Virus record (IMG/VR): IMGVR_UViG_3300028762_000011
Location: 1-64,000 of that record
Source: a virus
Length of the DNA stretch: 64,000 nt
Reading direction: 5' to 3' (one strand)
Part shown: positions 1 to 64,000 of the stretch, in pieces
How positions within the stretch are numbered: position 1 is the first letter of the stretch
How the letters are laid out: each line of letters starts with the position of its first letter
Program-made: the position numbers and the translations under genes
The notes under the pieces: generated by a model
What the model saw: only the letters and a program-made list of their open reading frames with translations
The model's database searches: none
What the model was told of the DNA's origin: nothing

Positions 1-1602
1 CCGCTCGATCAGCAACGACACCGGTGGACCAGTCACCAATGATTTGAAGATACCGCCATGATCGACGCCCATACCAATACCGTCACCGCGCGCCGGCGTG
101 GCGGTCACGCCCAGCGTGTTTTTTGCCGCCAACAGCGCAAAGACCTTCCCCCACTTATTGTTTTTTGTGACATGGTGGGCTTCATCGAACACGACCAGGT
201 CGAATTTGAATTTACCTGGCGTTTTCTTGAGCCGGATCAGCAACGTATCTACGCTCGCGACCTGAATCTTATGGTGCGGATTCGGCGTGAAGTGCGGACT
301 GATCATGCCGTGCTGAATGCCGAGGTTGTGCAGCGCGCGGCTGGCCTGCATCAGCAATTCGTTGCGGTGAACAATGATGATTGTTGAGTTGCCCTTGGCG
401 GATGCGTTGGCGGCGATGTAGCTGAACGTGTAGGTGTTGTGCGTGACCGTGAAATCGCCGAGCATGAAAAGGTGATCACCATCGATCTCGAAGCCGTAGT
501 AGTCGCCTTCACCGATTGGTTCAACATTGATGCCAGTGACAAGAACACTTTTCTTTTGCTGGCGTGGCGATGCAATACGGCGTGCTACTCTACACGGAAT
601 TATATCGACATCGCCATTGATATTTAAACGATAATAAGTACCAGAAAATCCAGTGCTTTTTATGCCTTTTTCACATTGCATAACATAGGATGATAAACCA
701 AGCGATCGCGCCAAATATGCAACATCATCGGCAAGACGTCGCTCTTTGAAAATCAAATCATAGGTACCATTCGAAAGATATCCATCGGTATCAACGATGC
801 CAGCCAATATTTCAAGTCTTACTTCGCGAGAATTACATTTGTAATCGTCTGGAACATGTTTGTTTCCACGCAAATGATAAAAATCAAGCGCATTAGCCAT
901 TCTGTTTGGATGATTACCACGGCCACGGCCATCTTCTGGATAAGAAACTATTCGATAAGTTGGACAAGATTTTGTAAACTCAGTTTCCACACGCATTTTG
1001 TGTGAAATTGCATATTCGCAAATTGCGTCAACAACTTCAAAATCAGCAGTGCTGATATGTGGAAATTTATTTGTCCCATCTCCAAGCCAAAGGCCGAGCA
1101 TATATGGTGGTAAATGCTCATGAACATCACGTGGTTGAAATTCAATTCCGGTACGCCATCCTTTGGCGACATGCTTGAATGTTTTTGAAGATTTTAGATA
1201 ATCAAGAACTGAGATGTTGCAAACTTCATCGCCGCCATACATCAACCCATCACCAGCAGTTACCGGGCTTCCACCACTGATTTTTAGACTTAGAATATGG
1301 CTTTCATTGACGATGTATGGATCACCTTTTACTGGTGTCACACGGTAAAGATTCTCGCGGCCACGCGCAAGCGATTGAACGGTACGCGCCTTGCTATCTG
1401 GACCAATGAGTAGGTCGCCAACAACAATATTCTCGACTGGTTTGACCGTTCCATCGTATAGCAAAACAGGCGTCCCACGCCCCAAGCACTTCCCTGCCCC
1501 GGTCGGCATCTGAAACAATACCGGTTGCAACTTCGACTTGAACGCGGCACGAATATCTGTCACTGCCACATCCTGATAATCCCGCAACACAATTGCTGCC
1601 AT
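1..1602 (-). CDS. DEAD/DEAH-box helicase with in-frame intein (3' end outside window)
   Basis: Superfamily 2 helicase, cut by the left window edge; 534 codons are visible from ATG at 1602 without a stop. The host protein reads PTGAGK at residues 33-38 and resumes with TYTF at residue 390, so the Walker A motif GAGKT exists only after protein splicing. Motif II is DEAH (about residues 473-476) and TATPARG follows (about 498-504), typical of SF2 motif III. Residues 39-389 are an intein (separate entry). It likely unwinds DNA in phage replication or recombination. The helicase call is firm; the exact role is unknown because the C-terminal half is missing. Confidence 0.9.
   Translation of the reverse strand, partial: MAAIVLRDYQDVAVTDIRAAFKSKLQPVLFQMPTGAGKCLGRGTPVLLYDGTVKPVENIVVGDLLIGPDSKARTVQSLARGRENLYRVTPVKGDPYIVNESHILSLKISGGSPVTAGDGLMYGGDEVCNISVLDYLKSSKTFKHVAKGWRTGIEFQPRDVHEHLPPYMLGLWLGDGTNKFPHISTADFEVVDAICEYAISHKMRVETEFTKSCPTYRIVSYPEDGRGRGNHPNRMANALDFYHLRGNKHVPDDYKCNSREVRLEILAGIVDTDGYLSNGTYDLIFKERRLADDVAYLARSLGLSSYVMQCEKGIKSTGFSGTYYRLNINGDVDIIPCRVARRIASPRQQKKSVLVTGINVEPIGEGDYYGFEIDGDHLFMLGDFTVTHNTYTFSYIAANASAKGNSTIIIVHRNELLMQASRALHNLGIQHGMISPHFTPNPHHKIQVASVDTLLIRLKKTPGKFKFDLVVFDEAHHVTKNNKWGKVFALLAAKNTLGVTATPARGDGIGMGVDHGGIFKSLVTGPPVSLLIER
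436..1488 (-). mobile_element. Intein with LAGLIDADG homing endonuclease, inserted in the helicase Walker A motif
   Basis: 351 residues. The first residue is Cys (after GAGK), the last two are His-Asn and the next residue is Thr, as required for splicing. Block A is CLGRGTPVLLYDGT, block B contains NESHIL, and the C-terminal block reads FEIDGDHLFMLGDFTVTHN. Between them are the two dodecapeptide motifs of a LAGLIDADG endonuclease, LGLWLGDGT and LAGIVDTDGYL. The endonuclease part is clearly more AT-rich than the flanking helicase, fitting independent acquisition. Confidence 0.93.
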
Positions 1603-1653
1603 AATATCTCCCTGCGCGGCACAAAATTCTATTCCGCACAAAACAATTTCAGT

Positions 1654-1917
1654 TTATTTTTTCGAAGCCGCCACCCGAGCCCGCACGGCATTGTCCTCGG
1701 CATCCTGCTTCCGCTTGGCGTCGATCATATCCTGCATCTCATCAAGGAGTCTGATCGTTTTCGGCGGTGTCTTGCGCCAGCGATCCGGCGTGGCGCGGCT
1801 AATGCCAGTCTGGCGACAGATCGATGTCAACGTCACGCCGACAGTCACGCCGTCAGCGATAATTGCATCTAGCGCTTCAGTAAAAACCATCGAAAACTTC
1901 TTTTTTGGTTGCTCCAC
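1654..1917 (-). CDS. Small helix-turn-helix DNA-binding protein
   Basis: 87 residues starting at GTG 1917, chosen because AGGAG lies five bases upstream. The centre, LTSICRQTGISRATPDRWRK, reads as a helix-turn-helix, followed by a charged helix rich in Asp, Glu, Lys and Arg. Proteins of this look in phages are annotated as transcriptional regulators or small terminase subunits; the sequence does not decide between these. It precedes the intein-containing helicase in the same direction and is probably cotranscribed from the promoter at 1939-1967. Confidence 0.65.
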   Translation of the reverse strand: MEQPKKKFSMVFTEALDAIIADGVTVGVTLTSICRQTGISRATPDRWRKTPPKTIRLLDEMQDMIDAKRKQDAEDNAVRARVAASKK

Positions 1918-1938
1918 ACAAACTCCTTATTTTGTTGA

Positions 1939-1967
1939 AGTGTACTATATTTCATCGTGAATAGCAA
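1939..1967 (-). promoter_or_regulatory. Sigma70-like promoter for the HTH/helicase genes
   Basis: On the minus strand TTGCTA, a 17-base spacer, then TACACT; the start codon at 1917 lies about 20 bases downstream behind an AGGAG ribosome site. The facing plus-strand stretch (TTGCGA at 1985, TATACA at 2006) may be a weaker promoter for the plus-strand operon, so 1918-2043 looks like a divergent control region. Confidence 0.6.
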
Positions 1968-2043
1968 AATTTGATTAAGAATACTTGCGAATTACTCAAA
2001 TTTGATATACAGTGAAGTCACTTTAACGTCACGCGGATGGAAT

Positions 2044-2889
2044 ATGCAAATTGAAAATGTGGTCAAGACAGTGCCGTTGCATGGGCTTGTCCAGATGACT
2101 AACGATGAATACCACGGCGCTCCCGGTGTCTCCAAGACGCACCTGGACTGCATCGCCACGCAATCGGAGTTGCACTACTGGGCGAAGTATCTGGACCCGG
2201 ATCGCGATATCAAACCGTCCACGCCGGCGCAACTGTTCGGGCAGGCGTGCCACATCGCCATCTTGGAGCCTGACAGCGTGGCGTCCAACGTGGTCTGCGG
2301 TCTTGAAATCGCACGCCGTAGCAACGCCGACAAGGAAGAATGGGCGGCATTCGAGGCCGAACACGCAGACAAGATCATCGTACCCAGCGAGCAGTATTCC
2401 GATATGCTGCGGTTGCGCGATGCCGTCTACCGGCATCCGATGGCATCGGCGTTGTTGCGCGATGGCGTTGTCGAGCAATCGTTTTTTGTCAATGACAGCG
2501 AAACCGGGGAACTGATCAAGTGCCGGACCGACTTCATGCAGAATGGTGGGGGCATGATCGTGGATCTGAAGAGTACCGATGACGCATCGCCGGTTGGATT
2601 CGGCAAGTCGGCGGCAAACTATAGGTACGATATCCAGGTAAGCTGGTACTTTGACGTGTTCGATCAACTCTATGGCGAGCACCCAGAGTCGTGGGTATTC
2701 CTGGCGTTTGAAAAAGAATGGCCTTACGCGATCGGCATCTATTACGCCACGCCAGAACAGATCGCGCGCGCTTATGCCGCCGCACGCAGGGATTTCCTGC
2801 GCATTGTCGCCGCCAAGCGCGCCAACCACTTTCCCGACTACGGGTTTGAGATTCAACAACTGGAGTTGCCGGGATGGATGCGTCGGTAA
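2044..2889 (+). CDS. RecE-like PD-(D/E)XK exonuclease
   Basis: 281 residues from ATG 2044; an upstream TTG is possible but less natural. Matches the C-terminal nuclease of exonuclease VIII/RecE-type phage proteins: an N-terminal YHGAPGVSKTHLD segment, a helix with LFGQACHIAILEP (about 62-76), then the nuclease core with RTDF (about 161-164) and IVDLKST (about 172-178), supplying the Asp and the D-x-K of the PD-(D/E)XK site, and a QVSWYFD helix. Such enzymes resect double-stranded ends to give 3' overhangs for an annealing protein. The next three genes (ATPase, possible annealase) fit a recombination operon. Confidence 0.82.
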   Translation: MQIENVVKTVPLHGLVQMTNDEYHGAPGVSKTHLDCIATQSELHYWAKYLDPDRDIKPSTPAQLFGQACHIAILEPDSVASNVVCGLEIARRSNADKEEWAAFEAEHADKIIVPSEQYSDMLRLRDAVYRHPMASALLRDGVVEQSFFVNDSETGELIKCRTDFMQNGGGMIVDLKSTDDASPVGFGKSAANYRYDIQVSWYFDVFDQLYGEHPESWVFLAFEKEWPYAIGIYYATPEQIARAYAAARRDFLRIVAAKRANHFPDYGFEIQQLELPGWMRR

Positions 2890-2915
2890 CTTTCACTCAC
2901 ACAGAGAAAATTCAA

Positions 2916-3536
2916 ATGGAAAATGTGACATTGGAAACAAACAGAAACGAGACAAATAAATTCACAGTCGAAGAACGTGATGAATGTTTCATTATATTCG
3001 GCACGGTTTCTTTGCGGGCAATGCCAAATGTCCTAAAACTTGCGGGCGACGATGCGATTTTGTCGCCGGATATTGCTCGCATGCTCGGTGCCAACTTCGC
3101 ATTCGGGACGAAAACATGTGTTGACGCATTGTTGGCTAAAATAAAGCCGCTTGCTGATGCTGGCATGATCGCTAAATATTCATCCACGCTTTCCGACGCA
3201 GCATGTCGATGGCTTGCTAGTGGCGAGCGTGGCGCTAGCAGCGATACAATGTTCACGCATCTGACTGGAGTCGACGCCGGCGGTGGTGATCACTTCCCAT
3301 GGGACCCTGCTGATTTTCGGCGTTGCCTGCTTTTGCTGGAACAAGTCCCAGAATTAAGAGACCAGTTGCCAAAAATGGCGACGGTTTCCACTGAATGGGC
3401 TGGGTTGGTTCGTGACTGGTCCAAAATTTCTGCTGCGTTCCTGATCGAGTGCAAGAACATCCTCAATCCGAAACCTGGGTCGCAAGCACCGAATACCTAC
3501 AACCTGATAAAAATAGCCATTGGACAGAAAAAATGA
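2916..3536 (+). CDS. Phage protein of unknown function
   Basis: 206 residues from ATG 2916; a start at 2874 inside the nuclease gene is also open. I do not recognise a domain with confidence. The C-terminal half, with MFTHLTGVDAGGGDHFPWD then DFRRCLLLLEQVPELRDQLP and spaced Trp residues, resembles a hypothetical protein seen in many phage early regions. Its stop overlaps the next start (ATGA at 3533), implying translational coupling to the ATPase. Confidence 0.6.
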   Translation: MENVTLETNRNETNKFTVEERDECFIIFGTVSLRAMPNVLKLAGDDAILSPDIARMLGANFAFGTKTCVDALLAKIKPLADAGMIAKYSSTLSDAACRWLASGERGASSDTMFTHLTGVDAGGGDHFPWDPADFRRCLLLLEQVPELRDQLPKMATVSTEWAGLVRDWSKISAAFLIECKNILNPKPGSQAPNTYNLIKIAIGQKK

Positions 3537-4861
3537 AAATCAACCACATCAAAATCAGCAACATCCTCGGCATCGAAGAACTCGAATTCGATGCCGGTGC
3601 GTTCACCGTCATCGAGGGCACGAACGGTTGCGGAAAGACCAGTGTTCTCGAAGCCATCAAGGCCGCACTACGCCCAGGCCACGACGCCACGCTGCTGCGT
3701 AACGGTGCCGCCGCTGGCGAGATCGTGTTTGTGCTGGAGGATGGCAGCAGCATCCAGCGCCGCGTCAGTGGCGCAACCACCAGTACGGACGTGCGTGGGG
3801 CAGATGGCAAGAAGGTTGCGCGACCTGCCGAAGCAATTGCACGCTTGGCCGACATGTTGTCGGTAAACCCGGTCGAATTCCTGACCGCACGCAAGCAAGA
3901 CCGCGTGAAAGTTCTACTGGAGGCGATGCCGCTCGAACTCGATGTGGATAAATTATCCAAGTTGGCTGGCGTTCCGGTTAAGGCTGCACCAGGTCTACAT
4001 GCGCTCCACGTTATCGACACCGTGCGCCAGCGCGTCTACGAAGACCGGACGAGCACAAACCGCGCCGTCAAGGAAAAGGAAGGCACGATCAACCAGATCC
4101 AGTTAGCGATGCCTGATAGTGTTGGCGGCGTCATGGGCGATGACGAAGACGGGCTTGAAACAGCTATCGCCGTCGAGCGCGATAAGCTCGCTACGACAAT
4201 GCGCAAGATCGACGCAAAGATGACAGGAATACGCGAAGCCGCTGCGAAGCGCATCGCCGAAATCGACGAAAAACTTCAGGATGATATCGAAGCATTGCGC
4301 GCCACCGCGACTATGGAAAAAGACGCTATCAAACTCGATACAGGTACCAACGCCGCCAAAGCCGAGACAGCGCGCACAAATGCTGCAACATCTTGCAATG
4401 CCGCGCAGGAACCGCTCAAGATAGCATTATCCAACATCAAGCAAAATCGTATGGCGGCCGCAAAGCGCGAGCAGGCGCTAGATACCATCGCGGCAATGCA
4501 AACGGAATTGACCGACCTGCAAGCAGACGCCGACAAGCAGACCGCCGCGTTGGCAGCCATAGATGCCTACAAAACGGAATTGTTGGAAAACTTGCCAATT
4601 CCTGATATCGAAGTCCGCGAAGGCGAAATCTACAAAGACGGCGTCCCGCTGGACCGGCTAAATACCGCCGCCCAGGTCGGCATCGCCGTCGAAGTCGCCA
4701 AGTTGCGAGCGGGGACGCTTGGGGCTGTATGCGTCGACCGCATTGAAAGCCTAGATGCCGCCACGTTCGCCGAGTTCAAGCGCGCCATGGCGAAGACCAG
4801 TTTGCAATTGTTCGTATCGCGCGTGACCGATGGCGAATTTTCCGTGACGAGCGAAGATTAA
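3533..4861 (+). CDS. Rad50/RecF-like AAA ATPase with coiled coil
   Basis: 442 residues; the start at 3533 overlaps the preceding stop. The N-terminus KINHIKISNILGIEELEF is the usual opening of RecF/SMC/Rad50 ATPases and is followed by Walker A GTNGCGKTS (residues 29-37). Residues about 190-360 are rich in Ala, Glu, Lys and Arg and predicted to be coiled coil. The C-terminal Walker B region is degenerate (LGAVCVDRIESLD), so ATPase activity may be altered. No partner nuclease of the SbcD type is adjacent; the PD-(D/E)XK protein two genes upstream may serve. Role in phage recombination is inferred from context. Confidence 0.78.
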   Translation: MKINHIKISNILGIEELEFDAGAFTVIEGTNGCGKTSVLEAIKAALRPGHDATLLRNGAAAGEIVFVLEDGSSIQRRVSGATTSTDVRGADGKKVARPAEAIARLADMLSVNPVEFLTARKQDRVKVLLEAMPLELDVDKLSKLAGVPVKAAPGLHALHVIDTVRQRVYEDRTSTNRAVKEKEGTINQIQLAMPDSVGGVMGDDEDGLETAIAVERDKLATTMRKIDAKMTGIREAAAKRIAEIDEKLQDDIEALRATATMEKDAIKLDTGTNAAKAETARTNAATSCNAAQEPLKIALSNIKQNRMAAAKREQALDTIAAMQTELTDLQADADKQTAALAAIDAYKTELLENLPIPDIEVREGEIYKDGVPLDRLNTAAQVGIAVEVAKLRAGTLGAVCVDRIESLDAATFAEFKRAMAKTSLQLFVSRVTDGEFSVTSED

Positions 4862-4882
4862 TCAATTATAATCAATTTCACA

Positions 4883-4906
4883 CCCGCACCGAGCGGGATT
4901 TATTTT
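4883..4906 (+). terminator. Possible attenuator/weak intrinsic terminator
   Basis: CCCGC, loop ACCGA, GCGGG, then ATTTATTTT on the plus strand, between the ATPase and the next gene. The five-pair stem and interrupted T-run make it weak; partial read-through into the downstream gene is expected. Confidence 0.35.
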
Positions 4907-4916
4907 GGAGATCCAC

Positions 4917-5960
4917 ATGGCAAACGAAGTCGTAACAACCGATCAGAATAGAGACAGTCCGTTCAACCGCAACATGGTGCCGACCAGCATCAACGCCGGT
5001 GCAGTTGCAATCGAATCCGAACGCGCCATCGCAGAAGCGCAGGGGCAGATGACGCTGGCCAAGCGATTTCCGCGCAGCGTCGTGGCAGCCATCGAAGAAT
5101 TCAAGGAATCGTGCCGGTCACCGGACTTTGCCGCCGTGGCATTCTATGCCGTATCAAACCGCGGTAGCGGTCCCTCGATTCGTTTTGCCGAGGAAGCAGC
5201 ACGCTGCTACGGAAATATGCAGTATGGGCATCGTGAACTGAGCCGTAGTGCTGGCAAAAGCGAAGTCGAGGTGTTCGCATGGGACATGGAAAAGAACAAT
5301 CACAGTCGGCGCCAGATCGCTATCATGCATATCCTGGACACAAAGGAAGGCCCGCGCGCGATCACGAGCCAAAACGATATCGACAACCGGATCGGGAACG
5401 TTGCTGCGCGCATCATGCGCGGACGCATCCTGGCGCTGATGCCAAAACATCTTGTCGCGATCGGTATCGCCGAATGCAAGCGCACACTTGCCGGCGACAA
5501 CGAGAAGCCGCTCAGTGACCGGCTGTTGGCAATGTCGAATGCGTTCAAGAAGCAGGGCGTCTCTGCGGCGATGCTGGCAAAATTCCTTGGGCATCAAGTC
5601 GACGATACCACAGCCGATGAACTGGTTGACCTGACAGGAATTTACAACGCGATCAAGGATGGTGCCAAGGCATCGACCTATTTCAACAACGAGGAAGACG
5701 GCGAAAAGAAAGATAGTCCGGCCAAGACTGCCATTGCGGCTGCGATTGCCAAAACCGCTGGCACCCCTACTGGGCAACCGGAATCTGCTGGCGATGCAGT
5801 GTCGACAACTGCCTCTGCACCAACACCTAAAAAGGCTGCTGTCGTGAAGAAGACCGCGCCAGCGCCGACCCCAGAACCGGAACCTGACCAACAACCAGAA
5901 CCGCCTCCAGCAGACGACCAAGGCGATGCCCAGGGCGGCGACAGCGACGAAGTATTCTGA
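4917..5960 (+). CDS. Conserved phage protein; candidate single-strand annealing protein
   Basis: 347 residues from ATG 4917 with GGAG seven bases upstream. The core (about 20-190) contains AIESERAIAEAQGQMTLAKR, GPSIRFAEEAARCYGN, EVFAWDMEKN and IGNVAARIMRGRIL, matching a conserved phage family normally listed as hypothetical and found beside exonucleases. The C-terminal 100 residues are Ala/Pro/Lys-rich then acidic, ending DSDEVF, which resembles the acidic tip of SSB-type proteins. With the RecE-like nuclease upstream, a single-strand annealing role is plausible but not shown by any motif I can name. The tnpB element sits directly downstream. Confidence 0.55.
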   Translation: MANEVVTTDQNRDSPFNRNMVPTSINAGAVAIESERAIAEAQGQMTLAKRFPRSVVAAIEEFKESCRSPDFAAVAFYAVSNRGSGPSIRFAEEAARCYGNMQYGHRELSRSAGKSEVEVFAWDMEKNNHSRRQIAIMHILDTKEGPRAITSQNDIDNRIGNVAARIMRGRILALMPKHLVAIGIAECKRTLAGDNEKPLSDRLLAMSNAFKKQGVSAAMLAKFLGHQVDDTTADELVDLTGIYNAIKDGAKASTYFNNEEDGEKKDSPAKTAIAAAIAKTAGTPTGQPESAGDAVSTTASAPTPKKAAVVKKTAPAPTPEPEPDQQPEPPPADDQGDAQGGDSDEVF

Positions 5961-6018
5961 TCAACCCAGCAGGCTGGGCGACCAGCCGATAAGGAATCCA
6001 TTTGACGTCCTCGCCGCC

Positions 6019-7071
6019 CTAAAGGACGGGGATTCCTACAGCTAGCGTCGCACGTCCGCGACGGAGAATGTTTAACGCAGCATTGGTGTCACGATCATGT
6101 ACGCAACCACAGTCACTGCATTGCCACTCTCTTATTCCAAGGTCTGCGATACCTTTCGGCCTCGAATCGGGCAAACAGCCGCAATCCGAACAGATTTGGG
6201 ATGTAAAACGTTCGTTCACTTCCTCGAACCACGCGCCATGCTTAACAGCCTTGTACGCAAGTTTGCTACGGAAGGAAGACCAACCGGCATCCAAAACGGA
6301 CTTCGCCATGCTGGTTTTGGCGAGTCCTGCGGCGTTCACGTTGCCAACCGCGATATAGTCAAACTCTTGAACGATGCGCGTCGAGAGTTTGTGGTGAAAA
6401 TCGTTGCGACGGTTCGAAATCTTTGCGTGAATGGCACTCACGCGACGTTTCTTCCCGGCGCGCTGGGCAACGGCAAGCGCTTGCTCCGTGCCTCGGTAGA
6501 TATGCTGCGCCTCGATCTTTTCGCCAGTGGACAGCGTGGCAAAGTCTTTCAGGCCAAGGTCGATGCCGACGCCACGGCCAGGACTGCGAGCGTCGGCAGG
6601 AGCAACGGCAACGTCGATCACGATGTTCAGGAACCAGTTGCCGCGAGAGTCTTTGGAGAAGTTCGTTCCGTCCTTGATTTTCCCCTCAGGGAGCGGGCGA
6701 CTGTCGAATACGCGAAAGGTATTGCCAGCGAACCGGAAGGCGCTGCCTTCGCGCTTCAATTCGCGGCCCTTGAGCGGAACCCACCCGAGGTTCTTCTTGC
6801 CCCGATAGCGCAAGTACGGGCGCTTCTTCTGCGCGCGCGACTTGGCGTACTGCTCGCACACGGCGTTCACCGTGCCGGAGTGAAGACCAAGTTCTTTGCT
6901 GCTGCCTTGCGTGAGCTTGTTCAAGTCGAACCCGGTATGCCAGCGGCGGTGAAATCGCAGCGCATCCTTCTGCCTGTCGTTGCAGAAATTCCAGACGAAG
7001 TTGCACGCCCTGGCCTGCTTGTTCAGCAATCCGTTCAGCGACTTCACCCGGTATCTATAGACGAGGATCAT
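6019..7071 (-). CDS. tnpB: TnpB-family RNA-guided nuclease (OrfB), RuvC-II Glu absent at usual place
   Basis: 350 residues. N-terminal helix-turn-helix-like region with ACNFVWNF, then a RuvC-like domain: GIDLGLKDFAT supplies the first Asp, HDRDTNAALNIL the last, and a four-Cys zinc finger (CSDCG ... CSDCG) lies before it. At the position where TnpB normally has the catalytic Glu (EDLN-type motif) this protein has VGNVNAAGLAKT, so the Glu is missing there; a Glu in FEEVNERFTSQ could substitute in a rearranged site. TnpB proteins cut DNA guided by an RNA encoded over the gene's 3' end and element end, here expected around 6000-6120. The start overlaps the upstream RHH gene (ATGA). Confidence 0.88.
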   Translation of the reverse strand: MILVYRYRVKSLNGLLNKQARACNFVWNFCNDRQKDALRFHRRWHTGFDLNKLTQGSSKELGLHSGTVNAVCEQYAKSRAQKKRPYLRYRGKKNLGWVPLKGRELKREGSAFRFAGNTFRVFDSRPLPEGKIKDGTNFSKDSRGNWFLNIVIDVAVAPADARSPGRGVGIDLGLKDFATLSTGEKIEAQHIYRGTEQALAVAQRAGKKRRVSAIHAKISNRRNDFHHKLSTRIVQEFDYIAVGNVNAAGLAKTSMAKSVLDAGWSSFRSKLAYKAVKHGAWFEEVNERFTSQICSDCGCLPDSRPKGIADLGIREWQCSDCGCVHDRDTNAALNILRRGRATLAVGIPVL

Positions 7072-7199
7072 TTTTGGGTTTTCAAGAACTCAGCAATAGC
7101 GCGACGGATCAGCTCGGAGACAGGTACGTCGAGCTTATTGGACAACGCTCGCAGTTCAGCAAGCATTGGCTCTGGTAAGAATGTGTTTGTACGCTTCAT
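7068..7199 (-). CDS. Ribbon-helix-helix (CopG-like) small protein coupled to tnpB
   Basis: 43 residues. The sequence begins KRTNTFLPEPMLAELRAL, a strand followed by a helix, then DVPVSELIRRAIAEFL as the second helix: the ribbon-helix-helix pattern. Its TGA overlaps the tnpB ATG, so the two are translationally coupled. It probably represses the element's own promoter or acts with TnpB; the function is inferred from fold and context only. Confidence 0.72.
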   Translation of the reverse strand: MKRTNTFLPEPMLAELRALSNKLDVPVSELIRRAIAEFLKTQK

Positions 7200-7301
7200 A
7201 TGCACACGTTACCAGTATTTCAACCGAAAGGCAACGACTGCTTCGCAGTCGGCTCCTTTCACTCCTCGGCCTGAAGGCCGAGGTTTCTCGGAGCAAATCT
7301 G

Positions 7302-7532
7302 ATGAGTCGCGACCTCTGCATCATTGCTTGCACGTTTTGCCGTGACGCCGACTTCCAATACTGGGCGCATACGCAGTGCGGTGCCTGCCAGACCGCCGAA
7401 GAGGCAAAGCAGTTCATTCTGGATACGTGCGAGATCGATTCGCGAGTGAAATTGGACACCAACACAGCCGCCGCCCAGCGCTTCCACAAACTCATCCGCG
7501 AGCCATTTATGGCTTGGAAGGAACTGCTATGA
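7302..7532 (+). CDS. Small putative zinc-binding phage protein
   Basis: 76 residues starting at ATG 7302, just after the tnpB element; GGAG lies about ten bases upstream and may belong to the element end. Two CxxC pairs, CTFC and CGAC, separated by about 13 residues near the N-terminus, could bind zinc. No family recognised. It begins a chain of overlapping genes (7302-9089) ending with the helicase. Confidence 0.6.
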   Translation: MSRDLCIIACTFCRDADFQYWAHTQCGACQTAEEAKQFILDTCEIDSRVKLDTNTAAAQRFHKLIREPFMAWKELL

Positions 7533-7813
7533 CTATGACCGTAAAAGAAGCCACTGGAAAGTGGTGCCCGATGGTGCGCGGTGCGCGCCATGAAACCTAT
7601 TCCACTGGTGGAGATAGTAAGCCAGTTCATACTATCGTCGGTGGCTGCAACACAGACATGCTCGGTGGAACTCGCATTCCTGCAAGCTGCCGCTGCATTG
7701 CGGATAAGTGCGCTATGTGGCGCTGGATTGCCTATCCTGGTAAAAATATCAGTGGGACGCATATTGACGTACCATCAGCCTACGGTTACTGCGGACTGGC
7801 GGGCAAGCCATGA
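7529..7813 (+). CDS. Cys-rich phage protein of unknown function
   Basis: 94 residues; start ATG 7529 overlaps the previous stop by four bases. Cys residues occur in KWCPM, GGCNTD, SCRCIADKCAMWRW and YGYCG, suggesting a metal site. Small phage proteins with a CPM...C..C..CxxWRW pattern are common in early regions and uncharacterised. Confidence 0.62.
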   Translation: MTMTVKEATGKWCPMVRGARHETYSTGGDSKPVHTIVGGCNTDMLGGTRIPASCRCIADKCAMWRWIAYPGKNISGTHIDVPSAYGYCGLAGKP

Positions 7814-8001
7814 GAACCATCAGCATCGGTACCATGATCAAGTCCATCGGGGGCATGGTCGGAACCAACGACCTATCAGCATGGGAGAACGAGTTCGTCC
7901 AGAATATCGTCGAGGTCAGCCAGAATGGCAAGGTTACAACCAACCTGACCGACAAGCAGGTTGATCGCGTCGAAGATATTTATCGAAAGCACTTTGCCTG
8001 A
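7810..8001 (+). CDS. Small phage protein of unknown function
   Basis: 63 residues; ATGA overlap with the previous gene and a TGATG overlap with the helicase that follows, so both ends are set by coupling. The middle (WENEFVQNIVEV) and end (LTDKQVDRVEDIYRKHFA) look like two amphipathic helices, as in small helicase-accessory proteins, but no family is recognised. Confidence 0.6.
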   Translation: MRTISIGTMIKSIGGMVGTNDLSAWENEFVQNIVEVSQNGKVTTNLTDKQVDRVEDIYRKHFA

Positions 8002-9089
8002 TGCACTGGTCGACACAACAGAGCTCCGCGCTGCAATCGGTGCGCCATTGGCTTAGAGATAAACGCGGCAAGCAGGTATTCCGGCTGTTCGGGTACGCTG
8101 GCGTCGGCAAGACAACGCTCGCGCGCGAGATCGCTGGCAGTGTCGACGGACTCGTCGTTTTCGCGACATTTACAGGTAAAGCCGCGCTCGTGCTCAAGTC
8201 CAAAGGCTGCGCCGGCGCCCGCACCATCCACAGCCTGATCTACAAGGTAGTCGACCCCGACGCCCAGGAGATTGAGTACGAGCGCAATCCAGACAGCGAG
8301 GCCACGCTGGCCAAGTTGATTATCATCGACGAAGTGTCGATGGTCAATGAAGAACTTGGCCGAGACCTCGAATCATTCGGCGTGAAAATCCTTGTCCTTG
8401 GCGACCCCATGCAGTTACCGCCGGTAGAAGGCGATGGCTATTTCACGCGCGACAAGCCGGACGTGTTGTTGACCGAGATCCATCGCCAAGCCGCCGACAA
8501 CCCAATCATCCAGATCGCCACCGATGTCAGAAACGGAAAACCACTCGCATACGGGCGCTATGGCGAGAGCAAGATCATCCACCGCAGTGACCTCGATCAA
8601 GCCGACGTTCTTGGGGCCGACCAGGTGCTGGTGGGCATGAACAAGACCCGCAAGGTATTCAATACCCGCATCCGCACGCTGAAAGGCTTCACGTCGCCGC
8701 TGCCAGAGCATGGTGATCGCCTGATATGCCTGAAAAATAATCGTGATCGCGGGCTCCTGAACGGTAGTATGTGGACATGCGATGTCGTCGAGCACAAGAA
8801 TGGCCGCGTGGGGCTGGATGTGACGTCGCTGGATGGACTCGCAGACCCAGGGCGCTTGAGCGTGCTCAACGAGTTCTTTCTCGGTACCGAGGACAAGCTC
8901 GATTGGCGTCAGAAACGGACATCGGATGAGTTCACATACGGAAGAGTTATTACCGTTCATAAAAGTCAAGGTTCACAATGGGACACGCTTATGCTGTTCG
9001 ACGAGAGCGGCATGTTCCGCGAGAATCGTATCAACCATCTCTACACCGCAATCACCCGCGCCGCCGAGCGCATAACCATTGTTATTTGA
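8001..9089 (+). CDS. Dda/RecD-like superfamily 1 DNA helicase
   Basis: 362 residues, start overlapping the previous stop. Motif I GYAGVGKTT (about residues 32-40), motif II IIIDEVSM, motif III LVLGDPMQLPPV, a EIHRQ motif, a C-terminal HKSQGSQWDTL motif and LYTAITRAAERITIV (motif VI) make this a compact AAA_30/UvrD_C_2 helicase like T4 Dda. It should move 5'-3' and act in replication start or recombination. Complete, with no signs of decay. Confidence 0.92.
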   Translation: MHWSTQQSSALQSVRHWLRDKRGKQVFRLFGYAGVGKTTLAREIAGSVDGLVVFATFTGKAALVLKSKGCAGARTIHSLIYKVVDPDAQEIEYERNPDSEATLAKLIIIDEVSMVNEELGRDLESFGVKILVLGDPMQLPPVEGDGYFTRDKPDVLLTEIHRQAADNPIIQIATDVRNGKPLAYGRYGESKIIHRSDLDQADVLGADQVLVGMNKTRKVFNTRIRTLKGFTSPLPEHGDRLICLKNNRDRGLLNGSMWTCDVVEHKNGRVGLDVTSLDGLADPGRLSVLNEFFLGTEDKLDWRQKRTSDEFTYGRVITVHKSQGSQWDTLMLFDESGMFRENRINHLYTAITRAAERITIVI

Positions 9090-9096
9090 GGAACTT

Positions 9097-9243
9097 ATGG
9101 TCTACGTCGACGATATGCGCGCCAAATACGGTCGCATGGTGATGTGCCACTTGATCGCGGATACCGACGCGGAATTGCATGCGATGGCAAAAGCGATCGG
9201 CGTCGCACGTCGTTGGCATCAGGCACCGCCTGCACCGAGTTGA
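9097..9243 (+). pseudogene. DUF4031-like protein, apparently truncated
   Basis: 48 residues: VYVDDMRAKYGRMVMCHLIA then DAELHAMAKAIGVARRWHQ is the conserved start of the DUF4031 family. The frame closes right after WHQAPPAPS, before the part the family usually continues with. In another frame just downstream, LGTPDNAEEWARTYREKK reads like a real C-terminus, so an internal deletion or frameshift is likely. The N-terminal piece might still be functional. Confidence 0.55.
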
Positions 9244-9306
9244 ACATCTACTTGGAACACCAGACAACGCCGAAGAATGGGCGCGAACTTACAGGGAGAA
9301 AAAAAC

Positions 9307-9531
9307 ATGTCGATCGAAGACGTAGCACAGGATGTCGAACTCGCGCAATGGGAGCGTGTCAACCAGTTCCGAAATACGATGCCCACATGGAAACCAACCG
9401 ACAGTGAATATGGGCCGTCAACATGCCAGGCTGAAGAGTGTGGAGACCAGATGCCGGAATTCCGGCGTGCGCTCGGACGCCACCTTTGCACCTCATGCCA
9501 ACAATTATTGGAAGACAGGAAACGACATTGA
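9307..9531 (+). CDS. DksA/TraR-type zinc finger protein
   Basis: 74 residues with ACAGGGAGA upstream of ATG 9307. The C-terminal half has CQAEECGDQMPEFRRALG followed by HLCTSCQQLLE, matching the C4 zinc finger of TraR/DksA proteins. These bind RNA polymerase through the secondary channel and alter promoter selection; the phage version may redirect host transcription, which is inferred from the family. Confidence 0.8.
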   Translation: MSIEDVAQDVELAQWERVNQFRNTMPTWKPTDSEYGPSTCQAEECGDQMPEFRRALGRHLCTSCQQLLEDRKRH

Positions 9532-9725
9532 CGTGCTTGGAAGAAATCACAGACCTTGACGCGTTTTTGCGCGCCAAGTCAGAACGGCTATTTCACCAGT
9601 TTCAACACCGGGCGGCGTCGGGGCGACTTGGACAATTCGGCCAGGATGAACCACGGCCAATACCATATCAAGACGAATGCCATCACATCCCCGCCACGGC
9701 GCCGCGAACCGTTTCACCCATGTGA
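9528..9725 (+). CDS. Small phage protein of unknown function
   Basis: 65 residues if started at TTG 9528, which overlaps the preceding TGA and has AGGAAACGA upstream; ATG 9498 in the same frame is an alternative. LDAFLRAKSERLFHQFQ reads as a helix and the rest is Pro-rich. It overlaps the end of the convergent lipase-like gene by about 40 bases. Existence is moderately supported by spacing. Confidence 0.45.
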   Translation: MTCLEEITDLDAFLRAKSERLFHQFQHRAASGRLGQFGQDEPRPIPYQDECHHIPATAPRTVSPM

Positions 9726-10339
9726 TATTCGATCATCGAAAGTCTTTTCAGTCCCTTTGGTGACCCGAAAATAAGCTTCAGGCCGGCGAGAGGACGCCAT
9801 TGTTGCCATGGGTTCGGTTCTGGCACCTTCGTAACAGGATCTCCAAACCATTTTGCCCATGCCGCCACGCAGCGCGTCGTGAATGTATTCGGTATGTTTT
9901 TTGCAAACCAGTCGACCCCCTGTTGAAAGCAAAAGTTTGGGCTCTCGAATAGGTACATCTGGACGACTTCATATCCGCGCATAACCAATGCGGCCGCGAT
10001 GAGTGCACCGATCGGGCATCCGCGCGAATGGCATGCGATTTTGATCTTGTCGCCAAGCCGAAGCATTGGTACGATCTTGTACACGAACGCCGGCACGTTT
10101 TGATAGAAACCAGAATGGACGGCACCAACACCATTCAAATCTGTCGTGAGGATGTCGATGTCGTTGATCCAGCCATCGATGTTTTCAGTACCGGCTGGAA
10201 CGATCCAGAACGCGTCTGGAACGCGCTTGGTAGCAACAGTATCCTCGTTGATGACGATAACGTTGTCGAATACGCCTTCGGTGACTGGTGCGTAGACATC
10301 ATGGGTCGCCATCTGAGCGGCGAACACGATCTCGCTCAT
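9683..10339 (-). CDS. Lipase/alpha-beta hydrolase-like protein
   Basis: 218 residues from ATG 10339, which overlaps the stop of the upstream lipoprotein gene by one base. KIACHSRGCPIGALIAAAL contains a His-Ser-Arg-Gly nucleophile elbow like the G-H-S-x-G of class 3 lipases (first residue Cys here), preceded by AVHSGFYQN, which is typical before the elbow. No signal peptide. It closes the lysis/envelope gene chain, so a role in envelope breakdown or modification is plausible. Confidence 0.62.
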   Translation of the reverse strand: MSEIVFAAQMATHDVYAPVTEGVFDNVIVINEDTVATKRVPDAFWIVPAGTENIDGWINDIDILTTDLNGVGAVHSGFYQNVPAFVYKIVPMLRLGDKIKIACHSRGCPIGALIAAALVMRGYEVVQMYLFESPNFCFQQGVDWFAKNIPNTFTTRCVAAWAKWFGDPVTKVPEPNPWQQWRPLAGLKLIFGSPKGLKRLSMIEYHMGETVRGAVAGM

Positions 10340-10653
10340 TACGGCACCGTCACGCCGACACAGGCCGCATTCACGGCGTTCTGCTCGATGCGGCCGACGC
10401 GAAGCTTCTCGATCGCGCACAGCGGTCCGCCAGAGCATGGCGTTGCCGTCAAGATAACGCAGGCTTCGCCATAAGCAGCAGCACACTTGGCGCCAGCTGG
10501 GTCGAGCGTTCCAGCGATCTTTGTGGCTTCTGCGGTATCGGCCTTACAACCATCACCAATTACCTTGTCGATGGTCGTGTTCGCAGCGTTGATCGTTTGG
10601 CATCCAGCCAGCGCGATGGCAAGTAATGATGCAATGAGAAGTGTTTTTTTCAT
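10339..10653 (-). CDS. Small phage lipoprotein
   Basis: 104 residues with a textbook lipoprotein signal: KKTLLIASLLAIALAGC with lipobox LAGC, cleavage before Cys17. The mature part has six further Cys residues, suggesting disulfides in the periplasm. Coupled to the lipase-like gene. Could be an outer-membrane lysis factor or an exclusion lipoprotein; sequence alone does not say. Confidence 0.68.
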   Translation of the reverse strand: MKKTLLIASLLAIALAGCQTINAANTTIDKVIGDGCKADTAEATKIAGTLDPAGAKCAAAYGEACVILTATPCSGGPLCAIEKLRVGRIEQNAVNAACVGVTVP

Positions 10654-10662
10654 GGTGAATTC

Positions 10663-10782
10663 CTATTTGTGAACTGGATCAATACATTGCACCGGAAGCG
10701 TATTGCAATACTGCCGCGTTTTATTGTCATCAATGCGTTGGCACGCGGTCAAGGCCAACATGATAAAAATTATTTGTCGCAC
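10663..10782 (-). CDS. Very small lipoprotein, possible Rz1-like outer spanin
   Basis: 39 residues from GTG 10782, overlapping the end of the upstream gene by 13 bases. The start RQIIFIMLALTACQ is a short lipoprotein signal with lipobox LTAC; the mature peptide is about 26 residues and Cys-rich. Size, lipobox and overlap with the gene before it resemble Rz1 spanins, but there is no Pro-rich segment, so the identity is uncertain. Confidence 0.5.
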   Translation of the reverse strand: MRQIIFIMLALTACQRIDDNKTRQYCNTLPVQCIDPVHK

Positions 10783-11192
10783 CGCCAGATATTGAAATGC
10801 GGCTTCTCATTGCCGTTGTTGAACAGATGTCCATTGATATCTACGTTAGGGTGCTTTCCGTATTCCTCCTGCAGATCTGGCTGCAAGTCATTGATGGTTC
10901 CCGCGAACCAGTTCGACATAGGGCCGTTCAGGCCATCTGTCCAGGACCTGATCTCTTTCAAGGCTCGCGCTGTTGCGGAGTCCGCGTTAGGTGCAGTGAA
11001 ACGACCGCCGTAGATAACTTTATCGCTTGACAGCACCACGGCACACCACGTTAATAGCGGCTTTGGTGCCACATACGGATGGCTTCTGTATGCTTCGGCG
11101 AAGTTGTCAACCATCACCTCGGTCTCAAGCGGTGAGGCATGAACAGACATCACCAAGGACATGACCATGATCATCAAAAATGTCCTCTTCAT
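10770..11192 (-). CDS. Secreted or membrane-anchored protein in lysis region
   Basis: 140 residues from ATG 11192, which has GGAGG upstream and overlaps the previous stop. N-terminus KRTFLMIMVMSLVMSVHA is a signal peptide or anchor, with likely cleavage after HA. The rest is soluble with two Cys. No family recognised. If the small overlapping lipoprotein is an outer spanin, this would be the inner partner by position, though it lacks an obvious coiled coil. Confidence 0.55.
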   Translation of the reverse strand: MKRTFLMIMVMSLVMSVHASPLETEVMVDNFAEAYRSHPYVAPKPLLTWCAVVLSSDKVIYGGRFTAPNADSATARALKEIRSWTDGLNGPMSNWFAGTINDLQPDLQEEYGKHPNVDINGHLFNNGNEKPHFNIWRCDK

Positions 11193-11365
11193 GGCGCAGT
11201 CCTCCCAGAATTGATATCGTCCATAACCTGCGCTTCGGTCTGGTTTTCCATCGACAGTGCGAAATCGAATTGATTCATGAACCATTCGTTCGGCGGCTGT
11301 CCATATTTAGCCTGATATGCCGCGACGATCCGCGTCATCGCTTGTTTGACTTCTTCATCCGTCAA
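11189..11365 (-). CDS. Small acidic protein of unknown function
   Basis: 58 residues, TTG start at 11365 within TTGA overlapping the preceding stop; the end overlaps the next start by four bases. Sequence TDEEVKQAMTRIVAAYQAKY then WFMNQFDFALSME is helical. No transmembrane segment. Coupling at both ends supports a real gene despite the small size. Confidence 0.5.
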   Translation of the reverse strand: MTDEEVKQAMTRIVAAYQAKYGQPPNEWFMNQFDFALSMENQTEAQVMDDINSGRTAP

Positions 11366-11628
11366 GATGCATCCTTCCCTGCCAAAGCAGATTGCACTTC
11401 AGAATGTGTCTGTTGAATAATGACATCGGCCTTCGCCTTTGCATCTGGTGCAAGCACACCAACTGCTACGTAGACAATGCCAGAATAAAACATGCACTCT
11501 TCTGGCGTGAGAGTAATCCCATAGCGAGATCCAATATATACCAGGATCGTCCCGAGACATTTCCATGTCCCTGTTTCGCGGCCGCGCGCCGCCAGATAAG
11601 CGATCAAGATTTCAAGTTTTGTCTTCAT
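11362..11628 (-). CDS. Holin-like small membrane protein
   Basis: 88 residues. A hydrophobic stretch near GTILVYIG and a second one, FYSGIVYVAVGVLA, flanking a short turn, with a charged C-terminus (KAKADVIIQQ). Size, topology and placement one gene from the endolysin suit a holin, but hydrophobicity is modest. Overlaps both neighbours by four bases. Confidence 0.5.
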   Translation of the reverse strand: MKTKLEILIAYLAARGRETGTWKCLGTILVYIGSRYGITLTPEECMFYSGIVYVAVGVLAPDAKAKADVIIQQTHSEVQSALAGKDAS

Positions 11629-12386
11629 GGCGCACCACTAACGAGTCCAGCCAGGTCGGCGACCAGTTGGTTGGCATTGAATCCAGATGGCGCCACACCA
11701 GTTGCACGAATCCAGTCCAAGAACACTTCCGCATGCGCTTCATCGCAATACTTCGCGAAGAATGCCGGTGTGACGGCTTGGATACGCCCCCATGTGATGA
11801 CATGAAAGAAATCGCTGTCGTATGCAACCAACGGCACATCGTGACCGCCATCGAGAGAATTGTCGGCAGCGGGATCGATATCCCAAGGGCGCCCGTTATC
11901 GAACTGCGCCATTGCAGATACTGGCATATTGAAGCCAAGCCGTACTGACCCGAACAAATGCGCGGCCCATTTGATGTGGTCGATGTTGCTGGGATCGATC
12001 ATGCCAGTTGCATTGCTTTTGTGCCCGAGAAATCCTGTCGATTCGAGGTATTGGCACATGGCTGTTTCATCACAGCCCTGGTCGGTCGACGGATCGGTGG
12101 GATTGTAGCCGCCAACGGTTTCATACAATGCAAGGACATCGGCATCGGTAGGGATAACGATGCCAGACGAATTGGCGGTGCGCAGCATCAATGCATGCGC
12201 TGTGTCAGCGCAGACACAATCCCCAATGGAATCGTTCAAATACATGCCCCATGGAACCGTAACCGCCGACACATAATCGTTACCAACTGCAGGCGCGTGA
12301 CCGAGTGCAGTCAAATGCCGATGCATCACGATAGCAGAACGCATTGTCTTGAGTGTATGGCGCGCTGGCCGACGTCCGTATTTCAT
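11625..12386 (-). CDS. Papain-like cysteine protease-like phage protein
   Basis: 253 residues. LNDSIGDCVCADTAHALM looks like the Cys helix of a papain-like fold (SIGDC with a following helix), and DGGHDVPLVAYDSDFFHVITWG looks like the His strand. If so it could cut peptide bonds in cell-wall crosslinks or virion proteins. No signal peptide. Placed directly after the endolysin gene with a four-base overlap. Assignment rests on pattern only. Confidence 0.45.
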   Translation of the reverse strand: MKYGRRPARHTLKTMRSAIVMHRHLTALGHAPAVGNDYVSAVTVPWGMYLNDSIGDCVCADTAHALMLRTANSSGIVIPTDADVLALYETVGGYNPTDPSTDQGCDETAMCQYLESTGFLGHKSNATGMIDPSNIDHIKWAAHLFGSVRLGFNMPVSAMAQFDNGRPWDIDPAADNSLDGGHDVPLVAYDSDFFHVITWGRIQAVTPAFFAKYCDEAHAEVFLDWIRATGVAPSGFNANQLVADLAGLVSGAP

Positions 12387-12880
12387 GTCGATCCCTCAGA
12401 TAGAGTGCCGCCGGCGGCGACATATGCGGCCTGCAACATCGTCAACGAATTGGCGTGCTGCCCATAATTGTTTCCAGGAAGGCTTGCCCAGATATTGCTG
12501 CACAACTGCACTGCAACAGCGAAATTGCCGGCGATAATGTGTGGGAGCGCACCGCGCTCTTTGATCTGGCGAACCGCAATGGCATCCTGGCTAATCGGCG
12601 AGAAATCTGGCAGATTAAGCGATGCAATGTATGCTATGGCGTATCTGTGCAGTAGTTGATAGCGGCCGGCTGCCGTGCTGTCGCACGCTTGATTGAACAC
12701 ATTCGGATGGTGCGAGTAGTCGGTGAATAGAAGCGGATGCGATGGCGTCGATCCAACGAGCACGTTGTATCCGTCATCAGATTCTGACAGTAATGCCGGA
12801 CCAATTTCAGATGCAGCCAGCATGTCCAAAAATGCCGCTACATTCTGTCCGCCGAGTTGATCTTTTGTGGAACGAGTCAT
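12383..12880 (-). CDS. Endolysin, lambda R-like lytic transglycosylase/muramidase
   Basis: 165 residues from ATG 12880, set by the ATGA overlap with the upstream gene. FLDMLAASE supplies the catalytic Glu, followed by GYNVLVG, FTDYSHHP, STAAGRYQLL, LNLPDFSPISQD and IKERGALPHI: the conserved path of lambda R-type endolysins. No signal sequence, so it needs a holin. It degrades host peptidoglycan at lysis. Confidence 0.9.
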   Translation of the reverse strand: MTRSTKDQLGGQNVAAFLDMLAASEIGPALLSESDDGYNVLVGSTPSHPLLFTDYSHHPNVFNQACDSTAAGRYQLLHRYAIAYIASLNLPDFSPISQDAIAVRQIKERGALPHIIAGNFAVAVQLCSNIWASLPGNNYGQHANSLTMLQAAYVAAGGTLSEGST

Positions 12881-13341
12881 AATATTTGCTTCACCCAATC
12901 AAGAATATCTTTCCAGTTCAACTTGTCGCCATGCCATAGCGTGACGCCGATCGCGTATAGGATAAGAATTGGCACGAGAACCTTCGACAATGCGCTCAAT
13001 GCGTTGGTGCATACCGCGACTGTGCTCGCAACGAATCGACCAAATTTTGTGATCTTTGTACCGAACTCAGAAATCCTTACCAGATCGGCGGTTCCGTCGG
13101 CCGTCTTGGTGGCCAATTCAACTGCCCTATTTGTCAAAACCGTATTTTCTTCAAGCTTTACGCTCATCGTACCGACGGTCTCGGTAAGTTTATTCAGACT
13201 TTCATGAATAGCCGCGAATTGCTTTCGCCCTTCTTCAAGGCTCTCCATTACATAATCTCTCCGAGAAGATTCATTCATCCGGCGATCTATCGGGTGCAGT
13301 GAATCCCTTAATTCGCTTTCTGGCATGGCTTGTGTCCCCAT
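12877..13341 (-). CDS. Membrane protein with coiled coil, lysis region
   Basis: 154 residues. Residues about 30-80 are a heptad-like coiled coil (EEGRKQFAAIHESLNKLTET...); a C-terminal transmembrane helix VLVPILILYAIGVTLW follows, then a short amphipathic tail. Such tail-anchored proteins next to endolysins have been called holins or hypothetical proteins. First gene of the lysis run; upstream are TAAAAT and a TCGTGAC box (13354-13367, minus sense), a probable late promoter. Confidence 0.55.
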   Translation of the reverse strand: MGTQAMPESELRDSLHPIDRRMNESSRRDYVMESLEEGRKQFAAIHESLNKLTETVGTMSVKLEENTVLTNRAVELATKTADGTADLVRISEFGTKITKFGRFVASTVAVCTNALSALSKVLVPILILYAIGVTLWHGDKLNWKDILDWVKQIL

Positions 13342-13381
13342 CTCATTGCACCTATTTTAATGTCACGAATTTACTCAAATT

Positions 13382-14071
13382 TCAATAACTGAATTGGACC
13401 CCGATTGATGCAGCATAACCAAGCGCACCGGAATAAATTGGGCGATAGTAGGTTTGTCCACTGGAACCGTTTGGATCTGGTTGCGTGTTGGTCGATTTAG
13501 TCGGGATGATTTTTAGAATTGCCGACCAGTTTTTTGCGAAAGTATAACCGACAGCAGCACCAAATCCTGGCGTGTTCTTCACTGCGTGATCGATATGGCT
13601 AACAAGCGGACCGACCTGATATGTCGGCGGCGGTCCATACCAATTAAAATTCGTATTTTCATAGTTTGGCCGAGTCACATACAATCCACCTTCAGCGAAC
13701 CAGCTTCCCCATGTCTTGCGTGCCATCAGATAGCCGAATGGCATAGTTCCTTGGCCTTGCATGTGACTGATTGGTCCACAACCTACTGAGCAATCGTCGA
13801 CGTTATGAATCATCGCATCTGACGTGCAGCGGCCGGCATTGCCGACACCTAAACCAATTTGCCAACCATCGTAAAACTGATCGGTATAAATCCCAATGGC
13901 ACCTGACACAGCGCGACAACGAATCGTGTTCGGCATGTCGCGCTGATACCAATTTCCGACAGGTGCCGGCTGATATTGCGTCAGATCTAAATCAAGTTTC
14001 AACTCGACCGCATTGGCATTTAGCCAAATAGACGAGGCCATTACGACCAATGCGGCGAGTATTTTTTTCAT
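13382..14071 (-). CDS. Phage-encoded outer-membrane beta-barrel protein
   Basis: 229 residues. Sec signal KKILAALVVMASSIWLNANA, then alternating strands with aromatic ends, and a C-terminal strand closing GVQFSY; a terminal aromatic residue is what the BAM machinery recognises. Phage outer-membrane proteins of this class (for example lambda Lom) act in host-surface change or block superinfection; this one has no family I can name. Eight or more potential strands fit a small barrel. Confidence 0.68.
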   Translation of the reverse strand: MKKILAALVVMASSIWLNANAVELKLDLDLTQYQPAPVGNWYQRDMPNTIRCRAVSGAIGIYTDQFYDGWQIGLGVGNAGRCTSDAMIHNVDDCSVGCGPISHMQGQGTMPFGYLMARKTWGSWFAEGGLYVTRPNYENTNFNWYGPPPTYQVGPLVSHIDHAVKNTPGFGAAVGYTFAKNWSAILKIIPTKSTNTQPDPNGSSGQTYYRPIYSGALGYAASIGVQFSY

Positions 14072-14118
14072 TTGCGGCTTTCAGGTTTAAAGAGTTTTGA
14101 ATTCAACCATGTCAAGAA

Positions 14119-15252
14119 TTATTTTATCCTTTCAACGGTAACTAAACCGCTGCCCGCCGTGCCAGATGTTGCACTCGTGGATGACGAGGCAGCACCACCA
14201 GTACCACCACCAATAGATGAATTGCCCGTGATACAGGAGGTTCCTGTACATCCACCAGTACCGCCCAAAATTCCGGTATTCCCGCTAGCGAAACCGGCGG
14301 TGCTGCCGCCACTTCCCCCGCCGGTCCCAGGGGATACGGATGGCTCGTTTCCTTGTGAACCCCCGCCCGTGATAGCCCGCCACGGTTCGAACAGAGAATC
14401 AAACCCGAAGGATATCGCGTTTGTCGCAGAGCCAGAAGCAGCCCCCGTGCGGTAAGCTCCGTCCGTGCTTGCCGCTGACGCAAAGTGGAGTCCATTGACG
14501 CCGGCACTTCCGCCAGGACAAGCACTCCCAACGCTGACGCCGCCGACTCCGCCAGAACCGCCGCCTCCGCCACATCCGCCAGAACCGCTGGAACCGCCCG
14601 CGCCGCCGACTCCGCCTCCGCCGCCCGCGCCGTTTTGAGTAGTGCCGGCACCGCCCGCGCCGCTAGTTCCGTTTGGCCATCCGCCCGCGCCGCCTCCGCC
14701 CGAGATAATCCCGGATGCAGACCATGTGACATTGCCGCCCGCGCCGCCTGTTTGATTGTTGGAGCCACCTGACCCGACCCCGCCGGCACCTCCCGTAACG
14801 CTTATTGTTTTGCTACAAGTCCCCCCGCTGCCGCCAGTCGCTTGAATGGTAGTGAACCCTGACGCGGTGACGCTAGTAGTTCCCCCGGCATTTCCGTTCG
14901 CGCAAGTTGATCCTGTCGATTCAGCAATTCCAGCGCCACCAGCGCCCACCGTGATTGTCAGAACCGTGCCGGAAATAAACGACTGATCAACCTCCGCGAA
15001 TCCACCACCACCACCTCCAGACGAAGCACAAGGCGAATTTAAGCACGCCGCGCCGGAACCGCCACCACCTTCGACAGATACTCGATAGGTTCCCGTTACG
15101 GGAATTGTATAAGTTGTTGATGTGGGAAAAAATATTGCCGGTTGTAGTGCAGACCCGCCGCCAGCGAATTGACTGAAATCGCTCGCGAAAGAGGTCGCAT
15201 AAAAGCACAATAAAACTGCTGAAAGGATTGCCCGATTGATGAAATTTCGCAT
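14119..15252 (-). CDS. Glycine-rich adhesin-like protein with signal peptide
   Basis: 377 residues from ATG 15252, which shares one base with the stop of the previous gene. Sec signal RNFINRAILSAVLLCFYATSFA, then a body made almost only of Gly, Ser, Ala and Thr with many GGxGG runs, ending GLVTVERIK. It is paralogous to the protein at 16839-17969 (same AIFFP...VYTI / TYTIPVTG opening and VTxERI end). Glycine-rich tips are the receptor-binding part of some phage fibres; the signal peptide is unexpected for a virion protein. Confidence 0.65.
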   Translation of the reverse strand: MRNFINRAILSAVLLCFYATSFASDFSQFAGGGSALQPAIFFPTSTTYTIPVTGTYRVSVEGGGGSGAACLNSPCASSGGGGGGFAEVDQSFISGTVLTITVGAGGAGIAESTGSTCANGNAGGTTSVTASGFTTIQATGGSGGTCSKTISVTGGAGGVGSGGSNNQTGGAGGNVTWSASGIISGGGGAGGWPNGTSGAGGAGTTQNGAGGGGGVGGAGGSSGSGGCGGGGGSGGVGGVSVGSACPGGSAGVNGLHFASAASTDGAYRTGAASGSATNAISFGFDSLFEPWRAITGGGSQGNEPSVSPGTGGGSGGSTAGFASGNTGILGGTGGCTGTSCITGNSSIGGGTGGAASSSTSATSGTAGSGLVTVERIK

Positions 15253-16829
15253 TATTTTATTCTCCAGCCAGGTGTTGTCGTGTAATACATCAAGCAAAAT
15301 GATGCATAATTTGTTGTCACTGTCATGTCTGCGGCGGACCCCATAATATTTGAACCGTTGCGAGAAATGGTCAATGTGTTCGTGCTGAATGTTCCTGCTG
15401 CGTCTGAAACACATACTTGATTGTACTGACTTGGCGTGGGTGGCAATGTGATTGCGAACGCACCGCCACTGGTATCTGCAAAGATATTATCGCTATTAGC
15501 GGCGGTGTAAGTTGTCGTTTTTGTGATGTAATTATTTGCCCCACCTCCCGATCCATTTGCCGCCGCCGTCAAACGACCTTTTGCGTCTACCGTAATATTC
15601 GCTGATGTATAACTTCCTGGGGTGACGGCGGTATTCGCAAGCGTTGTCGCGGTAGACCCTGCACTTGTCGTTATATCTCCGGTAAATGCAGGTTCTTGAG
15701 AGGCTGCTAGAGACCCTGAAATATCGGAGAATGCAGGTTGTGATTTATGCGGAACGCCGCTGGTGCTGATTGAGTCAATCCAATTGCTTGCTGAACTCGT
15801 AATGCTTTCAATTCCTCCGAGTGTCGTTGCCGTTGGTGCGGGGATGATCGATGCTGCAATCAGCCCACTTCCATTAGTTTCAACAACGGTGTTGTTTCCA
15901 GTTGTGCCAACCGGAAGGCCTGCCGCCAATATATTTCCTGTTGCGCCATTCCATTGCGGGAGATATCCATTTGTAGACGACCCTGGCCCGGTAAACGTGC
16001 TGCCGCAGCTATTGGAAAGAACGCCCCCGGAAAGCGTCAGGCAACTCCCGACTGCAACCGCCGCCCCACTCCCAGGCGTAGCCGACCCACCCCAAAGCTG
16101 CGAAGCGGTAGGCGGCGTGCCGGAAAACAAAACCGCCGTCCTCGAATTCCCCGCTCCACGCCATTCTGCGTTCGCCAGATCGTAAATCAGCCAGATATCG
16201 CGCCCTGGCTGAATCACAAGCGTCGAACTTCCGTCGATCGTTGTCCCGCTGCCAGCGGTCACGGTGTCGGTTGCGCTTGCATCCACGTTAGCGATATTGA
16301 TCTGCGTCCCATTCGCCAATCCGGTTGCGCCCGCTGCCGGCAGCGTGTCGGTCATCGCCGTGCCGCCATTGCTGCGCCGTGTCTTTTTGAACAGGTCGGC
16401 GGTGCCGAAGGCGTAGTTGCTCTGCGTGACAGTCGATGGCGGCAATAGCGCTTCGATCTTGCCGGTACCGGGATTGCCGACCGATGCCCCGAGAGGAAAG
16501 CCAGCAATTGGGAATAAAGGCAAATGCGTCGACGCATTGATTCCGAGTAAATTTACCCAACTCGTGCCGTCGTATTCATCCAATGAATATGGAGTTCCGG
16601 CAGTGTTTAGCCAGAGATTACCGATTGATGGAGAGGCCGGTGCTGTCGCAGAATTGAATTGCCCAAAAATATTATTGATGTCGCTATAAGCAGCAGCAAA
16701 ATTTGAGCGTATCGGGCCGGATGACAGATTTTCTTTGAAAGCTGGTTCAGAAGGGTTAACGCTTGACCCAACGGCTCCTGCAGTGATCGATGCGATCAGC
16801 AGAAAAATTGAAATAATGATTTTTTTCAA
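15252..16829 (-). CDS. Tail-fibre-like protein with signal peptide
   Basis: 525 residues. Begins KKIIISIFLLIASITAGAVGS, a clear Sec signal, then NPSEPAFKENLSSGPIRSNFAAAYSDINNIFGQ, a segment common at the start of phage fibre or appendage proteins. The rest is Ser/Thr/Gly-rich beta-type sequence, with VDAKGRLTAA and ITLPPTPSQYNQ repeats as in fibre shafts. Lies between two glycine-rich proteins. Either an exported adhesin or a fibre whose N-terminus has been recruited to the envelope. Confidence 0.65.
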   Translation of the reverse strand: MKKIIISIFLLIASITAGAVGSSVNPSEPAFKENLSSGPIRSNFAAAYSDINNIFGQFNSATAPASPSIGNLWLNTAGTPYSLDEYDGTSWVNLLGINASTHLPLFPIAGFPLGASVGNPGTGKIEALLPPSTVTQSNYAFGTADLFKKTRRSNGGTAMTDTLPAAGATGLANGTQINIANVDASATDTVTAGSGTTIDGSSTLVIQPGRDIWLIYDLANAEWRGAGNSRTAVLFSGTPPTASQLWGGSATPGSGAAVAVGSCLTLSGGVLSNSCGSTFTGPGSSTNGYLPQWNGATGNILAAGLPVGTTGNNTVVETNGSGLIAASIIPAPTATTLGGIESITSSASNWIDSISTSGVPHKSQPAFSDISGSLAASQEPAFTGDITTSAGSTATTLANTAVTPGSYTSANITVDAKGRLTAAANGSGGGANNYITKTTTYTAANSDNIFADTSGGAFAITLPPTPSQYNQVCVSDAAGTFSTNTLTISRNGSNIMGSAADMTVTTNYASFCLMYYTTTPGWRIK

Positions 16830-16838
16830 GATGCCCCC

Positions 16839-17969
16839 TTACCCGATTCGTTCGATCGTAACAATGCCGTTGCCGCCGGCTCCGCTCTTGACGCCGTTTC
16901 CAGCCATGCCGCCGCCGCCAGCACCAAAGCCGCCCAGACCTCCAACGCCACCGCCTCCCGAAATCCCACCGCCTCCCGAACCACCGCCGCCGCCGCCACA
17001 TGTCCCGCCGCAAGCGCCAAAGTAACCAGTCCCACTGCCGCCCCCACCAGCACCAAGCCCTCCATTCGTTCCGAGGTTCGCTCCGCCGCTGCCGCCGCCG
17101 CCAGTGAATGAGCGCCACGGATCGAACAACGATTCAAAACCCACACTAGCTATTGTTAAATTTTGAGCACTGAGCGTAACGGTACGGCTAATACCATCCG
17201 CGCCAACGGTGCTTGTGCTCGCACCGAATGACCCCAAACGTGGGACGCCACCAAGACCAACAGCATTTGTAGCGTTCACCGACGCCCCTCCCGTACCCGC
17301 GCCGCCCGTTGCAGAACTCGCGCTAGTTGCGGTCGCCATACCGCCAGCGAAACCGCCCACGCCGCCGCCGCCGCCGCTGGCTGAATATGTCGACGTTCCC
17401 GTGATTGATGTCAGCGCCGCGCCGCCCGCGCCACCCGTGCCCAAAGGCGTAGCCGCCGCGCCGCCGCCTGCCGCAGCTTGGGCTACGCCGGTACTTGTCG
17501 ATGTGGCTTGAGCAGCCCCGCCATTGCCCCCGCTTTGGTTGTTCGAGCCGCCCGATGCAGTGCCTGCGCTGCCACCGTATACCTGAGTGCCAGAGACAAT
17601 ACTGGCGCCGCCACCGCCGCCGCCGGTTGCCGTTAACGACAGCCCGGTTGCAGTCACCGTCGTGGATGTTCCGGCGTTGCCAATTACCGCAGTACCATTT
17701 GTCGCCGTAACCCCGGCGCCACCCACTCCAGGTGAAATAGTGATAGCCGTACCAGATGGTAGGAAGACATCGATTTCAGAGAAGCCGCCGCCGCCACCAC
17801 CCGCAGCGGCTTGCGCTGTCCCAGTGCTGGTATATGCCATGCCACCAGCGCCGCCAGCGCCAAGCGCAGATATCCGATAAATACCAGCGATCACGATCGT
17901 GTATACGGTTGAAAACGGGAAGAAAATAGCAGGTTGCTGTGGACTCTGGCTGCCGAGTAAAATACTCAT
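16839..17969 (-). CDS. Glycine-rich tail fibre tip/adhesin
   Basis: 376 residues, no signal peptide. Opens with SILLGSQSPQQPAIFFPFST and ends GNGIVTIERIG; in between are at least ten glycine clusters separated by Ser/Thr/Ala strands. Composition and position after the fibre gene fit a receptor-binding tip folded as a polyglycine sandwich. Paralogue of the secreted 14119-15252 protein. Confidence 0.7.
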   Translation of the reverse strand: MSILLGSQSPQQPAIFFPFSTVYTIVIAGIYRISALGAGGAGGMAYTSTGTAQAAAGGGGGGFSEIDVFLPSGTAITISPGVGGAGVTATNGTAVIGNAGTSTTVTATGLSLTATGGGGGGASIVSGTQVYGGSAGTASGGSNNQSGGNGGAAQATSTSTGVAQAAAGGGAAATPLGTGGAGGAALTSITGTSTYSASGGGGGVGGFAGGMATATSASSATGGAGTGGASVNATNAVGLGGVPRLGSFGASTSTVGADGISRTVTLSAQNLTIASVGFESLFDPWRSFTGGGGSGGANLGTNGGLGAGGGGSGTGYFGACGGTCGGGGGGSGGGGISGGGGVGGLGGFGAGGGGMAGNGVKSGAGGNGIVTIERIG

Positions 17970-17971
17970 CG

Positions 17972-19336
17972 TTATTGCTCCATGGTGATGTTTACCAACT
18001 GGAAATCACCAGTATTTGTATCGGCGCCGTTGGCGGCGAGTCTGGTCAAAACGAAGTTTACCAAATCCTGTGATGCCAATGTCGATGCCGGTATCTCCAT
18101 CACAGCAGCCAAATAATTTGACAAATTCCCTGCCGTCGCTGGAGCCGCGACAGATTCAACGGCATTGGTATATGCGACAGTCCCTAGCGGTCCATTTGCG
18201 AAGATCTGATACCCGAGTTGCAGGTAGAAATTTCCGGCACCAACATCCCCAGTAAAATGCAGCCGCATTTTCAACGGCTTGGCGGGATTTAGCGTAGACA
18301 GGACTGGCATCGACCAAGACACAGCCATCGCATAGGCTTTGATAAACTGCGAAACAGAGGTATCACCGACCTGGCTTTTAAATGCAGGCGTGGTGCCATA
18401 CCCCGACAAGATCGGGACAACGTACCGAAACGGTGTCGCGGCATCAGCATAGGCGCACGTCGCCAAGGCAGTCGTACCAGTCATTGGCGGCTGCGTAACC
18501 GCGTCTGCCAGCGCATAACGCACGTTCGAGCCATCGCAAAATACTGTGTCGGCAGCTCCCTGCGCAACGGGTACGCCGGTACCACCAAGCGCAATGGCAG
18601 TGACGGTCCACGGTCCGGTTGTGGCATTGACTACGACCCAGCGGCCAGGGGCGGCAGGGAATGTCAGTGTGACATTTGCCGTCAGCGCTCCCGTTACTTC
18701 GATGATCTTGTTGTTTGCCGTCAGAGCAGAAACATTGACTACACCTCCAGTCGTGGCCGCTGTTGCCAGCCACGGCGATTGCGGATCGGCCCAACTGAAA
18801 TCACCGGCAGCAGATGAATTTTTCTGTAGCATCTGATACTGGGCCCCGCCGGGGAGAATGTACCCAGGTGTGATTGTCGAGATAACCCATGCCCGTGTGG
18901 CGCCGACAAGGCTGGGGTCGATCGTCACCGTCACCAGCGCCGTATTGGAAATTATCATCCCGAGATTGATGACGAGATCCAATGTAGTGCCGCTGGCGGC
19001 CACAGCCTTGATGGTATCAGGGTAATTTGCTATAGCGAATAGGACCCCGCCAGATGTGAATACCCCCACCTCACGTACGGTGAAGCCGCCAACGGTCGGC
19101 GGGACACTCAACTGTGCCCACATCAAATTCGGATTTAATGGGTCGACCGACAGCCCATTTATAGTAGTCGAGTAGACCTGATTAACCAGCGTCGTGCGCG
19201 TCGGATCCGGGGAAGCAATAGGACTGCCGCCGCCATCGCCGACGGACATGGTAGAGAGGACGATAGGCGTACCAGACATCAGCGCGGCTGCGTAGAGCGC
19301 CTCTCCGGCAACTGTCAAAACGGCAGAATAGGTCAT
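17972..19336 (-). CDS. Tail fibre protein, P2 H-like N-terminus
   Basis: 454 residues. The first 150 residues (LTVAGEALYAAALMSGTPIVLSTM, then VGDGGGSP, FTVREVGVF) match the baseplate-attachment domain of P2 gpH-type fibres. The middle has repeats typical of fibre shafts, and the C-terminal 150 residues form a beta domain of unknown family. Adjacent to the I-like baseplate gene as in P2-type phages. Confidence 0.82.
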   Translation of the reverse strand: MTYSAVLTVAGEALYAAALMSGTPIVLSTMSVGDGGGSPIASPDPTRTTLVNQVYSTTINGLSVDPLNPNLMWAQLSVPPTVGGFTVREVGVFTSGGVLFAIANYPDTIKAVAASGTTLDLVINLGMIISNTALVTVTIDPSLVGATRAWVISTITPGYILPGGAQYQMLQKNSSAAGDFSWADPQSPWLATAATTGGVVNVSALTANNKIIEVTGALTANVTLTFPAAPGRWVVVNATTGPWTVTAIALGGTGVPVAQGAADTVFCDGSNVRYALADAVTQPPMTGTTALATCAYADAATPFRYVVPILSGYGTTPAFKSQVGDTSVSQFIKAYAMAVSWSMPVLSTLNPAKPLKMRLHFTGDVGAGNFYLQLGYQIFANGPLGTVAYTNAVESVAAPATAGNLSNYLAAVMEIPASTLASQDLVNFVLTRLAANGADTNTGDFQLVNITMEQ

Positions 19337-19372
19337 TGTCGCGGGTTCTTTTTTGTTAAAGAAATTATGGTG

Positions 19373-20344
19373 TCACGGCGGCGGATAAACGTATGTTGTG
19401 CAGCCTGAAATGACGGCGGCTCCAATATATGTCGTTCCTTCGATCGGGCTGATAACCGACAGCACGCGCAAAAATGTGCCGGCATCGCGCATTTTATTCA
19501 CGATTGCTTGCACGGAAGTTTCGATTTCCCCAAGTGTCATCACACTCAACAGCGCCAAACTCGCTGAAAAATTCACATCGAAAAGACCGTAGCTGTTGTT
19601 GGTCAGCGTCGGGTAATCGGGGACGGTCACGGCACCACCGCCGTTGATGGCGCGCAACGCTTCAGCGATAGCGATATTATTCCCAAGCGGCCTGATAACC
19701 ATCGCGATAATGCGCGGCCCGTATTGCGGGTCGAGTTCGCCTTGATTTCTGGGGATACCGTAAAAATTTCCGAGAAAATCAAGCCATGACCCATTGGCAT
19801 TGACCGTATTCATTTGCGCCGGCATGGCGATGATTTGTGTCCGAGCGGTCTCAAGTTCTTCTGCGCATGCGTCCATGTACGCCCACCAAAAATTGGTGTA
19901 CCCGTAAAGGAAGCCGCCATTTTGTTGCGTCGACGACCCGCTGCCATTGATGAGCACTAATGCGCTCAAGGCAGCCATGCCAGACGAGTTTGTGTAGCTA
20001 ACCGAATACCCTGCCTGAGTCGCGATGAATTCGGCGAGCCCGGTAATAGTGTACTTGCTTAGATCGATCGCCAATGTCGTGCCGCTGCCACCGATAGGTG
20101 TAATCGTCAAAATAGATGTCGTGCTGGGAATATAGGCATTATTTATTCCATCCCAATTGGTTGACCCATCATCCCAAGTGGTTGACCCATCATCCCAGGT
20201 CCAGATAGCTGTATAGACGGGAGCATCTTTTATAGACCATGTGAAACTGGTTCCGGCATATGAAATAGCAAGCGCGAGGAACGGCAACGGGTCTTTTTTA
20301 AAGACTCGATTGAGATAGCCAATGAGTTTTTTTGTGATTTGCAT
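19373..20344 (-). CDS. Baseplate protein, P2 gpI-like
   Basis: 323 residues. NGSWLDFLGNFYGIPRNQGE and YGPRIIAMVIRPLGNN are characteristic of tail protein I / DUF2612-type baseplate proteins, which link wedge and fibre. An N-terminal WDDGST repeat (residues about 50-70) comes from a 21-base tandem duplication. Gene order J-I-H is as in P2 and Mu relatives. Confidence 0.78.
   Translation of the reverse strand: MQITKKLIGYLNRVFKKDPLPFLALAISYAGTSFTWSIKDAPVYTAIWTWDDGSTTWDDGSTNWDGINNAYIPSTTSILTITPIGGSGTTLAIDLSKYTITGLAEFIATQAGYSVSYTNSSGMAALSALVLINGSGSSTQQNGGFLYGYTNFWWAYMDACAEELETARTQIIAMPAQMNTVNANGSWLDFLGNFYGIPRNQGELDPQYGPRIIAMVIRPLGNNIAIAEALRAINGGGAVTVPDYPTLTNNSYGLFDVNFSASLALLSVMTLGEIETSVQAIVNKMRDAGTFLRVLSVISPIEGTTYIGAAVISGCTTYVYPPP
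20159..20200. repeat. 21-base tandem repeat in baseplate I gene
   Basis: Two adjacent copies of GGTTGACCCATCATCCCAAGT with one mismatch (20159-20179 and 20180-20200); part of a third copy lies just before. The unit is seven codons, so copy changes keep the frame. Confidence 0.85.
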
Positions 20345-20345
20345 A

Positions 20346-21491
20346 TCAGGTCAACGTGATCGTGCCAGGCATCAGTTTTTGCGACACCGTGGCCGTTACG
20401 TCGGCTGCCGGTAAGCTCCCGACATAGTTGTAGACGCCGGGGATGTTCATCACGAGCGCGACGATCTCTGCTTCAATCGCGGATTGACCTATGGCAAGCG
20501 CTATCAGATAGGACGTGATTGCGGCAGCGGCCAACGTCTCCAACCCGGGAACGGTGACGCCGTTTATCACCTGATCTGTCAGTGAATAGCCAGCCGCTGC
20601 CGTAATGACCCCAGTCACGGGCACGGCTACCTCGGTCGCGATAACAGTGTTCACATTGACGCCAGCGGCCTTGTACCCAGGAACGGCTACGCCGGAAGAA
20701 TTATAATAGCCGAGGATCACGTTATTGACGCTCGTTTGCAATGCCACGGAAGTGCTGCCGATGCCATTGTGGATATAGCAATTCACAACACTCACAGGCT
20801 GTGTGTCATCGGTGAGCCAGGGTTCGACGACGCTGGACAAGCGCACTTGCTCGATGATATTGCCGTTGGCATCTTGCACGTTCGCAAGCGTCATCGCATA
20901 GTACAGCGCCGCCACGGTCCCGCGCGGCAGCGAGTTTACGAATGCGGCGAACCGGATTTGCTGGGCCGCCGGCGTCTCGGTATCGAGCCCATTCACGAAC
21001 GGAGACAAATTGGTGGCGCTGGAAAATCCTACCGGCGCAGGCGTCATCGTGAATGCTACATCGGCAACCAAATTCGTGGATGAACCAGTGGTAGTAGCTG
21101 TCACGGGAACGCTGACCGTGGTAGTGCTTGGCGGTATGGTTACGCTGGCAGTCGACGACCATGTGATAGCTGTCGCCGTCGCCGAGAACACCGTCCCAGC
21201 CGAGATGATGATTGGGTTCGTCGACGCTGCCACGGTAACTGTCATGGTGCCGCTGGACCCGATGGCTGACAGTGGCGGGAAATTGAATGATTGGAAAACG
21301 CTTACCGGAATCGCTTGCGTGAGTCCGTTGAACATCTGCTGGTAAAGCTGGTCGATCTCAATCGCTGGCGCTTCCACTAGCGTGCGGCCAGCGGCACCAA
21401 TGTTGAAGTCGGTCAAATTTGTTTGCGTCGCTTTCATGCGGTTTACCATCGACGCAACAATAGAAACAAAATTTTTGAGTTGGAATGCCAC
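20346..21491 (-). CDS. Baseplate J-like protein
   Basis: 381 residues. IGAAGRTLVEAPAIEIDQLYQQM near the N-terminus, then Ig-like strands and NGLDTETPAAQQIRFAAFVNSLPRGTVAAL, the signature of the Baseplate_J family (P2 gpJ, Mu gp47). Forms the wedge joining hub and fibres. Confidence 0.88.
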   Translation of the reverse strand: MAFQLKNFVSIVASMVNRMKATQTNLTDFNIGAAGRTLVEAPAIEIDQLYQQMFNGLTQAIPVSVFQSFNFPPLSAIGSSGTMTVTVAASTNPIIISAGTVFSATATAITWSSTASVTIPPSTTTVSVPVTATTTGSSTNLVADVAFTMTPAPVGFSSATNLSPFVNGLDTETPAAQQIRFAAFVNSLPRGTVAALYYAMTLANVQDANGNIIEQVRLSSVVEPWLTDDTQPVSVVNCYIHNGIGSTSVALQTSVNNVILGYYNSSGVAVPGYKAAGVNVNTVIATEVAVPVTGVITAAAGYSLTDQVINGVTVPGLETLAAAAITSYLIALAIGQSAIEAEIVALVMNIPGVYNYVGSLPAADVTATVSQKLMPGTITLT

Positions 21492-21500
21492 TATCGATCC

Positions 21501-22115
21501 CTAATAAGTTATCCCGGTTTTTGACGTAGTGCCCTGCACAGTCGGTGCAATTACAGTAACGGAAATTGCATCGCCGACTAGCGTCCCAACTGAACTGGTG
21601 ATACTGGATATTCTGGGGTCGGCCGATACGGTATCGCTCGCATATTGCGCGGCCAACAGCACAGCCGCATGGTTATTCATCGTCCCAAGAAGTTTCCTTA
21701 TTTCCGTGCCGTAAGTCTGGTGAAAAAGCAATTCACCTTGATCGGTGTCGAGCGCATTTGTGAGCGCCTGTTTAAGATTTTGGACGCCACTTACTGTCCC
21801 AATATCCCCGTTCACGAATATCGGCAACCCGTTCTGCAGCAATATGTCCGTTCCAAAAACAGCATTGGGGTCATTCGTATCTGCCCCGGGCGTGCTCCCC
21901 GGCACGGTGATGTAGCCGCCATTTAGGAATACGCCGGTTCCGGCCTTTGCCGGGTCGTCAGTCAGGTAGGGATAGACCATGCCATTGAGCGCGATGATGG
22001 TCGACCACTGGCTGGCGTCACCGAGCTCGCGCGCGGCCACGGACAGTAACGTGTCGCCGTACTGCGTCAGGACAAAACGGTATCCGACAAGTGGCCGATC
22101 AAAAGGCGTGCTCAT
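21501..22115 (-). CDS. LysM plus gp25-like baseplate wedge protein
   Basis: 204 residues. N-terminal YRFVLTQYGDTLLSVAARELGDASQWSTIIALNG is a LysM-type module; the C-terminal half (VQNLKQALTNALDTDQGELLFHQTYGTEI) is the T4 gp25 / P2 W lysozyme-like wedge fold. In many phages these are separate genes, so this is a fusion. The start at 22115 overlaps the previous gene by four bases. Confidence 0.78.
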   Translation of the reverse strand: MSTPFDRPLVGYRFVLTQYGDTLLSVAARELGDASQWSTIIALNGMVYPYLTDDPAKAGTGVFLNGGYITVPGSTPGADTNDPNAVFGTDILLQNGLPIFVNGDIGTVSGVQNLKQALTNALDTDQGELLFHQTYGTEIRKLLGTMNNHAAVLLAAQYASDTVSADPRISSITSSVGTLVGDAISVTVIAPTVQGTTSKTGITY

Positions 22116-23341
22116 TTGAGTGTTATCCCGGATGCGATGGCGCCTGCTGCAGTACCAAGCGCCGACATGGACATTGGCGCCAATACCGGATCTGAATTAT
22201 TGATGAGCGCAAGCGATTGCTGCGCGGCCGGCGTAATCGTCACAGTCGGCGGCAAGACAGTCGGCACCACGATGACCGGTGCCGCCGCAGTGGTCGATGC
22301 CGGTGCCGGCGCATTTTGCGGGGCCCCAACTACCGCATAAAATGGGTTCGTGTCAGCGTATGGACTTGGTGGAGAGCCTCCACTGGTACTACTGCAATTT
22401 GATGCGCCGTACAAAGGCGTGTAGTCTGGATACGTCTGCACCGTGTTGACGGCGTTATTGAGCAAGCACAAGATATTTGAAAAATCGGAAGCAGTCGCCA
22501 TGGCCGCAGCAGACTGTGATGTCGACCCCGACATGCTGGCAATCGTTGAAAACATGGTCGCGCCGGCCTGCGCGCACGCTATCGCTGGCCCGAGTAGGCT
22601 CTGCGGTATCGACTGCGCATTTTGTATCAAATTGGTAACGCTCTGAAAAATGGTCGTTGCCGTATTGATGTAAGCAGTTACCTGCCCTATTGCACTCTTG
22701 ACGAAATTAACAACATTATTGGCTGCCGCAATGAGGTTTTTGATTGACGCCAGCAAGCCCGCGAGACCGCCAGCAGAGGACGGTGCCGGTGGCGGCACAA
22801 CCTTCCAGGCTATGGAAATCATCGAAATGTTGTACTGCATCAGCAGAGGCCGCGACTTTGAGCGGCGAAGTGTGAAAGTCATCGGGATCACGGAGTCGAG
22901 GTTCTGGTTGAGCGTATCGACAAAAACCAACATGACGCCGGCGGGGTCTTTCCCTGCCTTTAGCGCCTTGTTGCGCCGCGCATGCCAGTCCGTGAATACC
23001 TGATTTTTTAAATTTGAAAACTGGACCCTGCCATCGCCAGACTTATTACCACGCCAGCCAGTGGTACCGCTGATATTGATTGTCGAGAGGCCGACACCAA
23101 AATCATCGCCCCAGGCACCGCCAAGCGTCTGCTGCACGGTTATGCGCGACACATCAGTGCGGGTCAAGTCCTCGGGACGGATAATCAGATCAAGAGATTT
23201 GCTGCCGCCATTTGCTTTGTCGAGTAGAACGAATGTTACCGCCAACGCCTTTTGACTCGATGGCGGCGATGGCGCGCCTACTAACGAGTTAAGCGAACTC
23301 GCAGCACCATTGATAGCCGACGTGATGGACGATATGGACAT
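22112..23341 (-). CDS. Tail protein, XkdP/LysM-associated type
   Basis: 409 residues. Residues about 35-110 (VTFVLLDKANGGSKSLDLIIRPEDLT then ITVQQTLGGAWGDDFG) resemble the N-terminal domain of XkdP-like tail assembly proteins. The C-terminal half is Ala/Ser/Pro-rich low complexity. Likely a tail hub accessory linking tube and baseplate. Confidence 0.6.
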   Translation of the reverse strand: MSISSITSAINGAASSLNSLVGAPSPPSSQKALAVTFVLLDKANGGSKSLDLIIRPEDLTRTDVSRITVQQTLGGAWGDDFGVGLSTINISGTTGWRGNKSGDGRVQFSNLKNQVFTDWHARRNKALKAGKDPAGVMLVFVDTLNQNLDSVIPMTFTLRRSKSRPLLMQYNISMISIAWKVVPPPAPSSAGGLAGLLASIKNLIAAANNVVNFVKSAIGQVTAYINTATTIFQSVTNLIQNAQSIPQSLLGPAIACAQAGATMFSTIASMSGSTSQSAAAMATASDFSNILCLLNNAVNTVQTYPDYTPLYGASNCSSTSGGSPPSPYADTNPFYAVVGAPQNAPAPASTTAAAPVIVVPTVLPPTVTITPAAQQSLALINNSDPVLAPMSMSALGTAAGAIASGITLK

Positions 23342-23366
23342 GGCTTGATTATGTGGTCACGAACGC

Positions 23367-23642
23367 TCACACCGTGGAGCAATTCGGAGCGAAACCACTA
23401 TTTAGAACCGCGCCGCAGCCAGCGACTGATCCGTTGATGGCTAGGGCCAAGCCGCCGACAGTCGCTTTCGTGGCGCCGCCAGATACGATCACCGTCGTGC
23501 CATGCCCTGGTATTGGGCATACATGCAGGTCACCGACCCGACAGACCGCGCCGGCAGGCGTCGAGAATTTTGACCCTGTAGCCGTAGTCATTGATCCGCC
23601 ATGACTTGACGTCGTACCGATGACAGCAATATTTGGCGTCAA
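23367..23642 (-). CDS. PAAR-like spike tip protein
   Basis: 91 residues. VGDLHVCPIPGHG then TVIVSGGATKATVGGLALAI and GCGAVLNSGF follow the PAAR repeat, with Cys and His available for metal binding at the tip. Overlaps the spike gene start by four bases. PAAR proteins sharpen the end of contractile spikes and help pierce the outer membrane. Confidence 0.85.
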   Translation of the reverse strand: MTPNIAVIGTTSSHGGSMTTATGSKFSTPAGAVCRVGDLHVCPIPGHGTTVIVSGGATKATVGGLALAINGSVAGCGAVLNSGFAPNCSTV

Positions 23643-24394
23643 GGGACCACCAGATCGGCGGTAGTGGTCGTGCCGGACGTGTTTTGATTGCCGGTAGCGA
23701 TTAGTGTCGGCGTGTTCATCGTAATCTGTGGTGCCGTGAATTCCATGTTGCCGGTCGAGGTAATCGATGCCGTGCCGCCTACGGTCGCGGAGAGGTTGCC
23801 GGTCGTGGTTACCGTCGTATTGCCACTATTCACCAGCGCAGCGTTCCCGCTGGGGTCGATATCTAGCGTTGCCACCACGGTCCCGGCATTGGCCACCGTC
23901 ACATGCCAATGCACGGCCCCTCCAGTATTTTGCTTGATCGCCCACGTCAAATCAAAATCCTGGCCGGTGAGATCCTCGTGAACTGGCGACGCCGCGAGGC
24001 GCACAAACGAGCCACTCGGGTGATATTCCTCGATATCGCCGGCGGCGTTGATGGTTTTGTAGACATCGCTGGCATGGCGGAAGACATGGAAATTTTTGCG
24101 GTCGAAACTGGTCTGGTTGATTTGCGGCGGCAAGAACCCCATGCAGACAGGCACCCCCTCTATCCATTCGATGACAGCCTGCATGTATCGTGTCGCGGGG
24201 CCGATCGGGTTCCAGCGCGCAGGGTCACCGAGAACATAGCCGATATCAGGGAGGTCGACGTGTCCAGTGCTGTCAGAACCAGTCGGAGACATCACCTGGA
24301 CATTGGATAGCCTGGCGCCGTTGCTGTTCATTAGCACGTCGATGGAGTTGCCGCTTGGGTAGGTAGCGACGACGATGCCGAATCCCTTGCTCAT
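23639..24394 (-). CDS. Baseplate spike protein (gpV/gp45-like)
   Basis: 251 residues. OB-like N-terminal domain (GFGIVVATYPSGNSIDVLM ... LPDIGYVLGDPARW), then a Thr/Asn-rich repetitive C-terminus (NTTVTTTGNLSATVGGTASI) forming the trimeric beta-helix needle. Between hub and PAAR genes, as expected for the central spike. Confidence 0.8.
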   Translation of the reverse strand: MSKGFGIVVATYPSGNSIDVLMNSNGARLSNVQVMSPTGSDSTGHVDLPDIGYVLGDPARWNPIGPATRYMQAVIEWIEGVPVCMGFLPPQINQTSFDRKNFHVFRHASDVYKTINAAGDIEEYHPSGSFVRLAASPVHEDLTGQDFDLTWAIKQNTGGAVHWHVTVANAGTVVATLDIDPSGNAALVNSGNTTVTTTGNLSATVGGTASITSTGNMEFTAPQITMNTPTLIATGNQNTSGTTTTADLVVP

Positions 24395-25920
24395 GATAAA
24401 TCGACCATTTCAGAGAGATACGGCGAATCAGTATCCGCTTTCGTGCGCACGCGATCCATGAAGTTGGTTCCGCGCTCGAACTGAACCGACGTGAAGAAGT
24501 TCCCGAACGGCGCGTAGTCGTGCTCGACAGAAACCACGTAATAGAGCGACGTGTAGTCGCCATGCTCGTAGGACAGGTACGTTCCGGCGCGGATGGACTC
24601 ATTCCCCTTTAGCCGCATCGACCCCCGCTCAAAAATCACGTTGTCGCGGTTTTGACGAACCATGTCGGTGCGGCGCGCCTTCATCCAGCCCGTAAAGCTG
24701 GTCTGATTGGTATCGCGCACCGCGCCGGCGGCGACACCGTTCCCGTTGATGGTCTCGTCCTGGCCGCCCTGCTGGGTCTGCTCCCACATCTTTTTAGTGC
24801 CGTATAGCTGCGGGTCGACGTTCTGATAGGCGGTCACGTATGGACCCATGGCCGGGTCATTTGTTTGGTCAAGAACCGCCATTGATCTCATGGTCGGCTC
24901 ATAGCAGAGGTTGAACCGTGGCGAGTCGACCCAGAAATAATTCGCGACATCAGAATCAGATCGTTCCGCTGAGATACTGACGACATCGGCGCGCGTGATC
25001 TGGACCTGGTTCGCGGCTAATCCCGGGAATTTCCCTGCGGGGAATGTGAATATCGGCAGTCCGGCGGCGTCCATAAATGGATTTGGCCGGTACACCGCAT
25101 ACGGTGCGTCCTCGCGGTCCTCGATAAAAAACTCGTTCCATGTCCCGATGTCACCAAACGACTTGATCAATTCCCATATCGTTCCCTGGCCGAAGCCGCC
25201 GGCGCCGAACGGAGACACGGTGCCGGCGATGGCAGAGCTAAAATCGAGGCTGATTGGGATTAATGGTCCAGGCGATCCCACCCCACTCGAATATTCTCGC
25301 AGAGCCGCCACATACGGGTTCACCACGTTATTGAATACGTCCTGCATGAATTTCACCGCATTTTGCACGGTAGCGCCAATCCCATACTGCGCAAAAAATG
25401 GGAATTCCGTCATGTAGTTGTTGCTCTCCGGCGTGCCAGGCATGTAGAAAAGCTGGATCATCTGCAGGATTTTCCCGTAGTCCTGGCCGGATACGACGAT
25501 ATTGCGATGCGGGTGGCCGTCGGCGCCCATTGTCTCGGAATACGCGATCCGCGATATGAAGCCGCGCATGATCATGGGAATGCGCGAGCACGCGCCATTT
25601 TCCGACTGCTTGTAGGCATTGCCGGTCATGCGGATTTCGATGTAGTCCATCGGTTCTATAACGGAATACAGCGAGTCGCCAGTGTTTGTCGTGCCATCGT
25701 AAAACAATTGCTCGGTGAGTGTGATCGAGAACGCGCCAGCGGGTTCGCGCACGGACTTGTTCACGCGCACGCTGTTCCCGTCGCCAATGTATTTGGTGAG
25801 GTTGATCTGTCGCGTCTGGGCGTCGCGCTGCGATGTCGGTATCGACCCGTTCAAGGTCGTGCGGACGATGTTTTTTACCAGGATCACATCTATCCCTGGT
25901 ATGCGGGATTCGAATTTCAT
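24391..25920 (-). CDS. Tail hub protein (gpD/gp44-like)
   Basis: 509 residues. Sits between the tape measure and the spike, the usual place of the trimeric hub. Contains SVREPAGAFSITLTEQLFYD and RNIVVSGQDYGKILQ, typical of late-control D / gp44 folds. Four-base overlap at each end. Family named from these segments and synteny. Confidence 0.72.
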   Translation of the reverse strand: MKFESRIPGIDVILVKNIVRTTLNGSIPTSQRDAQTRQINLTKYIGDGNSVRVNKSVREPAGAFSITLTEQLFYDGTTNTGDSLYSVIEPMDYIEIRMTGNAYKQSENGACSRIPMIMRGFISRIAYSETMGADGHPHRNIVVSGQDYGKILQMIQLFYMPGTPESNNYMTEFPFFAQYGIGATVQNAVKFMQDVFNNVVNPYVAALREYSSGVGSPGPLIPISLDFSSAIAGTVSPFGAGGFGQGTIWELIKSFGDIGTWNEFFIEDREDAPYAVYRPNPFMDAAGLPIFTFPAGKFPGLAANQVQITRADVVSISAERSDSDVANYFWVDSPRFNLCYEPTMRSMAVLDQTNDPAMGPYVTAYQNVDPQLYGTKKMWEQTQQGGQDETINGNGVAAGAVRDTNQTSFTGWMKARRTDMVRQNRDNVIFERGSMRLKGNESIRAGTYLSYEHGDYTSLYYVVSVEHDYAPFGNFFTSVQFERGTNFMDRVRTKADTDSPYLSEMVDLS

Positions 25921-28688
25921 TGCGATGCCAATGCGATTGTTTGATTGCCGCTACCTCGGGCGATTGGCACCGATGTCTCGATAGTGTGCTGAGATGTTCC
26001 GCCCTGCGCATTGCGCCCAGTGGTGTCGACCTTTAGATGGATAGTAAGGCTATCGTGCGCGGATGCCAGAGAAGATGCTAGACGTCCACGCTTTGATGCT
26101 TCGCCGGCGGCATCTGCTGGACGCTCATATTCTCGTGAAATCAGCGATCCGGCATCGTTGGCATCTGAAAGATGCGACAATTTATCACCTACTTTTTTGT
26201 ATTTCCCATTTCGCAATTCATCATTCACGAAAGCAAGTTGCTCATCGTGAGTGGACGATTTCATGTCATGCCCAGAAAATTTGGCAAAATCTGCTTGCCG
26301 GTCTGGATGCCATTGGGCGATTCCGCGCGCGAGTCCATTATCTCCGACAGCCTTTTCATTGCTGCCGCTTTCAACTTGAAGATTGGCGGCGATCGCGGCG
26401 GCCTGTTCAGCAGACCATCCCATCGCCATCAACTTGTCGATGTCAGATTGCGCCTTTGTGCCGCCAGTCTGCGCATACGTGTTGGCGATATCGGAACTTT
26501 GCTGGTCGATATCGCCAGATTGTCCTTTTATAGGCAAACCAGCCTCCTTCCACTGGCGATCCGCTTCTGCGCGAAGTTCTGCCTTGTCAGTATGTAGATT
26601 TGGCTTTATATCAATTTTTGCAAGTTGGATGTGCGATTTAACCCGGTCCTTAATATCAACATTAGGCAATCGGTCCTTGGCAGCCTCCATGCCACGTTCG
26701 GCACCAAGTTCCATCTCAGATTTTTTCTCTGGCCCTGCGATGACGCTGGCAATGCGGAGAGTGGCGTCGCGAATGGAATTAATCGGACCGATCAACTTGT
26801 CGCCAAGCGCAGTCTCGGCAGTTTCAATCGCCTTGATGCCAGCAAGCATATCTTTCGCCTCAGTCATTTCCTGGTCTTTGCCAGCCATAACCTTCAACAA
26901 TGCATCGCGGAAATCCTCGGTATTTCCTTTCTGTGCGGCATCAAGGTGCGTTTTTTCATTTTCTGATAGCGCATCCTTGCCGGTGCGGCCACCGATCTGG
27001 CTGTAAATCTTGTCCAGATCAGCATGACTGTCGGCGCCGCCGATGGCAGCCATGGTCTTGATCCCACCTTCGTTCAAATCCTTCAGCGAGACACCGGCCC
27101 GCTTCAATGAATTTTGAAGACCGCCAGCCTGTTTCTCATCAAGATTCATCATGGCAGCAGCTTGCTGCGGAGAATTCAACCCGAGATCGCGCTGCACGGC
27201 ATTCAGGCGCAGCCAATTCCCGGTATCGCCCTTATCGAATGCCGACTCGTACCCTGCCTTCATCGACCCCCACGAAGTCACGTTGCCGTTCTTCCCGCCC
27301 CATTGCCGCGAGACATCGCCGCCATGGCGACGGAAATATTCAGAGAGGTCAGAATTTTTATCCCCGAACACGCTATTCGGTGTCGCGAACATGCCGCCAG
27401 CGGCAAGCGCTTCGGCGGCCATTGGATTCATTTGACCGTATGTTTTATTGTACGACCCGATCTGGAAATTTCGACCAGCTTCGCCGGCAGCACCCATATG
27501 CGAAATAGCATTATTTGCCTGTCCGAGCATCGACGATACGTTATCAGTAGTCATGCCGGTGCGCCCGCTACCAAGCATATTCCCGAACGCTGCGCTGTAG
27601 GCGTCGGTATTGGCGATGCCAAGGCTATTGCGCGACACCGACGACGCCATCGTCTGCAGGAACTGCATCACGTCCGGCGCCATCGCGCGGCCACCACCCT
27701 TTTCAACTGCTTCCGCGATCTGGAGCGCCAACTCGCGATTGTTTTGCTTCGGATTCATGTTCTGCATGCCGCCGAAGAACCCCGCCGACGCGCCAGGGTC
27801 AATGCCGTAGGCGCGCCCAAACTGCGTGGCATCGCGCACGGCACCGCCGAGACCTTCAGGCGTCTTTTCAGCGTTGTGGCTTGCCTGATTGTATTGTTCA
27901 GCGAGTGCCGCGAATTCTTTCGAGTTGACGCCAAGACCAGCGCTGGCGATGTCGGTCATGGTCTTGAGACCGGCGAAGCTGACGCCGAGGTCGCCCATCT
28001 GGCGCTTGAGCGTGTCGAGATTGGTGCCGCGCTCCTTTGCCATGTCGTAGCCTTCAGAAACGGCTTGACCGGCTTTGAATAGTCCGAATGCGGCTGCAGC
28101 AATTCCACCTCCCTTTAGAAGCCCACCGAGGCCGCCCATCATGCCGCCGCCCTCTGCGGAACCGGCAGCGGCTCCGCGCGTTGCGCCCTGAATTACTTGG
28201 CCGAATCCACCGCCTACGCCGCCGCCGAAAGAGTTTGCAGCCGTTGCCGCGAAATTGGTGCCGCCGCCGCCCCTGCCGCCACCGCGCCCAGGTCGTGGTG
28301 ATGGCGGGGCCGGCTGGCTAGGAGCAGGAGGCCCCATATCCCAAGCCGTCCCGCGCGCGGCATACGAGAAAGCGCTGTCGCGCATGCGCTGCGCAGCAGC
28401 CGGATTGACGCCAAGCTTTTGAAAGTCGACCTCATTGATGGACTTGCCGGCTTGGCCGGTAGCCTTGAGGGCGTCGCGCAGCGCCTTCGACCGCGCAACG
28501 GCGATCTCGAATTGCTTGTTCAGCAGTGCGATATCGCGCGCAGCGGTACCGACATCAGCCGGCTTGAATTTGACCTTGCCGGAAGATGCAACCGCCTTGG
28601 CCAAATCATTGACCGACGCAGTAATTTCCTCGATCGCCTTGGCGACATTCTTGCCGTCGGCGTTTACGCCAATTTTTACGTCAGCCAT
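25917..28688 (-). CDS. Tail tape measure protein with C-terminal lysozyme-like domain
   Basis: 923 residues. Ala/Gly-rich helical body with a Gly/Arg-rich linker (about 140-160). The C-terminal region (about 745-875), MAMGWSAEQAAAIAANLQVES then GLARGIAQWHPDRQADF, matches the phage tail lysozyme domain with its catalytic Glu. Sets tail length and locally opens peptidoglycan during DNA entry. Follows the frameshifting chaperone gene, as in other tailed phages. Confidence 0.88.
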   Translation of the reverse strand: MADVKIGVNADGKNVAKAIEEITASVNDLAKAVASSGKVKFKPADVGTAARDIALLNKQFEIAVARSKALRDALKATGQAGKSINEVDFQKLGVNPAAAQRMRDSAFSYAARGTAWDMGPPAPSQPAPPSPRPGRGGGRGGGGTNFAATAANSFGGGVGGGFGQVIQGATRGAAAGSAEGGGMMGGLGGLLKGGGIAAAAFGLFKAGQAVSEGYDMAKERGTNLDTLKRQMGDLGVSFAGLKTMTDIASAGLGVNSKEFAALAEQYNQASHNAEKTPEGLGGAVRDATQFGRAYGIDPGASAGFFGGMQNMNPKQNNRELALQIAEAVEKGGGRAMAPDVMQFLQTMASSVSRNSLGIANTDAYSAAFGNMLGSGRTGMTTDNVSSMLGQANNAISHMGAAGEAGRNFQIGSYNKTYGQMNPMAAEALAAGGMFATPNSVFGDKNSDLSEYFRRHGGDVSRQWGGKNGNVTSWGSMKAGYESAFDKGDTGNWLRLNAVQRDLGLNSPQQAAAMMNLDEKQAGGLQNSLKRAGVSLKDLNEGGIKTMAAIGGADSHADLDKIYSQIGGRTGKDALSENEKTHLDAAQKGNTEDFRDALLKVMAGKDQEMTEAKDMLAGIKAIETAETALGDKLIGPINSIRDATLRIASVIAGPEKKSEMELGAERGMEAAKDRLPNVDIKDRVKSHIQLAKIDIKPNLHTDKAELRAEADRQWKEAGLPIKGQSGDIDQQSSDIANTYAQTGGTKAQSDIDKLMAMGWSAEQAAAIAANLQVESGSNEKAVGDNGLARGIAQWHPDRQADFAKFSGHDMKSSTHDEQLAFVNDELRNGKYKKVGDKLSHLSDANDAGSLISREYERPADAAGEASKRGRLASSLASAHDSLTIHLKVDTTGRNAQGGTSQHTIETSVPIARGSGNQTIALASQ

Positions 28689-29055
28689 CGATATCTTCCC
28701 AATCGTCAGGCGGCGCCGCGCGATCGCGCTCAGCCGCTTCCTGCTCTATCCTTGCCAGCTCATCCTCGACACTGAACTGCTCGTCAAGGAATTCTTCTTG
28801 GACCTTGCCAGCCTGATACTGGTATGCCCACCACTCGGTCTCGATCTGTTCGTCCGTGGCGGCAAGATACCGGGGGTCAGTCGGCGCGAGATTGTACTGC
28901 TTCCGAAACCAGAGCCGGTAAGTTTGCGCCAGCTTCCGCCCCTCCACCCGCGCCGATGACCCGCGCTTTTGGTCGAAAAGAGAGCTCCTTTTCTCGGAGT
29001 GCCCTCCATATTGCGACCAACTTGGAATCGACTTCATCATCCACAAGTGGATCAA
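28681..29055 (-). CDS. Tail assembly chaperone, frameshift extension (GT-type T part)
   Basis: Open frame of 124 codons with no good start of its own, overlapping the end of the upstream chaperone ORF by about 180 bases and the tape measure start by 8. The convincing protein sequence begins near LAQTYRLWFRKQYNLAPTD and continues as an acidic helix. Position between tube/chaperone and tape measure is diagnostic of the programmed-frameshift extension. Relative to the first ORF it lies in the +1 (equivalently -2) frame. Confidence 0.65.
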   Translation of the reverse strand: MIHLWMMKSIPSWSQYGGHSEKRSSLFDQKRGSSARVEGRKLAQTYRLWFRKQYNLAPTDPRYLAATDEQIETEWWAYQYQAGKVQEEFLDEQFSVEDELARIEQEAAERDRAAPPDDWEDIDG

Positions 29056-29287
29056 GTTGATCGATGTCGAAATTCTCAGGGCCGGAAACTAGTAGCGCTC
29101 TGACCGTCACATAGGATAGCGCGCCGAGGTCGCACATGTTGCCGTCGTCATCATAGTAGCCGCTGGTGATTTGGTGGTATTGTCCACGGATCTTGAACGT
29201 GTCTTCGATGGTGCGCCTGGCGAAATTGAAGCGACCGAGCCGATCTACTTCAACGAAAAAATCTGTTGCATGTGCTTGACGTGGCAT
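28877..29287 (-). CDS. Tail assembly chaperone (gpG-like, zero frame)
   Basis: 136 residues. FVEVDRLGRFNFARRTIEDTF, then FDIDQLDPLVDDEVDSKLVA, a small alpha/beta protein; the C-terminus after the Gly-Ala run looks like frame overrun. No Shine-Dalgarno before ATG 29287. Chaperones the tape measure during tail assembly together with the frameshifted product. Confidence 0.68.
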   Translation of the reverse strand: MPRQAHATDFFVEVDRLGRFNFARRTIEDTFKIRGQYHQITSGYYDDDGNMCDLGALSYVTVRALLVSGPENFDIDQLDPLVDDEVDSKLVAIWRALREKELSFRPKARVIGAGGGAEAGANLPALVSEAVQSRAD

Positions 29288-29336
29288 GATGGTGTATGTG
29301 ATTGTGGGTGGGAGTTTTCATTCTCCTATCACGACG

Positions 29337-29365
29337 AAAGGGGCGGCACCAGACGATGCCGCCCC
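29337..29365 (-). terminator. Intrinsic terminator after the tail tube gene
   Basis: Nine-pair stem GGGGCGGCA / TGCCGCCCC with an eight-base loop, followed in minus sense by CTTTCG. Lies between the tube gene and the chaperone gene. The T-run is short, so partial termination to set tube-to-tape-measure ratio is likely. Confidence 0.6.
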
Positions 29366-29390
29366 TTCATGCCACGGCCAAGAAGTATTC

Positions 29391-29822
29391 TCAACAGCCG
29401 GTTCCCTGCGTATCGAGCGCGTTGAACTGGCCGGCCTGCATGACGATTGCGTGCTTGCTGACTTCGATATCGCCGGAAGCGTACGAACACCCGACGTACT
29501 TGCGCAGCAATGCCCCAGTATTGTCGGAAACAACGATGTCGAATACGAGCCCAAGCAGCATGGCGTCGCCATTTTCTGCCGCCACGCCGGCCGAGATCAT
29601 TTCACCGACGTTGAGCACCATCGCCTGGATGCTGATATTGTGCCGCGCCATCGTTGGAACCCACTCTTGGACGTGGATGTCGCCGATACCTGATGCCGGT
29701 TCCGGTGAATAGTCGTCGTTCATGCGCACCGACTGCAAGAGCCCGATCTGAATGCCACCGAACATGACCGCGCATTTATTGCCAGTGCGCGTCTTGAGAT
29801 TTACTTGTTGTTGGATTGCCAC
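29391..29822 (-). CDS. Tail tube protein
   Basis: 143 residues following the sheath gene by 16 bases with a GGGAGTGAAAC site upstream of the start. All-beta sequence with GIGDIHVQEWVPTMARHNISIQ; size and place (sheath, then this, then chaperone) fit a contractile-phage tube protein. A strong terminator follows. Function from position more than from sequence. Confidence 0.68.
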   Translation of the reverse strand: MAIQQQVNLKTRTGNKCAVMFGGIQIGLLQSVRMNDDYSPEPASGIGDIHVQEWVPTMARHNISIQAMVLNVGEMISAGVAAENGDAMLLGLVFDIVVSDNTGALLRKYVGCSYASGDIEVSKHAIVMQAGQFNALDTQGTGC

Positions 29823-29838
29823 GTTTCACTCCCTGGGG

Positions 29839-31569
29839 TTAAGATGCCGTCGCGGTACCGCTATACGGCACCGCGTAGACCGTCACAGCGACATAGTTTG
29901 CCGGCAATACCGGGCTGCATTGGAATTGAACGGATAGGACATCGCCAGCGGCCGATGCCGTAATCCCGGTATAGGCAGGGCTAGCCGCATCGCCAGTGAT
30001 AACTCCTGGTCCCTGTGGCTCTTGAACGGCAAGGGCCCGCAATTGTGATTCCGTGATATCGACTGCACGACGCAACAACTGCGGCGTCATTTTCTGACCG
30101 CGCAGTGGGTCCAATGCGTTGCGGACGTTCTGACATACGAAATCCAGCGCCCAGCCGACGGACTGTTCGACCTTATCGTATTTCGAATCGACCAACCACG
30201 TCGAGATCGACTGCACGACATAGTATCCTTTTGACGTCGACTCGATGCAGAAGACGCCGCCTTGGATAAGGGGGTCGGTCTCGGTTGGGTTGGTCAACCG
30301 TCGCTCGACGCCGCTAAACGTCAGCGCCTTATTGGTCAATGGCGTTCCTGGCGAGACGCCGGAGAAGGCCGCAGCGGCCACGGCGGCAGCCATGTACGGG
30401 GAATACAGTTGCAGACCCGTTACTTGGTTCGTCCAGTCGTAATCGTAGTACCCGATGTGTACAATCGATGTTCGGTTGCTGTTCAGGCTAAGCGCTTCGG
30501 TGAGCGCTTGGGCATCGGTCGTGCCAAGCGCCATTCCGCAGATCGCACGCCGTTCTTTCCGCCCGACAGTCGACATGTACTGCACATGCGCGTCGGCCAT
30601 CGCGATGATGGACCCGGTCGCCGACAACGGCGCAATCCAGTTCACATCCTGCGTCTGCAAGGTCGTGAAGGCGTTGCTCCACTGGGTATTGGTGACGGTG
30701 CCATCTGTGCCACCAGTGAGGTAGGTCGTTGCCAATGGCGCTGGCGGCAACAGCGCGTTAGATGGCCGCGCCGCAACCACGAGACCGCCAGATTGTGGGC
30801 TGTTCAGGTAATTGATGGCTGCCTGCAGCACTGCGGTGACGGTGAATGCTGTCGTCTTGATGGATTGTGCGGTGACGCCATCCAAGCCGTTCAGCGACGG
30901 CATACTCCCGGAAACGCCCAACACAGCCGCCGCGAATCCTGGGAAAGTGTTGATGTTGTCGACCAACTGCTGGACGGTAGGAAATGAGGCCAAACTGATG
31001 GCAGCGATCGGTGTCCCCGCCGGCGCAGAGAGGGTCATCGTGGTATCGGTAACAGTCACCGTAGCAGTCGCCTGCGCGCCGGTATAGACGACGGTCATCG
31101 GCGCCGCATAGATATTGTCCTGCGCGTATACATCACTACCGAGAGCGGTAGTGATGTATACGCCATTGGTAGAGCCAGCGGCCACATCGACATTGATTTG
31201 GTTCGTGTACTGGCCGTAATCGGACGCAAGCAGGGTAATGGCAGGATTCGCCGAAGAATCCAGCAACGTCAAGCCAGCCTGCACAGCCGGGTTGACGCGA
31301 ATCGCGACGACGGTAGTCGGGCCGCCAACTTCATTGCTGGGATTGAACGCTTTTGTGACAGCCTGCGCGAGTTCGCCAGTGCGCAGGGTTGCCAGCGCGG
31401 TCGCGGGGTCGCCGAATACCAGCGGGGTGTTGGGCGTGCCGCCGGTACTTTGCCCGATGACAGCGAGAACATTCCCGACGCTGAGATTTTGATTGAGCAT
31501 TGCATCGTCATTGACCGCCGACACGGTAGTTGGCGTGATGTACAAATGCCCGTTGAAGAAATATGGCAT
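29839..31569 (-). CDS. Contractile tail sheath protein
   Basis: 576 residues. Conserved sheath features include GGPTTVVAIRVNP, a central VNWIAPLSATGSI, KERRAICGMALGTTDAQALT, and the C-terminal DKVEQSVGWALDFVCQNVRNALD. Contracts to drive the tube through the envelope. Contains a perfect 17-base inverted repeat at 31124-31163. Confidence 0.9.
   Translation of the reverse strand: MPYFFNGHLYITPTTVSAVNDDAMLNQNLSVGNVLAVIGQSTGGTPNTPLVFGDPATALATLRTGELAQAVTKAFNPSNEVGGPTTVVAIRVNPAVQAGLTLLDSSANPAITLLASDYGQYTNQINVDVAAGSTNGVYITTALGSDVYAQDNIYAAPMTVVYTGAQATATVTVTDTTMTLSAPAGTPIAAISLASFPTVQQLVDNINTFPGFAAAVLGVSGSMPSLNGLDGVTAQSIKTTAFTVTAVLQAAINYLNSPQSGGLVVAARPSNALLPPAPLATTYLTGGTDGTVTNTQWSNAFTTLQTQDVNWIAPLSATGSIIAMADAHVQYMSTVGRKERRAICGMALGTTDAQALTEALSLNSNRTSIVHIGYYDYDWTNQVTGLQLYSPYMAAAVAAAAFSGVSPGTPLTNKALTFSGVERRLTNPTETDPLIQGGVFCIESTSKGYYVVQSISTWLVDSKYDKVEQSVGWALDFVCQNVRNALDPLRGQKMTPQLLRRAVDITESQLRALAVQEPQGPGVITGDAASPAYTGITASAAGDVLSVQFQCSPVLPANYVAVTVYAVPYSGTATAS
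31124..31163. repeat. Perfect 17-base inverted repeat inside the sheath gene
   Basis: GCGTATACATCACTACC at 31124-31140, six-base loop GAGAGC, and its exact complement at 31147-31163. It encodes GVYITTALGSDVYA in the sheath frame. Long enough to form a stable mRNA hairpin or a protein-binding palindrome. Confidence 0.92.
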
Positions 31570-31578
31570 GATCGTCCT

Positions 31579-31881
31579 TTATACCGGTTGGTTCATGAAT
31601 GCTTCATACCGAGCATCGTAGGCAGACCGCGTGGCCTTATGGTTGCCAGCGCGCTTTTCAGACTTTGCGAAGGCATTGAGCGCTTCGACGGCGCGACCGC
31701 ATGTCTTCGACCGCGCAATCGCATAACGCTCAAGCGTGATCTCGTTTTCCGGTGCCGGTTCGGTAACCGACGACACGGCAGCAGGCACCGACACCGCTGC
31801 AGCCGCAGGGGCCACGGCTGCAGCCGCAGGGGCTGCAGCAGGAACCACAGGCTTGATCGGTTGTTGGATATCTTCAGGCAT
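31579..31881 (-). CDS. Small virion-region protein with Ala/Pro linker
   Basis: 100 residues from ATG 31881 with GGAAGAA upstream. The first 50 residues are an Ala/Pro/Val low-complexity segment with several AAAP units; the second half (ERYAIARSKTCGRAVEALNAFAKSE) is helical. No family recognised. Lies just before the sheath gene, so a tail-completion or chaperone role is possible. Confidence 0.5.
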   Translation of the reverse strand: MPEDIQQPIKPVVPAAAPAAAAVAPAAAAVSVPAAVSSVTEPAPENEITLERYAIARSKTCGRAVEALNAFAKSEKRAGNHKATRSAYDARYEAFMNQPV

Positions 31882-31891
31882 TTTTTTCTTC

Positions 31892-32734
31892 CTATAGGAA
31901 AACAGGGGTTGCGTTAACGATAGGATCCGCAACATAGACAGGCTGCGTATCGGCCACGCCGGATGGGGCTTCGCATGTGAATGTGCAAACGGACTCATAC
32001 ACGGCAGCCGGATATTCTGGTGGCAGCGCATCGACATCTTGTTGGCTGAACTCAGGCAGGATGATCCCGTAATTGTCGAATACTTCCAGGTTGCCGATGA
32101 CTATCTTGCGCAGAGCACGCCGCAGCGCGATCCGCTCATCCGGGTTCTTGCTCCAGCCGATGATAGTCAGCGACACATGCGCCATCCATCCAGACGACTC
32201 TTTCCAGACGTTGTTGACCGCATCGAATTCGTCAGTGAACGGCATTTCGCCGATAGCGCGGTCGCCGCTGCCATCGACAGCGACATGCACCGTCACCACT
32301 GGAAAATTCGTTTCATCGAATATCGGCGGCGCATTCAGAACCTGTATCTGCCCGCTGGCCGGCGACAACGTGCCGATGATGATCTCGTTTTCAAGGCCAT
32401 ATTGGAGCCGGTCGCGCACGATTGTGAGGACATCAACCGACTGGTCGGTGTAGGTGTAATTCGGCGTCCCTGACACTATGGCAGTGGCATTCCAAGCCGT
32501 CCCATCCCAGTAAAATTCGCAATAATAGTACAGGGTCCCGTTGACGAGGCCGCAGGTATCCATCAGATACGTTTCGTCGTCCCCTTCATAAATCGAGACG
32601 GAATTGACGTCGTTGTATGATGGGAAAATACCAGTGGTATTACGCAAAATCACCCAAGCAAGCGCAGTCGGCTCTTGCTCAAGATAAATCTTGAGCGCGT
32701 TCCCGACGGCAGAAGGCAGTATTTGCGTGATCAT
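31892..32734 (-). CDS. Tail-terminator/neck-type structural protein, unassigned
   Basis: 280 residues from ATG 32734 with a probable leaderless promoter. A fibronectin-like N-terminal part (YYYCEFYWDGTAWNATAIV) is followed by PVVTVHVAVDGSGDRAIGEM and RIALRRALRKIVIGN, resembling tail terminator proteins. Genes on either side are virion genes. Family not certain. Confidence 0.5.
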   Translation of the reverse strand: MITQILPSAVGNALKIYLEQEPTALAWVILRNTTGIFPSYNDVNSVSIYEGDDETYLMDTCGLVNGTLYYYCEFYWDGTAWNATAIVSGTPNYTYTDQSVDVLTIVRDRLQYGLENEIIIGTLSPASGQIQVLNAPPIFDETNFPVVTVHVAVDGSGDRAIGEMPFTDEFDAVNNVWKESSGWMAHVSLTIIGWSKNPDERIALRRALRKIVIGNLEVFDNYGIILPEFSQQDVDALPPEYPAAVYESVCTFTCEAPSGVADTQPVYVADPIVNATPVFL

Positions 32735-32756
32735 GCAGATTATTGTGCAGTCACGA
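32735..32756 (-). promoter_or_regulatory. Putative late promoter, leaderless type
   Basis: Minus sense: GTCGTCGTGACTGCACAATA, then six bases, then ATG of the gene starting at 32734. ACAATA (32741-32746) is the proposed -10; TCGTGAC (32750-32756) is the shared upstream box. No Shine-Dalgarno fits. Confidence 0.5.
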
Positions 32757-32764
32757 CGACGGGA

Positions 32765-32773
32765 TGCAATAAT
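32765..32773 (+). promoter_or_regulatory. Extended -10 promoter for the plus-strand gene at 32780
   Basis: TGC-AATAAT, an extended -10 (TGn plus hexamer), ending six bases before ATG 32780. No Shine-Dalgarno lies in between, so the transcript would be leaderless. It is back to back with the promoter at 32735-32756 and both share the GTCACGACGAC block. Confidence 0.5.
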
Positions 32774-32779
32774 TAGGGC

Positions 32780-33520
32780 ATGGCCGACTACACCATCACC
32801 ATCGATCTACCAAACGCTGACGATATTCGCAGGGTCGTGAATGGCGCCGTCTTCCCGCGCGTCAAGCAGGCCATACGCAACATCGCTGAAATCACCAGGG
32901 AAGATTGGATAAACGCAATCAAAAAGGCACGGCTATGGAGCGGTGAAAAAACCCCCTACATGGCGTCCATCACGGTAGCGTATCCTACCGACCTGTCGGC
33001 CGTGATCAGTTCCAACTACAAATACGCGGAAGAGATCGAGACCGGGCGGCCGCCGCGCGACCTCAAGCGCATGCTCCAGACATCGAAGAAAATACGGTTC
33101 GCCAAGACCGGCCCCCATGCCGGACAGCGGTATCTGATCATCCCCCTCAGGCACAATGTCAGCGGCATGTCGGCAGATACCTATCAAGCCGCGTCGAGCA
33201 TGGCGCCGTCTGTGGTGACTGGCAAGGCGTTGCAGAACAATGGCGGTACCGGCGCTCGCGTGCGCATGCGCCAGCGCGCTACCTACAACTGGGGCGACCG
33301 CATGAACGCGCCAGGCACAAATCAGCACGGAATGGTCCGGTTCGACACCTCGAGCAAGAAGTCGAAGTCCAGTACATATCTCACATTTCGCGTTATGGGA
33401 GAATGGTCTGCAGGCTGGATCATCCCGGCGCAACCAGGCCAGTACATCGCCAAGAAGGTCGCCGAGGCCATGCAACCGGCGGCAGATGAGGTAATCAAAT
33501 TGGCGTTCGCCGAACCCTAA
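32780..33520 (+). CDS. HK97 gp10-like neck/tail-completion protein, opposite strand
   Basis: 246 residues. RVKQAIRNIAEITREDWINAIKKA, then YKYAEEIETGRPPRDLKRML, matches the gp10-type head-tail joining proteins. It is the only plus-strand gene within the structural region; convergent with 33517-34152 (four-base overlap at the 3' ends). Lys/Arg-rich. Confidence 0.58.
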   Translation: MADYTITIDLPNADDIRRVVNGAVFPRVKQAIRNIAEITREDWINAIKKARLWSGEKTPYMASITVAYPTDLSAVISSNYKYAEEIETGRPPRDLKRMLQTSKKIRFAKTGPHAGQRYLIIPLRHNVSGMSADTYQAASSMAPSVVTGKALQNNGGTGARVRMRQRATYNWGDRMNAPGTNQHGMVRFDTSSKKSKSSTYLTFRVMGEWSAGWIIPAQPGQYIAKKVAEAMQPAADEVIKLAFAEP

Positions 33521-34152
33521 CGCCGGAACAAATCAAAGTCGCGGAGCACAACGCGCTTAGGCAACGGCGCGCCGCTGTGCTCGTTACGGTTCGACGGAAA
33601 GTCGCCGAAGCAAAAATAGTCCAAGAACTTCGACCCAGAGACGGTGTACTTGGTATTCGCCGGCGGCGCGCCGCCAGCCCATGTCAGCGTGCCATCGGAA
33701 TTGACGACAGGGATACCGCCCTCAACTACTGCAGTGCCATCGGTCGTCAACCAAAATACGCGATCAATCGAGTTGACCGTCATCACCAGCGCTTCCACCT
33801 GCGCGCCATGCGTCAAGACAACGCTGAATTGATTGGTTGCGTTCAATGCCGTCACGCGGTCATACTGCCCCATTGTGTACATCGGCGAGTCCGATCCGAT
33901 CGAGACCACGACGTCGCCGCTCTCATAGAGACCGAACTGTGCCCATGCCCGCTGCGTGGACATGCCAGTCATGCCGGCGACTCCATTCACGCCGGCAAGC
34001 CATTGACGACCCTTCCCGAAACAAATAGGGCATGATGGTTTCGGTGCGCCACTGTGCGGGTCCGTGCATGGGCAGGCGTAGGATTTGCGCCAGGTGTACT
34101 GCTGCCCGATTCCGGCCAGGAAGGAATTAAATTTTGATGGGCTTAGCTGCAT
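33517..34152 (-). CDS. Structural protein with Cys4 zinc knuckle
   Basis: 211 residues from ATG 34152, sharing a base with the previous stop (TGATG). SYACPCTDPHSG then PSCPICFGKGRQW forms a CxC...CxxC rubredoxin-like knuckle, seen in phage head-completion proteins. Remainder is beta-rich. Function likely at the connector; not proven. Confidence 0.55.
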   Translation of the reverse strand: MQLSPSKFNSFLAGIGQQYTWRKSYACPCTDPHSGAPKPSCPICFGKGRQWLAGVNGVAGMTGMSTQRAWAQFGLYESGDVVVSIGSDSPMYTMGQYDRVTALNATNQFSVVLTHGAQVEALVMTVNSIDRVFWLTTDGTAVVEGGIPVVNSDGTLTWAGGAPPANTKYTVSGSKFLDYFCFGDFPSNRNEHSGAPLPKRVVLRDFDLFRR

Positions 34153-35255
34153 CACATCACAATCCCACGAACACCATGGATAGCAGTCTTGAGACCGCCA
34201 TTCTGCCCCTTGGGGCCGTCGATGAGGACATCGATCATGTCGCGATACTTTTCCATGTCGACCGACAGCGACTGGCTGAGCCCGTCGGCGCTGATGCTGT
34301 CGCTGGACGGGAAGAACATGTCGCCGATGACGCGCACGACCGCCATTTTCTTGATGAGGTCGATTATATCTGGCCACTTCTGCCAGACATCGGTAAGGCC
34401 GGCAACATAGGTTATATTGAGGATATGCGGTATCACACGCCCGGCGCCGATGAGTTGAATCATGAAGCCGCCCAGCATCGCCATCGAGATGTTCGAAGTC
34501 GGTACGATGCGGAGTTGCCCGTATTTCAAATCCCATTTGAACCAATCCAGCGGCAACACGTAGTTGAAATCATTCTCACTCGGGTAATTGTACATGACCG
34601 AGGTCAAGCTGATTAGCGGGCGCTGCCTGAGTTGGATGAAACTCCAGTTGTCTCCCTGAAACATGGCGGGGTCGTAGTCATAGGCGGGGTCGATATCCCA
34701 CGGCATACCGTTCAGAGCCGTTATCTGATCGCTTGTGGGCGGCGTCGGGAAAAATGCCGTCGGCACGAACCTGACCCGCAGGCGGCGACTGGCATCTGAT
34801 TCAGCCGCGAGTACCCTCTCCCAGATGTAGTCATCGGTTACGGTGAGGTTCGGCATGATCGTCAACGCCAACAGATAAAGTTGGTCAGAACGGATATCCG
34901 AGACGATGAAATCTTTCACGAACAGATCCGAGCGCGTCGGCGCAGAGTTCGCCACCTCGATATCAAGGCGGAAACGATATGGCTTCCCGTCCACGACGAT
35001 GACCAACATCGCCACCGGCGGCGCGGTCGTATTGGTCTGAAGCGCGGTCAATGCGACCGCAACCAGACCCGCAGCCCAATTTGAGCCGGCATCGCCAGAC
35101 AAGCACGTAATCGCTGGCGTGAATAACGCAGCGCCGGTGACGACATCGAATAATTGCGCCGTGACGGTCGCCCCGGATGCGATCGGCGTCGGGACGCCAT
35201 TGGTCAACAACGTAACCGGTACCGTCACTGCTTGATCGACAATAATCGTAGTCAT
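34152..35255 (-). CDS. Head-tail connector region protein, unassigned
   Basis: 367 residues. N-terminal Ig-like domain (VDQAVTVPVTLLTNGVPTPI), then a helical part (DVWQKWPDIIDLIKKMAVVRV) like gp6-type adaptors. Starts just downstream of a strong terminator. The first 110 residues look like an added decoration domain. Confidence 0.5.
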   Translation of the reverse strand: MTTIIVDQAVTVPVTLLTNGVPTPIASGATVTAQLFDVVTGAALFTPAITCLSGDAGSNWAAGLVAVALTALQTNTTAPPVAMLVIVVDGKPYRFRLDIEVANSAPTRSDLFVKDFIVSDIRSDQLYLLALTIMPNLTVTDDYIWERVLAAESDASRRLRVRFVPTAFFPTPPTSDQITALNGMPWDIDPAYDYDPAMFQGDNWSFIQLRQRPLISLTSVMYNYPSENDFNYVLPLDWFKWDLKYGQLRIVPTSNISMAMLGGFMIQLIGAGRVIPHILNITYVAGLTDVWQKWPDIIDLIKKMAVVRVIGDMFFPSSDSISADGLSQSLSVDMEKYRDMIDVLIDGPKGQNGGLKTAIHGVRGIVM

Positions 35256-35263
35256 GTGAACCC

Positions 35264-35302
35264 ATTAAAAATCCGCTGAGCGGTATTCCCGGACAGCGGA
35301 TT
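35264..35302 (-). terminator. Intrinsic terminator after the capsid gene cluster
   Basis: Minus sense: AATCCGCTG, 15-base loop, CAGCGGATT, then TTTAAT. Nine perfect pairs with a T-run, placed 22 bases after the stop at 35325 and just before the next gene. Divides capsid genes from connector genes. Confidence 0.75.
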
Positions 35303-35324
35303 TGTCAGCCGGGGTAGTCCTGGC

Positions 35325-35918
35325 TTAATAGATTGGGCGGTTTTCCTGCGTTAGCAATGGCACCAACTGACTGTTACCGAGAGCATCAAAATACAGCGTG
35401 GTCACGCTGGCAGCATCGAGATTGGTCGTGCCGGCAGTGAAGTTGCCGCCAGTCGCATTCGATACCACGATGAAGCCGATCAATGCCGAGTAGACTGGTT
35501 GCTGAGCACCTACTGGGGCCGGCGCGGTGGCTGCCGCCAACGAGACCAAATTGGCAATTGCACCGGCAACGGTGGATGCTGGCGTGGCCATTGCCGATGC
35601 GCTTAGCGTTCCCGACTGGTTCACATAAAACGCCCAGGCCGCGCTGTCGGCAGTCGGCAACGTGCCGGCAATGGCTGGCATGCTTGTTGCCGCAGCCACA
35701 TAAACGATAGCGCCGTTGACCTGAGCCACAAAACCTGATGCAGCTGCTGCAAGCGGCGACGCGCCCCCGCTTTTAATCGCCAACCCGGCCTTGGTAATCA
35801 TGCCCGTATTTTCGAGATTGATCAGATCGCCGATGCAATCGCCTACCTTGGCAACGGACATCGCCGGAGACGAATTGTTGACTTGTTCCTGGTTGGAACC
35901 CTGCGGGGCTTTGCTCAT
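35325..35918 (-). CDS. Capsid decoration-like protein, unassigned
   Basis: 197 residues. Opens with an acidic, Asn-rich stretch, then KVGDCIGDLINLENTG and long runs of small residues, as in cementing or decoration proteins. Follows the major capsid gene in transcription order. No family recognised. Confidence 0.48.
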   Translation of the reverse strand: MSKAPQGSNQEQVNNSSPAMSVAKVGDCIGDLINLENTGMITKAGLAIKSGGASPLAAAASGFVAQVNGAIVYVAAATSMPAIAGTLPTADSAAWAFYVNQSGTLSASAMATPASTVAGAIANLVSLAAATAPAPVGAQQPVYSALIGFIVVSNATGGNFTAGTTNLDAASVTTLYFDALGNSQLVPLLTQENRPIY

Positions 35919-35951
35919 TTCATTCTCTCTAAAAAAATGGCCGGCGGCCGG

Positions 35952-36281
35952 TTATTCCTTGGCGCTGCCCGCACTCTGCAGAGTCAGCGTGTTTTGCTTT
36001 TCAGCGAATTCGTTTGCGTCAACTACCTTCTTGATCTCAGCGGTGAGGCGTTGCACTTTCCAGCGCGAGTCAACCTTAATGCCAAGCGCAATCGCCTGTT
36101 CTGTCAGCGCCAGGATCTCGCTGTCCTGGCTGTCAGCCAATTCAAAACCGGCGATAGACGTAAAATGCATTGCCTTTTCGTCCGATATTTCCGCCGAGAT
36201 GAGATGCTCACCGTGGCGTTCAAATACGATGCCGTCTATTAACTCGGACGCATATTCCAACTTACAAATTACTCGTGGCAT
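35952..36281 (-). CDS. Small virion-region protein of unknown function
   Basis: 109 residues: beta N-terminal half with PRVICKLEYASELIDGIVFE, helical C-terminus ending LTLQSAGSAKE. Between the major capsid gene and the decoration-like gene. Similar gene positions hold head-completion or capsid-vertex proteins; nothing in the sequence decides. Confidence 0.5.
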   Translation of the reverse strand: MPRVICKLEYASELIDGIVFERHGEHLISAEISDEKAMHFTSIAGFELADSQDSEILALTEQAIALGIKVDSRWKVQRLTAEIKKVVDANEFAEKQNTLTLQSAGSAKE

Positions 36282-36343
36282 GATCTATTACTCCGACGAT
36301 TGATAATCCCCCGGCCGGAGCCAGGGGCCGCAGACAGCCGCGA

Positions 36344-37858
36344 TTACTCGTTCGTGAATGGCCGCCACGTTGCCTTAGAAGGCAAGATGTTTTTGATGTA
36401 GCCGTGGTGTTTCGGCTTGGTCATACGCAGATAACCAAACAGGAACTGAAACCACGAGATAACGGGTACGCCGCCAACACCGAAAGGCAAAGGAATCTTT
36501 GTCATCGGTTGGAATTGGCGCCAGCCGATCGCATCGGCGGCTTGGCCCATGTTCAACAGCGGAACCTGGAAAGTGCCGGGGATATCGGCATTCCGGTCGG
36601 TATAGGTAGTGGTAGCGCCGCCGACTGGAATGACCTTGAACAGCCGCAGTGTCGACGATGTGTTCGGGCCGTTCTGGTACGAACGATACAAGGCGTATCC
36701 GCTTTCGGTTCCTGCGGTCGAACGCGTAATCGTCAACACGGCATTGTAGCCGGCGGCGACGGAAGTTTGCGCGCTCTTTACGCAGGCGCTGTAACCCTTG
36801 CCAGTGGCATCGATTGCAGCGACAGCCCAATAGTATAAGCCGGCACGCGAGGCGTTGAACGAACTCGACGGATCCGAATTGGTTGCAATGGTCAGGCTGG
36901 CCGGCAGGATACCGGCATTGGCAGTTGCCGCCGCAGTGTAATTCGTGTCGGTTGCGCCGTCCCAGGGCACGGTCATCGGATTCAATGTATCGTGCAGGAA
37001 CGTGTCCATATGGGTTTTCAATGCGCCGTGAGTCAGGCGAATTGCTTCCACATGGCCGCCAAGCATCGGCGTATTCGATCCGGCAGGCATCCAGCGATAT
37101 GCTGGGTCGAGATCGGTGTTCAAATCGGTCTGCACAGACATCGGCAAGAAGGCATCGGTCGACTTACCCCAGCTACCATACCCCTGCACATTCGCGTTGA
37201 TGGTCGAGAACGGCAGTACGCTATTCAGCTTTGCGCCCTGCAAGTCATAGACGTTGCCGCTGGACATATTGCCGGCTGCGATCTGCGCATCGATCTGCGT
37301 GAAGATACCGTCGAATTGAACCGGCGATGCCGAGGCGTTGCCGTGGAAAAGCATGTATTCGGCATCGGTCAGCAATTGCAGCGCGCCGTTGCGTTCTTCG
37401 ACCGCAGTCGCCTCGATGATGTTCTTGCCGATGTTCAGGACGTACCCGACTTGACGCAGGGACATCAGGAACTTGACCAAGCCGACTTCACGAGCGTAAG
37501 CGCCTTGGGCCGATGCGACAACGCCCATTTGAGAATTCGCCGAACCCGCCAACACGCCACCGACACCGGTCTGACGAACGTATTCGTCGACGATATTCGT
37601 CGCGTTGGTCGACTGCAGCATGTTGAACAGCGTGAAGTTCTCATTCTCCTGGATCACGGTTTTCATGGCCGTATCGAGAGATTGAACGCCAAGCGAGCCG
37701 CCGCCGGTCAGGGTCGCGACGTCGGTTTGGTAGTTGCTGGCTTGGAGGGCTTTTTGCAAGTCCTCGAAGTTGGAAAGGGCCCCGCCTTGCGAGCCGCCCA
37801 GAACAGGGTTAGCACCGCCTGGTACCACCCCCGCATATTGATTGAAAATTCCTGCCAT
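36344..37858 (-). CDS. Major capsid protein
   Basis: 504 residues, AGAGGA ribosome site. Long, rich in Asn, Gly, Ala and Thr, with VIQENENFTLFNMLQSTNATNIVDEYVRQ and EYMLFHGNASA, seen in HK97-fold capsid proteins of large myophages. An Ig-like insertion (about 315-420: GLYYWAVAAIDATGKGYSA) probably projects from the surface. Residues 37-62 closely match a segment of the protease gene product (38571-39476), suggesting a shared cleavage or assembly signal. Confidence 0.8.
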   Translation of the reverse strand: MAGIFNQYAGVVPGGANPVLGGSQGGALSNFEDLQKALQASNYQTDVATLTGGGSLGVQSLDTAMKTVIQENENFTLFNMLQSTNATNIVDEYVRQTGVGGVLAGSANSQMGVVASAQGAYAREVGLVKFLMSLRQVGYVLNIGKNIIEATAVEERNGALQLLTDAEYMLFHGNASASPVQFDGIFTQIDAQIAAGNMSSGNVYDLQGAKLNSVLPFSTINANVQGYGSWGKSTDAFLPMSVQTDLNTDLDPAYRWMPAGSNTPMLGGHVEAIRLTHGALKTHMDTFLHDTLNPMTVPWDGATDTNYTAAATANAGILPASLTIATNSDPSSSFNASRAGLYYWAVAAIDATGKGYSACVKSAQTSVAAGYNAVLTITRSTAGTESGYALYRSYQNGPNTSSTLRLFKVIPVGGATTTYTDRNADIPGTFQVPLLNMGQAADAIGWRQFQPMTKIPLPFGVGGVPVISWFQFLFGYLRMTKPKHHGYIKNILPSKATWRPFTNE

Positions 37859-37896
37859 TTTGATTCCTCTTTAAGTTGACGGGTTGGTGGGGTGGG

Positions 37897-38574
37897 TTAT
37901 GCCAGAACCTTTGCGACCAGAGACTGATCGATTTCGCGCGCTTGGTTGTTGCGCAGTGCGACATCGATAAATGTCAGGTCTTTGCCGGTGATCTTGCCAG
38001 CGTCGAAGGCAGCAGTGGCTTTCACCATGAAGGTCGAGCCATCGATTTGTCCAGCATTTTCGGACTTCGCTAAAGTCGCCGACGCATTGTCGTGAATGTT
38101 CAGCAGCGTCTTGCGGCCATTACCCTGGTTGCCGATTTTTTGCACATCGCCCTGCAGCGACTTGATGATTTCGGCTTGCCGCGTGATGACCTCGCCTTGT
38201 TTCTTGACGATGCCAATGGTCGCGGACAGCGCTTTCGCGATCACGTCTTCCGTGTCGTCGATGCGCCCGATCAGCGCCTTGACCAGCGCAGTACCGTCTT
38301 CAGCCTGGACTTCCTGGCCGTTGATAGTGACAGTCAGCGACTTCACGAGCGGGTTACCATCCTCGTCGAGTTCTTCGCCTTCGCCTTCTTTTTTCTTGCC
38401 TTCGACTTTTTCGCCACCGGTGTTGCCACCGTCTTTCTTGCCACCCGCTTCACCAGTGCCACCGGCTGCGGCAGCAATGACTTTATCGCCCCCGTCTGCC
38501 GGCAGTGCCTTGGCTATGATGTCAAGTTCGCCCAACAGCGCCTCGAAGGCACCAACTTGTTTTCCATCGCTCAT
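37897..38574 (-). CDS. Capsid scaffolding-like protein
   Basis: 225 residues between protease and major capsid genes. Low-complexity Gly/Lys/Glu linker (about 35-75), a small beta segment (SLTVTINGQEVQAEDGTA), then a coiled coil (DDTEDVIAKALSATIGIVKKQGEVITRQAEIIKSL, 35 residues long). This fits a scaffold. ATGA overlap with the protease gene. Confidence 0.6.
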   Translation of the reverse strand: MSDGKQVGAFEALLGELDIIAKALPADGGDKVIAAAAGGTGEAGGKKDGGNTGGEKVEGKKKEGEGEELDEDGNPLVKSLTVTINGQEVQAEDGTALVKALIGRIDDTEDVIAKALSATIGIVKKQGEVITRQAEIIKSLQGDVQKIGNQGNGRKTLLNIHDNASATLAKSENAGQIDGSTFMVKATAAFDAGKITGKDLTFIDVALRNNQAREIDQSLVAKVLA

Positions 38575-39476
38575 GTCGCACTCCGTTTTTTGTTTAAACC
38601 AGTTTTCAAATCGCGGTAAAACCGCTCCACATACTCAGCCGCGTCGCTGAGCGCGAGGCCAAATCTTTTGTTGCAATATTCGATAAGTGCCTTCGGGTTC
38701 GGTTTCGCGGCACCGCTCTTGATGGCGCCGGCGATGATGTCGCGGAACTCGAAATAATTTTTCGGTGCGCCATCGAGAGACTGCATGCCGAGCGCGCCGC
38801 CGCCAGAGAGATTCGCCATGTCGGTGCTGTAGCTGGCTTCGAGAGCCTTGACAAAATCCAGACCGGCCACGCCCCAACTTTTGGCAAGCACACCGAACGG
38901 GACCGTCGCAACGGTCGGGACGGCTTGATTGACGGGTGTTTTACTAAACCCAATATTACTCCAGCGCACTTTTTTTACGTACGCTTTGCGGCTTTTTGTG
39001 TCTGGGTCGATCTCGACTGCGGTTTCCATAACATGTCCGCCGACGGATGGGTACCAGCGCGCTGGCGGGCTAATATCGACCAAGCTTGACCAGAATTCGT
39101 TGGCTTTTTCGCTGGCAGGACCACTACCAGTAGCGATGAGACCCTTCACGAAGGTAGCACCGCCGGAAAATTTGACATCTACTGGTCGCCCGATTTCGAA
39201 GAGTTCACAACCAGGTATTCCTGGTGTGCCAAGTTTCGGATTGGGTTTTCCGATCAGTGTATAGTGGTCGATATCGAGATTCCCATACTGCAGGAACCAA
39301 TCGGCGCTATCGCGCAACGCTTTTTGAAGAACTACTTCATTTTGCTGGTCCTCGACCTCGTTGGATGCTTCGATATAGATGAATCGATTGTTTCCCTCCA
39401 TGCGCGGAGTCGCCTTGAGCATCGAGCCGATGCACAGATATTCGGGGCAATTCGCCAATAGTTGGGTGTCGTCCAT
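38571..39476 (-). CDS. Prohead protease-like protein
   Basis: 301 residues; ATG 39476 is preferred over the in-frame TTG at 39491 because of the promoter spacing. EVVLQKALRDSADWFL and GNLDIDHYTLIG (candidate catalytic His71), then SLVDISPPARWYP as a candidate Ser region, fit a U35-type maturation protease. Residues about 209-235 repeat the major capsid residues 37-62. C-terminal 60 residues are helical and basic. Confidence 0.62.
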   Translation of the reverse strand: MDDTQLLANCPEYLCIGSMLKATPRMEGNNRFIYIEASNEVEDQQNEVVLQKALRDSADWFLQYGNLDIDHYTLIGKPNPKLGTPGIPGCELFEIGRPVDVKFSGGATFVKGLIATGSGPASEKANEFWSSLVDISPPARWYPSVGGHVMETAVEIDPDTKSRKAYVKKVRWSNIGFSKTPVNQAVPTVATVPFGVLAKSWGVAGLDFVKALEASYSTDMANLSGGGALGMQSLDGAPKNYFEFRDIIAGAIKSGAAKPNPKALIEYCNKRFGLALSDAAEYVERFYRDLKTGLNKKRSAT

Positions 39477-39498
39477 GCCATCGAGTATCAAGTCACGA
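39477..39498 (-). promoter_or_regulatory. Putative late promoter, leaderless type
   Basis: Minus sense: CGTCGTGACTTGATACT, then seven bases, then ATG 39476. GATACT (39484-39489) is the proposed -10; TCGTGAC box at 39492-39498. The 16-base block GTCGTGACTTGATACT is identical to that before the portal gene. A strong terminator lies immediately upstream, so a fresh promoter is needed here. Confidence 0.62.
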
Positions 39499-39511
39499 CG
39501 GCAACATGCGC

Positions 39512-39537
39512 AAAAAAAAAGCCGCCCGAAGGCGGCG
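39512..39537 (-). terminator. Strong intrinsic terminator with UUCG loop
   Basis: Minus sense: GCCGCC-TTCG-GGCGGC followed by nine Ts. Lies 29 bases after the stop of the 39566 gene and just before the late promoter of the protease gene. Confidence 0.92.
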
Positions 39538-39565
39538 AAGGTCGGCGCTGCGAGTAATCGGTTGG

Positions 39566-39814
39566 CTAAGTCTGCAGCACGGCGCGCGCTTTCGCGATGA
39601 CTTGGTTAAGTTGTCCGCGCTCGCGAATTAGGTCCATGTAGGCGTCGCCATCGGTAGTGATCGCGCCCGGGCGCGTGCGATCGATATCGGCTTGCACATC
39701 GGCCAGCCGTTTGACAGCAACTTCCAGGATGCGGCGTTCAGCCGCCGCAGTCTGATGCGCCATGGCGGCGAGTTCGCCTAAATGGCGGGTTGTTGTGTCG
39801 ATGTTGGTTTGCAT
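39566..39814 (-). CDS. Small coiled-coil protein of unknown function
   Basis: 82 residues from ATG 39814. Helical throughout (HLGELAAMAHQTAAAERRILEVAVKRLADVQADI). Has its own promoter and is followed by a strong terminator, so it is a single-gene unit. The start is six bases after a TATACT, implying a leaderless message. Confidence 0.58.
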   Translation of the reverse strand: MQTNIDTTTRHLGELAAMAHQTAAAERRILEVAVKRLADVQADIDRTRPGAITTDGDAYMDLIRERGQLNQVIAKARAVLQT

Positions 39815-39820
39815 GTCAGT

Positions 39821-39848
39821 AGTATAATCAAATAAGAGTATTTTGCAA
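39821..39848 (-). promoter_or_regulatory. Sigma70-like promoter, leaderless start
   Basis: Minus sense: TTGCAA, 16-base spacer, TATACT (39821-39826), then six bases to ATG 39814. Overlaps the 3' end of the giant helicase gene. Lacks the TCGTGAC box, so it may belong to a different timing class. Confidence 0.65.
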
Positions 39849-42800
39849 GTCCTGTTTCTCGACATTGCGTTGATTGACGTATGCCGCCACGCCAGTATCG
39901 TCAAGCCCGTCCATCGAAGAAGTCATCAAATCACGTAACCCATACTTTTTGACCAACCTGTCGCGTGCGACGCGCTCGGCCGGATGGTCATTGATCAAGT
40001 CCGTCAACTCGACATCGTTGAGTTGACCGGTTCTGAAGATACGGCCGTTGCGCTGGGCATGAACCATAGCAGTATTCGGCACATCCATTTGCACCATCCA
40101 CTGCCCACGCTGGATGTTCATCCCCGTCGCCCCGGCATCGCTGGCAACCATGATGTCAGCCGACGCGTCCCCGGTCTCAGGATTGAACGCCAATCGCTTT
40201 TTCTCTTTCTCCACCGCCGAGTCGGCGCCGGTAAGCGACACCACGCGATGTCCTTCTTTCTCCAGCCGCGCCGTGATTGCCTTGACGGCATCGATCGAGT
40301 GCGCGAATACCACGCCAGGCTTGCCCTTGCGGTCGCCGGCCATCTTCGAGATGTGGTCGACCTTGGAGTTATCGGCGTGCGTGTTGAAAATTCGCTGCTG
40401 TGCCGACTGCTTGAGGATGCCGATGTTTGCCTGCAGGTCTTTGGCGATCGCCTCGTGTTGGTCTTCCGGCACGCCGGCGAACGACTGCGGCGAGATCGCG
40501 CGGATCGCAGCGACATCGACGCGCCCAGCCATGCGCGCCAAGCGGGCGTCACTGAAATGCTTGTCCATTTCGGCCATCGCGAGTTTTTGTCCACCTGACA
40601 TTGGCACGGTCTCGGTTTTCCGGTCGGCGCCGACATCAGGGTCAATTTTTGACGGGTAGACATATCGCGCCATCTCGCGCTTGAGTGCGTCCTTGCTGGC
40701 GAGCGTATCGGCACCGTACCGGCGCATGAAGGCGGCGCGGTCGCTGTAGCGGTCTGGGTCCATCTTGCTCATGAGGTCGAAGACTTCGCTGGCATCATTT
40801 TTCACAGGATCCCCGCTCGCGTGTAGCAGATACGGCGTGTTATCGCCAAGCGCATCGGCGACATTGGCGAGTTCGCTGTTTGACTTCCCGGCCCGGTTGA
40901 GAGTATTCTGCGACTCGTCGACGGTGAGATAATCAAAATCGATACCTTCCTTGTCCATTACTGACTTCATCCAAACTTTTCGCCCAGTCCGCGTCATCGC
41001 GTTCAGCCGCGCCGCCATCTCGCCGTCGGAGACGCCGGCATGGGCAGCGCCGAGGTGCGCCATGTCATCGCGGAACGACTGGTGCGTCATCACACAAAAG
41101 TCATGTCGCGGATTCTTGTAGGCGGCGATGCGTTCGGCCCGGTTTGCACCAGGCTGGCAGTGGAGATTGTATTTCCCTGGTTCGAGATACCGCAGCGCCT
41201 CGCCATTGAATTGCCCTTGCACGATCGAAGGCACAAGCGCCAGCCCGCGCTTGGCTTTTCCTTGTTCCTTGAGATTGGTGAACGAAGACAACTGCAACAG
41301 CGACTTGCCGGACCCTGTGCCGAAGGCAGCCACCACCCGCTTATTGGCATCAACCAGCTTGACAAGCCGCTGCCTGGCCGCGTTCTTGCCACCACTCATC
41401 GACGGCGCCCAAATCTTGGTCGGCTGCCCAGGCTTGAAATTCTGCCCGACCTTATCCATCATGGCCGCGACTTGGCGCTCTGCCGCGTGCCCAAGAGAAT
41501 GCCGCTCATCGGCGGCGACAGCGACCTCTTTAGCCTCATCTGGCGGACTGTCGTCGGCAAAGAACCCCATCTGTGACTGCTCGAATGCGTGTTGTTGCTC
41601 GCGCGCGGCATCGATTTTGTCGCTCACAGACCCAGCCGCGTACTTGCCGCCGCTGCGCTCGCGCAAGCTGTCAGTCAGCGCCCGCTCTTGCGCCATGCGC
41701 GCCTCACGCGCTACGGGGTCGACCGCATCCAAGTGGTTGAGGTTGTTGCGGATAACCGAGCGCCCGAGCCGGATCGGCTTATCGGGGTTGAGTTTGTTAT
41801 AGGTTTCCGCGAACGCCTTACCGACTTTCGATCGAATCAGGTCCTGGACCGCTGCGTAGGCGTTCTCGTTGCCGTGCATGGCATCGACATATTTCGACCA
41901 GTTCAGGCTCGACGACTTGATCTTGCCCGCCATCTCGTCACGGCGCGCGCGCCAGTCACTGTGCTCGGGGTTGTCGGTCTCTTCACCGAACATGTCGGTC
42001 ACCGTGCGCTCCGGTTCGGCTGCACCGTGTTTTTCGAAGTCTGCGCGCAACTCAGCGGCATCAGCATCCTCATGCGCGACATTGGCGTGAAAGAATTCGC
42101 GGATAGCACGCTGATCCTGGTCGGTGAGTTCGCCGATCGGCTTATAGGCAGCAGTTCCCTCTGGCGTAGCGGCCAGAGCCCGGTGCAGCGCGTCGACGGA
42201 CTTTTGATCGACATCGAATTTCTGCCGGTTCAGCGTCGACCGCGTGTTCCCGTACCGCTTCGATACGAACGCGTCTGCGTATTCGTCAAATTTCGGTGCC
42301 AGCGTCTCCGCGCGCAGCCGGCCGTCGCCAAGCGGCGCCACGGCGTCGAGCGCGGCCCGATACCCGGCGTTGTCGCCAGACTTCTGGAAGAACGCCTGAG
42401 ACTGGATATCGGCGATGATGTCGGCAGCGGGGTCGCCGTCGGCGGCACGACCACCGATATAGTCTCGAAGCGATTGCTGCAGGTCCGCGCCCGGGGTAAA
42501 AGGTTCTGCCAGCGACGGCGATGCCCCTGGTTTGACATCCATTACCAGATCTGGACGATTGGCCACGCCCAGGGGCAGCCAGCCGTCCTCATCCTCGTCG
42601 CCACGGATAATTGCGATGTTGCGCCGGACCTGCGCGACATCAGCGGCATTGACCGGTTTGGACAGGCGATCAAGACCAGCGCCGTTGATAGTCAGGAACT
42701 TGTCGCCAGCGACCTCATCCAGCGTGTAGTCGCCGCGTTGGAGCCCGATTGCGCGCGCGCGCTGGATCGCGGACTCTGGCGTGGTGCGGCCAAGCGATAC

Positions 42801-44351
42801 CTGAAAACTTTCTTTCTTCCCCTGCTTCAGAGCAACCACGAGCGCGGCATTGGCTTCGAGCTCGCCAAGCGTCTGGCCCATGACCTTTTGCGCGTCTGTG
42901 ACAGCACGGCGACGGCGCTGATTGAGTTCCTGGCCGGCCATGAGGTCGGATCCGCTTGCCATTTCACCCAACTCGATCTCGCGCGCGGTCTCCATGAGAT
43001 CGCGCGCGTCCGAGAGCGCTGACTCACTGGCCGCCATGTAGTGGTCGATGTGGAATTCCTGCATGCCGGCTTGGATGCGCTCCACCTGATCCGGCAAGTC
43101 ATTGTGGATCCGCCGCGCCAGGACTTGAGCGGCGCCAGCAATACCGAGTACGTCCACGACAGACCTGTCCACCAGCGCGTCGCCACCGACGGCCAGCGCC
43201 AGCGAGTTGATGCTGTTGTAGGCACCGACACCGATGTACTTGCCCAGTGTCTCTATCGGCTCATCGCCGGCAAGCCGCTGGAATTCTGACAGGAACGCTT
43301 TCGTCTTGACGGTGCGCAGGTCGGACTCGATATCGTGCTCAATCTTTTCGTCGGCATCGGGATCGGCGGTGTACTCGATCACGTACGCTTTTGGTTCGGC
43401 CGCTGTCTTTGCAATTTCCTTGTTGGCTGCTTGCGCCTTTTGCTGTACCTGCTTGAGCGCTTTCTGCTCTTTGACGAGTTCCATGGCGGCGCGGGCGTCG
43501 ACGAGTTGCACATGCGCGTCGGCGCTGACAAGCGGCTCCCTGATAGTCGCCAGTTCGATCGCCACCATCTTGGCGGTCTCGCCCTTGGCGACTGCGGCGT
43601 TGCGCTGCGCCGGCGTCATCGCATCTTGCTTGGCCTGTTTGCTTGCCTGAACCTCTTTGGCGAGGTCGGCTTCGGTGAGCCCAGCCTTTTCAGCGCGGTC
43701 GGCGTATTTCGGCGCGAAGCCAAGGCCACCGGTTTCCGCCTTGACTGGGTTCAGGTCCGCCACGGACAGCACGTCAGGGTCTTTCGATTCCAGCGGGATC
43801 TCGCCAATATCGGCTTCCATGCGCGCCGCCGCGTTGTCGACCAACATCTTTTTCTGGAGGTTGACTGCCTCGTTGGCGCGCGCCACCAACTCGTTGTGGA
43901 ATTTTGCGCGGACCTTGGCCGCCGCCGCCGGCGACATGTCGGCGACCTTGGCCTCTGGGAATTGCAGCGTCTCCGGCGCCCACTTCATCTTGGCCGCCAC
44001 CTTTTGCACGAATTCCTGTTCCTTTCCAGCTACCTGGCGCTTGACGTCTGCATGCGCTTTTTTCTTCGACTCCACCAGGCCAGCCTCTTTATCGGCTTTG
44101 CGCTGAGCCTTGTCGGCTTCGACCTTGTTCTTTTTCTTTTCTTCGGCTTCGCGCTTGTAGTCGGATTCACTGCGAACGCCACGGATCTTGAGGTAGTTGA
44201 GTTTGCCACCGGCGCCACCGATCACATGAGCACTGCCATCGGCATTGGGTTGGATCAACACCGGCTGACCTTTTGTGCCTGGGCCATTCGGATGGACTGA
44301 GATCCAGCGCGCACCGGCCGGAATAGATTTGAAAAACAGAATAGGCATCAT
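39828..44351 (-). CDS. Giant polyvalent-type protein with C-terminal SF2 helicase
   Basis: 1507 residues from ATG 44351 (ATG 44360 and 44348 are in frame). Opens with PILFFKSIPAG, then HVIGGAGGKLNYLKIRG and a Lys/Glu-rich coiled coil (about 70-160). Helicase near the C-terminus: motif I FGTGSGKSLLQ (about 1005), motif II VDESQN (about 1143), ATP-hydrolysis motif HAQRNGRIFRTGQ (about 1434). The long middle is helical without a domain I can name. Size, opening and helicase resemble phage proteins packaged and injected with DNA. Starts at a late-type promoter. Confidence 0.75.
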   Translation of the reverse strand: MMPILFFKSIPAGARWISVHPNGPGTKGQPVLIQPNADGSAHVIGGAGGKLNYLKIRGVRSESDYKREAEEKKKNKVEADKAQRKADKEAGLVESKKKAHADVKRQVAGKEQEFVQKVAAKMKWAPETLQFPEAKVADMSPAAAAKVRAKFHNELVARANEAVNLQKKMLVDNAAARMEADIGEIPLESKDPDVLSVADLNPVKAETGGLGFAPKYADRAEKAGLTEADLAKEVQASKQAKQDAMTPAQRNAAVAKGETAKMVAIELATIREPLVSADAHVQLVDARAAMELVKEQKALKQVQQKAQAANKEIAKTAAEPKAYVIEYTADPDADEKIEHDIESDLRTVKTKAFLSEFQRLAGDEPIETLGKYIGVGAYNSINSLALAVGGDALVDRSVVDVLGIAGAAQVLARRIHNDLPDQVERIQAGMQEFHIDHYMAASESALSDARDLMETAREIELGEMASGSDLMAGQELNQRRRRAVTDAQKVMGQTLGELEANAALVVALKQGKKESFQVSLGRTTPESAIQRARAIGLQRGDYTLDEVAGDKFLTINGAGLDRLSKPVNAADVAQVRRNIAIIRGDEDEDGWLPLGVANRPDLVMDVKPGASPSLAEPFTPGADLQQSLRDYIGGRAADGDPAADIIADIQSQAFFQKSGDNAGYRAALDAVAPLGDGRLRAETLAPKFDEYADAFVSKRYGNTRSTLNRQKFDVDQKSVDALHRALAATPEGTAAYKPIGELTDQDQRAIREFFHANVAHEDADAAELRADFEKHGAAEPERTVTDMFGEETDNPEHSDWRARRDEMAGKIKSSSLNWSKYVDAMHGNENAYAAVQDLIRSKVGKAFAETYNKLNPDKPIRLGRSVIRNNLNHLDAVDPVAREARMAQERALTDSLRERSGGKYAAGSVSDKIDAAREQQHAFEQSQMGFFADDSPPDEAKEVAVAADERHSLGHAAERQVAAMMDKVGQNFKPGQPTKIWAPSMSGGKNAARQRLVKLVDANKRVVAAFGTGSGKSLLQLSSFTNLKEQGKAKRGLALVPSIVQGQFNGEALRYLEPGKYNLHCQPGANRAERIAAYKNPRHDFCVMTHQSFRDDMAHLGAAHAGVSDGEMAARLNAMTRTGRKVWMKSVMDKEGIDFDYLTVDESQNTLNRAGKSNSELANVADALGDNTPYLLHASGDPVKNDASEVFDLMSKMDPDRYSDRAAFMRRYGADTLASKDALKREMARYVYPSKIDPDVGADRKTETVPMSGGQKLAMAEMDKHFSDARLARMAGRVDVAAIRAISPQSFAGVPEDQHEAIAKDLQANIGILKQSAQQRIFNTHADNSKVDHISKMAGDRKGKPGVVFAHSIDAVKAITARLEKEGHRVVSLTGADSAVEKEKKRLAFNPETGDASADIMVASDAGATGMNIQRGQWMVQMDVPNTAMVHAQRNGRIFRTGQLNDVELTDLINDHPAERVARDRLVKKYGLRDLMTSSMDGLDDTGVAAYVNQRNVEKQDLQNTLI

Positions 44352-44373
44352 GTCCACCATATTCAGGTCACGA
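44352..44373 (-). promoter_or_regulatory. Putative late promoter, leaderless type
   Basis: Minus sense: GTCGTCGTGACCTGAATAT then seven bases to ATG 44351. GAATAT is the proposed -10, and TCGTGAC occupies 44367-44373. Confidence 0.5.
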
Positions 44374-44402
44374 CGACGCCAATTCACTGTGTTTTGTTGC
44401 CG

Positions 44403-44693
44403 GTAACGCAACAACAGCAGTTGTTACGCGTTGTTACGTTTCTGTTACCGTTCCAAGTCTTTGATTTCATTACATTTTTTTCATACTTATAGTATACAGT
44501 TACAAAGTAACATAGATATATATAGATAGATACTATGTGAGCAATCTATATTGCATATAGGAAACATATTGTGTGTGTGCGCGCATGATGCGCATATATA
44601 TGTCTATCCGCATTTGTTACTGTTACTTTGTAACCGCTTTAAAATCAATGACTTAGCGATATTTTGGCGTAACAGCGTAACAATTTGCGTAAC
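44403..44693. repeat. Array of 12 GTTAC/GTAAC elements in divergent control region
   Basis: The AT-rich, gene-free stretch 44374-44909 holds twelve GTTAC or GTAAC words between 44403 and 44693. Two pairs form palindromes: GTTAC-AAA-GTAAC (44499-44511) and GTTAC-TTT-GTAAC (44622-44634). Could be operators for a repressor or replication iterons. No convincing ORF lies in the stretch. Confidence 0.72.
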
Positions 44694-44706
44694 CGGCGCA
44701 AAAAAC

Positions 44707-44736
44707 TTGCTCAAATTTGCGCGGTTCTGGTATTAT
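44707..44736 (+). promoter_or_regulatory. Promoter for C4-like RNA and antirepressor
   Basis: TTGCTC, 18-base spacer, TATTAT with TGG just before (extended -10). Transcription would begin near 44743 and run through the structured RNA at 44824-44888 into the antirepressor. Confidence 0.5.
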
Positions 44737-44823
44737 TTCTCATCGGTCGCAACGACCGGTTATCTAAGCACCATCGTAAATCTTGGCGGATCTCGATGGA
44801 ATTATGTGAACCTTAATGCTTAA

Positions 44824-44888
44824 AATAGTGAGGGCGGTCGAAAGACCATCCCTGAATTCTGGCAGGGACTGCCAAGGCCCTCACTATT
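44824..44888 (+). ncRNA. C4-like structured RNA upstream of antirepressor
   Basis: A 12-pair closing stem AATAGTGAGGGC / GCCCTCACTATT (44824-44835 with 44877-44888) encloses GGTC-GAAA-GACC and TCCCTG-loop-CAGGGA hairpins, giving a three-way junction. An alternative hairpin TGGCAG-GGA-CTGCCA (44860-44874) cannot form together with the second arm. It ends 21 bases before the antirepressor ATG. In phages P1 and P7 the C4 antisense RNA sits just upstream of ant and controls it; position and shape agree, sequence identity was not checked. Confidence 0.5.
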
Positions 44889-44909
44889 AGGCGATAAAGA
44901 AAGTCAAAA

Positions 44910-45698
44910 ATGAATCAAATAATCACAATAGCAACCGCCAAAATCGGCGATAACTCGGTGCAGACCGTTAATGCTCGGGATTTGCATACGTTTTTGGAAG
45001 TCGGCAAGGATTATTCAACATGGTTGAAAGATCGCATCAGCCAATATGGGTTTGTGGAAAATACCGATTATCTTTGCTCCCCGATTTTGGGGAGCGAAGG
45101 TCGAGGTGGTCAAAACCGGGTTGACCACCACATCACCACCGACATGGCGAAGGAACTGTCCATGGTCGAGCGGAACGCCAAGGGCAAGGAAGCGCGACAG
45201 TATTTCATCGAGTGCGAGCGCGTCGCGCAGGCCGTGCCGATCGCCGCGCCGGCGGTCACCATGCATCCAGCCGTGCAATCAGGCTACATCACCGGCGACA
45301 TGTATAAGCACTTCAAGGAAAGCGGGTTAGACGACACCAAAGCGCTCAGTATGGCATCCGTGGCAGCATATCGTGCCACTGGTATAGCTTTGGTGGAATT
45401 CATGCAGATTGCCACCGCCAAGGTGAAGGTGGTGGAGTCGTCGGCATCGACACAGCAAGAGCAATTGCCGCTTCCATTGACATCGGTTCAGTCAAATAAA
45501 AAACTCTACTACGTGTATGAGTTGGCAAACATGTTTGGTCGCTCAATTGCCGGGACGAACTGTCTGCTGACGCGCCGGAAATATCAAGAGCGTCGTCACA
45601 ACGGCCGCTACTATTTGCTTAAAGCTGGCGAGAAGTTTGGGGCAATCGACGCCAATGGTGAATTGATGTGGAAAAATGATGTACTGGAAGCGCGATAG
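44910..45698 (+). CDS. AntA/AntB-type antirepressor
   Basis: 262 residues. The N-terminal VNARDLHTFLEVGKDYSTWLKDRI and GFVENTDYLC are diagnostic of the AntA/AntB family, followed by DHHITTDMAKELSMVERNAKGKEAR. The C-terminal part (LYYVYELANMFGRSIAGTNCL) is a separate DNA-binding-like domain. Antirepressors inactivate the lysogeny repressor. The only plus-strand gene between 33.5 and 60.5 kb, controlled by the repeat array and RNA before it. Confidence 0.88.
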   Translation: MNQIITIATAKIGDNSVQTVNARDLHTFLEVGKDYSTWLKDRISQYGFVENTDYLCSPILGSEGRGGQNRVDHHITTDMAKELSMVERNAKGKEARQYFIECERVAQAVPIAAPAVTMHPAVQSGYITGDMYKHFKESGLDDTKALSMASVAAYRATGIALVEFMQIATAKVKVVESSASTQQEQLPLPLTSVQSNKKLYYVYELANMFGRSIAGTNCLLTRRKYQERRHNGRYYLLKAGEKFGAIDANGELMWKNDVLEAR

Positions 45699-45749
45699 TC
45701 AGGTACTTCAAGCTGTGAGCCTGAACATGTCTCGCGCATTGATATAATA

Positions 45750-45771
45750 GCATATGATAGCATATGATAGC
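45750..45771. repeat. Short tandem repeat between convergent genes
   Basis: GCATATGATA twice in a row plus GC, in the 78-base gap between the antirepressor and the convergent gene ending at 45777; preceded by GATATAATA. No terminator hairpin seen in this gap. Confidence 0.6.
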
Positions 45772-45776
45772 AGTCG

Positions 45777-46094
45777 CTAGGCGTCGGCATCAATGAGGAT
45801 AAACTTCTCGCCAGCGTCATCAGTCAACTCGACCGCGCCCATGCCAAAGCATGCATTCTCCTGATATTCCTCGACCGCGCCAGAGAGCGCACTCTGCAAG
45901 TCATCAGGCGGCTCCATGCGCGCCGTCACAGAGGGATCGTCAAAATCACCAAGCAGGTACAGGTTATCGGCGGTATAAAACCGCTTCATCAGCGCCTTGA
46001 CGAAATACCAGTGTGTGCCGAAGTTGCGATAATTGCGCGGGTTGGCCTGCAGCAGTTCGAGCGTGCTAGCGGCGAATTGTTTTGGGTTGATCAT
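45777..46094 (-). CDS. Small phage protein coupled to the methyltransferase-helicase
   Basis: 105 residues; ATG 46094 overlaps the stop of the giant upstream gene (ATGA). NPKQFAASTLELLQANPRNY then a hydrophobic HWYFVKALMKRFYTADNLYLLG, ending acidic. No family recognised; coupling implies cooperation with the large protein. Confidence 0.58.
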   Translation of the reverse strand: MINPKQFAASTLELLQANPRNYRNFGTHWYFVKALMKRFYTADNLYLLGDFDDPSVTARMEPPDDLQSALSGAVEEYQENACFGMGAVELTDDAGEKFILIDADA

Positions 46095-49000
46095 GCTGCC
46101 ACCTCTTCGAATTTCGGCAGCATCTCGTCCAATGTGCGGGCCAGGTCATTGGCGTTGAGATGCGAGTTTTGGCGGTACGTCTGCATGCCTAAATCCTTCA
46201 AGGTGGTCTTGCCGATATCTGGGTGCTTGGCGGCGAGGTAGCGCAATGCATCCACCGAGTGACGCGCCAGCGGCATGTTGAGCAAACGCCCAGCATCTTT
46301 GGCCGCAGTTTCAGGCTTGGTACTAGATACCGTCATGGCAGATGCTAGGTCAGCGTATCCATTGTGTTGCGCAAGGGTTGTCAAGGCGTCGCGCACGGTG
46401 GTGCCACCGCCATATATCCCGCTCATCAACGCGTTTCCACTTTCCCCATACTTCCATATGTCCTTGTGAACCTCGTTATCACCACGAGACGACTTCGGCT
46501 GCACTTCTTGGAATGGTTTGTCCAGAACACCATCGTGCTTGGCCTTTGCGTACAGCACGGCCAGCGCCTTGCGCGGCCACTTCGGTGTGGTTCCGTACCC
46601 AATATCAGCCATCGGAACCGCTGCGCGGATGGCATCATGGAAGGTTGGCGCATGGCGTATGGTATCGCCCTGAACACTATGGAATGCCGATTTAGCATCC
46701 TTCTCGAATTCATGCCCGAACAATTCATTGCCGATCGACTTCCACCGGTTGTAGCTTTGATCGTGCTTACCAGGCATGCGCTGTACGAATACGGTCTGTC
46801 CTGGTCGGCTACGGTTGCGACCGGTCACATACTCAGTAGTGAACCGCTTAGCCTTCTCATCGTCGATATATGCCTGGATTGCCTTTTCCCGATGCTCGTC
46901 AGTGGGGAGCATGATATCGTGCTGGTCCGAAGCCGCCAACTTATGCGCCTCATACGATTCAGCGGCAACAGGCGTACCAGACGCATCAAGGAACCCCATA
47001 CCGCCATACGGAGAAGACCACTTGTAATCACGAAGACCTTCTTTCAAGCGGCTTTGCAGGGCCTTGTAATTGGAATGGATCACAGCAGACGGCATACCCT
47101 TCAGCGACTTCAGATCAACCACCGAGCCGACTGAATCTTCCGCAGCCGCCGATAACTTGGTAGCGATCACTGCCTGTTCATCGGCTTCGACATAGTTGAA
47201 AGTAGTGACGCCGGTTTCCATTTCCTTCAACGGAACCGATATAGCGCGAGCGTTTCCGAGTTCTCCGTAGCGGCGCATGGACACGTTTCCGCTGATCGGA
47301 TTAACGGAACTGATCACCCATTTACCAATGGTACCGTTCTTTTCGGCGACATCGAGTCCTACTCCAGCGCTCAATGCAGCGCCGGTCTCGGGATGGATCA
47401 CAACCGGGACTTTGCTGGTTAGCGCTTCCTTGGCGATGAAATACTTGTTTTTCACCAATTTATTGGTGGCTTGATCGATCTGTGACCGCAACCGCGCTGC
47501 GCTGGCGTTATCCTTGTTCTTGAGTTCGCCATAGGATTGCTTCTTCAACTGCAGACGCTTGAACTCATAGGCGGCATCGCGCGTTTGGTCGGCGCCGTAG
47601 CGCTGGGCCGCTGCAGCTTTATCGGCTTCGAACTTGGCACGCTCTGCGTCAGGATCGGCAGACATCATGATCAGCAGGTCGGACCGATCAAGTTTCCCCT
47701 CGCGCGCCAGATTCTCGACGGTATCGCCACCAGTCCACAAAATATCCTGCCAATCCTTTTTCGCCATCATGGATTGGTATCGGTAACCGTCAAACGAACC
47801 CTTGCTCATGTAGGAGTGAATGCGCACAGCCTCATTGATATTACCCTGGCGCAGTCCACGGCCATTGCGCTGTTGCATGCTGGCCGGGTCCCAAGGAAAA
47901 TCGAAGTGATGGATATCGGTTGTCTTTTTCTGCAGGTTGACGCCTTCACCCATGGTCGCGGTGTTGCCAACCACGGCATCGAGTTTGCCGGCATTGAAGG
48001 CGTCGGCGATGTTCTGGCGCTTGGAGGATGATTCCGCTTCTGAGGCATTGATGATGGCGATTCGCTTGCGGTCCATGCCGGCGCGCACGAGTGCTTCGAC
48101 AATCTTTTGGTGCGCTTGCACGCTGTCACAGAAAACTACCTGACCCCCGTCTTTGGCACCGGCCGCGATCACCTTGGCCGCATCTTCATATTTTGGACTG
48201 ACTTCGCCAACATATTTTTCAGGGTCAAGTAGTTCCAAATCAAGAGCCGCTTTCCCCATCTTGCTCATGATCGAGAAAATGTGTGCGTCTCCGGTAGCGT
48301 CTTTTTCCTTGGCCGAGTCAATCAGGTCCTGGCGCAATCCCGCGTAGACGGCTTGTTGCTCTGCGTTCATGTCTACCAAGTGCATCTGGTCATCGCGCTG
48401 AGGCAGCACGAGCCCGACATCGGCAGCGGTTTTGCGGTCGATGTACTTGCGCATGATCTCGCGCAACTCACCCAAGTTCTTGAAGCCAGCGGTCACCATG
48501 GCGTCTTCGATGGTACCGGTGGTGGTGAGTACCTTGTCCTCGACAAACAAGCAGAACCGGTCCAGGAACTCTTCACTGTTGCGGATGCCGATCTGTTCAA
48601 ACGCTTCCGGCGCGATATGCGACAACATCGAATAAATTTCCAGCGGCGAGTTCTTTGTCGGTGTCGCGGACAGCAGATAAATGCCTTTGCCATCATTGTG
48701 CTCGCGCAGGTACCGCGTTTTCATGTTCAGGTCAAAGGCGCGCATGCTCTCGCCTTGGCCGCCAAGGAACTTAGGCGTCGAGCCGAATCTTGCCTTGGCA
48801 GAAAACAAATTTTTGAAATTTTGCCCTTCATCCACTAACAGCATGTCGACGCCAAGGTCATTCCAATAGATCGCGTCTGTTCGCTTCCCGAACTCACGAT
48901 TGGCAATCGCCTGATCGTACGCCTCACGGATTTTCTTCAACTTCTTGTCGCCGGCGTTGCCCTTCTTGTCGCCACGCTGCACCCAGAAGTCGGAACTGAC

Positions 49001-52000
49001 GTATTCGCCCTTGGTAATCGGGTCAATGTCGATTTCTGAGAATGTCGGTTGCGAGATGAAAATGAAGTCGTAATCGTTTTGCACCATGTCGTGTAGCTTG
49101 CGCGCACGAGTGGCGGCGTCATCGGGTTTGCTCTTGAGCATGCCATCGGCATCGCGCGTGTAGGTTTCACCTATCACCAGACAGCGGCTGCCAGGAAACC
49201 AGCGCTCGGCTTCGGCGACCCAGTTGGCCAGAACTGACTTCGGCACCACGAACGTGGGGCGCTGCGCGGTGCCATTGATTTTCGCCATGCGCGCTAGCAT
49301 GAGACCACGTACGGTCTTGCCGAGCCCGACGTCAGCCGCGACAATTCCTTTACCAGCGGACATCGCCCAGCGCAACCCCGCGTACTGGTATTGCTTCAGG
49401 CCCTCAGTATTCATGCCCGGGATATCAATTGTTGCGTCCGAAAACTCCTTCTGGACAAAGCCACGGAAGCGCCGGTTATACAAGTCTTCAACCTCGTCAC
49501 GGTATCGACTCGTCAGCAACCACGCCTTGAAGTCTTCATTGAGTGCCTGAATGTCAGGTAAGTCTTTCTTGCCGACGCCATCACGGTTTAGGTAATTGGT
49601 GAGCAACTTCTGTGCGCTCGAATACTCGCTGCCACCTGTGACCGTGTACCACGCATCTGCAAACTTGATCGATATGTCTGGGTGCTTGCGCTCCCAGTCG
49701 TTACCGGAATTGTTCTTTTTGTCGTTCAGGTAGGCTTCGAGTATGGTTGTAGGCAGGAACGCGGTGTTGACCTGGATGTCGACGTCTTCGAGCGACTTCG
49801 GGTCGATGGCGTCTTCTAGGCGTTTTGCCTGCAGCGCATATTTTTCTGCTAGTCCTTCACGGAGTTCGCCTTGTGCTGTCGCTGCGCGGACCCCATCCAG
49901 CTTCGGCCAGAGGTCTCCGGTAAGGTAAATGTCCATGGTCGTCCAGCGGTCGCCACCTGCATAGGCGTAGTCGGACGAGGCAAAGAGATGGTCCTCGACG
50001 TCGGCAACTGGTTTGTCCATGCGCGCCGCCAGATCGGCAACTGTGAATAGGCCATTGTCATGCTCGATCGCAAGCGACTGCGCAGCGGTCTCGAACGACC
50101 CCTCGACGCGCTGCACAGTAGCCCCAGACACCACATCAGACAGCGTGCCGTCGGGTTTGACGGCGCCAATGAGACGATACAAAACGCGATCTTGCGATGC
50201 CGCCAACAACAAATTCTTGTTCTTTCCCGGGTTCCCATGCGCATCGACGTAAGCCTGAACGCGCTCGGCCAGGCCGACCCGGTCGCCACCGGCGATAGCT
50301 GACTCAATATCGCGCGCGAGCTGCTGGGCATCGGTCACATCGGCAGACTGCATGAACTCGTCGACACGGTGCCAGCGCGGCGGCCGCCCCTGCAGAATAT
50401 AGTCAATGCCATCAACCGTCTTGGTATCGCCGACCTTGCCGACAACGTAATTGCGTTTCACGGCGGCGCCGAGCACCCGCTTGCGGTCGCCATCATCATC
50501 GAGTGCGTCAACGACTTCCTGCACGGTAGGCGTCGGCGTCTTGAATTCGTCTGGTTGCCATGTACTGATGCTATCTGGGACGCCGATCATACTCCCGGCT
50601 ACCGTGATGTCATTGCCGATTCCGGCCTTCGCCCGCCAGCCCGCTTCCATTGTACCGAAGACTGAATCAGCACCACGCCCTTCAAAATAGTTTCCTGACA
50701 AGTAATCCTCGTCCCAGACGCCGAGTTTCTTCATGGCCGCGCGCCCAGCAGACTTCAGCGCCGCCGCTACATCATCAGGACGTTTGCGGAAGAACACAAT
50801 ATCTGTCGTCACTTCGGTATGGCTGTGCTCGAATGCCGTGTTTGGCATGCGAATGGCGCCGAGAAATTCGCCTTTGCAGAGTAGGCGCTGGCGGACCTTT
50901 CTGCCGCTGCTGCTGTCGAGCACGCCAGTGGGCACGATCATCGCCACCACGCCGCCGGGTTTGCACTTATCCAGCGACGTATCGAGGAAGTAACCTTCTG
51001 CGGTGGACAGTTCCGGCTTATCGTCTTTGATGAGACTGCCGCGGAGTCCGAATGGCGCGTTCCCGATGACTGCATCGAACTGGCGGTCACCATCGGATGT
51101 AGCGAAACGCTCCAGGCTGGAATTGACGATTTCATGGCGGTCACCATGCAGGACATCGGCGATCGCTGCGCTGGTCGGGTCGAGTTCGACGCCGGTAAGG
51201 CGCACGCCGACCGGCGCAGTATGCGCAAAAACGCCGGTCGCGCAGGATGGTTCCAGCACAGTGCCATGCGTTACGCCGAGCCGCCCCAGGACTGTCCACA
51301 TGGACTTCGCCACTTCCTGGTCGGTATAGAACTCGTTCAAGCTGTCGCCGCAGCCACCGTTACCGCTGTATTGGCGCAAGACAGCGCGATCGCTGTCGGT
51401 GATGTCTTTGCCGGAATTGACGATATCGAATGCTTTTTGGTTGATTTCGCGGCGCCTGGCTTTGGTGATGCCGGCGGGGACGCCGAATGGGCCTTGCTCG
51501 ACTGCTGACGCTGGCGCAGCGGCTTCGATAGGATGTGGTTCGACAGGCGCCACATGCATTGAATACTCTACTGCTTTCGCACGCGAAATCGCTGGTGTGG
51601 TGCCAAGATGCTTCTCGCGAATGAACCAGCCACCGTCCTTTTTGAACGTGTATTCGTCAATGGCCTTGGCCTGGTCAGCGCTCAGATCATGCCGAACCAC
51701 GCCGCGCAGCGTCTTACCGCGCCCGGTGACGTGTTCGGTTATTTCATGTTTTGTTGCAGGTTCAGCCGATTCCGTTGCAATTTCAGGCTCTATTGGCGCG
51801 GAAAACAGGTCCGGCGTTTCGCCGACTGTAGCTGTAGGTACGGTGATAACGAACTTCGCCGCCACTTGTTCAGGTGTGATTCCATCCAATTTCGCCATTT
51901 CGGCGATCAGACGCTGGCGCTGCGGTTCCGTCATGCCTGACAATGTATTGGAAAGCCGCTCGGTGCCGCCATGTGCGGCAATGAACGAATCAAGCTTCTT

Positions 52001-52186
52001 GTGCCGAGGCGCAGTATCGTGCTTCAGTTTGATTTTTTGGATGCGCGTATGCGGTGCCACTACGGTACCATCGGCACGCACGCTCGCTCCGACATGGACA
52101 GGCGCACTAAACAAGCCAAATTGCTCGGATTTGAAGAATATCAGCATCGCAGTGGCCGTCAGATTGGGATTCTGACAGCCTACCAT
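46091..52186 (-). CDS. DarB-like polyvalent protein: DNA methyltransferase plus SNF2-type helicase
   Basis: About 2031 residues. Opens with IFFKSEQFGLFSAPVHVG then ASVRADGTVVAPHTR, a segment common to injected polyvalent proteins. N6-adenine-type methyltransferase at about 265-480: motif I VLEPSCATGVF, catalytic motif DAVIGNAPFG (variant of NPPF/Y). Helicase at about 930-1420: DVGLGKTVRG, LVDEGQN, LLSATPTKNS, NGRGLRQG. Phage P1 DarB has the same order; it is packaged in the head and protects DNA from type I restriction. Start taken at ATG 52186, overlapping the upstream stop. Confidence 0.85.
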   Translation of the reverse strand: MVGCQNPNLTATAMLIFFKSEQFGLFSAPVHVGASVRADGTVVAPHTRIQKIKLKHDTAPRHKKLDSFIAAHGGTERLSNTLSGMTEPQRQRLIAEMAKLDGITPEQVAAKFVITVPTATVGETPDLFSAPIEPEIATESAEPATKHEITEHVTGRGKTLRGVVRHDLSADQAKAIDEYTFKKDGGWFIREKHLGTTPAISRAKAVEYSMHVAPVEPHPIEAAAPASAVEQGPFGVPAGITKARRREINQKAFDIVNSGKDITDSDRAVLRQYSGNGGCGDSLNEFYTDQEVAKSMWTVLGRLGVTHGTVLEPSCATGVFAHTAPVGVRLTGVELDPTSAAIADVLHGDRHEIVNSSLERFATSDGDRQFDAVIGNAPFGLRGSLIKDDKPELSTAEGYFLDTSLDKCKPGGVVAMIVPTGVLDSSSGRKVRQRLLCKGEFLGAIRMPNTAFEHSHTEVTTDIVFFRKRPDDVAAALKSAGRAAMKKLGVWDEDYLSGNYFEGRGADSVFGTMEAGWRAKAGIGNDITVAGSMIGVPDSISTWQPDEFKTPTPTVQEVVDALDDDGDRKRVLGAAVKRNYVVGKVGDTKTVDGIDYILQGRPPRWHRVDEFMQSADVTDAQQLARDIESAIAGGDRVGLAERVQAYVDAHGNPGKNKNLLLAASQDRVLYRLIGAVKPDGTLSDVVSGATVQRVEGSFETAAQSLAIEHDNGLFTVADLAARMDKPVADVEDHLFASSDYAYAGGDRWTTMDIYLTGDLWPKLDGVRAATAQGELREGLAEKYALQAKRLEDAIDPKSLEDVDIQVNTAFLPTTILEAYLNDKKNNSGNDWERKHPDISIKFADAWYTVTGGSEYSSAQKLLTNYLNRDGVGKKDLPDIQALNEDFKAWLLTSRYRDEVEDLYNRRFRGFVQKEFSDATIDIPGMNTEGLKQYQYAGLRWAMSAGKGIVAADVGLGKTVRGLMLARMAKINGTAQRPTFVVPKSVLANWVAEAERWFPGSRCLVIGETYTRDADGMLKSKPDDAATRARKLHDMVQNDYDFIFISQPTFSEIDIDPITKGEYVSSDFWVQRGDKKGNAGDKKLKKIREAYDQAIANREFGKRTDAIYWNDLGVDMLLVDEGQNFKNLFSAKARFGSTPKFLGGQGESMRAFDLNMKTRYLREHNDGKGIYLLSATPTKNSPLEIYSMLSHIAPEAFEQIGIRNSEEFLDRFCLFVEDKVLTTTGTIEDAMVTAGFKNLGELREIMRKYIDRKTAADVGLVLPQRDDQMHLVDMNAEQQAVYAGLRQDLIDSAKEKDATGDAHIFSIMSKMGKAALDLELLDPEKYVGEVSPKYEDAAKVIAAGAKDGGQVVFCDSVQAHQKIVEALVRAGMDRKRIAIINASEAESSSKRQNIADAFNAGKLDAVVGNTATMGEGVNLQKKTTDIHHFDFPWDPASMQQRNGRGLRQGNINEAVRIHSYMSKGSFDGYRYQSMMAKKDWQDILWTGGDTVENLAREGKLDRSDLLIMMSADPDAERAKFEADKAAAAQRYGADQTRDAAYEFKRLQLKKQSYGELKNKDNASAARLRSQIDQATNKLVKNKYFIAKEALTSKVPVVIHPETGAALSAGVGLDVAEKNGTIGKWVISSVNPISGNVSMRRYGELGNARAISVPLKEMETGVTTFNYVEADEQAVIATKLSAAAEDSVGSVVDLKSLKGMPSAVIHSNYKALQSRLKEGLRDYKWSSPYGGMGFLDASGTPVAAESYEAHKLAASDQHDIMLPTDEHREKAIQAYIDDEKAKRFTTEYVTGRNRSRPGQTVFVQRMPGKHDQSYNRWKSIGNELFGHEFEKDAKSAFHSVQGDTIRHAPTFHDAIRAAVPMADIGYGTTPKWPRKALAVLYAKAKHDGVLDKPFQEVQPKSSRGDNEVHKDIWKYGESGNALMSGIYGGGTTVRDALTTLAQHNGYADLASAMTVSSTKPETAAKDAGRLLNMPLARHSVDALRYLAAKHPDIGKTTLKDLGMQTYRQNSHLNANDLARTLDEMLPKFEEVAA

Positions 52187-52923
52187 CACGATGACTTGGT
52201 GGTTTCCTTGAAGAACAGCACAGCCTTAATCATCGCAGGCTTGTCATACGTAGCACGCACCTTGGCGACGAACTCGTCAACCGGCATGGCGGTGATCGGC
52301 CCCAGAAAGCGCGGGTCATCGTAATTGCGCAAAAATGCCGCGCGCGCCGCAGTCTCATTGGGGAAGTTGACCATCACTTTGTCCTCGTCGTAGCGCTCCC
52401 AGTCGCCGACTTTGCGCTGGCGCACCACATAGACCTGCGTGGCGTCTTCATCCGGCCCGACAAATACGTCGACCTCATCGCCATCGGTGCCTTCACTCCG
52501 GCAGAAATAGCCGTATGGGCGCACCATGGTGGTCGACCACTTGTCGCCATTCGGCTTGGTGCCGCTGCGCGTCGATCCCGCCTCGTTCTCGACGGCGATC
52601 TCAAGTCCATGCCAGGCGATGCGCCGCTTTTTGTAGTTGCCAGCGGCGATCTGGGCTTCGGTCGGTTGGGCCTTGACGAATAGCACGGACTTCACCATCG
52701 GCACCCCAGCCATATCAGCCTGTTCGCACTTGCAGATGGGGCACATACCAGGACCGCCGCAGCGCGCTTTGATCATATCGGGGCGTGGATTGACGTGGCC
52801 GTGCGACTTCCCGGCATTATGGTAGGCGGCGGCGACTGCCTGCGCGCGCGGATGTCCGGCACGAATCATTTCGGCTATGTTGGAACTGATCACGGATTGG
52901 CTGTCGCCTGATGCGAGTGGCAT
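52186..52923 (-). CDS. Polyvalent protein with inorganic-pyrophosphatase-like domain
   Basis: 245 residues. N-terminal [26 protein letters not shown] is a short helical module found at the start of phage virion proteins; a [14 protein letters not shown] zinc motif follows. After VLFVKA (about 80-85) comes the main domain: [20 protein letters not shown], then [15 protein letters not shown], as in pyrophosphatase-like domains described in polyvalent proteins. The end repeats the hydrophobic tag (VLFFKE). Lies between the minor head protein and the DarB-like gene, coupled to both. Confidence 0.65.
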
Positions 52924-55130
52924 TATTTCTTCCTCAAAATTTCACGAATGCGAGCGCCGAACTCGGCATCCTCACCCGGTAGATCATCAACCTCTTCAAG
53001 CCAGGAACCACGGCAATTATGAACTACTACGCCACGGCCAATAATGTACGATTCATCTTCTTCAACGCCAAAGTTATAAAGCAATTTATTTGTCACATGA
53101 CGCCTAGAAATAGACGATACATCCGCACTTCCAAAAGTATATTCACCAGAATGGTTAAGCGCCAAACGAGCAATCGATTCAGCCACCTTATGCGGTGATT
53201 CTTTTGCATTCAAAGAATCAAAACGCATTACATTCCAACCTGATAATTTTAGATCATCATCGCGCTTGCTATCACCGCCGCCAGATAATCTACCATGCCA
53301 TGGTTCACCATCTATTTCGACAGCAATTTTCTGTTCCGGCAATGCAATATCAATCCACCAATAACGCTTACGACCAGCAGCATCTGGATAATTTCTATCA
53401 ACTCGATGCTGAAGATCAACCGATATTCCTAGACACTCAATCATCTCGGCAATATCTTCCTCAATTGGGGATGGTGTGTAATTATGCTTTGATGCAGTCA
53501 GCCCACCTTTACGTTTTGATTCTGGAGTTTTCAACCAAGAATAACCAAGGGCACTTGAAGCAATACGTGCGCTTGCAGTTATTTCACGCCTCTGTTCGAC
53601 CGTCATGCCACGCATACGAATACGATTAGAATCAGCAGTTTGTTTTATGGCAGCGGCATATGCTATTGGATCACCAGTTGAAAATTGGTTTATTCCAAGA
53701 TGAACAGCACATTGGCTTGAGCATGATTTTATATGCGGGTGATGTGCATTAACAAACGGTTTTCTGCAAGTTTCACAAATTTTAGCTAATGCAGACACTT
53801 TATCGCCAATAACTATATCGCCAGCATTAACCCAACCCCTTTCGGTTAGAACAGGATGTTCTGGCGTCATTTCAGAAATCTTAATGCGATTTCTACCATC
53901 TTGTGAAATTTCAATCTGAATTACATCACCAGTATGACGAGCACCAGATAGAATCCATGTTACTTTCCGAAATCTACCTTTGTGTGTGAGAACTAGATCA
54001 CCAATAGAAATATCGCCAATCTTTTTCCAACCATCGACAGTATAAATATTAACATTTCTGCTGATGAAACAATTGGGATGCTGCGCGCCAGCGGCCACAT
54101 GGTACATCTCTTCCGGTTGCCTCTCGACCAATATCCCGCCTTGGCGCCGGCGCGGCGCGGCCGAGCGCCCGAGATTGGTCTTGCCGACCCATACCTGGGT
54201 ATCGCCATTCTTATCGACAGCACCCGGCGCGACAACCTCCAGCACCATGCCATCGATGCGCCTGCACCATGGGCAAGCGCCATGGTATTGCTCAAGGCGT
54301 CGCAACTTCTTGCCTTCCGGCATTGATGCCACGTAGCCCTGGTTGGAGTTCTCGACCGCTTCCGTCAACGCTATCCGCCGCCAATCCCGATTCAACTCCC
54401 CGAACGCATCAAACAAAGCCGTCTGCAAGTTGTTCATCGGAGCCGGATTACCCAAGGCATCGGCAGCCATCTTGAGTTGGATGATGGCGCGCATGGTCTT
54501 GCGGGTCGACGCCGCGAGTTCAACCACGTTTTCGCAGCCGCGCACGCGCGCGTAGTCGATGACGGCGCGCTGGACGGGAGTGAACGGGAATTCTGCGGCG
54601 GCAGCGGCGACGGTGGCAGGGAGTTTTTCGAGTAACACATCAACCTGCTTGGCCGATACCGTCGCCATGCTCGCCTGGACACGGCCCATGAGCACGGACC
54701 TGGTAGCCAGCCACTCGGCTTCGGTGCGCAGCGCATCCGGCGCCAGGTACTTGTTGCACAGCATGTCCACGCACAGCATGTAGTCATCGAGCGTGAACGT
54801 ACCCGGTGCCAGCGACTCCAGGTAGAGCTTGACCAACTTCATTTCGCTATCGGTCCAGCGCTCGTGCATGCCAGCCGGCACGACAGTGCGGTGCTGGCCG
54901 ACATGGCGCTCGCCGGCGAGCCATTGCATGAGTTCGTTTTTGAAGCCGTCGAGCCGCATCAAGCCGCGCTCGGTAAAGAGTTCGATCATGCGCGCCAGGA
55001 ACGGAGAATGGTGAACCGCCCATATCAGATCGGGATCGCCCTCACCAATGGCCTTGTGCAAGTGCTCCAGCGCGGAATTGGTATGGTCTTCGCAGCAGGC
55101 GCCGACATCGATGAGAAGTGGTTTTTCCAT
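52923..55130 (-). CDS. Mu F-like minor head protein interrupted by an intein
   Basis: 735 residues before splicing, 383 after. The host part contains [33 protein letters not shown] and QHPN then CRGSW, the conserved core of head morphogenesis proteins (Mu gpF/SPP1 gp7 type), which bind the portal. Residues 354-705 are an intein inserted exactly before the conserved Cys of HPNC. Start ATG 55130 lies six bases after a late-type -10. The host gene is GC-rich, the insert AT-rich. Confidence 0.85.
53016..54071 (-). mobile_element. Intein with Vsr/DUF559-like endonuclease
   Basis: 352 residues, Cys1 to terminal His-Asn, next residue Cys. Block [16 protein letters not shown], block [10 protein letters not shown]-terminal GRGVVVHN. 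The insert has a treble-clef-like CETC...CSSQC and then a PD-(D/E)XK nuclease: [20 protein letters not shown] with [13 protein letters not shown], as in very-short-patch-repair-like homing endonucleases, not LAGLIDADG. Thus unrelated to the intein at 436-1488 in its nuclease. Confidence 0.9.
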
Positions 55131-55152
55131 TGGACTATCCTACAATCACGCA
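55131..55152 (-). promoter_or_regulatory. Putative late promoter, leaderless type (diverged)
   Basis: Minus sense: TGCGTGATTGTAGGAT, six bases, ATG 55130. TAGGAT is the proposed -10; GCGTGATTG stands where other sites have TCGTGACTTG. Confidence 0.42.
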
Positions 55153-55605
55153 CGCGCCCCTGCCGGGGGAGACTTTCGCACACCACTATGCACCCGGCAT
55201 GGCGCAACCTCGCTGCGGTGGTTTAAGCCCACTACCCGCTGACGGCGACCTTTCGGATTGCTTCAGCGTACTGTAACGACGCCGGGCACCGCGAAGGGTG
55301 CCCGGATGTGGACTATGTGTACCCGTCTCAGGCTTACCGGCCAGGTCTCTGGACCGCCGACACTCACGTTTTGAGGAAGCCATACCGTGCCAGGCTTCTG
55401 ATTCTCCAACGTCAAGCCACGTTGAAACGGCCTCAAATCCGTCAAGCAGCCGGCAATGGGCTATATTCTTGCTGGTTACGTCTCCAGCGCGGACTTCCAC
55501 CGCCGTCTTGTTTTTTGTGGCCGTAGGCTCCACTGCTCTCATCCGCCCTTGGCTTACGTGGATACGTCGCTTTCGCTCACGCCACTTATTGCCAACTTAG
55601 GATTC
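55153..55605 (-). other. Gene-free block with strong RNA structure beside tRNA genes
   Basis: About 450 bases without a convincing ORF on either strand. In minus sense it holds CCGGGCACC-CTTCGC-GGTGCCCGG (55282-55305), GGTC-CAGA-GACC, GAGC-GAAA-GC and CCCC-GGCA-GGGG hairpins, i.e. several stable stems with GNRA-like loops. It lies between the minor head gene promoter and three tRNA-like sequences. Size and place are those of large phage RNAs such as GOLLD or ROOL, but I cannot match a consensus. Confidence 0.4.
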
Positions 55606-55676
55606 TGGTGCCACTAAGAGGAATCGAACCTCTCTGATGCCGGTCCTTGGTTCCCGGCCCCAATCCAATCAAGGGC
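55606..55676 (-). tRNA. tRNA-like sequence, degenerate anticodon and D arms
   Basis: A perfect T arm (AGAGG-TTCGATT-CCTCT), acceptor 3' strand TAGTGGC with A and encoded CCA, and a 5' strand GCCCTTG pairing at six of seven positions with wobbles. The D region is only 11 bases, and the anticodon stem GCCGG/CCGGC closes a ten-base loop with no U33, so no anticodon can be assigned. Probably a decayed tRNA or a tRNA mimic. Confidence 0.45.
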
Positions 55677-55681
55677 AAATC

Positions 55682-55765
55682 TGGTGGATGCGGCTGGATT
55701 CGAACCAACGCGCTGTTAAGACCTGCTCTACAGGCAGGTGCCATCAACCACTCGGCCACGCATCC
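55682..55765 (-). tRNA. tRNA-Tyr (GTA)
   Basis: Acceptor GGATGCG/CGCATCC, discriminator A, encoded CCA. D arm GCC...GGC with GTGGTT loop, anticodon arm CCTGC-CTGTAGA-GCAGG giving GTA, long class II variable region of about 13 bases, T arm GTTGG-TTCGAAT-CCAGC. All arms pair; likely functional. Confidence 0.92.
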
Positions 55766-55973
55766 TGAAACTGGTGGAGGACTTTCACCTCCTGCCAACC
55801 GCAATTGTAATCGTACCAATGCGTTGGTCTGAATTGACTGCTTGGCACCATCGCATGCATTCTCCGATGCGGCATCAATTCTCTTCTAATCGTGGCCGAG
55901 CATCAGTGAATGCAGTCAACGACTCGGCTATTCCCCTGTACAGGGTTACCACTTTGCGCTCTCACGGTGTTTC
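55766..55973. other. Structured spacer between tRNA genes
   Basis: 208 bases without an ORF. Contains the minus-sense hairpin-like GGAGG-TGAAAGT-CCTCC directly followed by ACCA, a stem CCAAC..GCA / TGC..GTTGG, and the palindrome CCCTGTACAGGG. The first looks like a T arm without an acceptor stem, perhaps a tRNA remnant. Confidence 0.35.
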
Positions 55974-56048
55974 TGGTTGCGGGAGATGGAATCGAACCAC
56001 CGACCTTCAGTTTATGAGACTGACGAGCTACCGCTGCTCTATCCCGAC
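55974..56048 (-). tRNA. tRNA-Met (CAT)
   Basis: D arm GAGC-loop-GCTC, anticodon arm TCAGT-CTCATAA-ACTGA giving CAT, variable AGGTC, T arm GGTGG-TTCGATT-CCATC, encoded CCA. The acceptor pairs at positions 3-7 but the first two pairs (G-A and T-C) do not match; an unpaired first position recalls initiator tRNA. CAT could also be Ile if the C is modified. Confidence 0.85.
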
Positions 56049-56141
56049 ACACGAATTGGAACTTCAGTAATTGGTGCCAATTCGTGTGCTGTCTCGAAAG
56101 AGACAGCGTGCCAAGTCTTTACATCCTTGGCTGGGTAACGA

Positions 56142-56483
56142 TTACGCTGCCGGAGCGGTTGGTGCCGGGGCCGCAGCAGGCGCAGCAACCGGTGCTTCTT
56201 CCAACGCCAGCGATACGGCTTCGCCGGCGACAGTGGTAACGGTAGCGATATCGCTGGCGTTGTCGGCGGAATCGGTTGCTGTGATCGTCGCAGTGCCGAC
56301 CTTGCCGGTGCCGGTAACGACAGCGGAAACGCCATCGCCGCCTTCGACGACAGTCGCAATGGTGTCATCGGACGAAGTGAAAACGACAGCGCCGTGCGCG
56401 GAAGTGACATTGCCAGCAGCATCTTTGAAAACGGCAAGAACGGTTTCGGTGAGCACGCCACCGACTTGGAAATTGATTTGCAT
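56142..56483 (-). CDS. Ig-like (Big_2-type) virion decoration protein
   Basis: 113 residues from ATG 56483. LTETVLAVFKDAAGNVTSAHGAVVFTSSDD... and GKVGTATITATDSADNASD are the alternating strands of a bacterial Ig-like domain, ending with an Ala/Pro tail. Such small proteins sit on phage capsids or tails and bind cell-surface sugars weakly. Located among head genes. Confidence 0.7.
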   Translation of the reverse strand: MQINFQVGGVLTETVLAVFKDAAGNVTSAHGAVVFTSSDDTIATVVEGGDGVSAVVTGTGKVGTATITATDSADNASDIATVTTVAGEAVSLALEEAPVAAPAAAPAPTAPAA

Positions 56484-56614
56484 GACTTTTTCAACCTTTA
56501 TGATAGTTAACCGCCGGGCCTCATGCCTATGGCGATGGAAGAGATCGAACATAAATTTTACCTTCACGACGAACAGGCGTATTACATCAAATTTGAACAA
56601 TGCTTGTCAAGCAT

Positions 56615-56791
56615 TTATTCAACTTTTTTTGCAGCAGCCTGTTCCTTGGCGAATTCGGCGGCGCGCGCTTGGACGGCGGCAGGAGCGCCCTTCAGCAACT
56701 CAGCCATGAATTCGGCAGGCGGCTCGGTGCCGCCGTCATAGCCATCAAAGTGGCTATGTGGTATTCCTTGGATTTTCTTTTCTTCAGCCAT
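56615..56791 (-). CDS. Small protein of unknown function
   Basis: 58 residues from ATG 56791, with AGGAGGTGA upstream. AEEKKIQGIPHSHFDGYDGG then an Ala-rich helix, AAAKKVE end. Strong ribosome site supports expression. In position between the kinase and the Ig-like gene; no family recognised. Confidence 0.52.
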   Translation of the reverse strand: MAEEKKIQGIPHSHFDGYDGGTEPPAEFMAELLKGAPAAVQARAAEFAKEQAAAKKVE

Positions 56792-56803
56792 GATATTCAC
56801 CTC

Positions 56804-58375
56804 CTACAAGAACAGTATAGGCCGAATCATAGCCTTTGTCATGATCTTTTTTGGTACAAGTGCGGGCGTTCCCTTGCCGCTAATCAGTTTTGGCCCTTCT
56901 TCCTTGCTGCGGTTGTTATCATGGAATGACCACGCGTCGACATTGTTCTTGATCTTGTCGAAATTGGCTTCGTTCTCGGTGTTGCCAAGCACCACCTCTG
57001 GCGGCACGTACCGGCCGGTTTCGCCACCGCCAGCGAACCGCGACATGGCGCGCTTGGCCGCCTCTTGCCGTGGCAGATGCATGTAATGCGCTTCCGTGCG
57101 GAATCCGGCGTCTTTGAACGAGTTGATCTTGTCTTCCAGCGTCTTGCCGGTTTTCATCGTGGCATCAAGTACCACGTTGACACCCAGGATCTTGGCCATC
57201 GCCAGCACGGTATCAAGAATATGCCCAGACTCTTCATGGACTTGGTGCGCGTTCCAACCCGCATATTCCGGCAACATGCCCTTGATGTGATCGGCATCGA
57301 GTACGATCGCGTTTTCTTCCTGATAGACCTTGCCGTTCAGCGTGGACTTTCCGGATCCGCCACGGCCACCGAGCGCGATGAAGGTTGGCTTCTGACCAGG
57401 CGCCGGCGTGGCCGCCTTGACGCGTTCATTCGAAAGCAGACCAGGCACCTTCTTGCCCTTCACCTCGACGCCATCGAATATGATCTTGCGGTGCATGGCC
57501 GCACGTTCCGGGTTCCAGACGCCATCCTGCGAGTGCTCTTGATCGGTCGGCTTGACAGTCCCAAGCTTTTCTACCGTCTTGGCGGCGCGTTCGCGTACTT
57601 CTGGCGGATGCGCGGCCATGATGCTTTCCGCCGAGGCGTTCGGGTCATCGTGCTGTTTGGCGAAGTCGGCCGCACTGAACTTGTCGGGATGAATGGTTTC
57701 GTCATCGTCATGCGGCGACGCGTCCGGTTTGTCGTCGCCATACCATTGGTGCGTCACGCTGGCATGCGGTATCCTATGCGTGGCGCCGGCACCATCCTGG
57801 ACGGTGTGGCCATCGGCACCACTGGCGATTACCTTACCGTGACCCTTGAATTCACCGTGATTGAACCCGACATGCGACGGCGCGGAATCGGCATGCGCAC
57901 GCTCGCGCGGTTTGGCCTGATCGGGATTGGTCCGCACCCATTTGTTGACCTGGACCCCGTTTTTGTCTGTTATCTGTTTGCGCGACAGACCAGGGCCAGG
58001 TGGCGCGCCATTGGCCTTGGCGAACAGTATCATGCGGTTACCTCGAAGCGACTTGTCCAAAACCATATCTCCTAACCTGGCGCTGGGATCGATGCGAAGG
58101 AATTTCTTCTTGCCGGCGGCATTGCCAACGATGGCACCGTCCTCGCCCTCGTCGATGACAGTGTATTTCACCGGCGCGCGCTTCTTATGCCCGAGCACAT
58201 GCTCCCACTTGACCTGGTGCGGCTTGTTTTCGTGGTGCACAGTCACGCCATGGCACCCGATCGAGCGCACTTGACCGCACGCTGGTCCGCTTGCGTGTTG
58301 GAAATAGATTTCGTCGCCGATCTCGGTGCCGGCGGCGAAATCGGTGGCATTACCTTTGACAGCAACTCGGCCCAT
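56804..58375 (-). CDS. Polyvalent-type protein with zeta-toxin-like kinase domain
   Basis: 523 residues. The N-terminal 115 residues are a beta domain; then RMILFAKANG (about 115-123), and QITDKNGVQVNKWVRTN as in injected phage proteins. C-terminal P-loop kinase at about 330-490: FIALGGRGGSGKSTL (Walker A), VLDADHIKGMLPEY, HEESGHI and a LDATMKTGKT helix fit the zeta toxin family, which phosphorylates UDP-GlcNAc or related substrates. Ends with a hydrophobic AMIRPILFL tag. Next to the portal gene, hence probably packaged. Confidence 0.72.
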   Translation of the reverse strand: MGRVAVKGNATDFAAGTEIGDEIYFQHASGPACGQVRSIGCHGVTVHHENKPHQVKWEHVLGHKKRAPVKYTVIDEGEDGAIVGNAAGKKKFLRIDPSARLGDMVLDKSLRGNRMILFAKANGAPPGPGLSRKQITDKNGVQVNKWVRTNPDQAKPRERAHADSAPSHVGFNHGEFKGHGKVIASGADGHTVQDGAGATHRIPHASVTHQWYGDDKPDASPHDDDETIHPDKFSAADFAKQHDDPNASAESIMAAHPPEVRERAAKTVEKLGTVKPTDQEHSQDGVWNPERAAMHRKIIFDGVEVKGKKVPGLLSNERVKAATPAPGQKPTFIALGGRGGSGKSTLNGKVYQEENAIVLDADHIKGMLPEYAGWNAHQVHEESGHILDTVLAMAKILGVNVVLDATMKTGKTLEDKINSFKDAGFRTEAHYMHLPRQEAAKRAMSRFAGGGETGRYVPPEVVLGNTENEANFDKIKNNVDAWSFHDNNRSKEEGPKLISGKGTPALVPKKIMTKAMIRPILFL

Positions 58376-58677
58376 TAGTACAGCGCTAGAATCAGCGTGG
58401 CCGTCGTACCAGTTGAAAGAACCTGAGACGGCGAGATTTTCAATAGCGTACCGGCTGGGACTGCTGAGAATACAACGCTAGACCCTGCATAAAATGTCAC
58501 CGCTACCGCGCCGGCACCGCCGACCCATAAGCCCTGACATCCTACAGGGAGCGTAGTGGCGTTGCTGGGGGTAACTGCGATAGCCGACATCGCGCACTCG
58601 GTTACGCGGACACTGCCGGCTATACCTTGTACTTGAATAGATGCTTTGGTTTGAATGTCTTGAACTGTCTCTTGCAT
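58375..58677 (-). CDS. Small virion-region protein, beta-rich
   Basis: 100 residues; start two bases after the portal stop, end overlapping the kinase gene. VTPSNATTLPVGCQGLWVGGAGAVAV and VVFSAVPAGTLLKISPSQV are typical of small decoration or spike-associated proteins found after portals. No further assignment. Confidence 0.58.
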   Translation of the reverse strand: MQETVQDIQTKASIQVQGIAGSVRVTECAMSAIAVTPSNATTLPVGCQGLWVGGAGAVAVTFYAGSSVVFSAVPAGTLLKISPSQVLSTGTTATLILALY

Positions 58678-58678
58678 A

Positions 58679-60484
58679 TCAAGCCTCGATCGTAAAAATT
58701 GGGAGTCCGAACGACTTGGTCATCGGGTTTGGTTCGTATTCGTCACCAGACGCAGCTGGGAGCGGCTTGTCCGTGCCATGTGCCGGTGCGCCGAAGTCGC
58801 CACTGTCCTTGTCGCCACCGAAGTCATTGCCGGCCGGCGCCGGTGCAGCACTACCGGAAGCGGCACCCAGTGGTTGCCCGTCATCGTCAGCATTTTCATC
58901 GGCTGGCTCCGCCATCTCCCCCTGCGGTTGCCCGAAATCCTGCTGGCCCTGTTGTTGCTCAGCCTGCCAGGGTCCGATAAGCGACGGGTTCAATGGCGCA
59001 TCGCCCCAAGCAGCTTCTATTTTTTCATATCCGCGTTTGGCGCGCATCTCGTTGACGGTCAAGACAAGCTTTTCTTCCTCGAACCCCTGCTTTTCGTCCT
59101 CGTCGTCGAGGCCAGTGAAGCGGAAGCAATACTTGTCGCTGAACTCGGCAACGATGAAATCGCTGTAGACATTCTCGAAATAGTGCAGCAACGGCAACAA
59201 GCCCTTGTCCTTCGACGAGATGATCTTGTCTTCGGTGTCGTTGTTGCCGCCGAGACTTGATGTCTTCGAGCTGAAGCTCTCGAAGTTGATCTCTTCCGGC
59301 GAGATCCCGTAGACAGCGCAAATGATCGACGTCAAGAAGACCATCCACTTGCTGAACATCATCTCGTTGACTTCTTGGCCGAAGTTCTCGAATGCGGCCT
59401 TGCTCTCTTGGTCCTTGGATACCAGGACCGGCATCGTCCAGGCGTTGGCGATACCCTTTGTCATTGCCGACCACATGCGCTTGAAGGCGGCGAGGTCATT
59501 GGCATCGTAGTCGCCGGTGAGGTGCAGCAGCCCCTTCGGGATGGCGTTGCTGTCGAAGAACTTGCCATTGTACGTCATGGCGTTCAGCAGGTTCGTGACC
59601 GTCTTGACAAGCAATTCCGTCTCGGATTGGCCGTATCCGCCCACGATTACGTCTGCGCGGGGATTGCGCGGAACGTAGATGAGGTCATCGAATGTGTAAG
59701 CGGATCGGATTTGCCCCTGCACCACCTGCAGGGCCCGGATCTCGTCGTCGCCTTGGTAACCAACCTCGGTGCAGAGCCGGATCGTGGCGCCATCGACGGC
59801 ATAGATGCCATCCATGCCCTGCGAGCGATTGCGCTTGAATTCAGTCTCGATCGGTGCCGAGTCCATAGTCAAGCTGTCGCGCACTTGCTTGGTCAGAAAG
59901 CTAGTGAAGTCGTCGCGCTTGAGCCGTGCCCGCGCGCGCGGGTTTGTTTCCCATCCGCAGTTGGTGAAAAACGTCTGGAGCGCGGTGATGCTCTCCTTTT
60001 CTGGTTTGCCGACAAAGGCATCGCGATCACGCATTCGGATTTCGAAGCCTGGGCCCTTACCGTTTTCCTGCGCCCGCGCAAAGCGCTGAACTTGGCGAAT
60101 CCGCGTCCAGATGACTGCCGACAAGACTGGCGTTTGCTCGACCATCATCCGCATCGAATCAAATCCGAACGCGCCCGGGCGTTCATAATAGTCCCCCCAG
60201 ACGCCGACTTGGTTATCATCGAGATCGACCGACTGCATACCAGGTTGCCGATTGCGGGCCGCCATGCTGGGGAAGTGAATGACATTGTTGCGGGTCAGCG
60301 CCTTATTCATCTCCTGTTCTGCATAATTCTCACGCATCCAGTCGATAATAGGCGCGATATTGCCAGCAGGTATCAGATCGGAACGCGTAGGCATAAGCGT
60401 TTTTTGCAATTCTGCCATCGCGGCGAATTGTTCGTCCGCCGGCGCACGCGAGTCGGACAGCAGTTTTCTGGCATTGTCGGTCAT
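58679..60484 (-). CDS. Portal protein
   Basis: 601 residues. TPVLSAVIWTRIRQVQRFA, then DGIYAVDGATIRL, YVPRNPRADV..GGYGQSETELLVKTV and ICAVYGISPEEINF are conserved portal segments. C-terminal 110 residues are Gln/Gly/Pro-rich and disordered, with a final hydrophobic FGLPIFTIEA. First gene of the late head run; starts six bases after a late-type -10. Forms the 12-mer ring for DNA packaging. Confidence 0.9.
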   Translation of the reverse strand: MTDNARKLLSDSRAPADEQFAAMAELQKTLMPTRSDLIPAGNIAPIIDWMRENYAEQEMNKALTRNNVIHFPSMAARNRQPGMQSVDLDDNQVGVWGDYYERPGAFGFDSMRMMVEQTPVLSAVIWTRIRQVQRFARAQENGKGPGFEIRMRDRDAFVGKPEKESITALQTFFTNCGWETNPRARARLKRDDFTSFLTKQVRDSLTMDSAPIETEFKRNRSQGMDGIYAVDGATIRLCTEVGYQGDDEIRALQVVQGQIRSAYTFDDLIYVPRNPRADVIVGGYGQSETELLVKTVTNLLNAMTYNGKFFDSNAIPKGLLHLTGDYDANDLAAFKRMWSAMTKGIANAWTMPVLVSKDQESKAAFENFGQEVNEMMFSKWMVFLTSIICAVYGISPEEINFESFSSKTSSLGGNNDTEDKIISSKDKGLLPLLHYFENVYSDFIVAEFSDKYCFRFTGLDDEDEKQGFEEEKLVLTVNEMRAKRGYEKIEAAWGDAPLNPSLIGPWQAEQQQGQQDFGQPQGEMAEPADENADDDGQPLGAASGSAAPAPAGNDFGGDKDSGDFGAPAHGTDKPLPAASGDEYEPNPMTKSFGLPIFTIEA

Positions 60485-60505
60485 GGTGCTAGTATCAAGT
60501 CACGA
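60485..60505 (-). promoter_or_regulatory. Putative late promoter, leaderless type
   Basis: Minus sense: GTCGTCGTGACTTGATACT, six bases, ATG 60484. GATACT at 60491-60496, TCGTGAC at 60499-60505. Identical in 16 bases to the site before the protease gene. Confidence 0.62.
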
Positions 60506-60531
60506 CGACCTCATTTTTATGTTGCTTTTAT

Positions 60532-60560
60532 TTGATTGATTGATTAAAATTGATTAATAC
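60532..60560 (+). promoter_or_regulatory. Early promoter for the 60577 operon
   Basis: TTGATT, 17-base spacer, TAATAC. The stretch is made of repeated TTGATT words and faces away from the portal promoter, so 60485-60576 is a divergent early/late switch point. The first gene has a normal GGAGGTG ribosome site, unlike the leaderless late genes. Confidence 0.6.
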
Positions 60561-60576
60561 CTATGGAGGTGTATCG

Positions 60577-60858
60577 ATGAAGCGTAAAAGTAGGGATGCC
60601 AAGTTTTCGCACAATGTTCCTGCTGATTTTTCGTTGGCAGTGCAAAGAGTGTGCAAGAGAAAGGTGCGCTATGCGGACAAGGGTCCGGCAATTCGCGGCG
60701 CCCGGGCATTCATGCAAAATGCAAAAGGACTGTTATCCATGGGCGCATATCAATGCCGCCATTGCAACGGCTGGCACATCACCCGCAATACCGATGGCGC
60801 GCCGCTGGCGGCCGGCAAGAAAAAGTTTGTTTTAGTGCATCTTTCTGAGGAACTATAA
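60577..60858 (+). CDS. Small basic protein with zinc-ribbon end
   Basis: 93 residues from ATG 60577 (GGAGGTG upstream). Basic N-terminus (KRKSRDAKFSHN), CKRKVRYADKG and YQCRHCNGWHITRN, where the CxxC and Cys further on could bind zinc. Often first in phage early operons; function unknown. Confidence 0.65.
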   Translation: MKRKSRDAKFSHNVPADFSLAVQRVCKRKVRYADKGPAIRGARAFMQNAKGLLSMGAYQCRHCNGWHITRNTDGAPLAAGKKKFVLVHLSEEL

Positions 60859-61316
60859 TGCTATTCGAAATCATCAACCCATCCGACCCCTACACCATCG
60901 AGGCGAACAGCCTGGAAATCGCTGCAGTGGCATGCTGCATCCTCGGCGAAGGCAAGTATGCTCTCGCAGAACTCAGCGGTGATAAATCCGGAAATGTTCC
61001 AATGTTCATGTTTGGCGGACAAGACGACTGGTTCATGAAGCAGTTTGGTCGGACCTTCGAGCAATCGTGCAACTACGCATCCCAAGAATGCACCGATGAA
61101 TTGTGCTGCTGCTTGGCGTCGGTCATGATCGGTGGCGCTGATAACCGGCGCGCCGCCGAGGAATTGCTCAAGCGCACCGGCACGCCGCAAACTTACTTGG
61201 CGGCGTTGTACGAAATGCACGACGCCAAGCGCACCAGCATGAACGACATCGGTCGCACTGCCTGGGGCATGGCGGATTTCATCAAGGTCACATTCGGCAA
61301 GGAAAAGGTGCATTGA
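60858..61316 (+). CDS. Conserved phage protein of unknown function
   Basis: 152 residues; start overlaps the previous stop (TAATG). EIINPSDPYTIEANSLEIAAVA, GGQDDWFMKQFG and many Cys residues (CNYASQECTDELCCC) in the middle. I have seen this type in other phage early regions but no function is attached to it. Confidence 0.6.
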   Translation: MLFEIINPSDPYTIEANSLEIAAVACCILGEGKYALAELSGDKSGNVPMFMFGGQDDWFMKQFGRTFEQSCNYASQECTDELCCCLASVMIGGADNRRAAEELLKRTGTPQTYLAALYEMHDAKRTSMNDIGRTAWGMADFIKVTFGKEKVH

Positions 61317-61468
61317 TGGACAGCGGGAAACTGATCTTCATGGCGTATGGAGCGATCGCATTTTTGGCCGGATATTTTTGCAGCGAGATCATTTGGCGAC
61401 TGGCTATCAAGCGCGCCAAGTATCTCGACAAAGACGAAATCGACCCGTACGATTTCTCCAGCAAATAG
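61316..61468 (+). CDS. Small membrane protein
   Basis: 50 residues; the start overlaps the previous stop (TGATG). One transmembrane helix, FMAYGAIAFLAGYFCSEIIW, followed by a charged tail RLAIKRAKYLDKDEID. Could interact with the host envelope early in infection. Confidence 0.58.
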   Translation: MDSGKLIFMAYGAIAFLAGYFCSEIIWRLAIKRAKYLDKDEIDPYDFSSK

Positions 61469-61470
61469 CC

Positions 61471-61782
61471 ATGCTCAACGGCATCTACGACAACCAGCGC
61501 ACCGGCCACCGTGAGGAATATCTCGAAGGCGTCCTGGTCGGCCGCGCCGGCTGGGTGACACTACGGTGTCGGCCATGGCGATATTACAACGATGTACCGA
61601 AAGGAACGATTATGCGTGGTAACCCGAATTGGAGAGCGGAATTGCAAGCCGGCGCCGAGGTGATCTGGCCTGGTGATCAGCGCGCGCACAAGGTGCTGAC
61701 GGTCGACCAGGATGCCGGAACATGCATGCTGGAAAATGGCGACGACGAACCGATTTCTTGCACCATCGCCGAGTTGGAATAA
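61471..61782 (+). CDS. Small phage protein of unknown function
   Basis: 103 residues. GNPNWRAELQAGAEVIWPGDQRAHKVLTVD reads like a small beta-barrel. Two bases after the previous stop. No family recognised. Confidence 0.52.
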   Translation: MLNGIYDNQRTGHREEYLEGVLVGRAGWVTLRCRPWRYYNDVPKGTIMRGNPNWRAELQAGAEVIWPGDQRAHKVLTVDQDAGTCMLENGDDEPISCTIAELE

Positions 61783-61784
61783 CC

Positions 61785-62030
61785 GTGCTCGACTTCATCG
61801 CTATCGGCCCAGGTCACAAAAAAGGCGGCTATTACGCCGGCTACGTGCGTCCTGGCACGCGAATTTTTGTACCGCTGGTCGACTGCGACACCAAAGCGCA
61901 GGCAGAATCGGCGGCCGATGAGTTGCAGCGCGAAGCCGCTATGCGCGAACGTGCGGCCGAGATCGCCACGGCGCGATTCGTGCCTCGCAATGTCGTGCGC
62001 GGGTTTTATGATGATGATGTGCAGGTATGA
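61785..62030 (+). CDS. Small phage protein of unknown function
   Basis: 81 residues with GTG start 61785, directly after the previous TAA; ATG choices further upstream would overlap the neighbour. GYYAGYVRPGTRIFVPLV then a long charged helix DELQREAAMRERAAEIATARF. Unknown role. Confidence 0.52.
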   Translation: MLDFIAIGPGHKKGGYYAGYVRPGTRIFVPLVDCDTKAQAESAADELQREAAMRERAAEIATARFVPRNVVRGFYDDDVQV

Positions 62031-62230
62031 TATCAGGCACCATCTGGAGACAGTATGAATCCGCTTTGCTTGAGCATGCAATGCTGATTGAGAAGCAAAT
62101 AGAAGAATTCTTGATTTCCGGCGCGATGTTGCGTGATATAAGCATTTCTGAAGCTAGACCAACATGGTGCATTAATTTTGAACCAGAACAACCATTTACG
62201 ATAAGGTTTCCAGATCAATGGATGACATAA
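62027..62230 (+). CDS. Small phage protein of unknown function
   Basis: 67 residues; ATGA overlap. Helical N-terminus (RQYESALLEHAMLIEKQIEEFL) then FEPEQPFTIRFPDQWMT. More AT-rich than its neighbours. No family recognised. Confidence 0.48.
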   Translation: MISGTIWRQYESALLEHAMLIEKQIEEFLISGAMLRDISISEARPTWCINFEPEQPFTIRFPDQWMT

Positions 62231-62394
62231 ACGCCAAACACCCGCCGCCGCACACTGGGCCGCGTGCGCGCAAACTCACGCCAAACACGATGCTGGTGCG
62301 CGGTGTCCTGCATCGCAAACGCCCACTCTGCGGTCCCGACGGCAAGGTCATCATGCGGCTTGGGCAACCTCAATGGGAATGGATACCGGCATGA
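62218..62394 (+). CDS. Small basic Pro-rich protein
   Basis: 58 residues from ATG 62218, overlapping the upstream gene end by 13 bases and the next start by four. KHPPPHTGPRARKLTPN then LHRKRPLCGPDGKVIMRLG. Supported by coupling and codon use only. Confidence 0.45.
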   Translation: MDDINAKHPPPHTGPRARKLTPNTMLVRGVLHRKRPLCGPDGKVIMRLGQPQWEWIPA

Positions 62395-62741
62395 GTACCT
62401 GTGACACATGCACCCACCCTGGCGCGTGCTGCAGCGGATTCACAATTGGAGGTAAGCATTTCAATATCGATAACTGGAAAATTGAAGCTGAAAACTTCAT
62501 GGAATTGTATGGACTGTATTATTTCAAACCAGTCCGCCCACTTGTCGAACAATTGTCTTCATATCCGCCAGAAGGTAAAACTTTAGTGCAATTCGATTGC
62601 GAACGGCTTGGCGCCGACGGCCGCTGCACAGATTACGAGAACCGGCCAGAAACTTGTCGAGTGTATGAAGCTAAAAGCGATCCCCTCTGCGCCATGTACG
62701 AACACCAACTGAAAGGAATCCCGATCCGGGTACAGCGATGA
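62391..62741 (+). CDS. YkgJ-like Cys-cluster metal-binding protein
   Basis: 116 residues; ATGA overlap at 62391. CDTCTHPGACCSGF near the N-terminus, FDCERLGADGRCTDYENRPETC and a final Cys: the CxxCxxCC pattern of the YkgJ/Fe-S zinc-binding family. Role in phages unknown. Confidence 0.76.
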   Translation: MSTCDTCTHPGACCSGFTIGGKHFNIDNWKIEAENFMELYGLYYFKPVRPLVEQLSSYPPEGKTLVQFDCERLGADGRCTDYENRPETCRVYEAKSDPLCAMYEHQLKGIPIRVQR

Positions 62742-62959
62742 ACACCACAACGCAACAAGCGCTGGAGAAGCGCGCCATCGACGCCGAGGCAATGCTCTCA
62801 GTCCAGATGAAGATCAATCACAAGCTGCATGACAATTTGGAGAAGGCGGAAGCGGAGATTGTTGACCTGCGTCTTCAACTCGCCCGTATGCAATTGGACT
62901 CTCTGTTACCCCAAGTGCAATCCGCGCAATCAACTGCACACGCCGCCGCCAGTCGTTAG
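62738..62959 (+). CDS. Small coiled-coil protein
   Basis: 73 residues; ATGA overlap. Continuous coiled coil (EAMLSVQMKINHKLHDNLEK). Its 3' half overlaps a gene on the opposite strand (62814-63023), so one of the two may not be expressed. Confidence 0.5.
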   Translation: MNTTTQQALEKRAIDAEAMLSVQMKINHKLHDNLEKAEAEIVDLRLQLARMQLDSLLPQVQSAQSTAHAAASR

Positions 62960-63023
62960 GCGAAGTCGCTTCGAGCGGTTTGTCGAGTTCGGCGATGAGG
63001 CGTAATGCTTCGATGGCGTCCAT
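62814..63023 (-). CDS. Small protein antisense to the early operon
   Basis: 69 residues; ATG 63023 is six bases after TATATT with a TCGTGAC box upstream, the late promoter pattern. DAIEALRLIAELDKPLEATSPNDWRRRVQLIARIAL is a plausible helical protein; the C-terminal 25 residues are less so. It overlaps 62738-62959 on the other strand. Confidence 0.45.
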   Translation of the reverse strand: MDAIEALRLIAELDKPLEATSPNDWRRRVQLIARIALGVTESPIAYGRVEDAGQQSPLPPSPNCHAACD

Positions 63024-63044
63024 TCATCAAATATAGTGTCACGA
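63024..63044 (-). promoter_or_regulatory. Putative promoter of the antisense gene, leaderless type
   Basis: Minus sense: TCGTGACACTATATT, six bases, ATG 63023. TATATT at 63030-63035; TCGTGAC at 63038-63044. Confidence 0.48.
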
Positions 63045-63071
63045 TTCCAGCACAAAATAATCAATTTAGGT

Positions 63072-63078
63072 TAATATT
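63072..63078 (+). promoter_or_regulatory. -10 element with leaderless start at 63085
   Basis: TAATATT ending six bases before ATG 63085; no Shine-Dalgarno between. A -35 is not clear. Confidence 0.4.
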
Positions 63079-63084
63079 GATGGC

Positions 63085-63417
63085 ATGAATACACCGATCA
63101 GAACTCAAAGAAAACGGTCAAAAGGCTGGATATTACCGCCGAATACAGTCTGCGTGACACGGCCATCGCAATGGGGAAATCCATTTAGCGTGGCGCCGTT
63201 GCAGGCAGTTGGGACAATGGTCGGTCCAAATTATATCGCAGTACCGACCATTGAGGATGCCGTTGAATGCTATCGCTACTGGCTTGAACTGAACGAACGC
63301 GGTAAAGAAATTGCGGCCTTGGCAAAAACTGAACTTCGCGGTAAGAATCTTGCATGCTGGTGTAAGGTCGGCGAATTGTGCCATGCCGATGTGCTGTTGG
63401 AGGTAGCAAATTCATGA
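63085..63417 (+). CDS. DUF4326 family protein
   Basis: 110 residues. CVTRPSQWGNPF, YRYWLELNERGK and the end LRGKNLACWCKVGELCHADVLLE match DUF4326, a small family with conserved Cys and His widely found in phages; biochemical role unknown. Starts leaderless. Confidence 0.82.
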   Translation: MNTPIRTQRKRSKGWILPPNTVCVTRPSQWGNPFSVAPLQAVGTMVGPNYIAVPTIEDAVECYRYWLELNERGKEIAALAKTELRGKNLACWCKVGELCHADVLLEVANS

Positions 63418-63890
63418 GCAAACGCAAACCCTACAACCCCAACAAAGCCGCCCAGCGCACTGCATCATTCCAGCGTGCGCGCGAGAACGCGGTTCCGTTG
63501 GCAGATGATCAGATCGCCGATCTCTCGATCGCATTCCGCATCGCCTTCGACCTCATGATCACCGGCCACGCCGATGAGCAGCAGTGGTCGACGTGTACGG
63601 TCGCGCTCAATATCGCGCTGATCCTGGCAGAGCGCGGATTTGGCCAACACTTCGTTGACGACATCAACGCAGCGCTCGAAGGTGCGTTCCGTGCCCGCGT
63701 GCGGGCGCAACGCACTGGGGCATGGGGATACGACGGCGCCGCCATGACCGCCATCAAGCGCGCATTCGAGATCCATGAAGCGCAGATTGAGAATGCAACG
63801 CGGGCTGACTTGCGTGCGGCCATTGCCGAGATACGCCAGCGCATTGACGATGGCGTGGTTTTTGAACAGAGTGTGAGCGCAATCCCCTAG
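63414..63890 (+). CDS. Conserved phage protein of unknown function
   Basis: 158 residues; ATGA overlap at 63414. Basic N-terminus (SKRKPYNPNKAAQRTASFQ), then a helical body with AFRIAFDLMITGHADEQQW and AIKRAFEIHEAQI. Hypothetical proteins with this opening are common in phage early regions. Confidence 0.6.
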   Translation: MSKRKPYNPNKAAQRTASFQRARENAVPLADDQIADLSIAFRIAFDLMITGHADEQQWSTCTVALNIALILAERGFGQHFVDDINAALEGAFRARVRAQRTGAWGYDGAAMTAIKRAFEIHEAQIENATRADLRAAIAEIRQRIDDGVVFEQSVSAIP

Positions 63891-63917
63891 ATTTATCTAT
63901 GGGGTGAGCGATTGCTC

Positions 63918-63945
63918 TTGACTATTTTGCTATAACCTGTATATT
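63918..63945 (+). promoter_or_regulatory. Sigma70-like promoter, leaderless start
   Basis: TTGACT, 16-base spacer, TATATT (63940-63945), then six bases to ATG 63952. The clearest early-type promoter in the window, again without a Shine-Dalgarno. Confidence 0.72.
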
Positions 63946-63951
63946 GTCGGC

Positions 63952-64000
63952 ATGGATAAGTTCAAGTCAAATAACAACATCGTTTTTTCGAGCAAGTATC
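63952..64000 (+). CDS. Start of a gene cut by the window edge
   Basis: Sixteen codons (DKFKSNNNIVFSSKY after Met) are visible. Supported by the promoter immediately upstream; product unknown. Confidence 0.5.
   Translation, partial: MDKFKSNNNIVFSSKY

Follow-up and report, generated by a model that had tools for sequence, protein, structure and literature searches.

A probable PI-SceI-like intein in the Walker A motif of a phage helicase and a lineage that may track P-loop-coding DNA

Why would a mobile element settle inside the catalytic P-loop of a helicase, and is the element at this locus one that splices itself out? These questions are raised by the first gene of the window, that is, the whole stretch of 64,000 nucleotides analysed here (positions 1 to 64,000 of the IMG/VR virus record IMGVR_UViG_3300028762_000011). 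An uninterrupted reading frame spans 1602 to 1 on the minus strand and contains, as its residues 39-389, an insert that reads CLGRGTPV...GDFTVTHN without any stop (window 436-1488), preceded by ...MPTGAGK and followed by TYTFSYIAAN.... The original prediction had placed at 436-1488 a LAGLIDADG intein of about 351 residues that starts with Cys and ends with His-Asn, and both its coordinates and its junctions proved to be exact. The frame error or stop that it had named as fatal was not encountered in the insert, the frame being open, and the proposed splitting of the Walker A motif was borne out, since the flanks are GAGK and T and GAGKT becomes contiguous only when 436-1488 is removed. The features of the gene are the following:

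1489-1602, minus strand: N-extein of the helicase, 38 residues (MAAIVLRDYQ...PTGAGK), with a putative start codon placed by homology of the LRDYQ motif with relatives
436-1488, minus strand: intein, 351 residues, Cys1...His350-Asn351, supported by Pfam, alignment, AlphaFold and PI-SceI likeness
1153-1488, minus strand: N-terminal Hint (splicing) part, about residues 1-112, with N61xxH64, from the Hom_end_hint match at precursor residues 39-107 and invariant columns in 28 relatives
1075-1104, minus strand: first LAGLIDADG motif, YMLGLWLGDG, with Asp137 (D137 invariant in 28/28 relatives)
781-816, minus strand: second LAGLIDADG motif, LEILAGIVDTDG, with Asp235 (D233 and D235 invariant in 28/28 relatives)
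436-537, minus strand: C-terminal Hint part, about residues 318-351, ...DYYGFEIDG...TVTHN, from the alignment of relatives and the AlphaFold model
1-435, minus strand: C-extein of the helicase, 145 of its 444 residues in the record, the gene being truncated by the record start, from the open frame and the ResIII match
Sequence around the insertion site: GGNNNNGGNAARACN

The virus record spans 65,384 bases, and its first base truncates the helicase gene. Comparison of the record ends for a circular closure that would complete the helicase revealed no shared ends, and the whole gene, with 38 + 351 + 444 residues, was obtained from L010, a stretch of this phage from a second sample (100% identical over 7488 bases). 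A search of the virus record with the precursor found only one copy, and the C-extein used as a query against viral contigs retrieved only the same phage and one relative at 29%. The flanks matched ResIII above the Pfam cut-off, and the host protein was assigned to phrog_16, DNA helicase, in PHROGs. With a Walker A motif PTGAGK/T (here and below the slash marks the insertion point), a DEAH box in the C-extein and a helicase family match, the host has the characteristics of a phage SF2 helicase.

Within the insert, Hom_end_hint, Hom_end and LAGLIDADG_3 were detected, all of them above the Pfam cut-offs. In an alignment with 28 relatives (A1), Cys1, N61, H64, D137, D233, D235, H350 and N351 were invariant. 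The insert presents the Cys at position 1 (28/28 in A1), the block B His (N61xxH64) and the C-terminal His-Asn (H350-N351) of a class 1 intein, followed by Thr at +1; Cys, Thr or Ser at this position is a chemical requirement of class 1 splicing. Its two LAGLIDADG motifs keep the catalytic acidic residues (D137 and D235) of a LAGLIDADG homing endonuclease. The AlphaFold model of the insert, built with the A1 alignment, reached a mean pLDDT of 94.6, and its top Foldseek match was PI-SceI (E 9e-27, TM 0.77 over the query); archaeal VMA and fungal Prp8 inteins came next. A profile search of PDB sequences gave PI-SceI at 2e-48, Prp8 inteins at about 1e-22 and archaeal VMA inteins at 9e-5. Both the Hom_end_hint match and the likeness in fold to PI-SceI and the Prp8 inteins indicate a Hint fold. 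Domains, structure and homologues agree with the predicted LAGLIDADG intein in a phage helicase and, as judged from sequence and model, what interrupts this phage SF2 helicase is very probably a mobile class 1 LAGLIDADG intein of the PI-SceI type.

Such an element would be a putative functioning, or recently functioning, homing intein. Its precursor would self-splice to give a helicase of 482 residues whose Walker A motif is functional, and the excised 351-residue protein would cut intein-free alleles, into which repair would then copy the intein. That the helicase would be inactive before excision can be soundly inferred from the split motif. The segment might otherwise be an ordinary non-splicing insertion domain of the helicase or a dead intein. 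We give this reading hardly any credence, given the complete set of splice residues, the two catalytic Asp, the uninterrupted frame, the confident model and the clean empty alleles. A non-splicing helicase insertion was rejected, the splice residues, the fold and the empty alleles being all intein-like.

The empty alleles came from a search with the C-extein, which gave matches in 1195 of 50,697 phage records. Among six close helicases inspected, five were empty with an intact GK/T (phages PHB04, PBb002, ST4, ZRG1 and Jeremy) and one was occupied at GK/T. The helicase of Bordetella phage PHB04 (55% identical) reads PTGGGK/TFTFSYIAA without an intein, and that of Pseudomonas phage Touem01 (37%) carries an intein of the same family at the same junction. 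The check proposed together with the prediction, for intein-free relatives and for relatives with an intein at the same site, returned both kinds, and homologous alleles that are empty at the exact site are as expected for a class 1 intein. Relatives of the intein were present in 638 of the 50,697 phage records and in 25 of 72,556 plasmid records, some of the phage records being already annotated as "intein containing helicase precursor". Since K/T is already a "classic" site and intein-bearing phage helicases have been annotated before, the element alone is not novel; it is a further case of a known type. In Salmonella phage vB-SeS-01 (L329), the annotation also places an intein in the DNA polymerase that adjoins the intein-bearing helicase.

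The neighbours of the helicase gene encode exonuclease VIII (phrog_412), a Dda-like helicase (phrog_325), a P-loop protein (phrog_1499) that gives a weak SbcC-like match, a tail sheath, a tape measure protein and a tail fibre. From these genes, the carrier is likely to be a contractile-tailed phage or prophage. A TnpB/IS605 OrfB gene (Cas12f1-like_TNB) is located in the early region (window 6019-7071, minus strand), and a pair of IS200 TnpA and TnpB genes lies at the far end of the record, partly past the window (L002, 3952-5384). Two giant proteins are encoded on the minus strand, one of 2032 residues with SNF2, N6 methylase and Helicase_C (46091-52189) and one of 1528 residues with SNF2 and Helicase_C (39828-44414), which may be akin to antirestriction proteins carried in phage heads. 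The tRNA genes of the window are:

55682-55765, minus strand: tRNA-Tyr (gta)
55974-56049, minus strand: tRNA-Met (cat)

In order to place the intein within its family, relatives were collected by searches that used intein residues only as patterns. The samples comprised 43 loci, the best 80 of 559 from IMG/VR, the best 80 of 212 from GTDB genomes and, ranked against other members, the best 80 each of 574, 583 and 576; these family samples lean towards the query sequences used. The resulting 315 locus records represented 276 distinct inteins, of which 266 were usable and 10 were left out because they were truncated, ran off a contig or had no clear start. Sorting by pattern assigned 223 of the 266 to [GAS]K/[ST], 37 to G/[STC]G[KM] and 6 to other sites. 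Reading by eye put L265 and L287 (both Ser1) at K/S of a P-loop and L311 at a variant of the terminase P-loop, whereas L249, L298 and L312, which are among the 223 by pattern, are not at Walker A. After this reading, with domain searches on part of the set only, a Walker A-like site was recognized in 260/266. The six members outside it are found in a head maturation protease (L249), in portal proteins (L298 and L315), in a terminase off its P-loop (L312) and, about 12 residues before Walker A, in SF2 proteins (L253 and L262).

The exteins of the 266 inteins, from phages and bacteria, fell into 42 groups (BLAST separation at 1e-8). One member from each of 41 groups was searched against Pfam or PHROGs, the SF2 group being represented by the window helicase; a named family was obtained for 28 of the 42 groups and nothing useful for the other 14. 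Among the named hosts were SF2, SNF2, a DEAD/Helicase_C protein (RecQ-like in appearance, as we take it), DnaB, UvrD, RecD-like, MCM and primase/helicase proteins. The other named hosts were AAA, ClpB D2, AAA_3 (presumably of the MoxR type), AAA_5, RecA, thymidylate kinase, several terminases, a portal protein and a prohead protease. The residue at -1 is Lys in 224/266, and the splice junction appears tolerant, since the residue after the insert is nearly always Thr or Ser (263/266). A second intein-like stretch, with Intein_splicing or LAGLIDADG_3 matches, was observed in L117 (4030-6729) and in the C-exteins of L140, L251, L281 and L102. Distant second inteins with an apparent Ala start (GK/AQP...) were also seen at a P-loop GK/T in L353, L355 and L357 (records of L289, L222 and L295), and these are 27-30% identical to the window intein family. 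As this distant Ala-start family is also at GK/T, and in the same phage records, Walker A would be attacked by more than one intein lineage.

Two registers of insertion were distinguished, mostly GxGK/T and, in 37 members, a position three residues earlier (GxG/SGKT), the two being nine bases apart. L104 (344-1387) and L113 (3001-4038) are 73% identical and belong to the same terminase group, with GIGSGK/S in the former and GIG/SGKS in the latter; both have Ser at +1 and their registers are offset by exactly three residues. In this pair of relatives the splice junction appears to have slipped. At the second intein position, 35/37 members of the early register have His and 180/223 of the late one have Leu. 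On a FastTree tree of 151 inteins less than 60% identical to one another, 7 register changes were needed. Changes of extein group amounted to 57, between the minimum possible of 40 and a shuffled mean of 83.6, which indicates that the inteins cluster by host gene yet cross genes often. The number of jumps is uncertain given the weak resolution of the tree, in which 67 of 148 inner branches are open and 28 are starred. Among the matches listed, the closest pair in non-homologous exteins (L011 in a helicase and L083 in an AAA_5 protein) is only 61.4% identical, so that all jumps are too old for direct observation. Two close family members were present in 3 of 49 records (50 loci, of 187 usable viral ones), and a recent gene-to-gene jump within one phage was rejected because these co-resident pairs are just 40-47% identical. 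With regard to a possible exchange of modules between the Hint and endonuclease parts, their trees conflict at a support of 0.95, with 4/14 Hint and 3/12 endonuclease splits contradicted, the support being low.

Base composition had been taken in the original prediction as a sign of recent arrival. The AT-richness itself is real: G+C is 0.434 in the insert versus 0.550 in the extein part within the window, and GC3 is 0.34 versus 0.70 (0.63 for the whole extein gene, L003), with a peak of AT-richness in the endonuclease part (GC3 0.25, residues 106-305) and a weak effect at the insert ends. The window copy is also an outlier, its intein minus extein GC3 of -0.294 being the third lowest of 266, with a family mean of -0.088. 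However, intein G+C is below extein G+C in 93% of the 266 members, so that recent arrival is only partly supported and is not proved by a low G+C alone; nor can a recent donor be seen, because the nearest relative outside the phage among the matches listed (L004, G+C-rich at 0.61) is only 59.6% identical.

We also analysed the DNA of the insertion sites. At 123 K/T sites, the codons for G-4, G-2 and K-1 show no third-base bias and match the codon usage of the gene. Third-base preferences were found for A in codon -5 (47 vs 30 expected), G in codon -3 (47 vs 33) and C in codon +1 (50 vs 34), with z values of 4.0, 4.1 and 3.4, respectively; this pattern was absent in 139 control motifs, a loose P-loop set in which spurious ORFs are included. 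The site of the window itself has the preferred third base in its +1 codon (ACC) and lacks it at -5 (ACC) and -3 (GCA). A DNA weight matrix was built from 120 P-loop sites, leaving out the own extein group and ranking all positions of both strands, and it ranked the true site first in 91% of the 120. For L249, the head-protease site (HPGDGK/SRI) was ranked 2 of 3746; for L312, the terminase site off the motif (FASIGK/TTN) was ranked 2 of 3992; the portal sites were ranked 45 of 3872 (L298) and 42 of 4190 (L315). DNA mimicry of a P-loop would be a good fit for L249 and L312 and only weakly fits the portal sites.

Taken as a whole, the preferred explanation for the position of these inteins, and probably the right one, is targeting of Walker A-like DNA rather than regulation of the ATPase or pure splicing compatibility. 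We also lean towards the broader proposal of a motif-tracking lineage, whose niche would be the DNA encoding Walker A and not one gene, in view of the 42 extein groups, the two registers and the look-alike non-ATPase genes. The endonuclease of such a lineage would recognise GxGK[ST]-coding DNA and would tolerate many synonymous changes, a tolerance that would permit passage between unrelated P-loop genes, with occasional entry into non-ATPase genes that carry look-alike DNA. It has to be weighed against the possibility that the P-loop position is kept since conditional splicing regulates the ATPase, with targeting being secondary. The insertion point does lie inside a catalytic motif, P-loop clustering and regulation are treated as open in a review (PMC5874633), and mycobacterial DnaB inteins are reported to splice conditionally (PMC6195587). 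Nevertheless, members of the same lineage reside in the protease of L249, the portal proteins of L298 and L315 and the off-P-loop terminase of L312, where there is no Walker A switch, and at least four canonical P-loops of the same phage (at 3617, 8091, 49313 and 57344) are uninterrupted. The lineage members in non-ATPase proteins weaken the regulatory reading implied by the original prediction, and we consider it quite improbable.

Near-random insertion, from which only K/T or G/S sites survive through splicing compatibility and conserved flanks with no preference of the endonuclease, would account for the near-universal Lys at -1 and Thr or Ser at +1. K[ST] and G[ST] dipeptides are ordinary in proteins, and few members are found at them outside a P-loop, which argues against this explanation; moreover, the third-base preferences at -5, -3 and +1 are unexplained by protein chemistry. 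We regard it as unlikely, and DNA targeting stays the preferred reading. If the motif-tracking proposal is true, endonuclease targeting, and not selection for ATPase regulation, would explain much of why inteins cluster at P-loops. The functional significance of the association of inteins with P-loops is posed as an open question in PMC5874633, and one intein family across many P-loop proteins and a few non-ATPases now opens it to cutting and splicing tests. Compact members, mostly of 330-360 residues, would be speculative starting points for nucleases or splicing tools tolerating GK/T. The lineage across proteins may have been described earlier, a 2016 survey having treated intein clustering.

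Among solved inteins, PI-SceI (Sce VMA1; PDB 1ef0, 1vde, 1lws, 1dfa) is the closest to the window intein in both sequence and fold. The first 54 residues align closely, a C-terminal DYYG...VHN block is common to both, and specific similarity in sequence and fold extends across Hint and endonuclease, as in the PI-SceI type. The window intein is, however, smaller (351 vs 454 residues), and profile positions 54 and 111 correspond to PI-SceI chain positions 54 and 198, with most of the middle segment absent. As the DNA-recognition segment between Hint block B and the endonuclease (PI-SceI 55-197 vs profile 55-110) is mostly lacking, we call the element PI-SceI-like and not a VMA1 intein. The site also differs, the yeast intein being at VMA-a, between Gly and Cys, according to PMC2814812, and the window intein at the P-loop.

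A counterpart in insertion site is the mycobacteriophage TerL1-a intein, one of the "classic" P-loop inteins, which, as described in PMC5050341, likewise separates the invariant Lys of a phage ATPase's Walker A motif from the Thr; its host is a terminase and not an SF2 helicase, and the two are compared here by insertion site. The same article names K/T as the classic P-loop insertion, puts the share of inteins that reside in ATP-binding proteins at about 70% and reports class 3 inteins as common to TerL and DnaB (PMC5050341). Helicases of Klebsiella phage JD001 and of Salmonella Jerseyvirus phages carry inteins of the same family as the window intein at GGGK/T and GSGK/T, 53.5% and 44% identical to it, respectively, in different SF2/SNF2-type host helicases and in phages different from that of the window. 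The archaeal VMA-b inteins (Tli and Pho; PDB 7qss and 7qst) share the P-loop K/T position and the combination of Hint and LAGLIDADG parts, as described in PMC8966425 and PMC2814812, but they are far more remote from the window intein (profile E 9e-5) and, unlike it, carry accessory DNA-binding domains (PMC8966425).

What the first reader, a model, noticed from the sequence alone, without database searches (positions are those of the whole stretch)
39828..58375. Block of injected-type enzymes interleaved with head genes
Within 18 kb lie a DarB-like methyltransferase-helicase (about 2031 aa), a second giant helicase protein (1507 aa), a pyrophosphatase-like protein and a zeta-toxin-like kinase, mixed with minor head and portal genes. 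P1 DarB is packaged and shields DNA from type I restriction. Having two giant helicases, one with and one without a methyltransferase, plus nucleotide-active enzymes suggests a multi-part defence-evasion package delivered with the genome.
Basis: partly seen in the sequence, partly recalled or inferred. Interest (0 to 1): 0.86.

Follow-up and report, generated by a model that had tools for sequence, protein, structure and literature searches.

The report
Phage enzyme cargo tagged for packaging
This bacterial virus has a slot among its shell-building genes that carries large enzymes, and each enzyme bears a short peptide that looks like the cutting site of the virus's own shell-maturation protease, which suggests they are loaded into the particle, trimmed, and delivered into the host with the DNA.

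Summary

In relatives (best: Bordetella phage PHB04) this interval ranges from 1.6 to 19 kb across 29 intervals and holds different enzymes: a cargo slot. DarB-like and Ulx-like genes occur together (4 of 4 contigs).

New point: the head proteins share conserved [L/M/F]-x-K-[S/A] sites (scaffold seven, protease five, portal two, MCP one), the expected signature of prohead-protease cleavage. The modelled protease matches T4 gp21 best. The window's four enzymes carry the same site next to a hydrophobic peptide (MPILFFK|S, MLIFFK|S, SVLFVK|A, MILFAK|A). In 14 genomes, 22 of 25 proteins of at least 1000 aa have it near the N-terminus versus 31 of 801 smaller ones.

This resembles T4 capsid-targeting sequences with lysine in place of glutamate. 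Packaging is well supported but not shown; anti-restriction is inferred from P1 for DarB/Ulx only. Roles of helicase, InPase and kinase remain open. Verdict: new variant of a known kind.

The parts
58679..60484 (-). portal protein; predicted cleavage sites after K61 (MNK|AL, 60296-60310) and K590 (MTK|SFGLPIF, 58694-58723)
   Evidence: Pfam Phage_portal E=6e-17; K61 and K590 conserved in 98% of 60 sequences, followed by A/S (one T at K590), M/F/L mostly at P3
56804..58375 (-). zeta-toxin-like kinase fused behind a head-associated domain; internal linker LDK|SLRGNRMILFAK|A (58013-58060) and C-terminal MTK|AMIRPILFL (56807-56842)
   Evidence: Zeta_toxin E=6e-24; the N-terminal domain occurs as a solo gene beside the portal in relatives; coordinates
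52923..55130 (-). minor head protein interrupted by an intein at 53016-54071 (352 aa); predicted site HLHK|A near the N-terminus (55047-55064)
   Evidence: Hint/DUF559/MTES_1575; intein_Cterm TIGR01443 above cut-off; intein-free homologue in PHB04; coordinates
52186..52923 (-). polyvalent-type inorganic pyrophosphatase (InPase) with tags SVLFVK|A (52669-52689) and C-terminal MIK|AVLFFK (52207-52233)
   Evidence: PF18823 E=3.6e-45; coordinates
46091..52189 (-). DarB-like N6-methyltransferase plus SNF2 helicase; N-terminal tag MLIFFK|S (52127-52147) followed by PVHVGASVRADGTVVAPHTR (52043-52102)
45777..46094 (-). Ulx-like gene directly downstream of the DarB-like gene
   Evidence: phrog_1629 E=8.5e-16; present with DarB-like in 4 of 4 contigs
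39828..44348 (-). second giant SNF2-type helicase, no methyltransferase; tag MPILFFK|S (44325-44348)
   Evidence: phrog_62 E=2e-239, Helicase_C; tag lysine nearly invariant in 30 homologues
38571..39491 (-). prohead (head maturation) protease; predicted self-processing sites K26, K204, K215
   Evidence: phrog_1028 E=7e-27; AlphaFold2 pLDDT 81.5; best PDB fold match T4 gp21 5jbl, E=7e-5
37897..38574 (-). putative scaffold or core protein with seven conserved [LMFI]xK|[SA] sites
   Evidence: K22, 78, 99, 114, 138, 170, 185 conserved 89-100% in 63 sequences; no family match, so 'scaffold' rests on position and site pattern
36344..37858 (-). major capsid protein; predicted cleavage LQK|AL at K36
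   Evidence: phrog_752 E=5e-90; K36 invariant, followed by A/S in 51 of 51

Best explanation
The block is a variable cargo slot inside the head-assembly operon of a PHB04-like contractile-tailed phage. The enzymes in it are made late, drawn into the prohead core by a short hydrophobic terminal peptide, and cut free inside the prohead by the phage's gp21-like protease at [L/M/F]-x-K|[S/A], the site used for scaffold, portal, capsid protein and the protease itself. They stay in the mature head and enter the next host with the DNA. There the DarB-like protein with its Ulx-like partner most likely shields incoming DNA from type I restriction, as in P1. The second helicase, InPase and zeta-like kinase are co-delivered effectors of unproven target. 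Shown here: gene content, slot variability, conserved sites, the tag on cargo, the predicted protease fold. Inferred: cleavage, packaging, injection and function.
For: Conserved LMF-x-K-S/A sites in scaffold, protease, portal and MCP (alignments). Protease fold nearest to T4 gp21, predicted sites at K26 and K204-215 in or beside low-confidence linkers around the folded core. HK97 capsid protein is cut at K103/S104 (PMC10275583), so lysine at P1 has precedent; T4 gp21 cuts at L/I-x-E and a 10-residue capsid-targeting sequence directs IPIII into the head (PMC9026906). Tags on non-homologous cargo. Statistics: 22/25 giant proteins tagged versus 31/801 others, mid-protein control 1/25; non-redundant N-terminal K[SA] after a hydrophobic run 15 versus about 3.5 expected, and 3 and 2 in the mid and C-terminal controls. 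The tag follows the protein, not the locus: ART and NUDIX near the terminase carry it. In fHe-Yen8-01 the tagged ART and NUDIX are annotated as particle-associated. The constant N-terminal module is fused to different bodies: DarB-like versus MTase-LPD1 protein. Thermus phages with about 32% identical MCP keep LAK|A-type sites in head proteins, DarB-like and helicase. P1 DarB is packaged through its N-terminus (PMC9024508).
Against: No cleavage, packaging or injection has been measured for this phage. The Ulx-like protein and the PP2A-like phosphatase of PHB04 have no tag. The fHe-Yen8-01 particle list also includes primase and small methyltransferases, so it may contain carry-over; no paper for it was found. 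A few helicase homologues keep the K|[SA] site but have lost the hydrophobic run, so how docking works is unclear. Homologues are related by descent, so the P value overstates independence. The gene caller used is simple and misses some starts.
Confidence: 0.72

Rival explanations
1. The enzymes are late-expressed intracellular proteins that merely sit in the head operon; the tag-like peptides are folding elements of the N-terminal domains and are not processed.
For: No direct virion data for this phage; antirepressor, tRNA genes and small ORFs unrelated to the head also lie in the same block.
Against: The same hydrophobic-K-[SA] element is on unrelated folds (SNF2 helicase, MTase, InPase, HD, NUDIX, ART) and matches the conserved sites of the head proteins; relatives in fHe-Yen8-01 are particle-associated; P1 DarB is packaged.
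Confidence: 0.15
2. The enzymes are packaged, but the block is mainly a host-takeover and metabolic package rather than anti-restriction: the SNF2 proteins assist DNA entry or transcription, the InPase clears pyrophosphate or signalling nucleotides, and the kinase weakens the cell wall.
For: Iyer et al. propose such roles for InPase and zeta-like domains (PMC5512222); relatives carry RelA/SpoT, HD and phosphatase genes in the slot; methyltransferase motif IV in the window is NAPF, not NPPY.
Against: DarB-like and Ulx-like occur together in 4 of 4 contigs, as in P1, where both act against EcoB/EcoK (PMC12810830); P1 DarB itself has the variant motif NVPF.
Confidence: 0.35
3. The terminal hydrophobic peptide is not a packaging signal but an ejection or membrane-passage signal; packaging uses another determinant.
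For: Several tags are strongly hydrophobic (MIILLTK, MLILFLK); some packaged-type relatives have a minimal tag (MLKA).
Against: A cut at K|[SA] in the prohead would remove the peptide before ejection; the site matches sites in scaffold and portal, which are not ejected effectors.
Confidence: 0.12

Closest known systems
Phage P1 DarB/Ulx anti-restriction system
   Same: Methyltransferase plus SNF2 giant protein with a Ulx-like gene directly downstream; the P1 protein is a head component packaged through its N-terminus
   Different: No DarA, Hdf, DdrA or DdrB homologue was identified in the island; about 30% identity over half the protein; P1 capsid protein is cut at E120|S121 and no common targeting sequence was found among P1 Dar proteins, whereas here a shared K|[SA] tag is present; P1 DarB lacks that tag
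Phage T4 capsid-targeting sequence and gp21 protease (IPI-III, Alt)
   Same: Short terminal propeptide on internal proteins, prohead protease of the same fold, hydrophobic P3 residue, processing at both ends as for Alt
   Different: Lysine instead of glutamate at P1; cargo is giant multidomain enzymes (1500-2150 aa); hydrophobic tag with no detected relation to the T4 CTS
Polyvalent proteins of Iyer et al. 2017 (PMC5512222)
   Same: MTase-helicase dyad, InPase, zeta-like kinase, RelA/SpoT and LPD1 domains in phage late-gene contexts, predicted to be packaged
   Different: In the main-text passages I read no common packaging or processing signal is given; there autoproteolysis is ascribed to fused metallopeptidases, and no metallopeptidase domain was found in the window proteins
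Bordetella phage vB_BbrM_PHB04 (Phabquatrovirus)
   Same: Same slot, same order, 61% (DarB-like), 69% (helicase) and 69% (MCP) identity
   Different: PHB04 has RelA/SpoT, HD_4 and phosphatase genes instead of the kinase, and no intein in the minor head gene

Membership tests
DarB family (P1-type) | N6-methyltransferase fused to SNF2-like helicase, giant size | tested here: met
   Pfam and PHROG matches; motif alignment with P1
DarB family (P1-type) | adjacent ulx gene | tested here: met
   phrog_1629 E=8.5e-16; DarB-like and Ulx-like together in 4 of 4 contigs
DarB family (P1-type) | methyltransferase motif IV as in the family (canonical NPP(Y/F)) | tested here: inconclusive
   window and PHB04 read NAPF; P1 itself reads NVPF, so the canonical form is not a strict family criterion; two relatives read NPPY
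DarB family (P1-type) | virion component that protects DNA in cis from type I restriction | not testable with these tools
   needs virion proteomics and plating assays
Polyvalent proteins | effector domains of the published set in a phage packaging-gene context | tested here: met
   PMC5512222
Polyvalent proteins | fused metallopeptidase for self-processing (frequent, not universal) | tested here: not met
   no peptidase domain in the Pfam scan; release is proposed to be by the head protease instead. Not a defining feature, so membership stands
T4-type capsid-targeting sequence | short terminal peptide ending in the head-protease consensus, on several non-homologous cargo proteins | tested here: met
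T4-type capsid-targeting sequence | head protease of the gp21/assemblin fold | tested here: met
   Foldseek E=7e-5 to 5jbl, TM-score normalised to target 0.52-0.54
T4-type capsid-targeting sequence | cleavage C-terminal to glutamate (L/I-x-E) | tested here: not met
   conserved residue is lysine; so it works like a T4 CTS but is not filed as one
T4-type capsid-targeting sequence | peptide sufficient to package a foreign protein | not testable with these tools
   needs a reporter fusion
Zeta toxin kinases | P-loop kinase fold with Walker A and the following Asp | tested here: met
   GGSGKST at 339-345 and LDADH at 359-363; Pfam E=6e-24
Zeta toxin kinases | phosphorylates UDP-GlcNAc; paired epsilon antitoxin | not tested
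   no antitoxin search or substrate assay was done

The most novel reading that the evidence does not exclude
This phage lineage, from Proteobacteria to Thermus hosts, uses a portable, sequence-readable delivery code: a constant N-terminal module (hydrophobic peptide, K|[SA] cut site, often an RKDGTxV motif) placed in front of interchangeable giant effectors, much as polymorphic toxins keep one trafficking module and swap the toxic end. The code would let the injected proteome be read from genome sequence alone.
Probability: 0.5. Interest if true: 0.78.

Novelty: new variant of a known kind. Interest (0 to 1): 0.62.

Why it matters
Polyvalent proteins have been predicted to be injected since 2017, but a common packaging signal was missing; in P1 none was found among the Dar proteins. 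If the [LMF]xK|[SA] tag is real, one can predict from sequence which proteins these phages inject, test it with one mass-spectrometry run on an existing phage, and perhaps use the tag to load proteins into heads for delivery. It also ties anti-restriction cargo directly to head maturation.

Tried and rejected
Loose tag regular expression with a dipeptide control on all called ORFs: KA and KS were not outliers, because starts were mis-called and the pattern was too permissive; the stricter version and the conserved-site analysis replaced it. Structure of the first 1000 residues of the second helicase: AlphaFold2 pLDDT 73, pTM 0.45, mostly helical, no significant PDB match and no PDB sequence relative, so its role stays open. 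Scan against known defence systems: only generic SNF2/MTase similarity to DrmD, ZorD and DpdE, far below the NCBIfam cut-offs; not a bacterial defence system. Searching relatives by the intein-bearing minor head fragment found only the same phage population and weak matches to the endonuclease part. P1 DarB as a carrier of the same tag was rejected: residues 6-10 (MGVFR), which are required for packaging, are hydrophobic plus basic, but there is no K|[SA] site. No paper was found for fHe-Yen8-01.
Full report
What is there. The window is part of a 65,384-base virus record. Its 14-60 kb section holds tail and head genes, nearly all on the minus strand. From portal to prohead protease it runs: portal, a small ORF, zeta-like kinase, an Ig-domain ORF, two tRNA genes, minor head protein with an intein, InPase, DarB-like protein, Ulx-like protein, (AntA antirepressor on the other strand), second helicase, protease, scaffold, major capsid protein. 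Protein family matches are strong and listed in the observation check. Other assembled records carry the same sequence at 99.99-100% over long stretches.

Comparison. The nearest isolate is Bordetella phage PHB04 (61% for DarB-like, 69% for helicase and capsid protein). Related head modules were found in Aeromonas, Pseudomonas, Enterobacter, Yersinia, Morganella and Thermus phages and in 80 loci each for capsid protein and portal in IMG/VR. In 29 portal-to-protease intervals the length runs from 1.6 to 19.2 kb. The short ones hold the minor head gene and at most small ORFs. The long ones hold helicase (13), InPase (10), DarB-like with Ulx-like (4 of 4 together), RelA/SpoT or HD enzymes, a phosphatase, or a 1.2-1.7 kaa protein that shares the first ~230 residues with DarB-like but then has a different methyltransferase and an LPD1 polyvalent domain. 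This is a cargo slot with exchangeable contents and a constant N-terminal module.

The code. In homologues of the core head proteins nearly every highly conserved lysine of the scaffold, and specific lysines of protease, portal and capsid protein, sit in the pattern L/M/F - any - K - S/A: scaffold K22, K78, K99, K114, K138, K170, K185; protease K26, K57, K116, K204, K215; portal K61, K590; capsid protein K36. Scaffolds hold 7.4 such sites on average against 1.6 after shuffling; proteases 5.9 against 1.5. K57 and K116 of the protease lie within its folded region, so not every site need be cut. Many dispersed sites in the scaffold, one near the N-terminus of the capsid protein and sites at both ends of the portal are what a prohead protease target list looks like. 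The protease model (pLDDT 81.5) matches T4 gp21 best, then herpesvirus assemblins. T4 gp21 cuts after L/I-x-E (PMC9026906); HK97 capsid protein is cut at K103/S104 (PMC10275583). A lysine-specific version is therefore plausible; it is inferred, not shown.

The tag on cargo. The same site, next to a hydrophobic peptide, lies at the N-terminus of the helicase (MPILFFK|S), of the DarB-like protein (MLIFFK|S), ahead of the InPase domain (SVLFVK|A) and in the linker ahead of the kinase (MILFAK|A); InPase and kinase also have mirror-image C-terminal versions ([21 protein letters not shown]) like the portal end MTK|SFGLPIF. In 14 genomes, 22 of 25 proteins of at least 1000 aa have the element near the N-terminus against 31 of 801 smaller proteins (Fisher P about 1e-25, not corrected for shared descent); mid-protein windows of the same giants give 1 of 25. 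Of the three without it, one is a helicase that still has LAK|A (below the pattern used) and two look like tail proteins by sequence and position, not cargo; that last point is a judgement, not a family match. A stricter non-redundant test gives 15 N-terminal cases against about 3.5 expected, almost all cargo-type enzymes. The tag lysine of the helicase is nearly invariant in 30 homologues. ART and NUDIX proteins encoded near the terminase carry it too, so it travels with the protein. Thermus phages with about 32% identical capsid proteins keep LAK|A or FAK|A-type sites in capsid protein, scaffold, protease, DarB-like and helicase.

Is it packaged? The only experimental hint is the annotation of fHe-Yen8-01, in which the tagged 2.1-kaa ART and the NUDIX protein (minimal tag MLK|A) are 'particle associated'; that list also includes probable carry-over such as primase. 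P1 DarB is a head protein whose N-terminal 30 residues direct a reporter into the capsid; the authors found no shared signal among Dar proteins (PMC9024508). My estimates: packaging of the giant proteins about 0.85, processing at K|[SA] about 0.8, injection about 0.7, anti-restriction by DarB/Ulx about 0.65.

Function. DarB and Ulx of P1 act against EcoB/EcoK type I systems (PMC12810830), so the pair here most likely does the same. The methyltransferase motif IV is NAPF (P1: NVPF), so methylation itself may be weak or absent (inference). The second helicase matches SNF2/Helicase_C profiles, but its first 1000 residues give no fold match. InPase and kinase are members of the published polyvalent set, with proposed but untested roles.

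Noticed in passing
53016-54071 (-): A 352-aa intein with Hint and DUF559/VSR-like nuclease parts sits in the minor head protein, exactly before the Cys of the conserved HP(H/N)CRG(R/S)W motif; PHB04 and others lack it.
   Followed up: partly
44910-45698 (+): AntA/AntB antirepressor gene inserted on the opposite strand between helicase and Ulx-like gene.
   Followed up: no
6019-7071 (-): ORF that looks by eye like an IS200/IS605-type TnpB (OrfB) protein; no family search was run on it.
   Followed up: no
55682-56049 (-): tRNA-Tyr and tRNA-Met genes between minor head and kinase genes; relatives ST4 and phiT5282EW also carry tRNA genes near the portal.
   Followed up: no
52822-52911 (-): InPase N-terminus bears [30 protein letters not shown] (phrog_2423), a short module of unknown function seen on InPase proteins of some relatives; possibly another head-association module.
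   Followed up: no
[quoted passage not shown]
   Followed up: partly
L237:2065-8328, Thermus phage Lalka8: DarB-like protein starts MDLVRLYQELLAK|AEQPALF, resembling the tag and following residues of the window protein, so the tag is probably old.
   Followed up: partly
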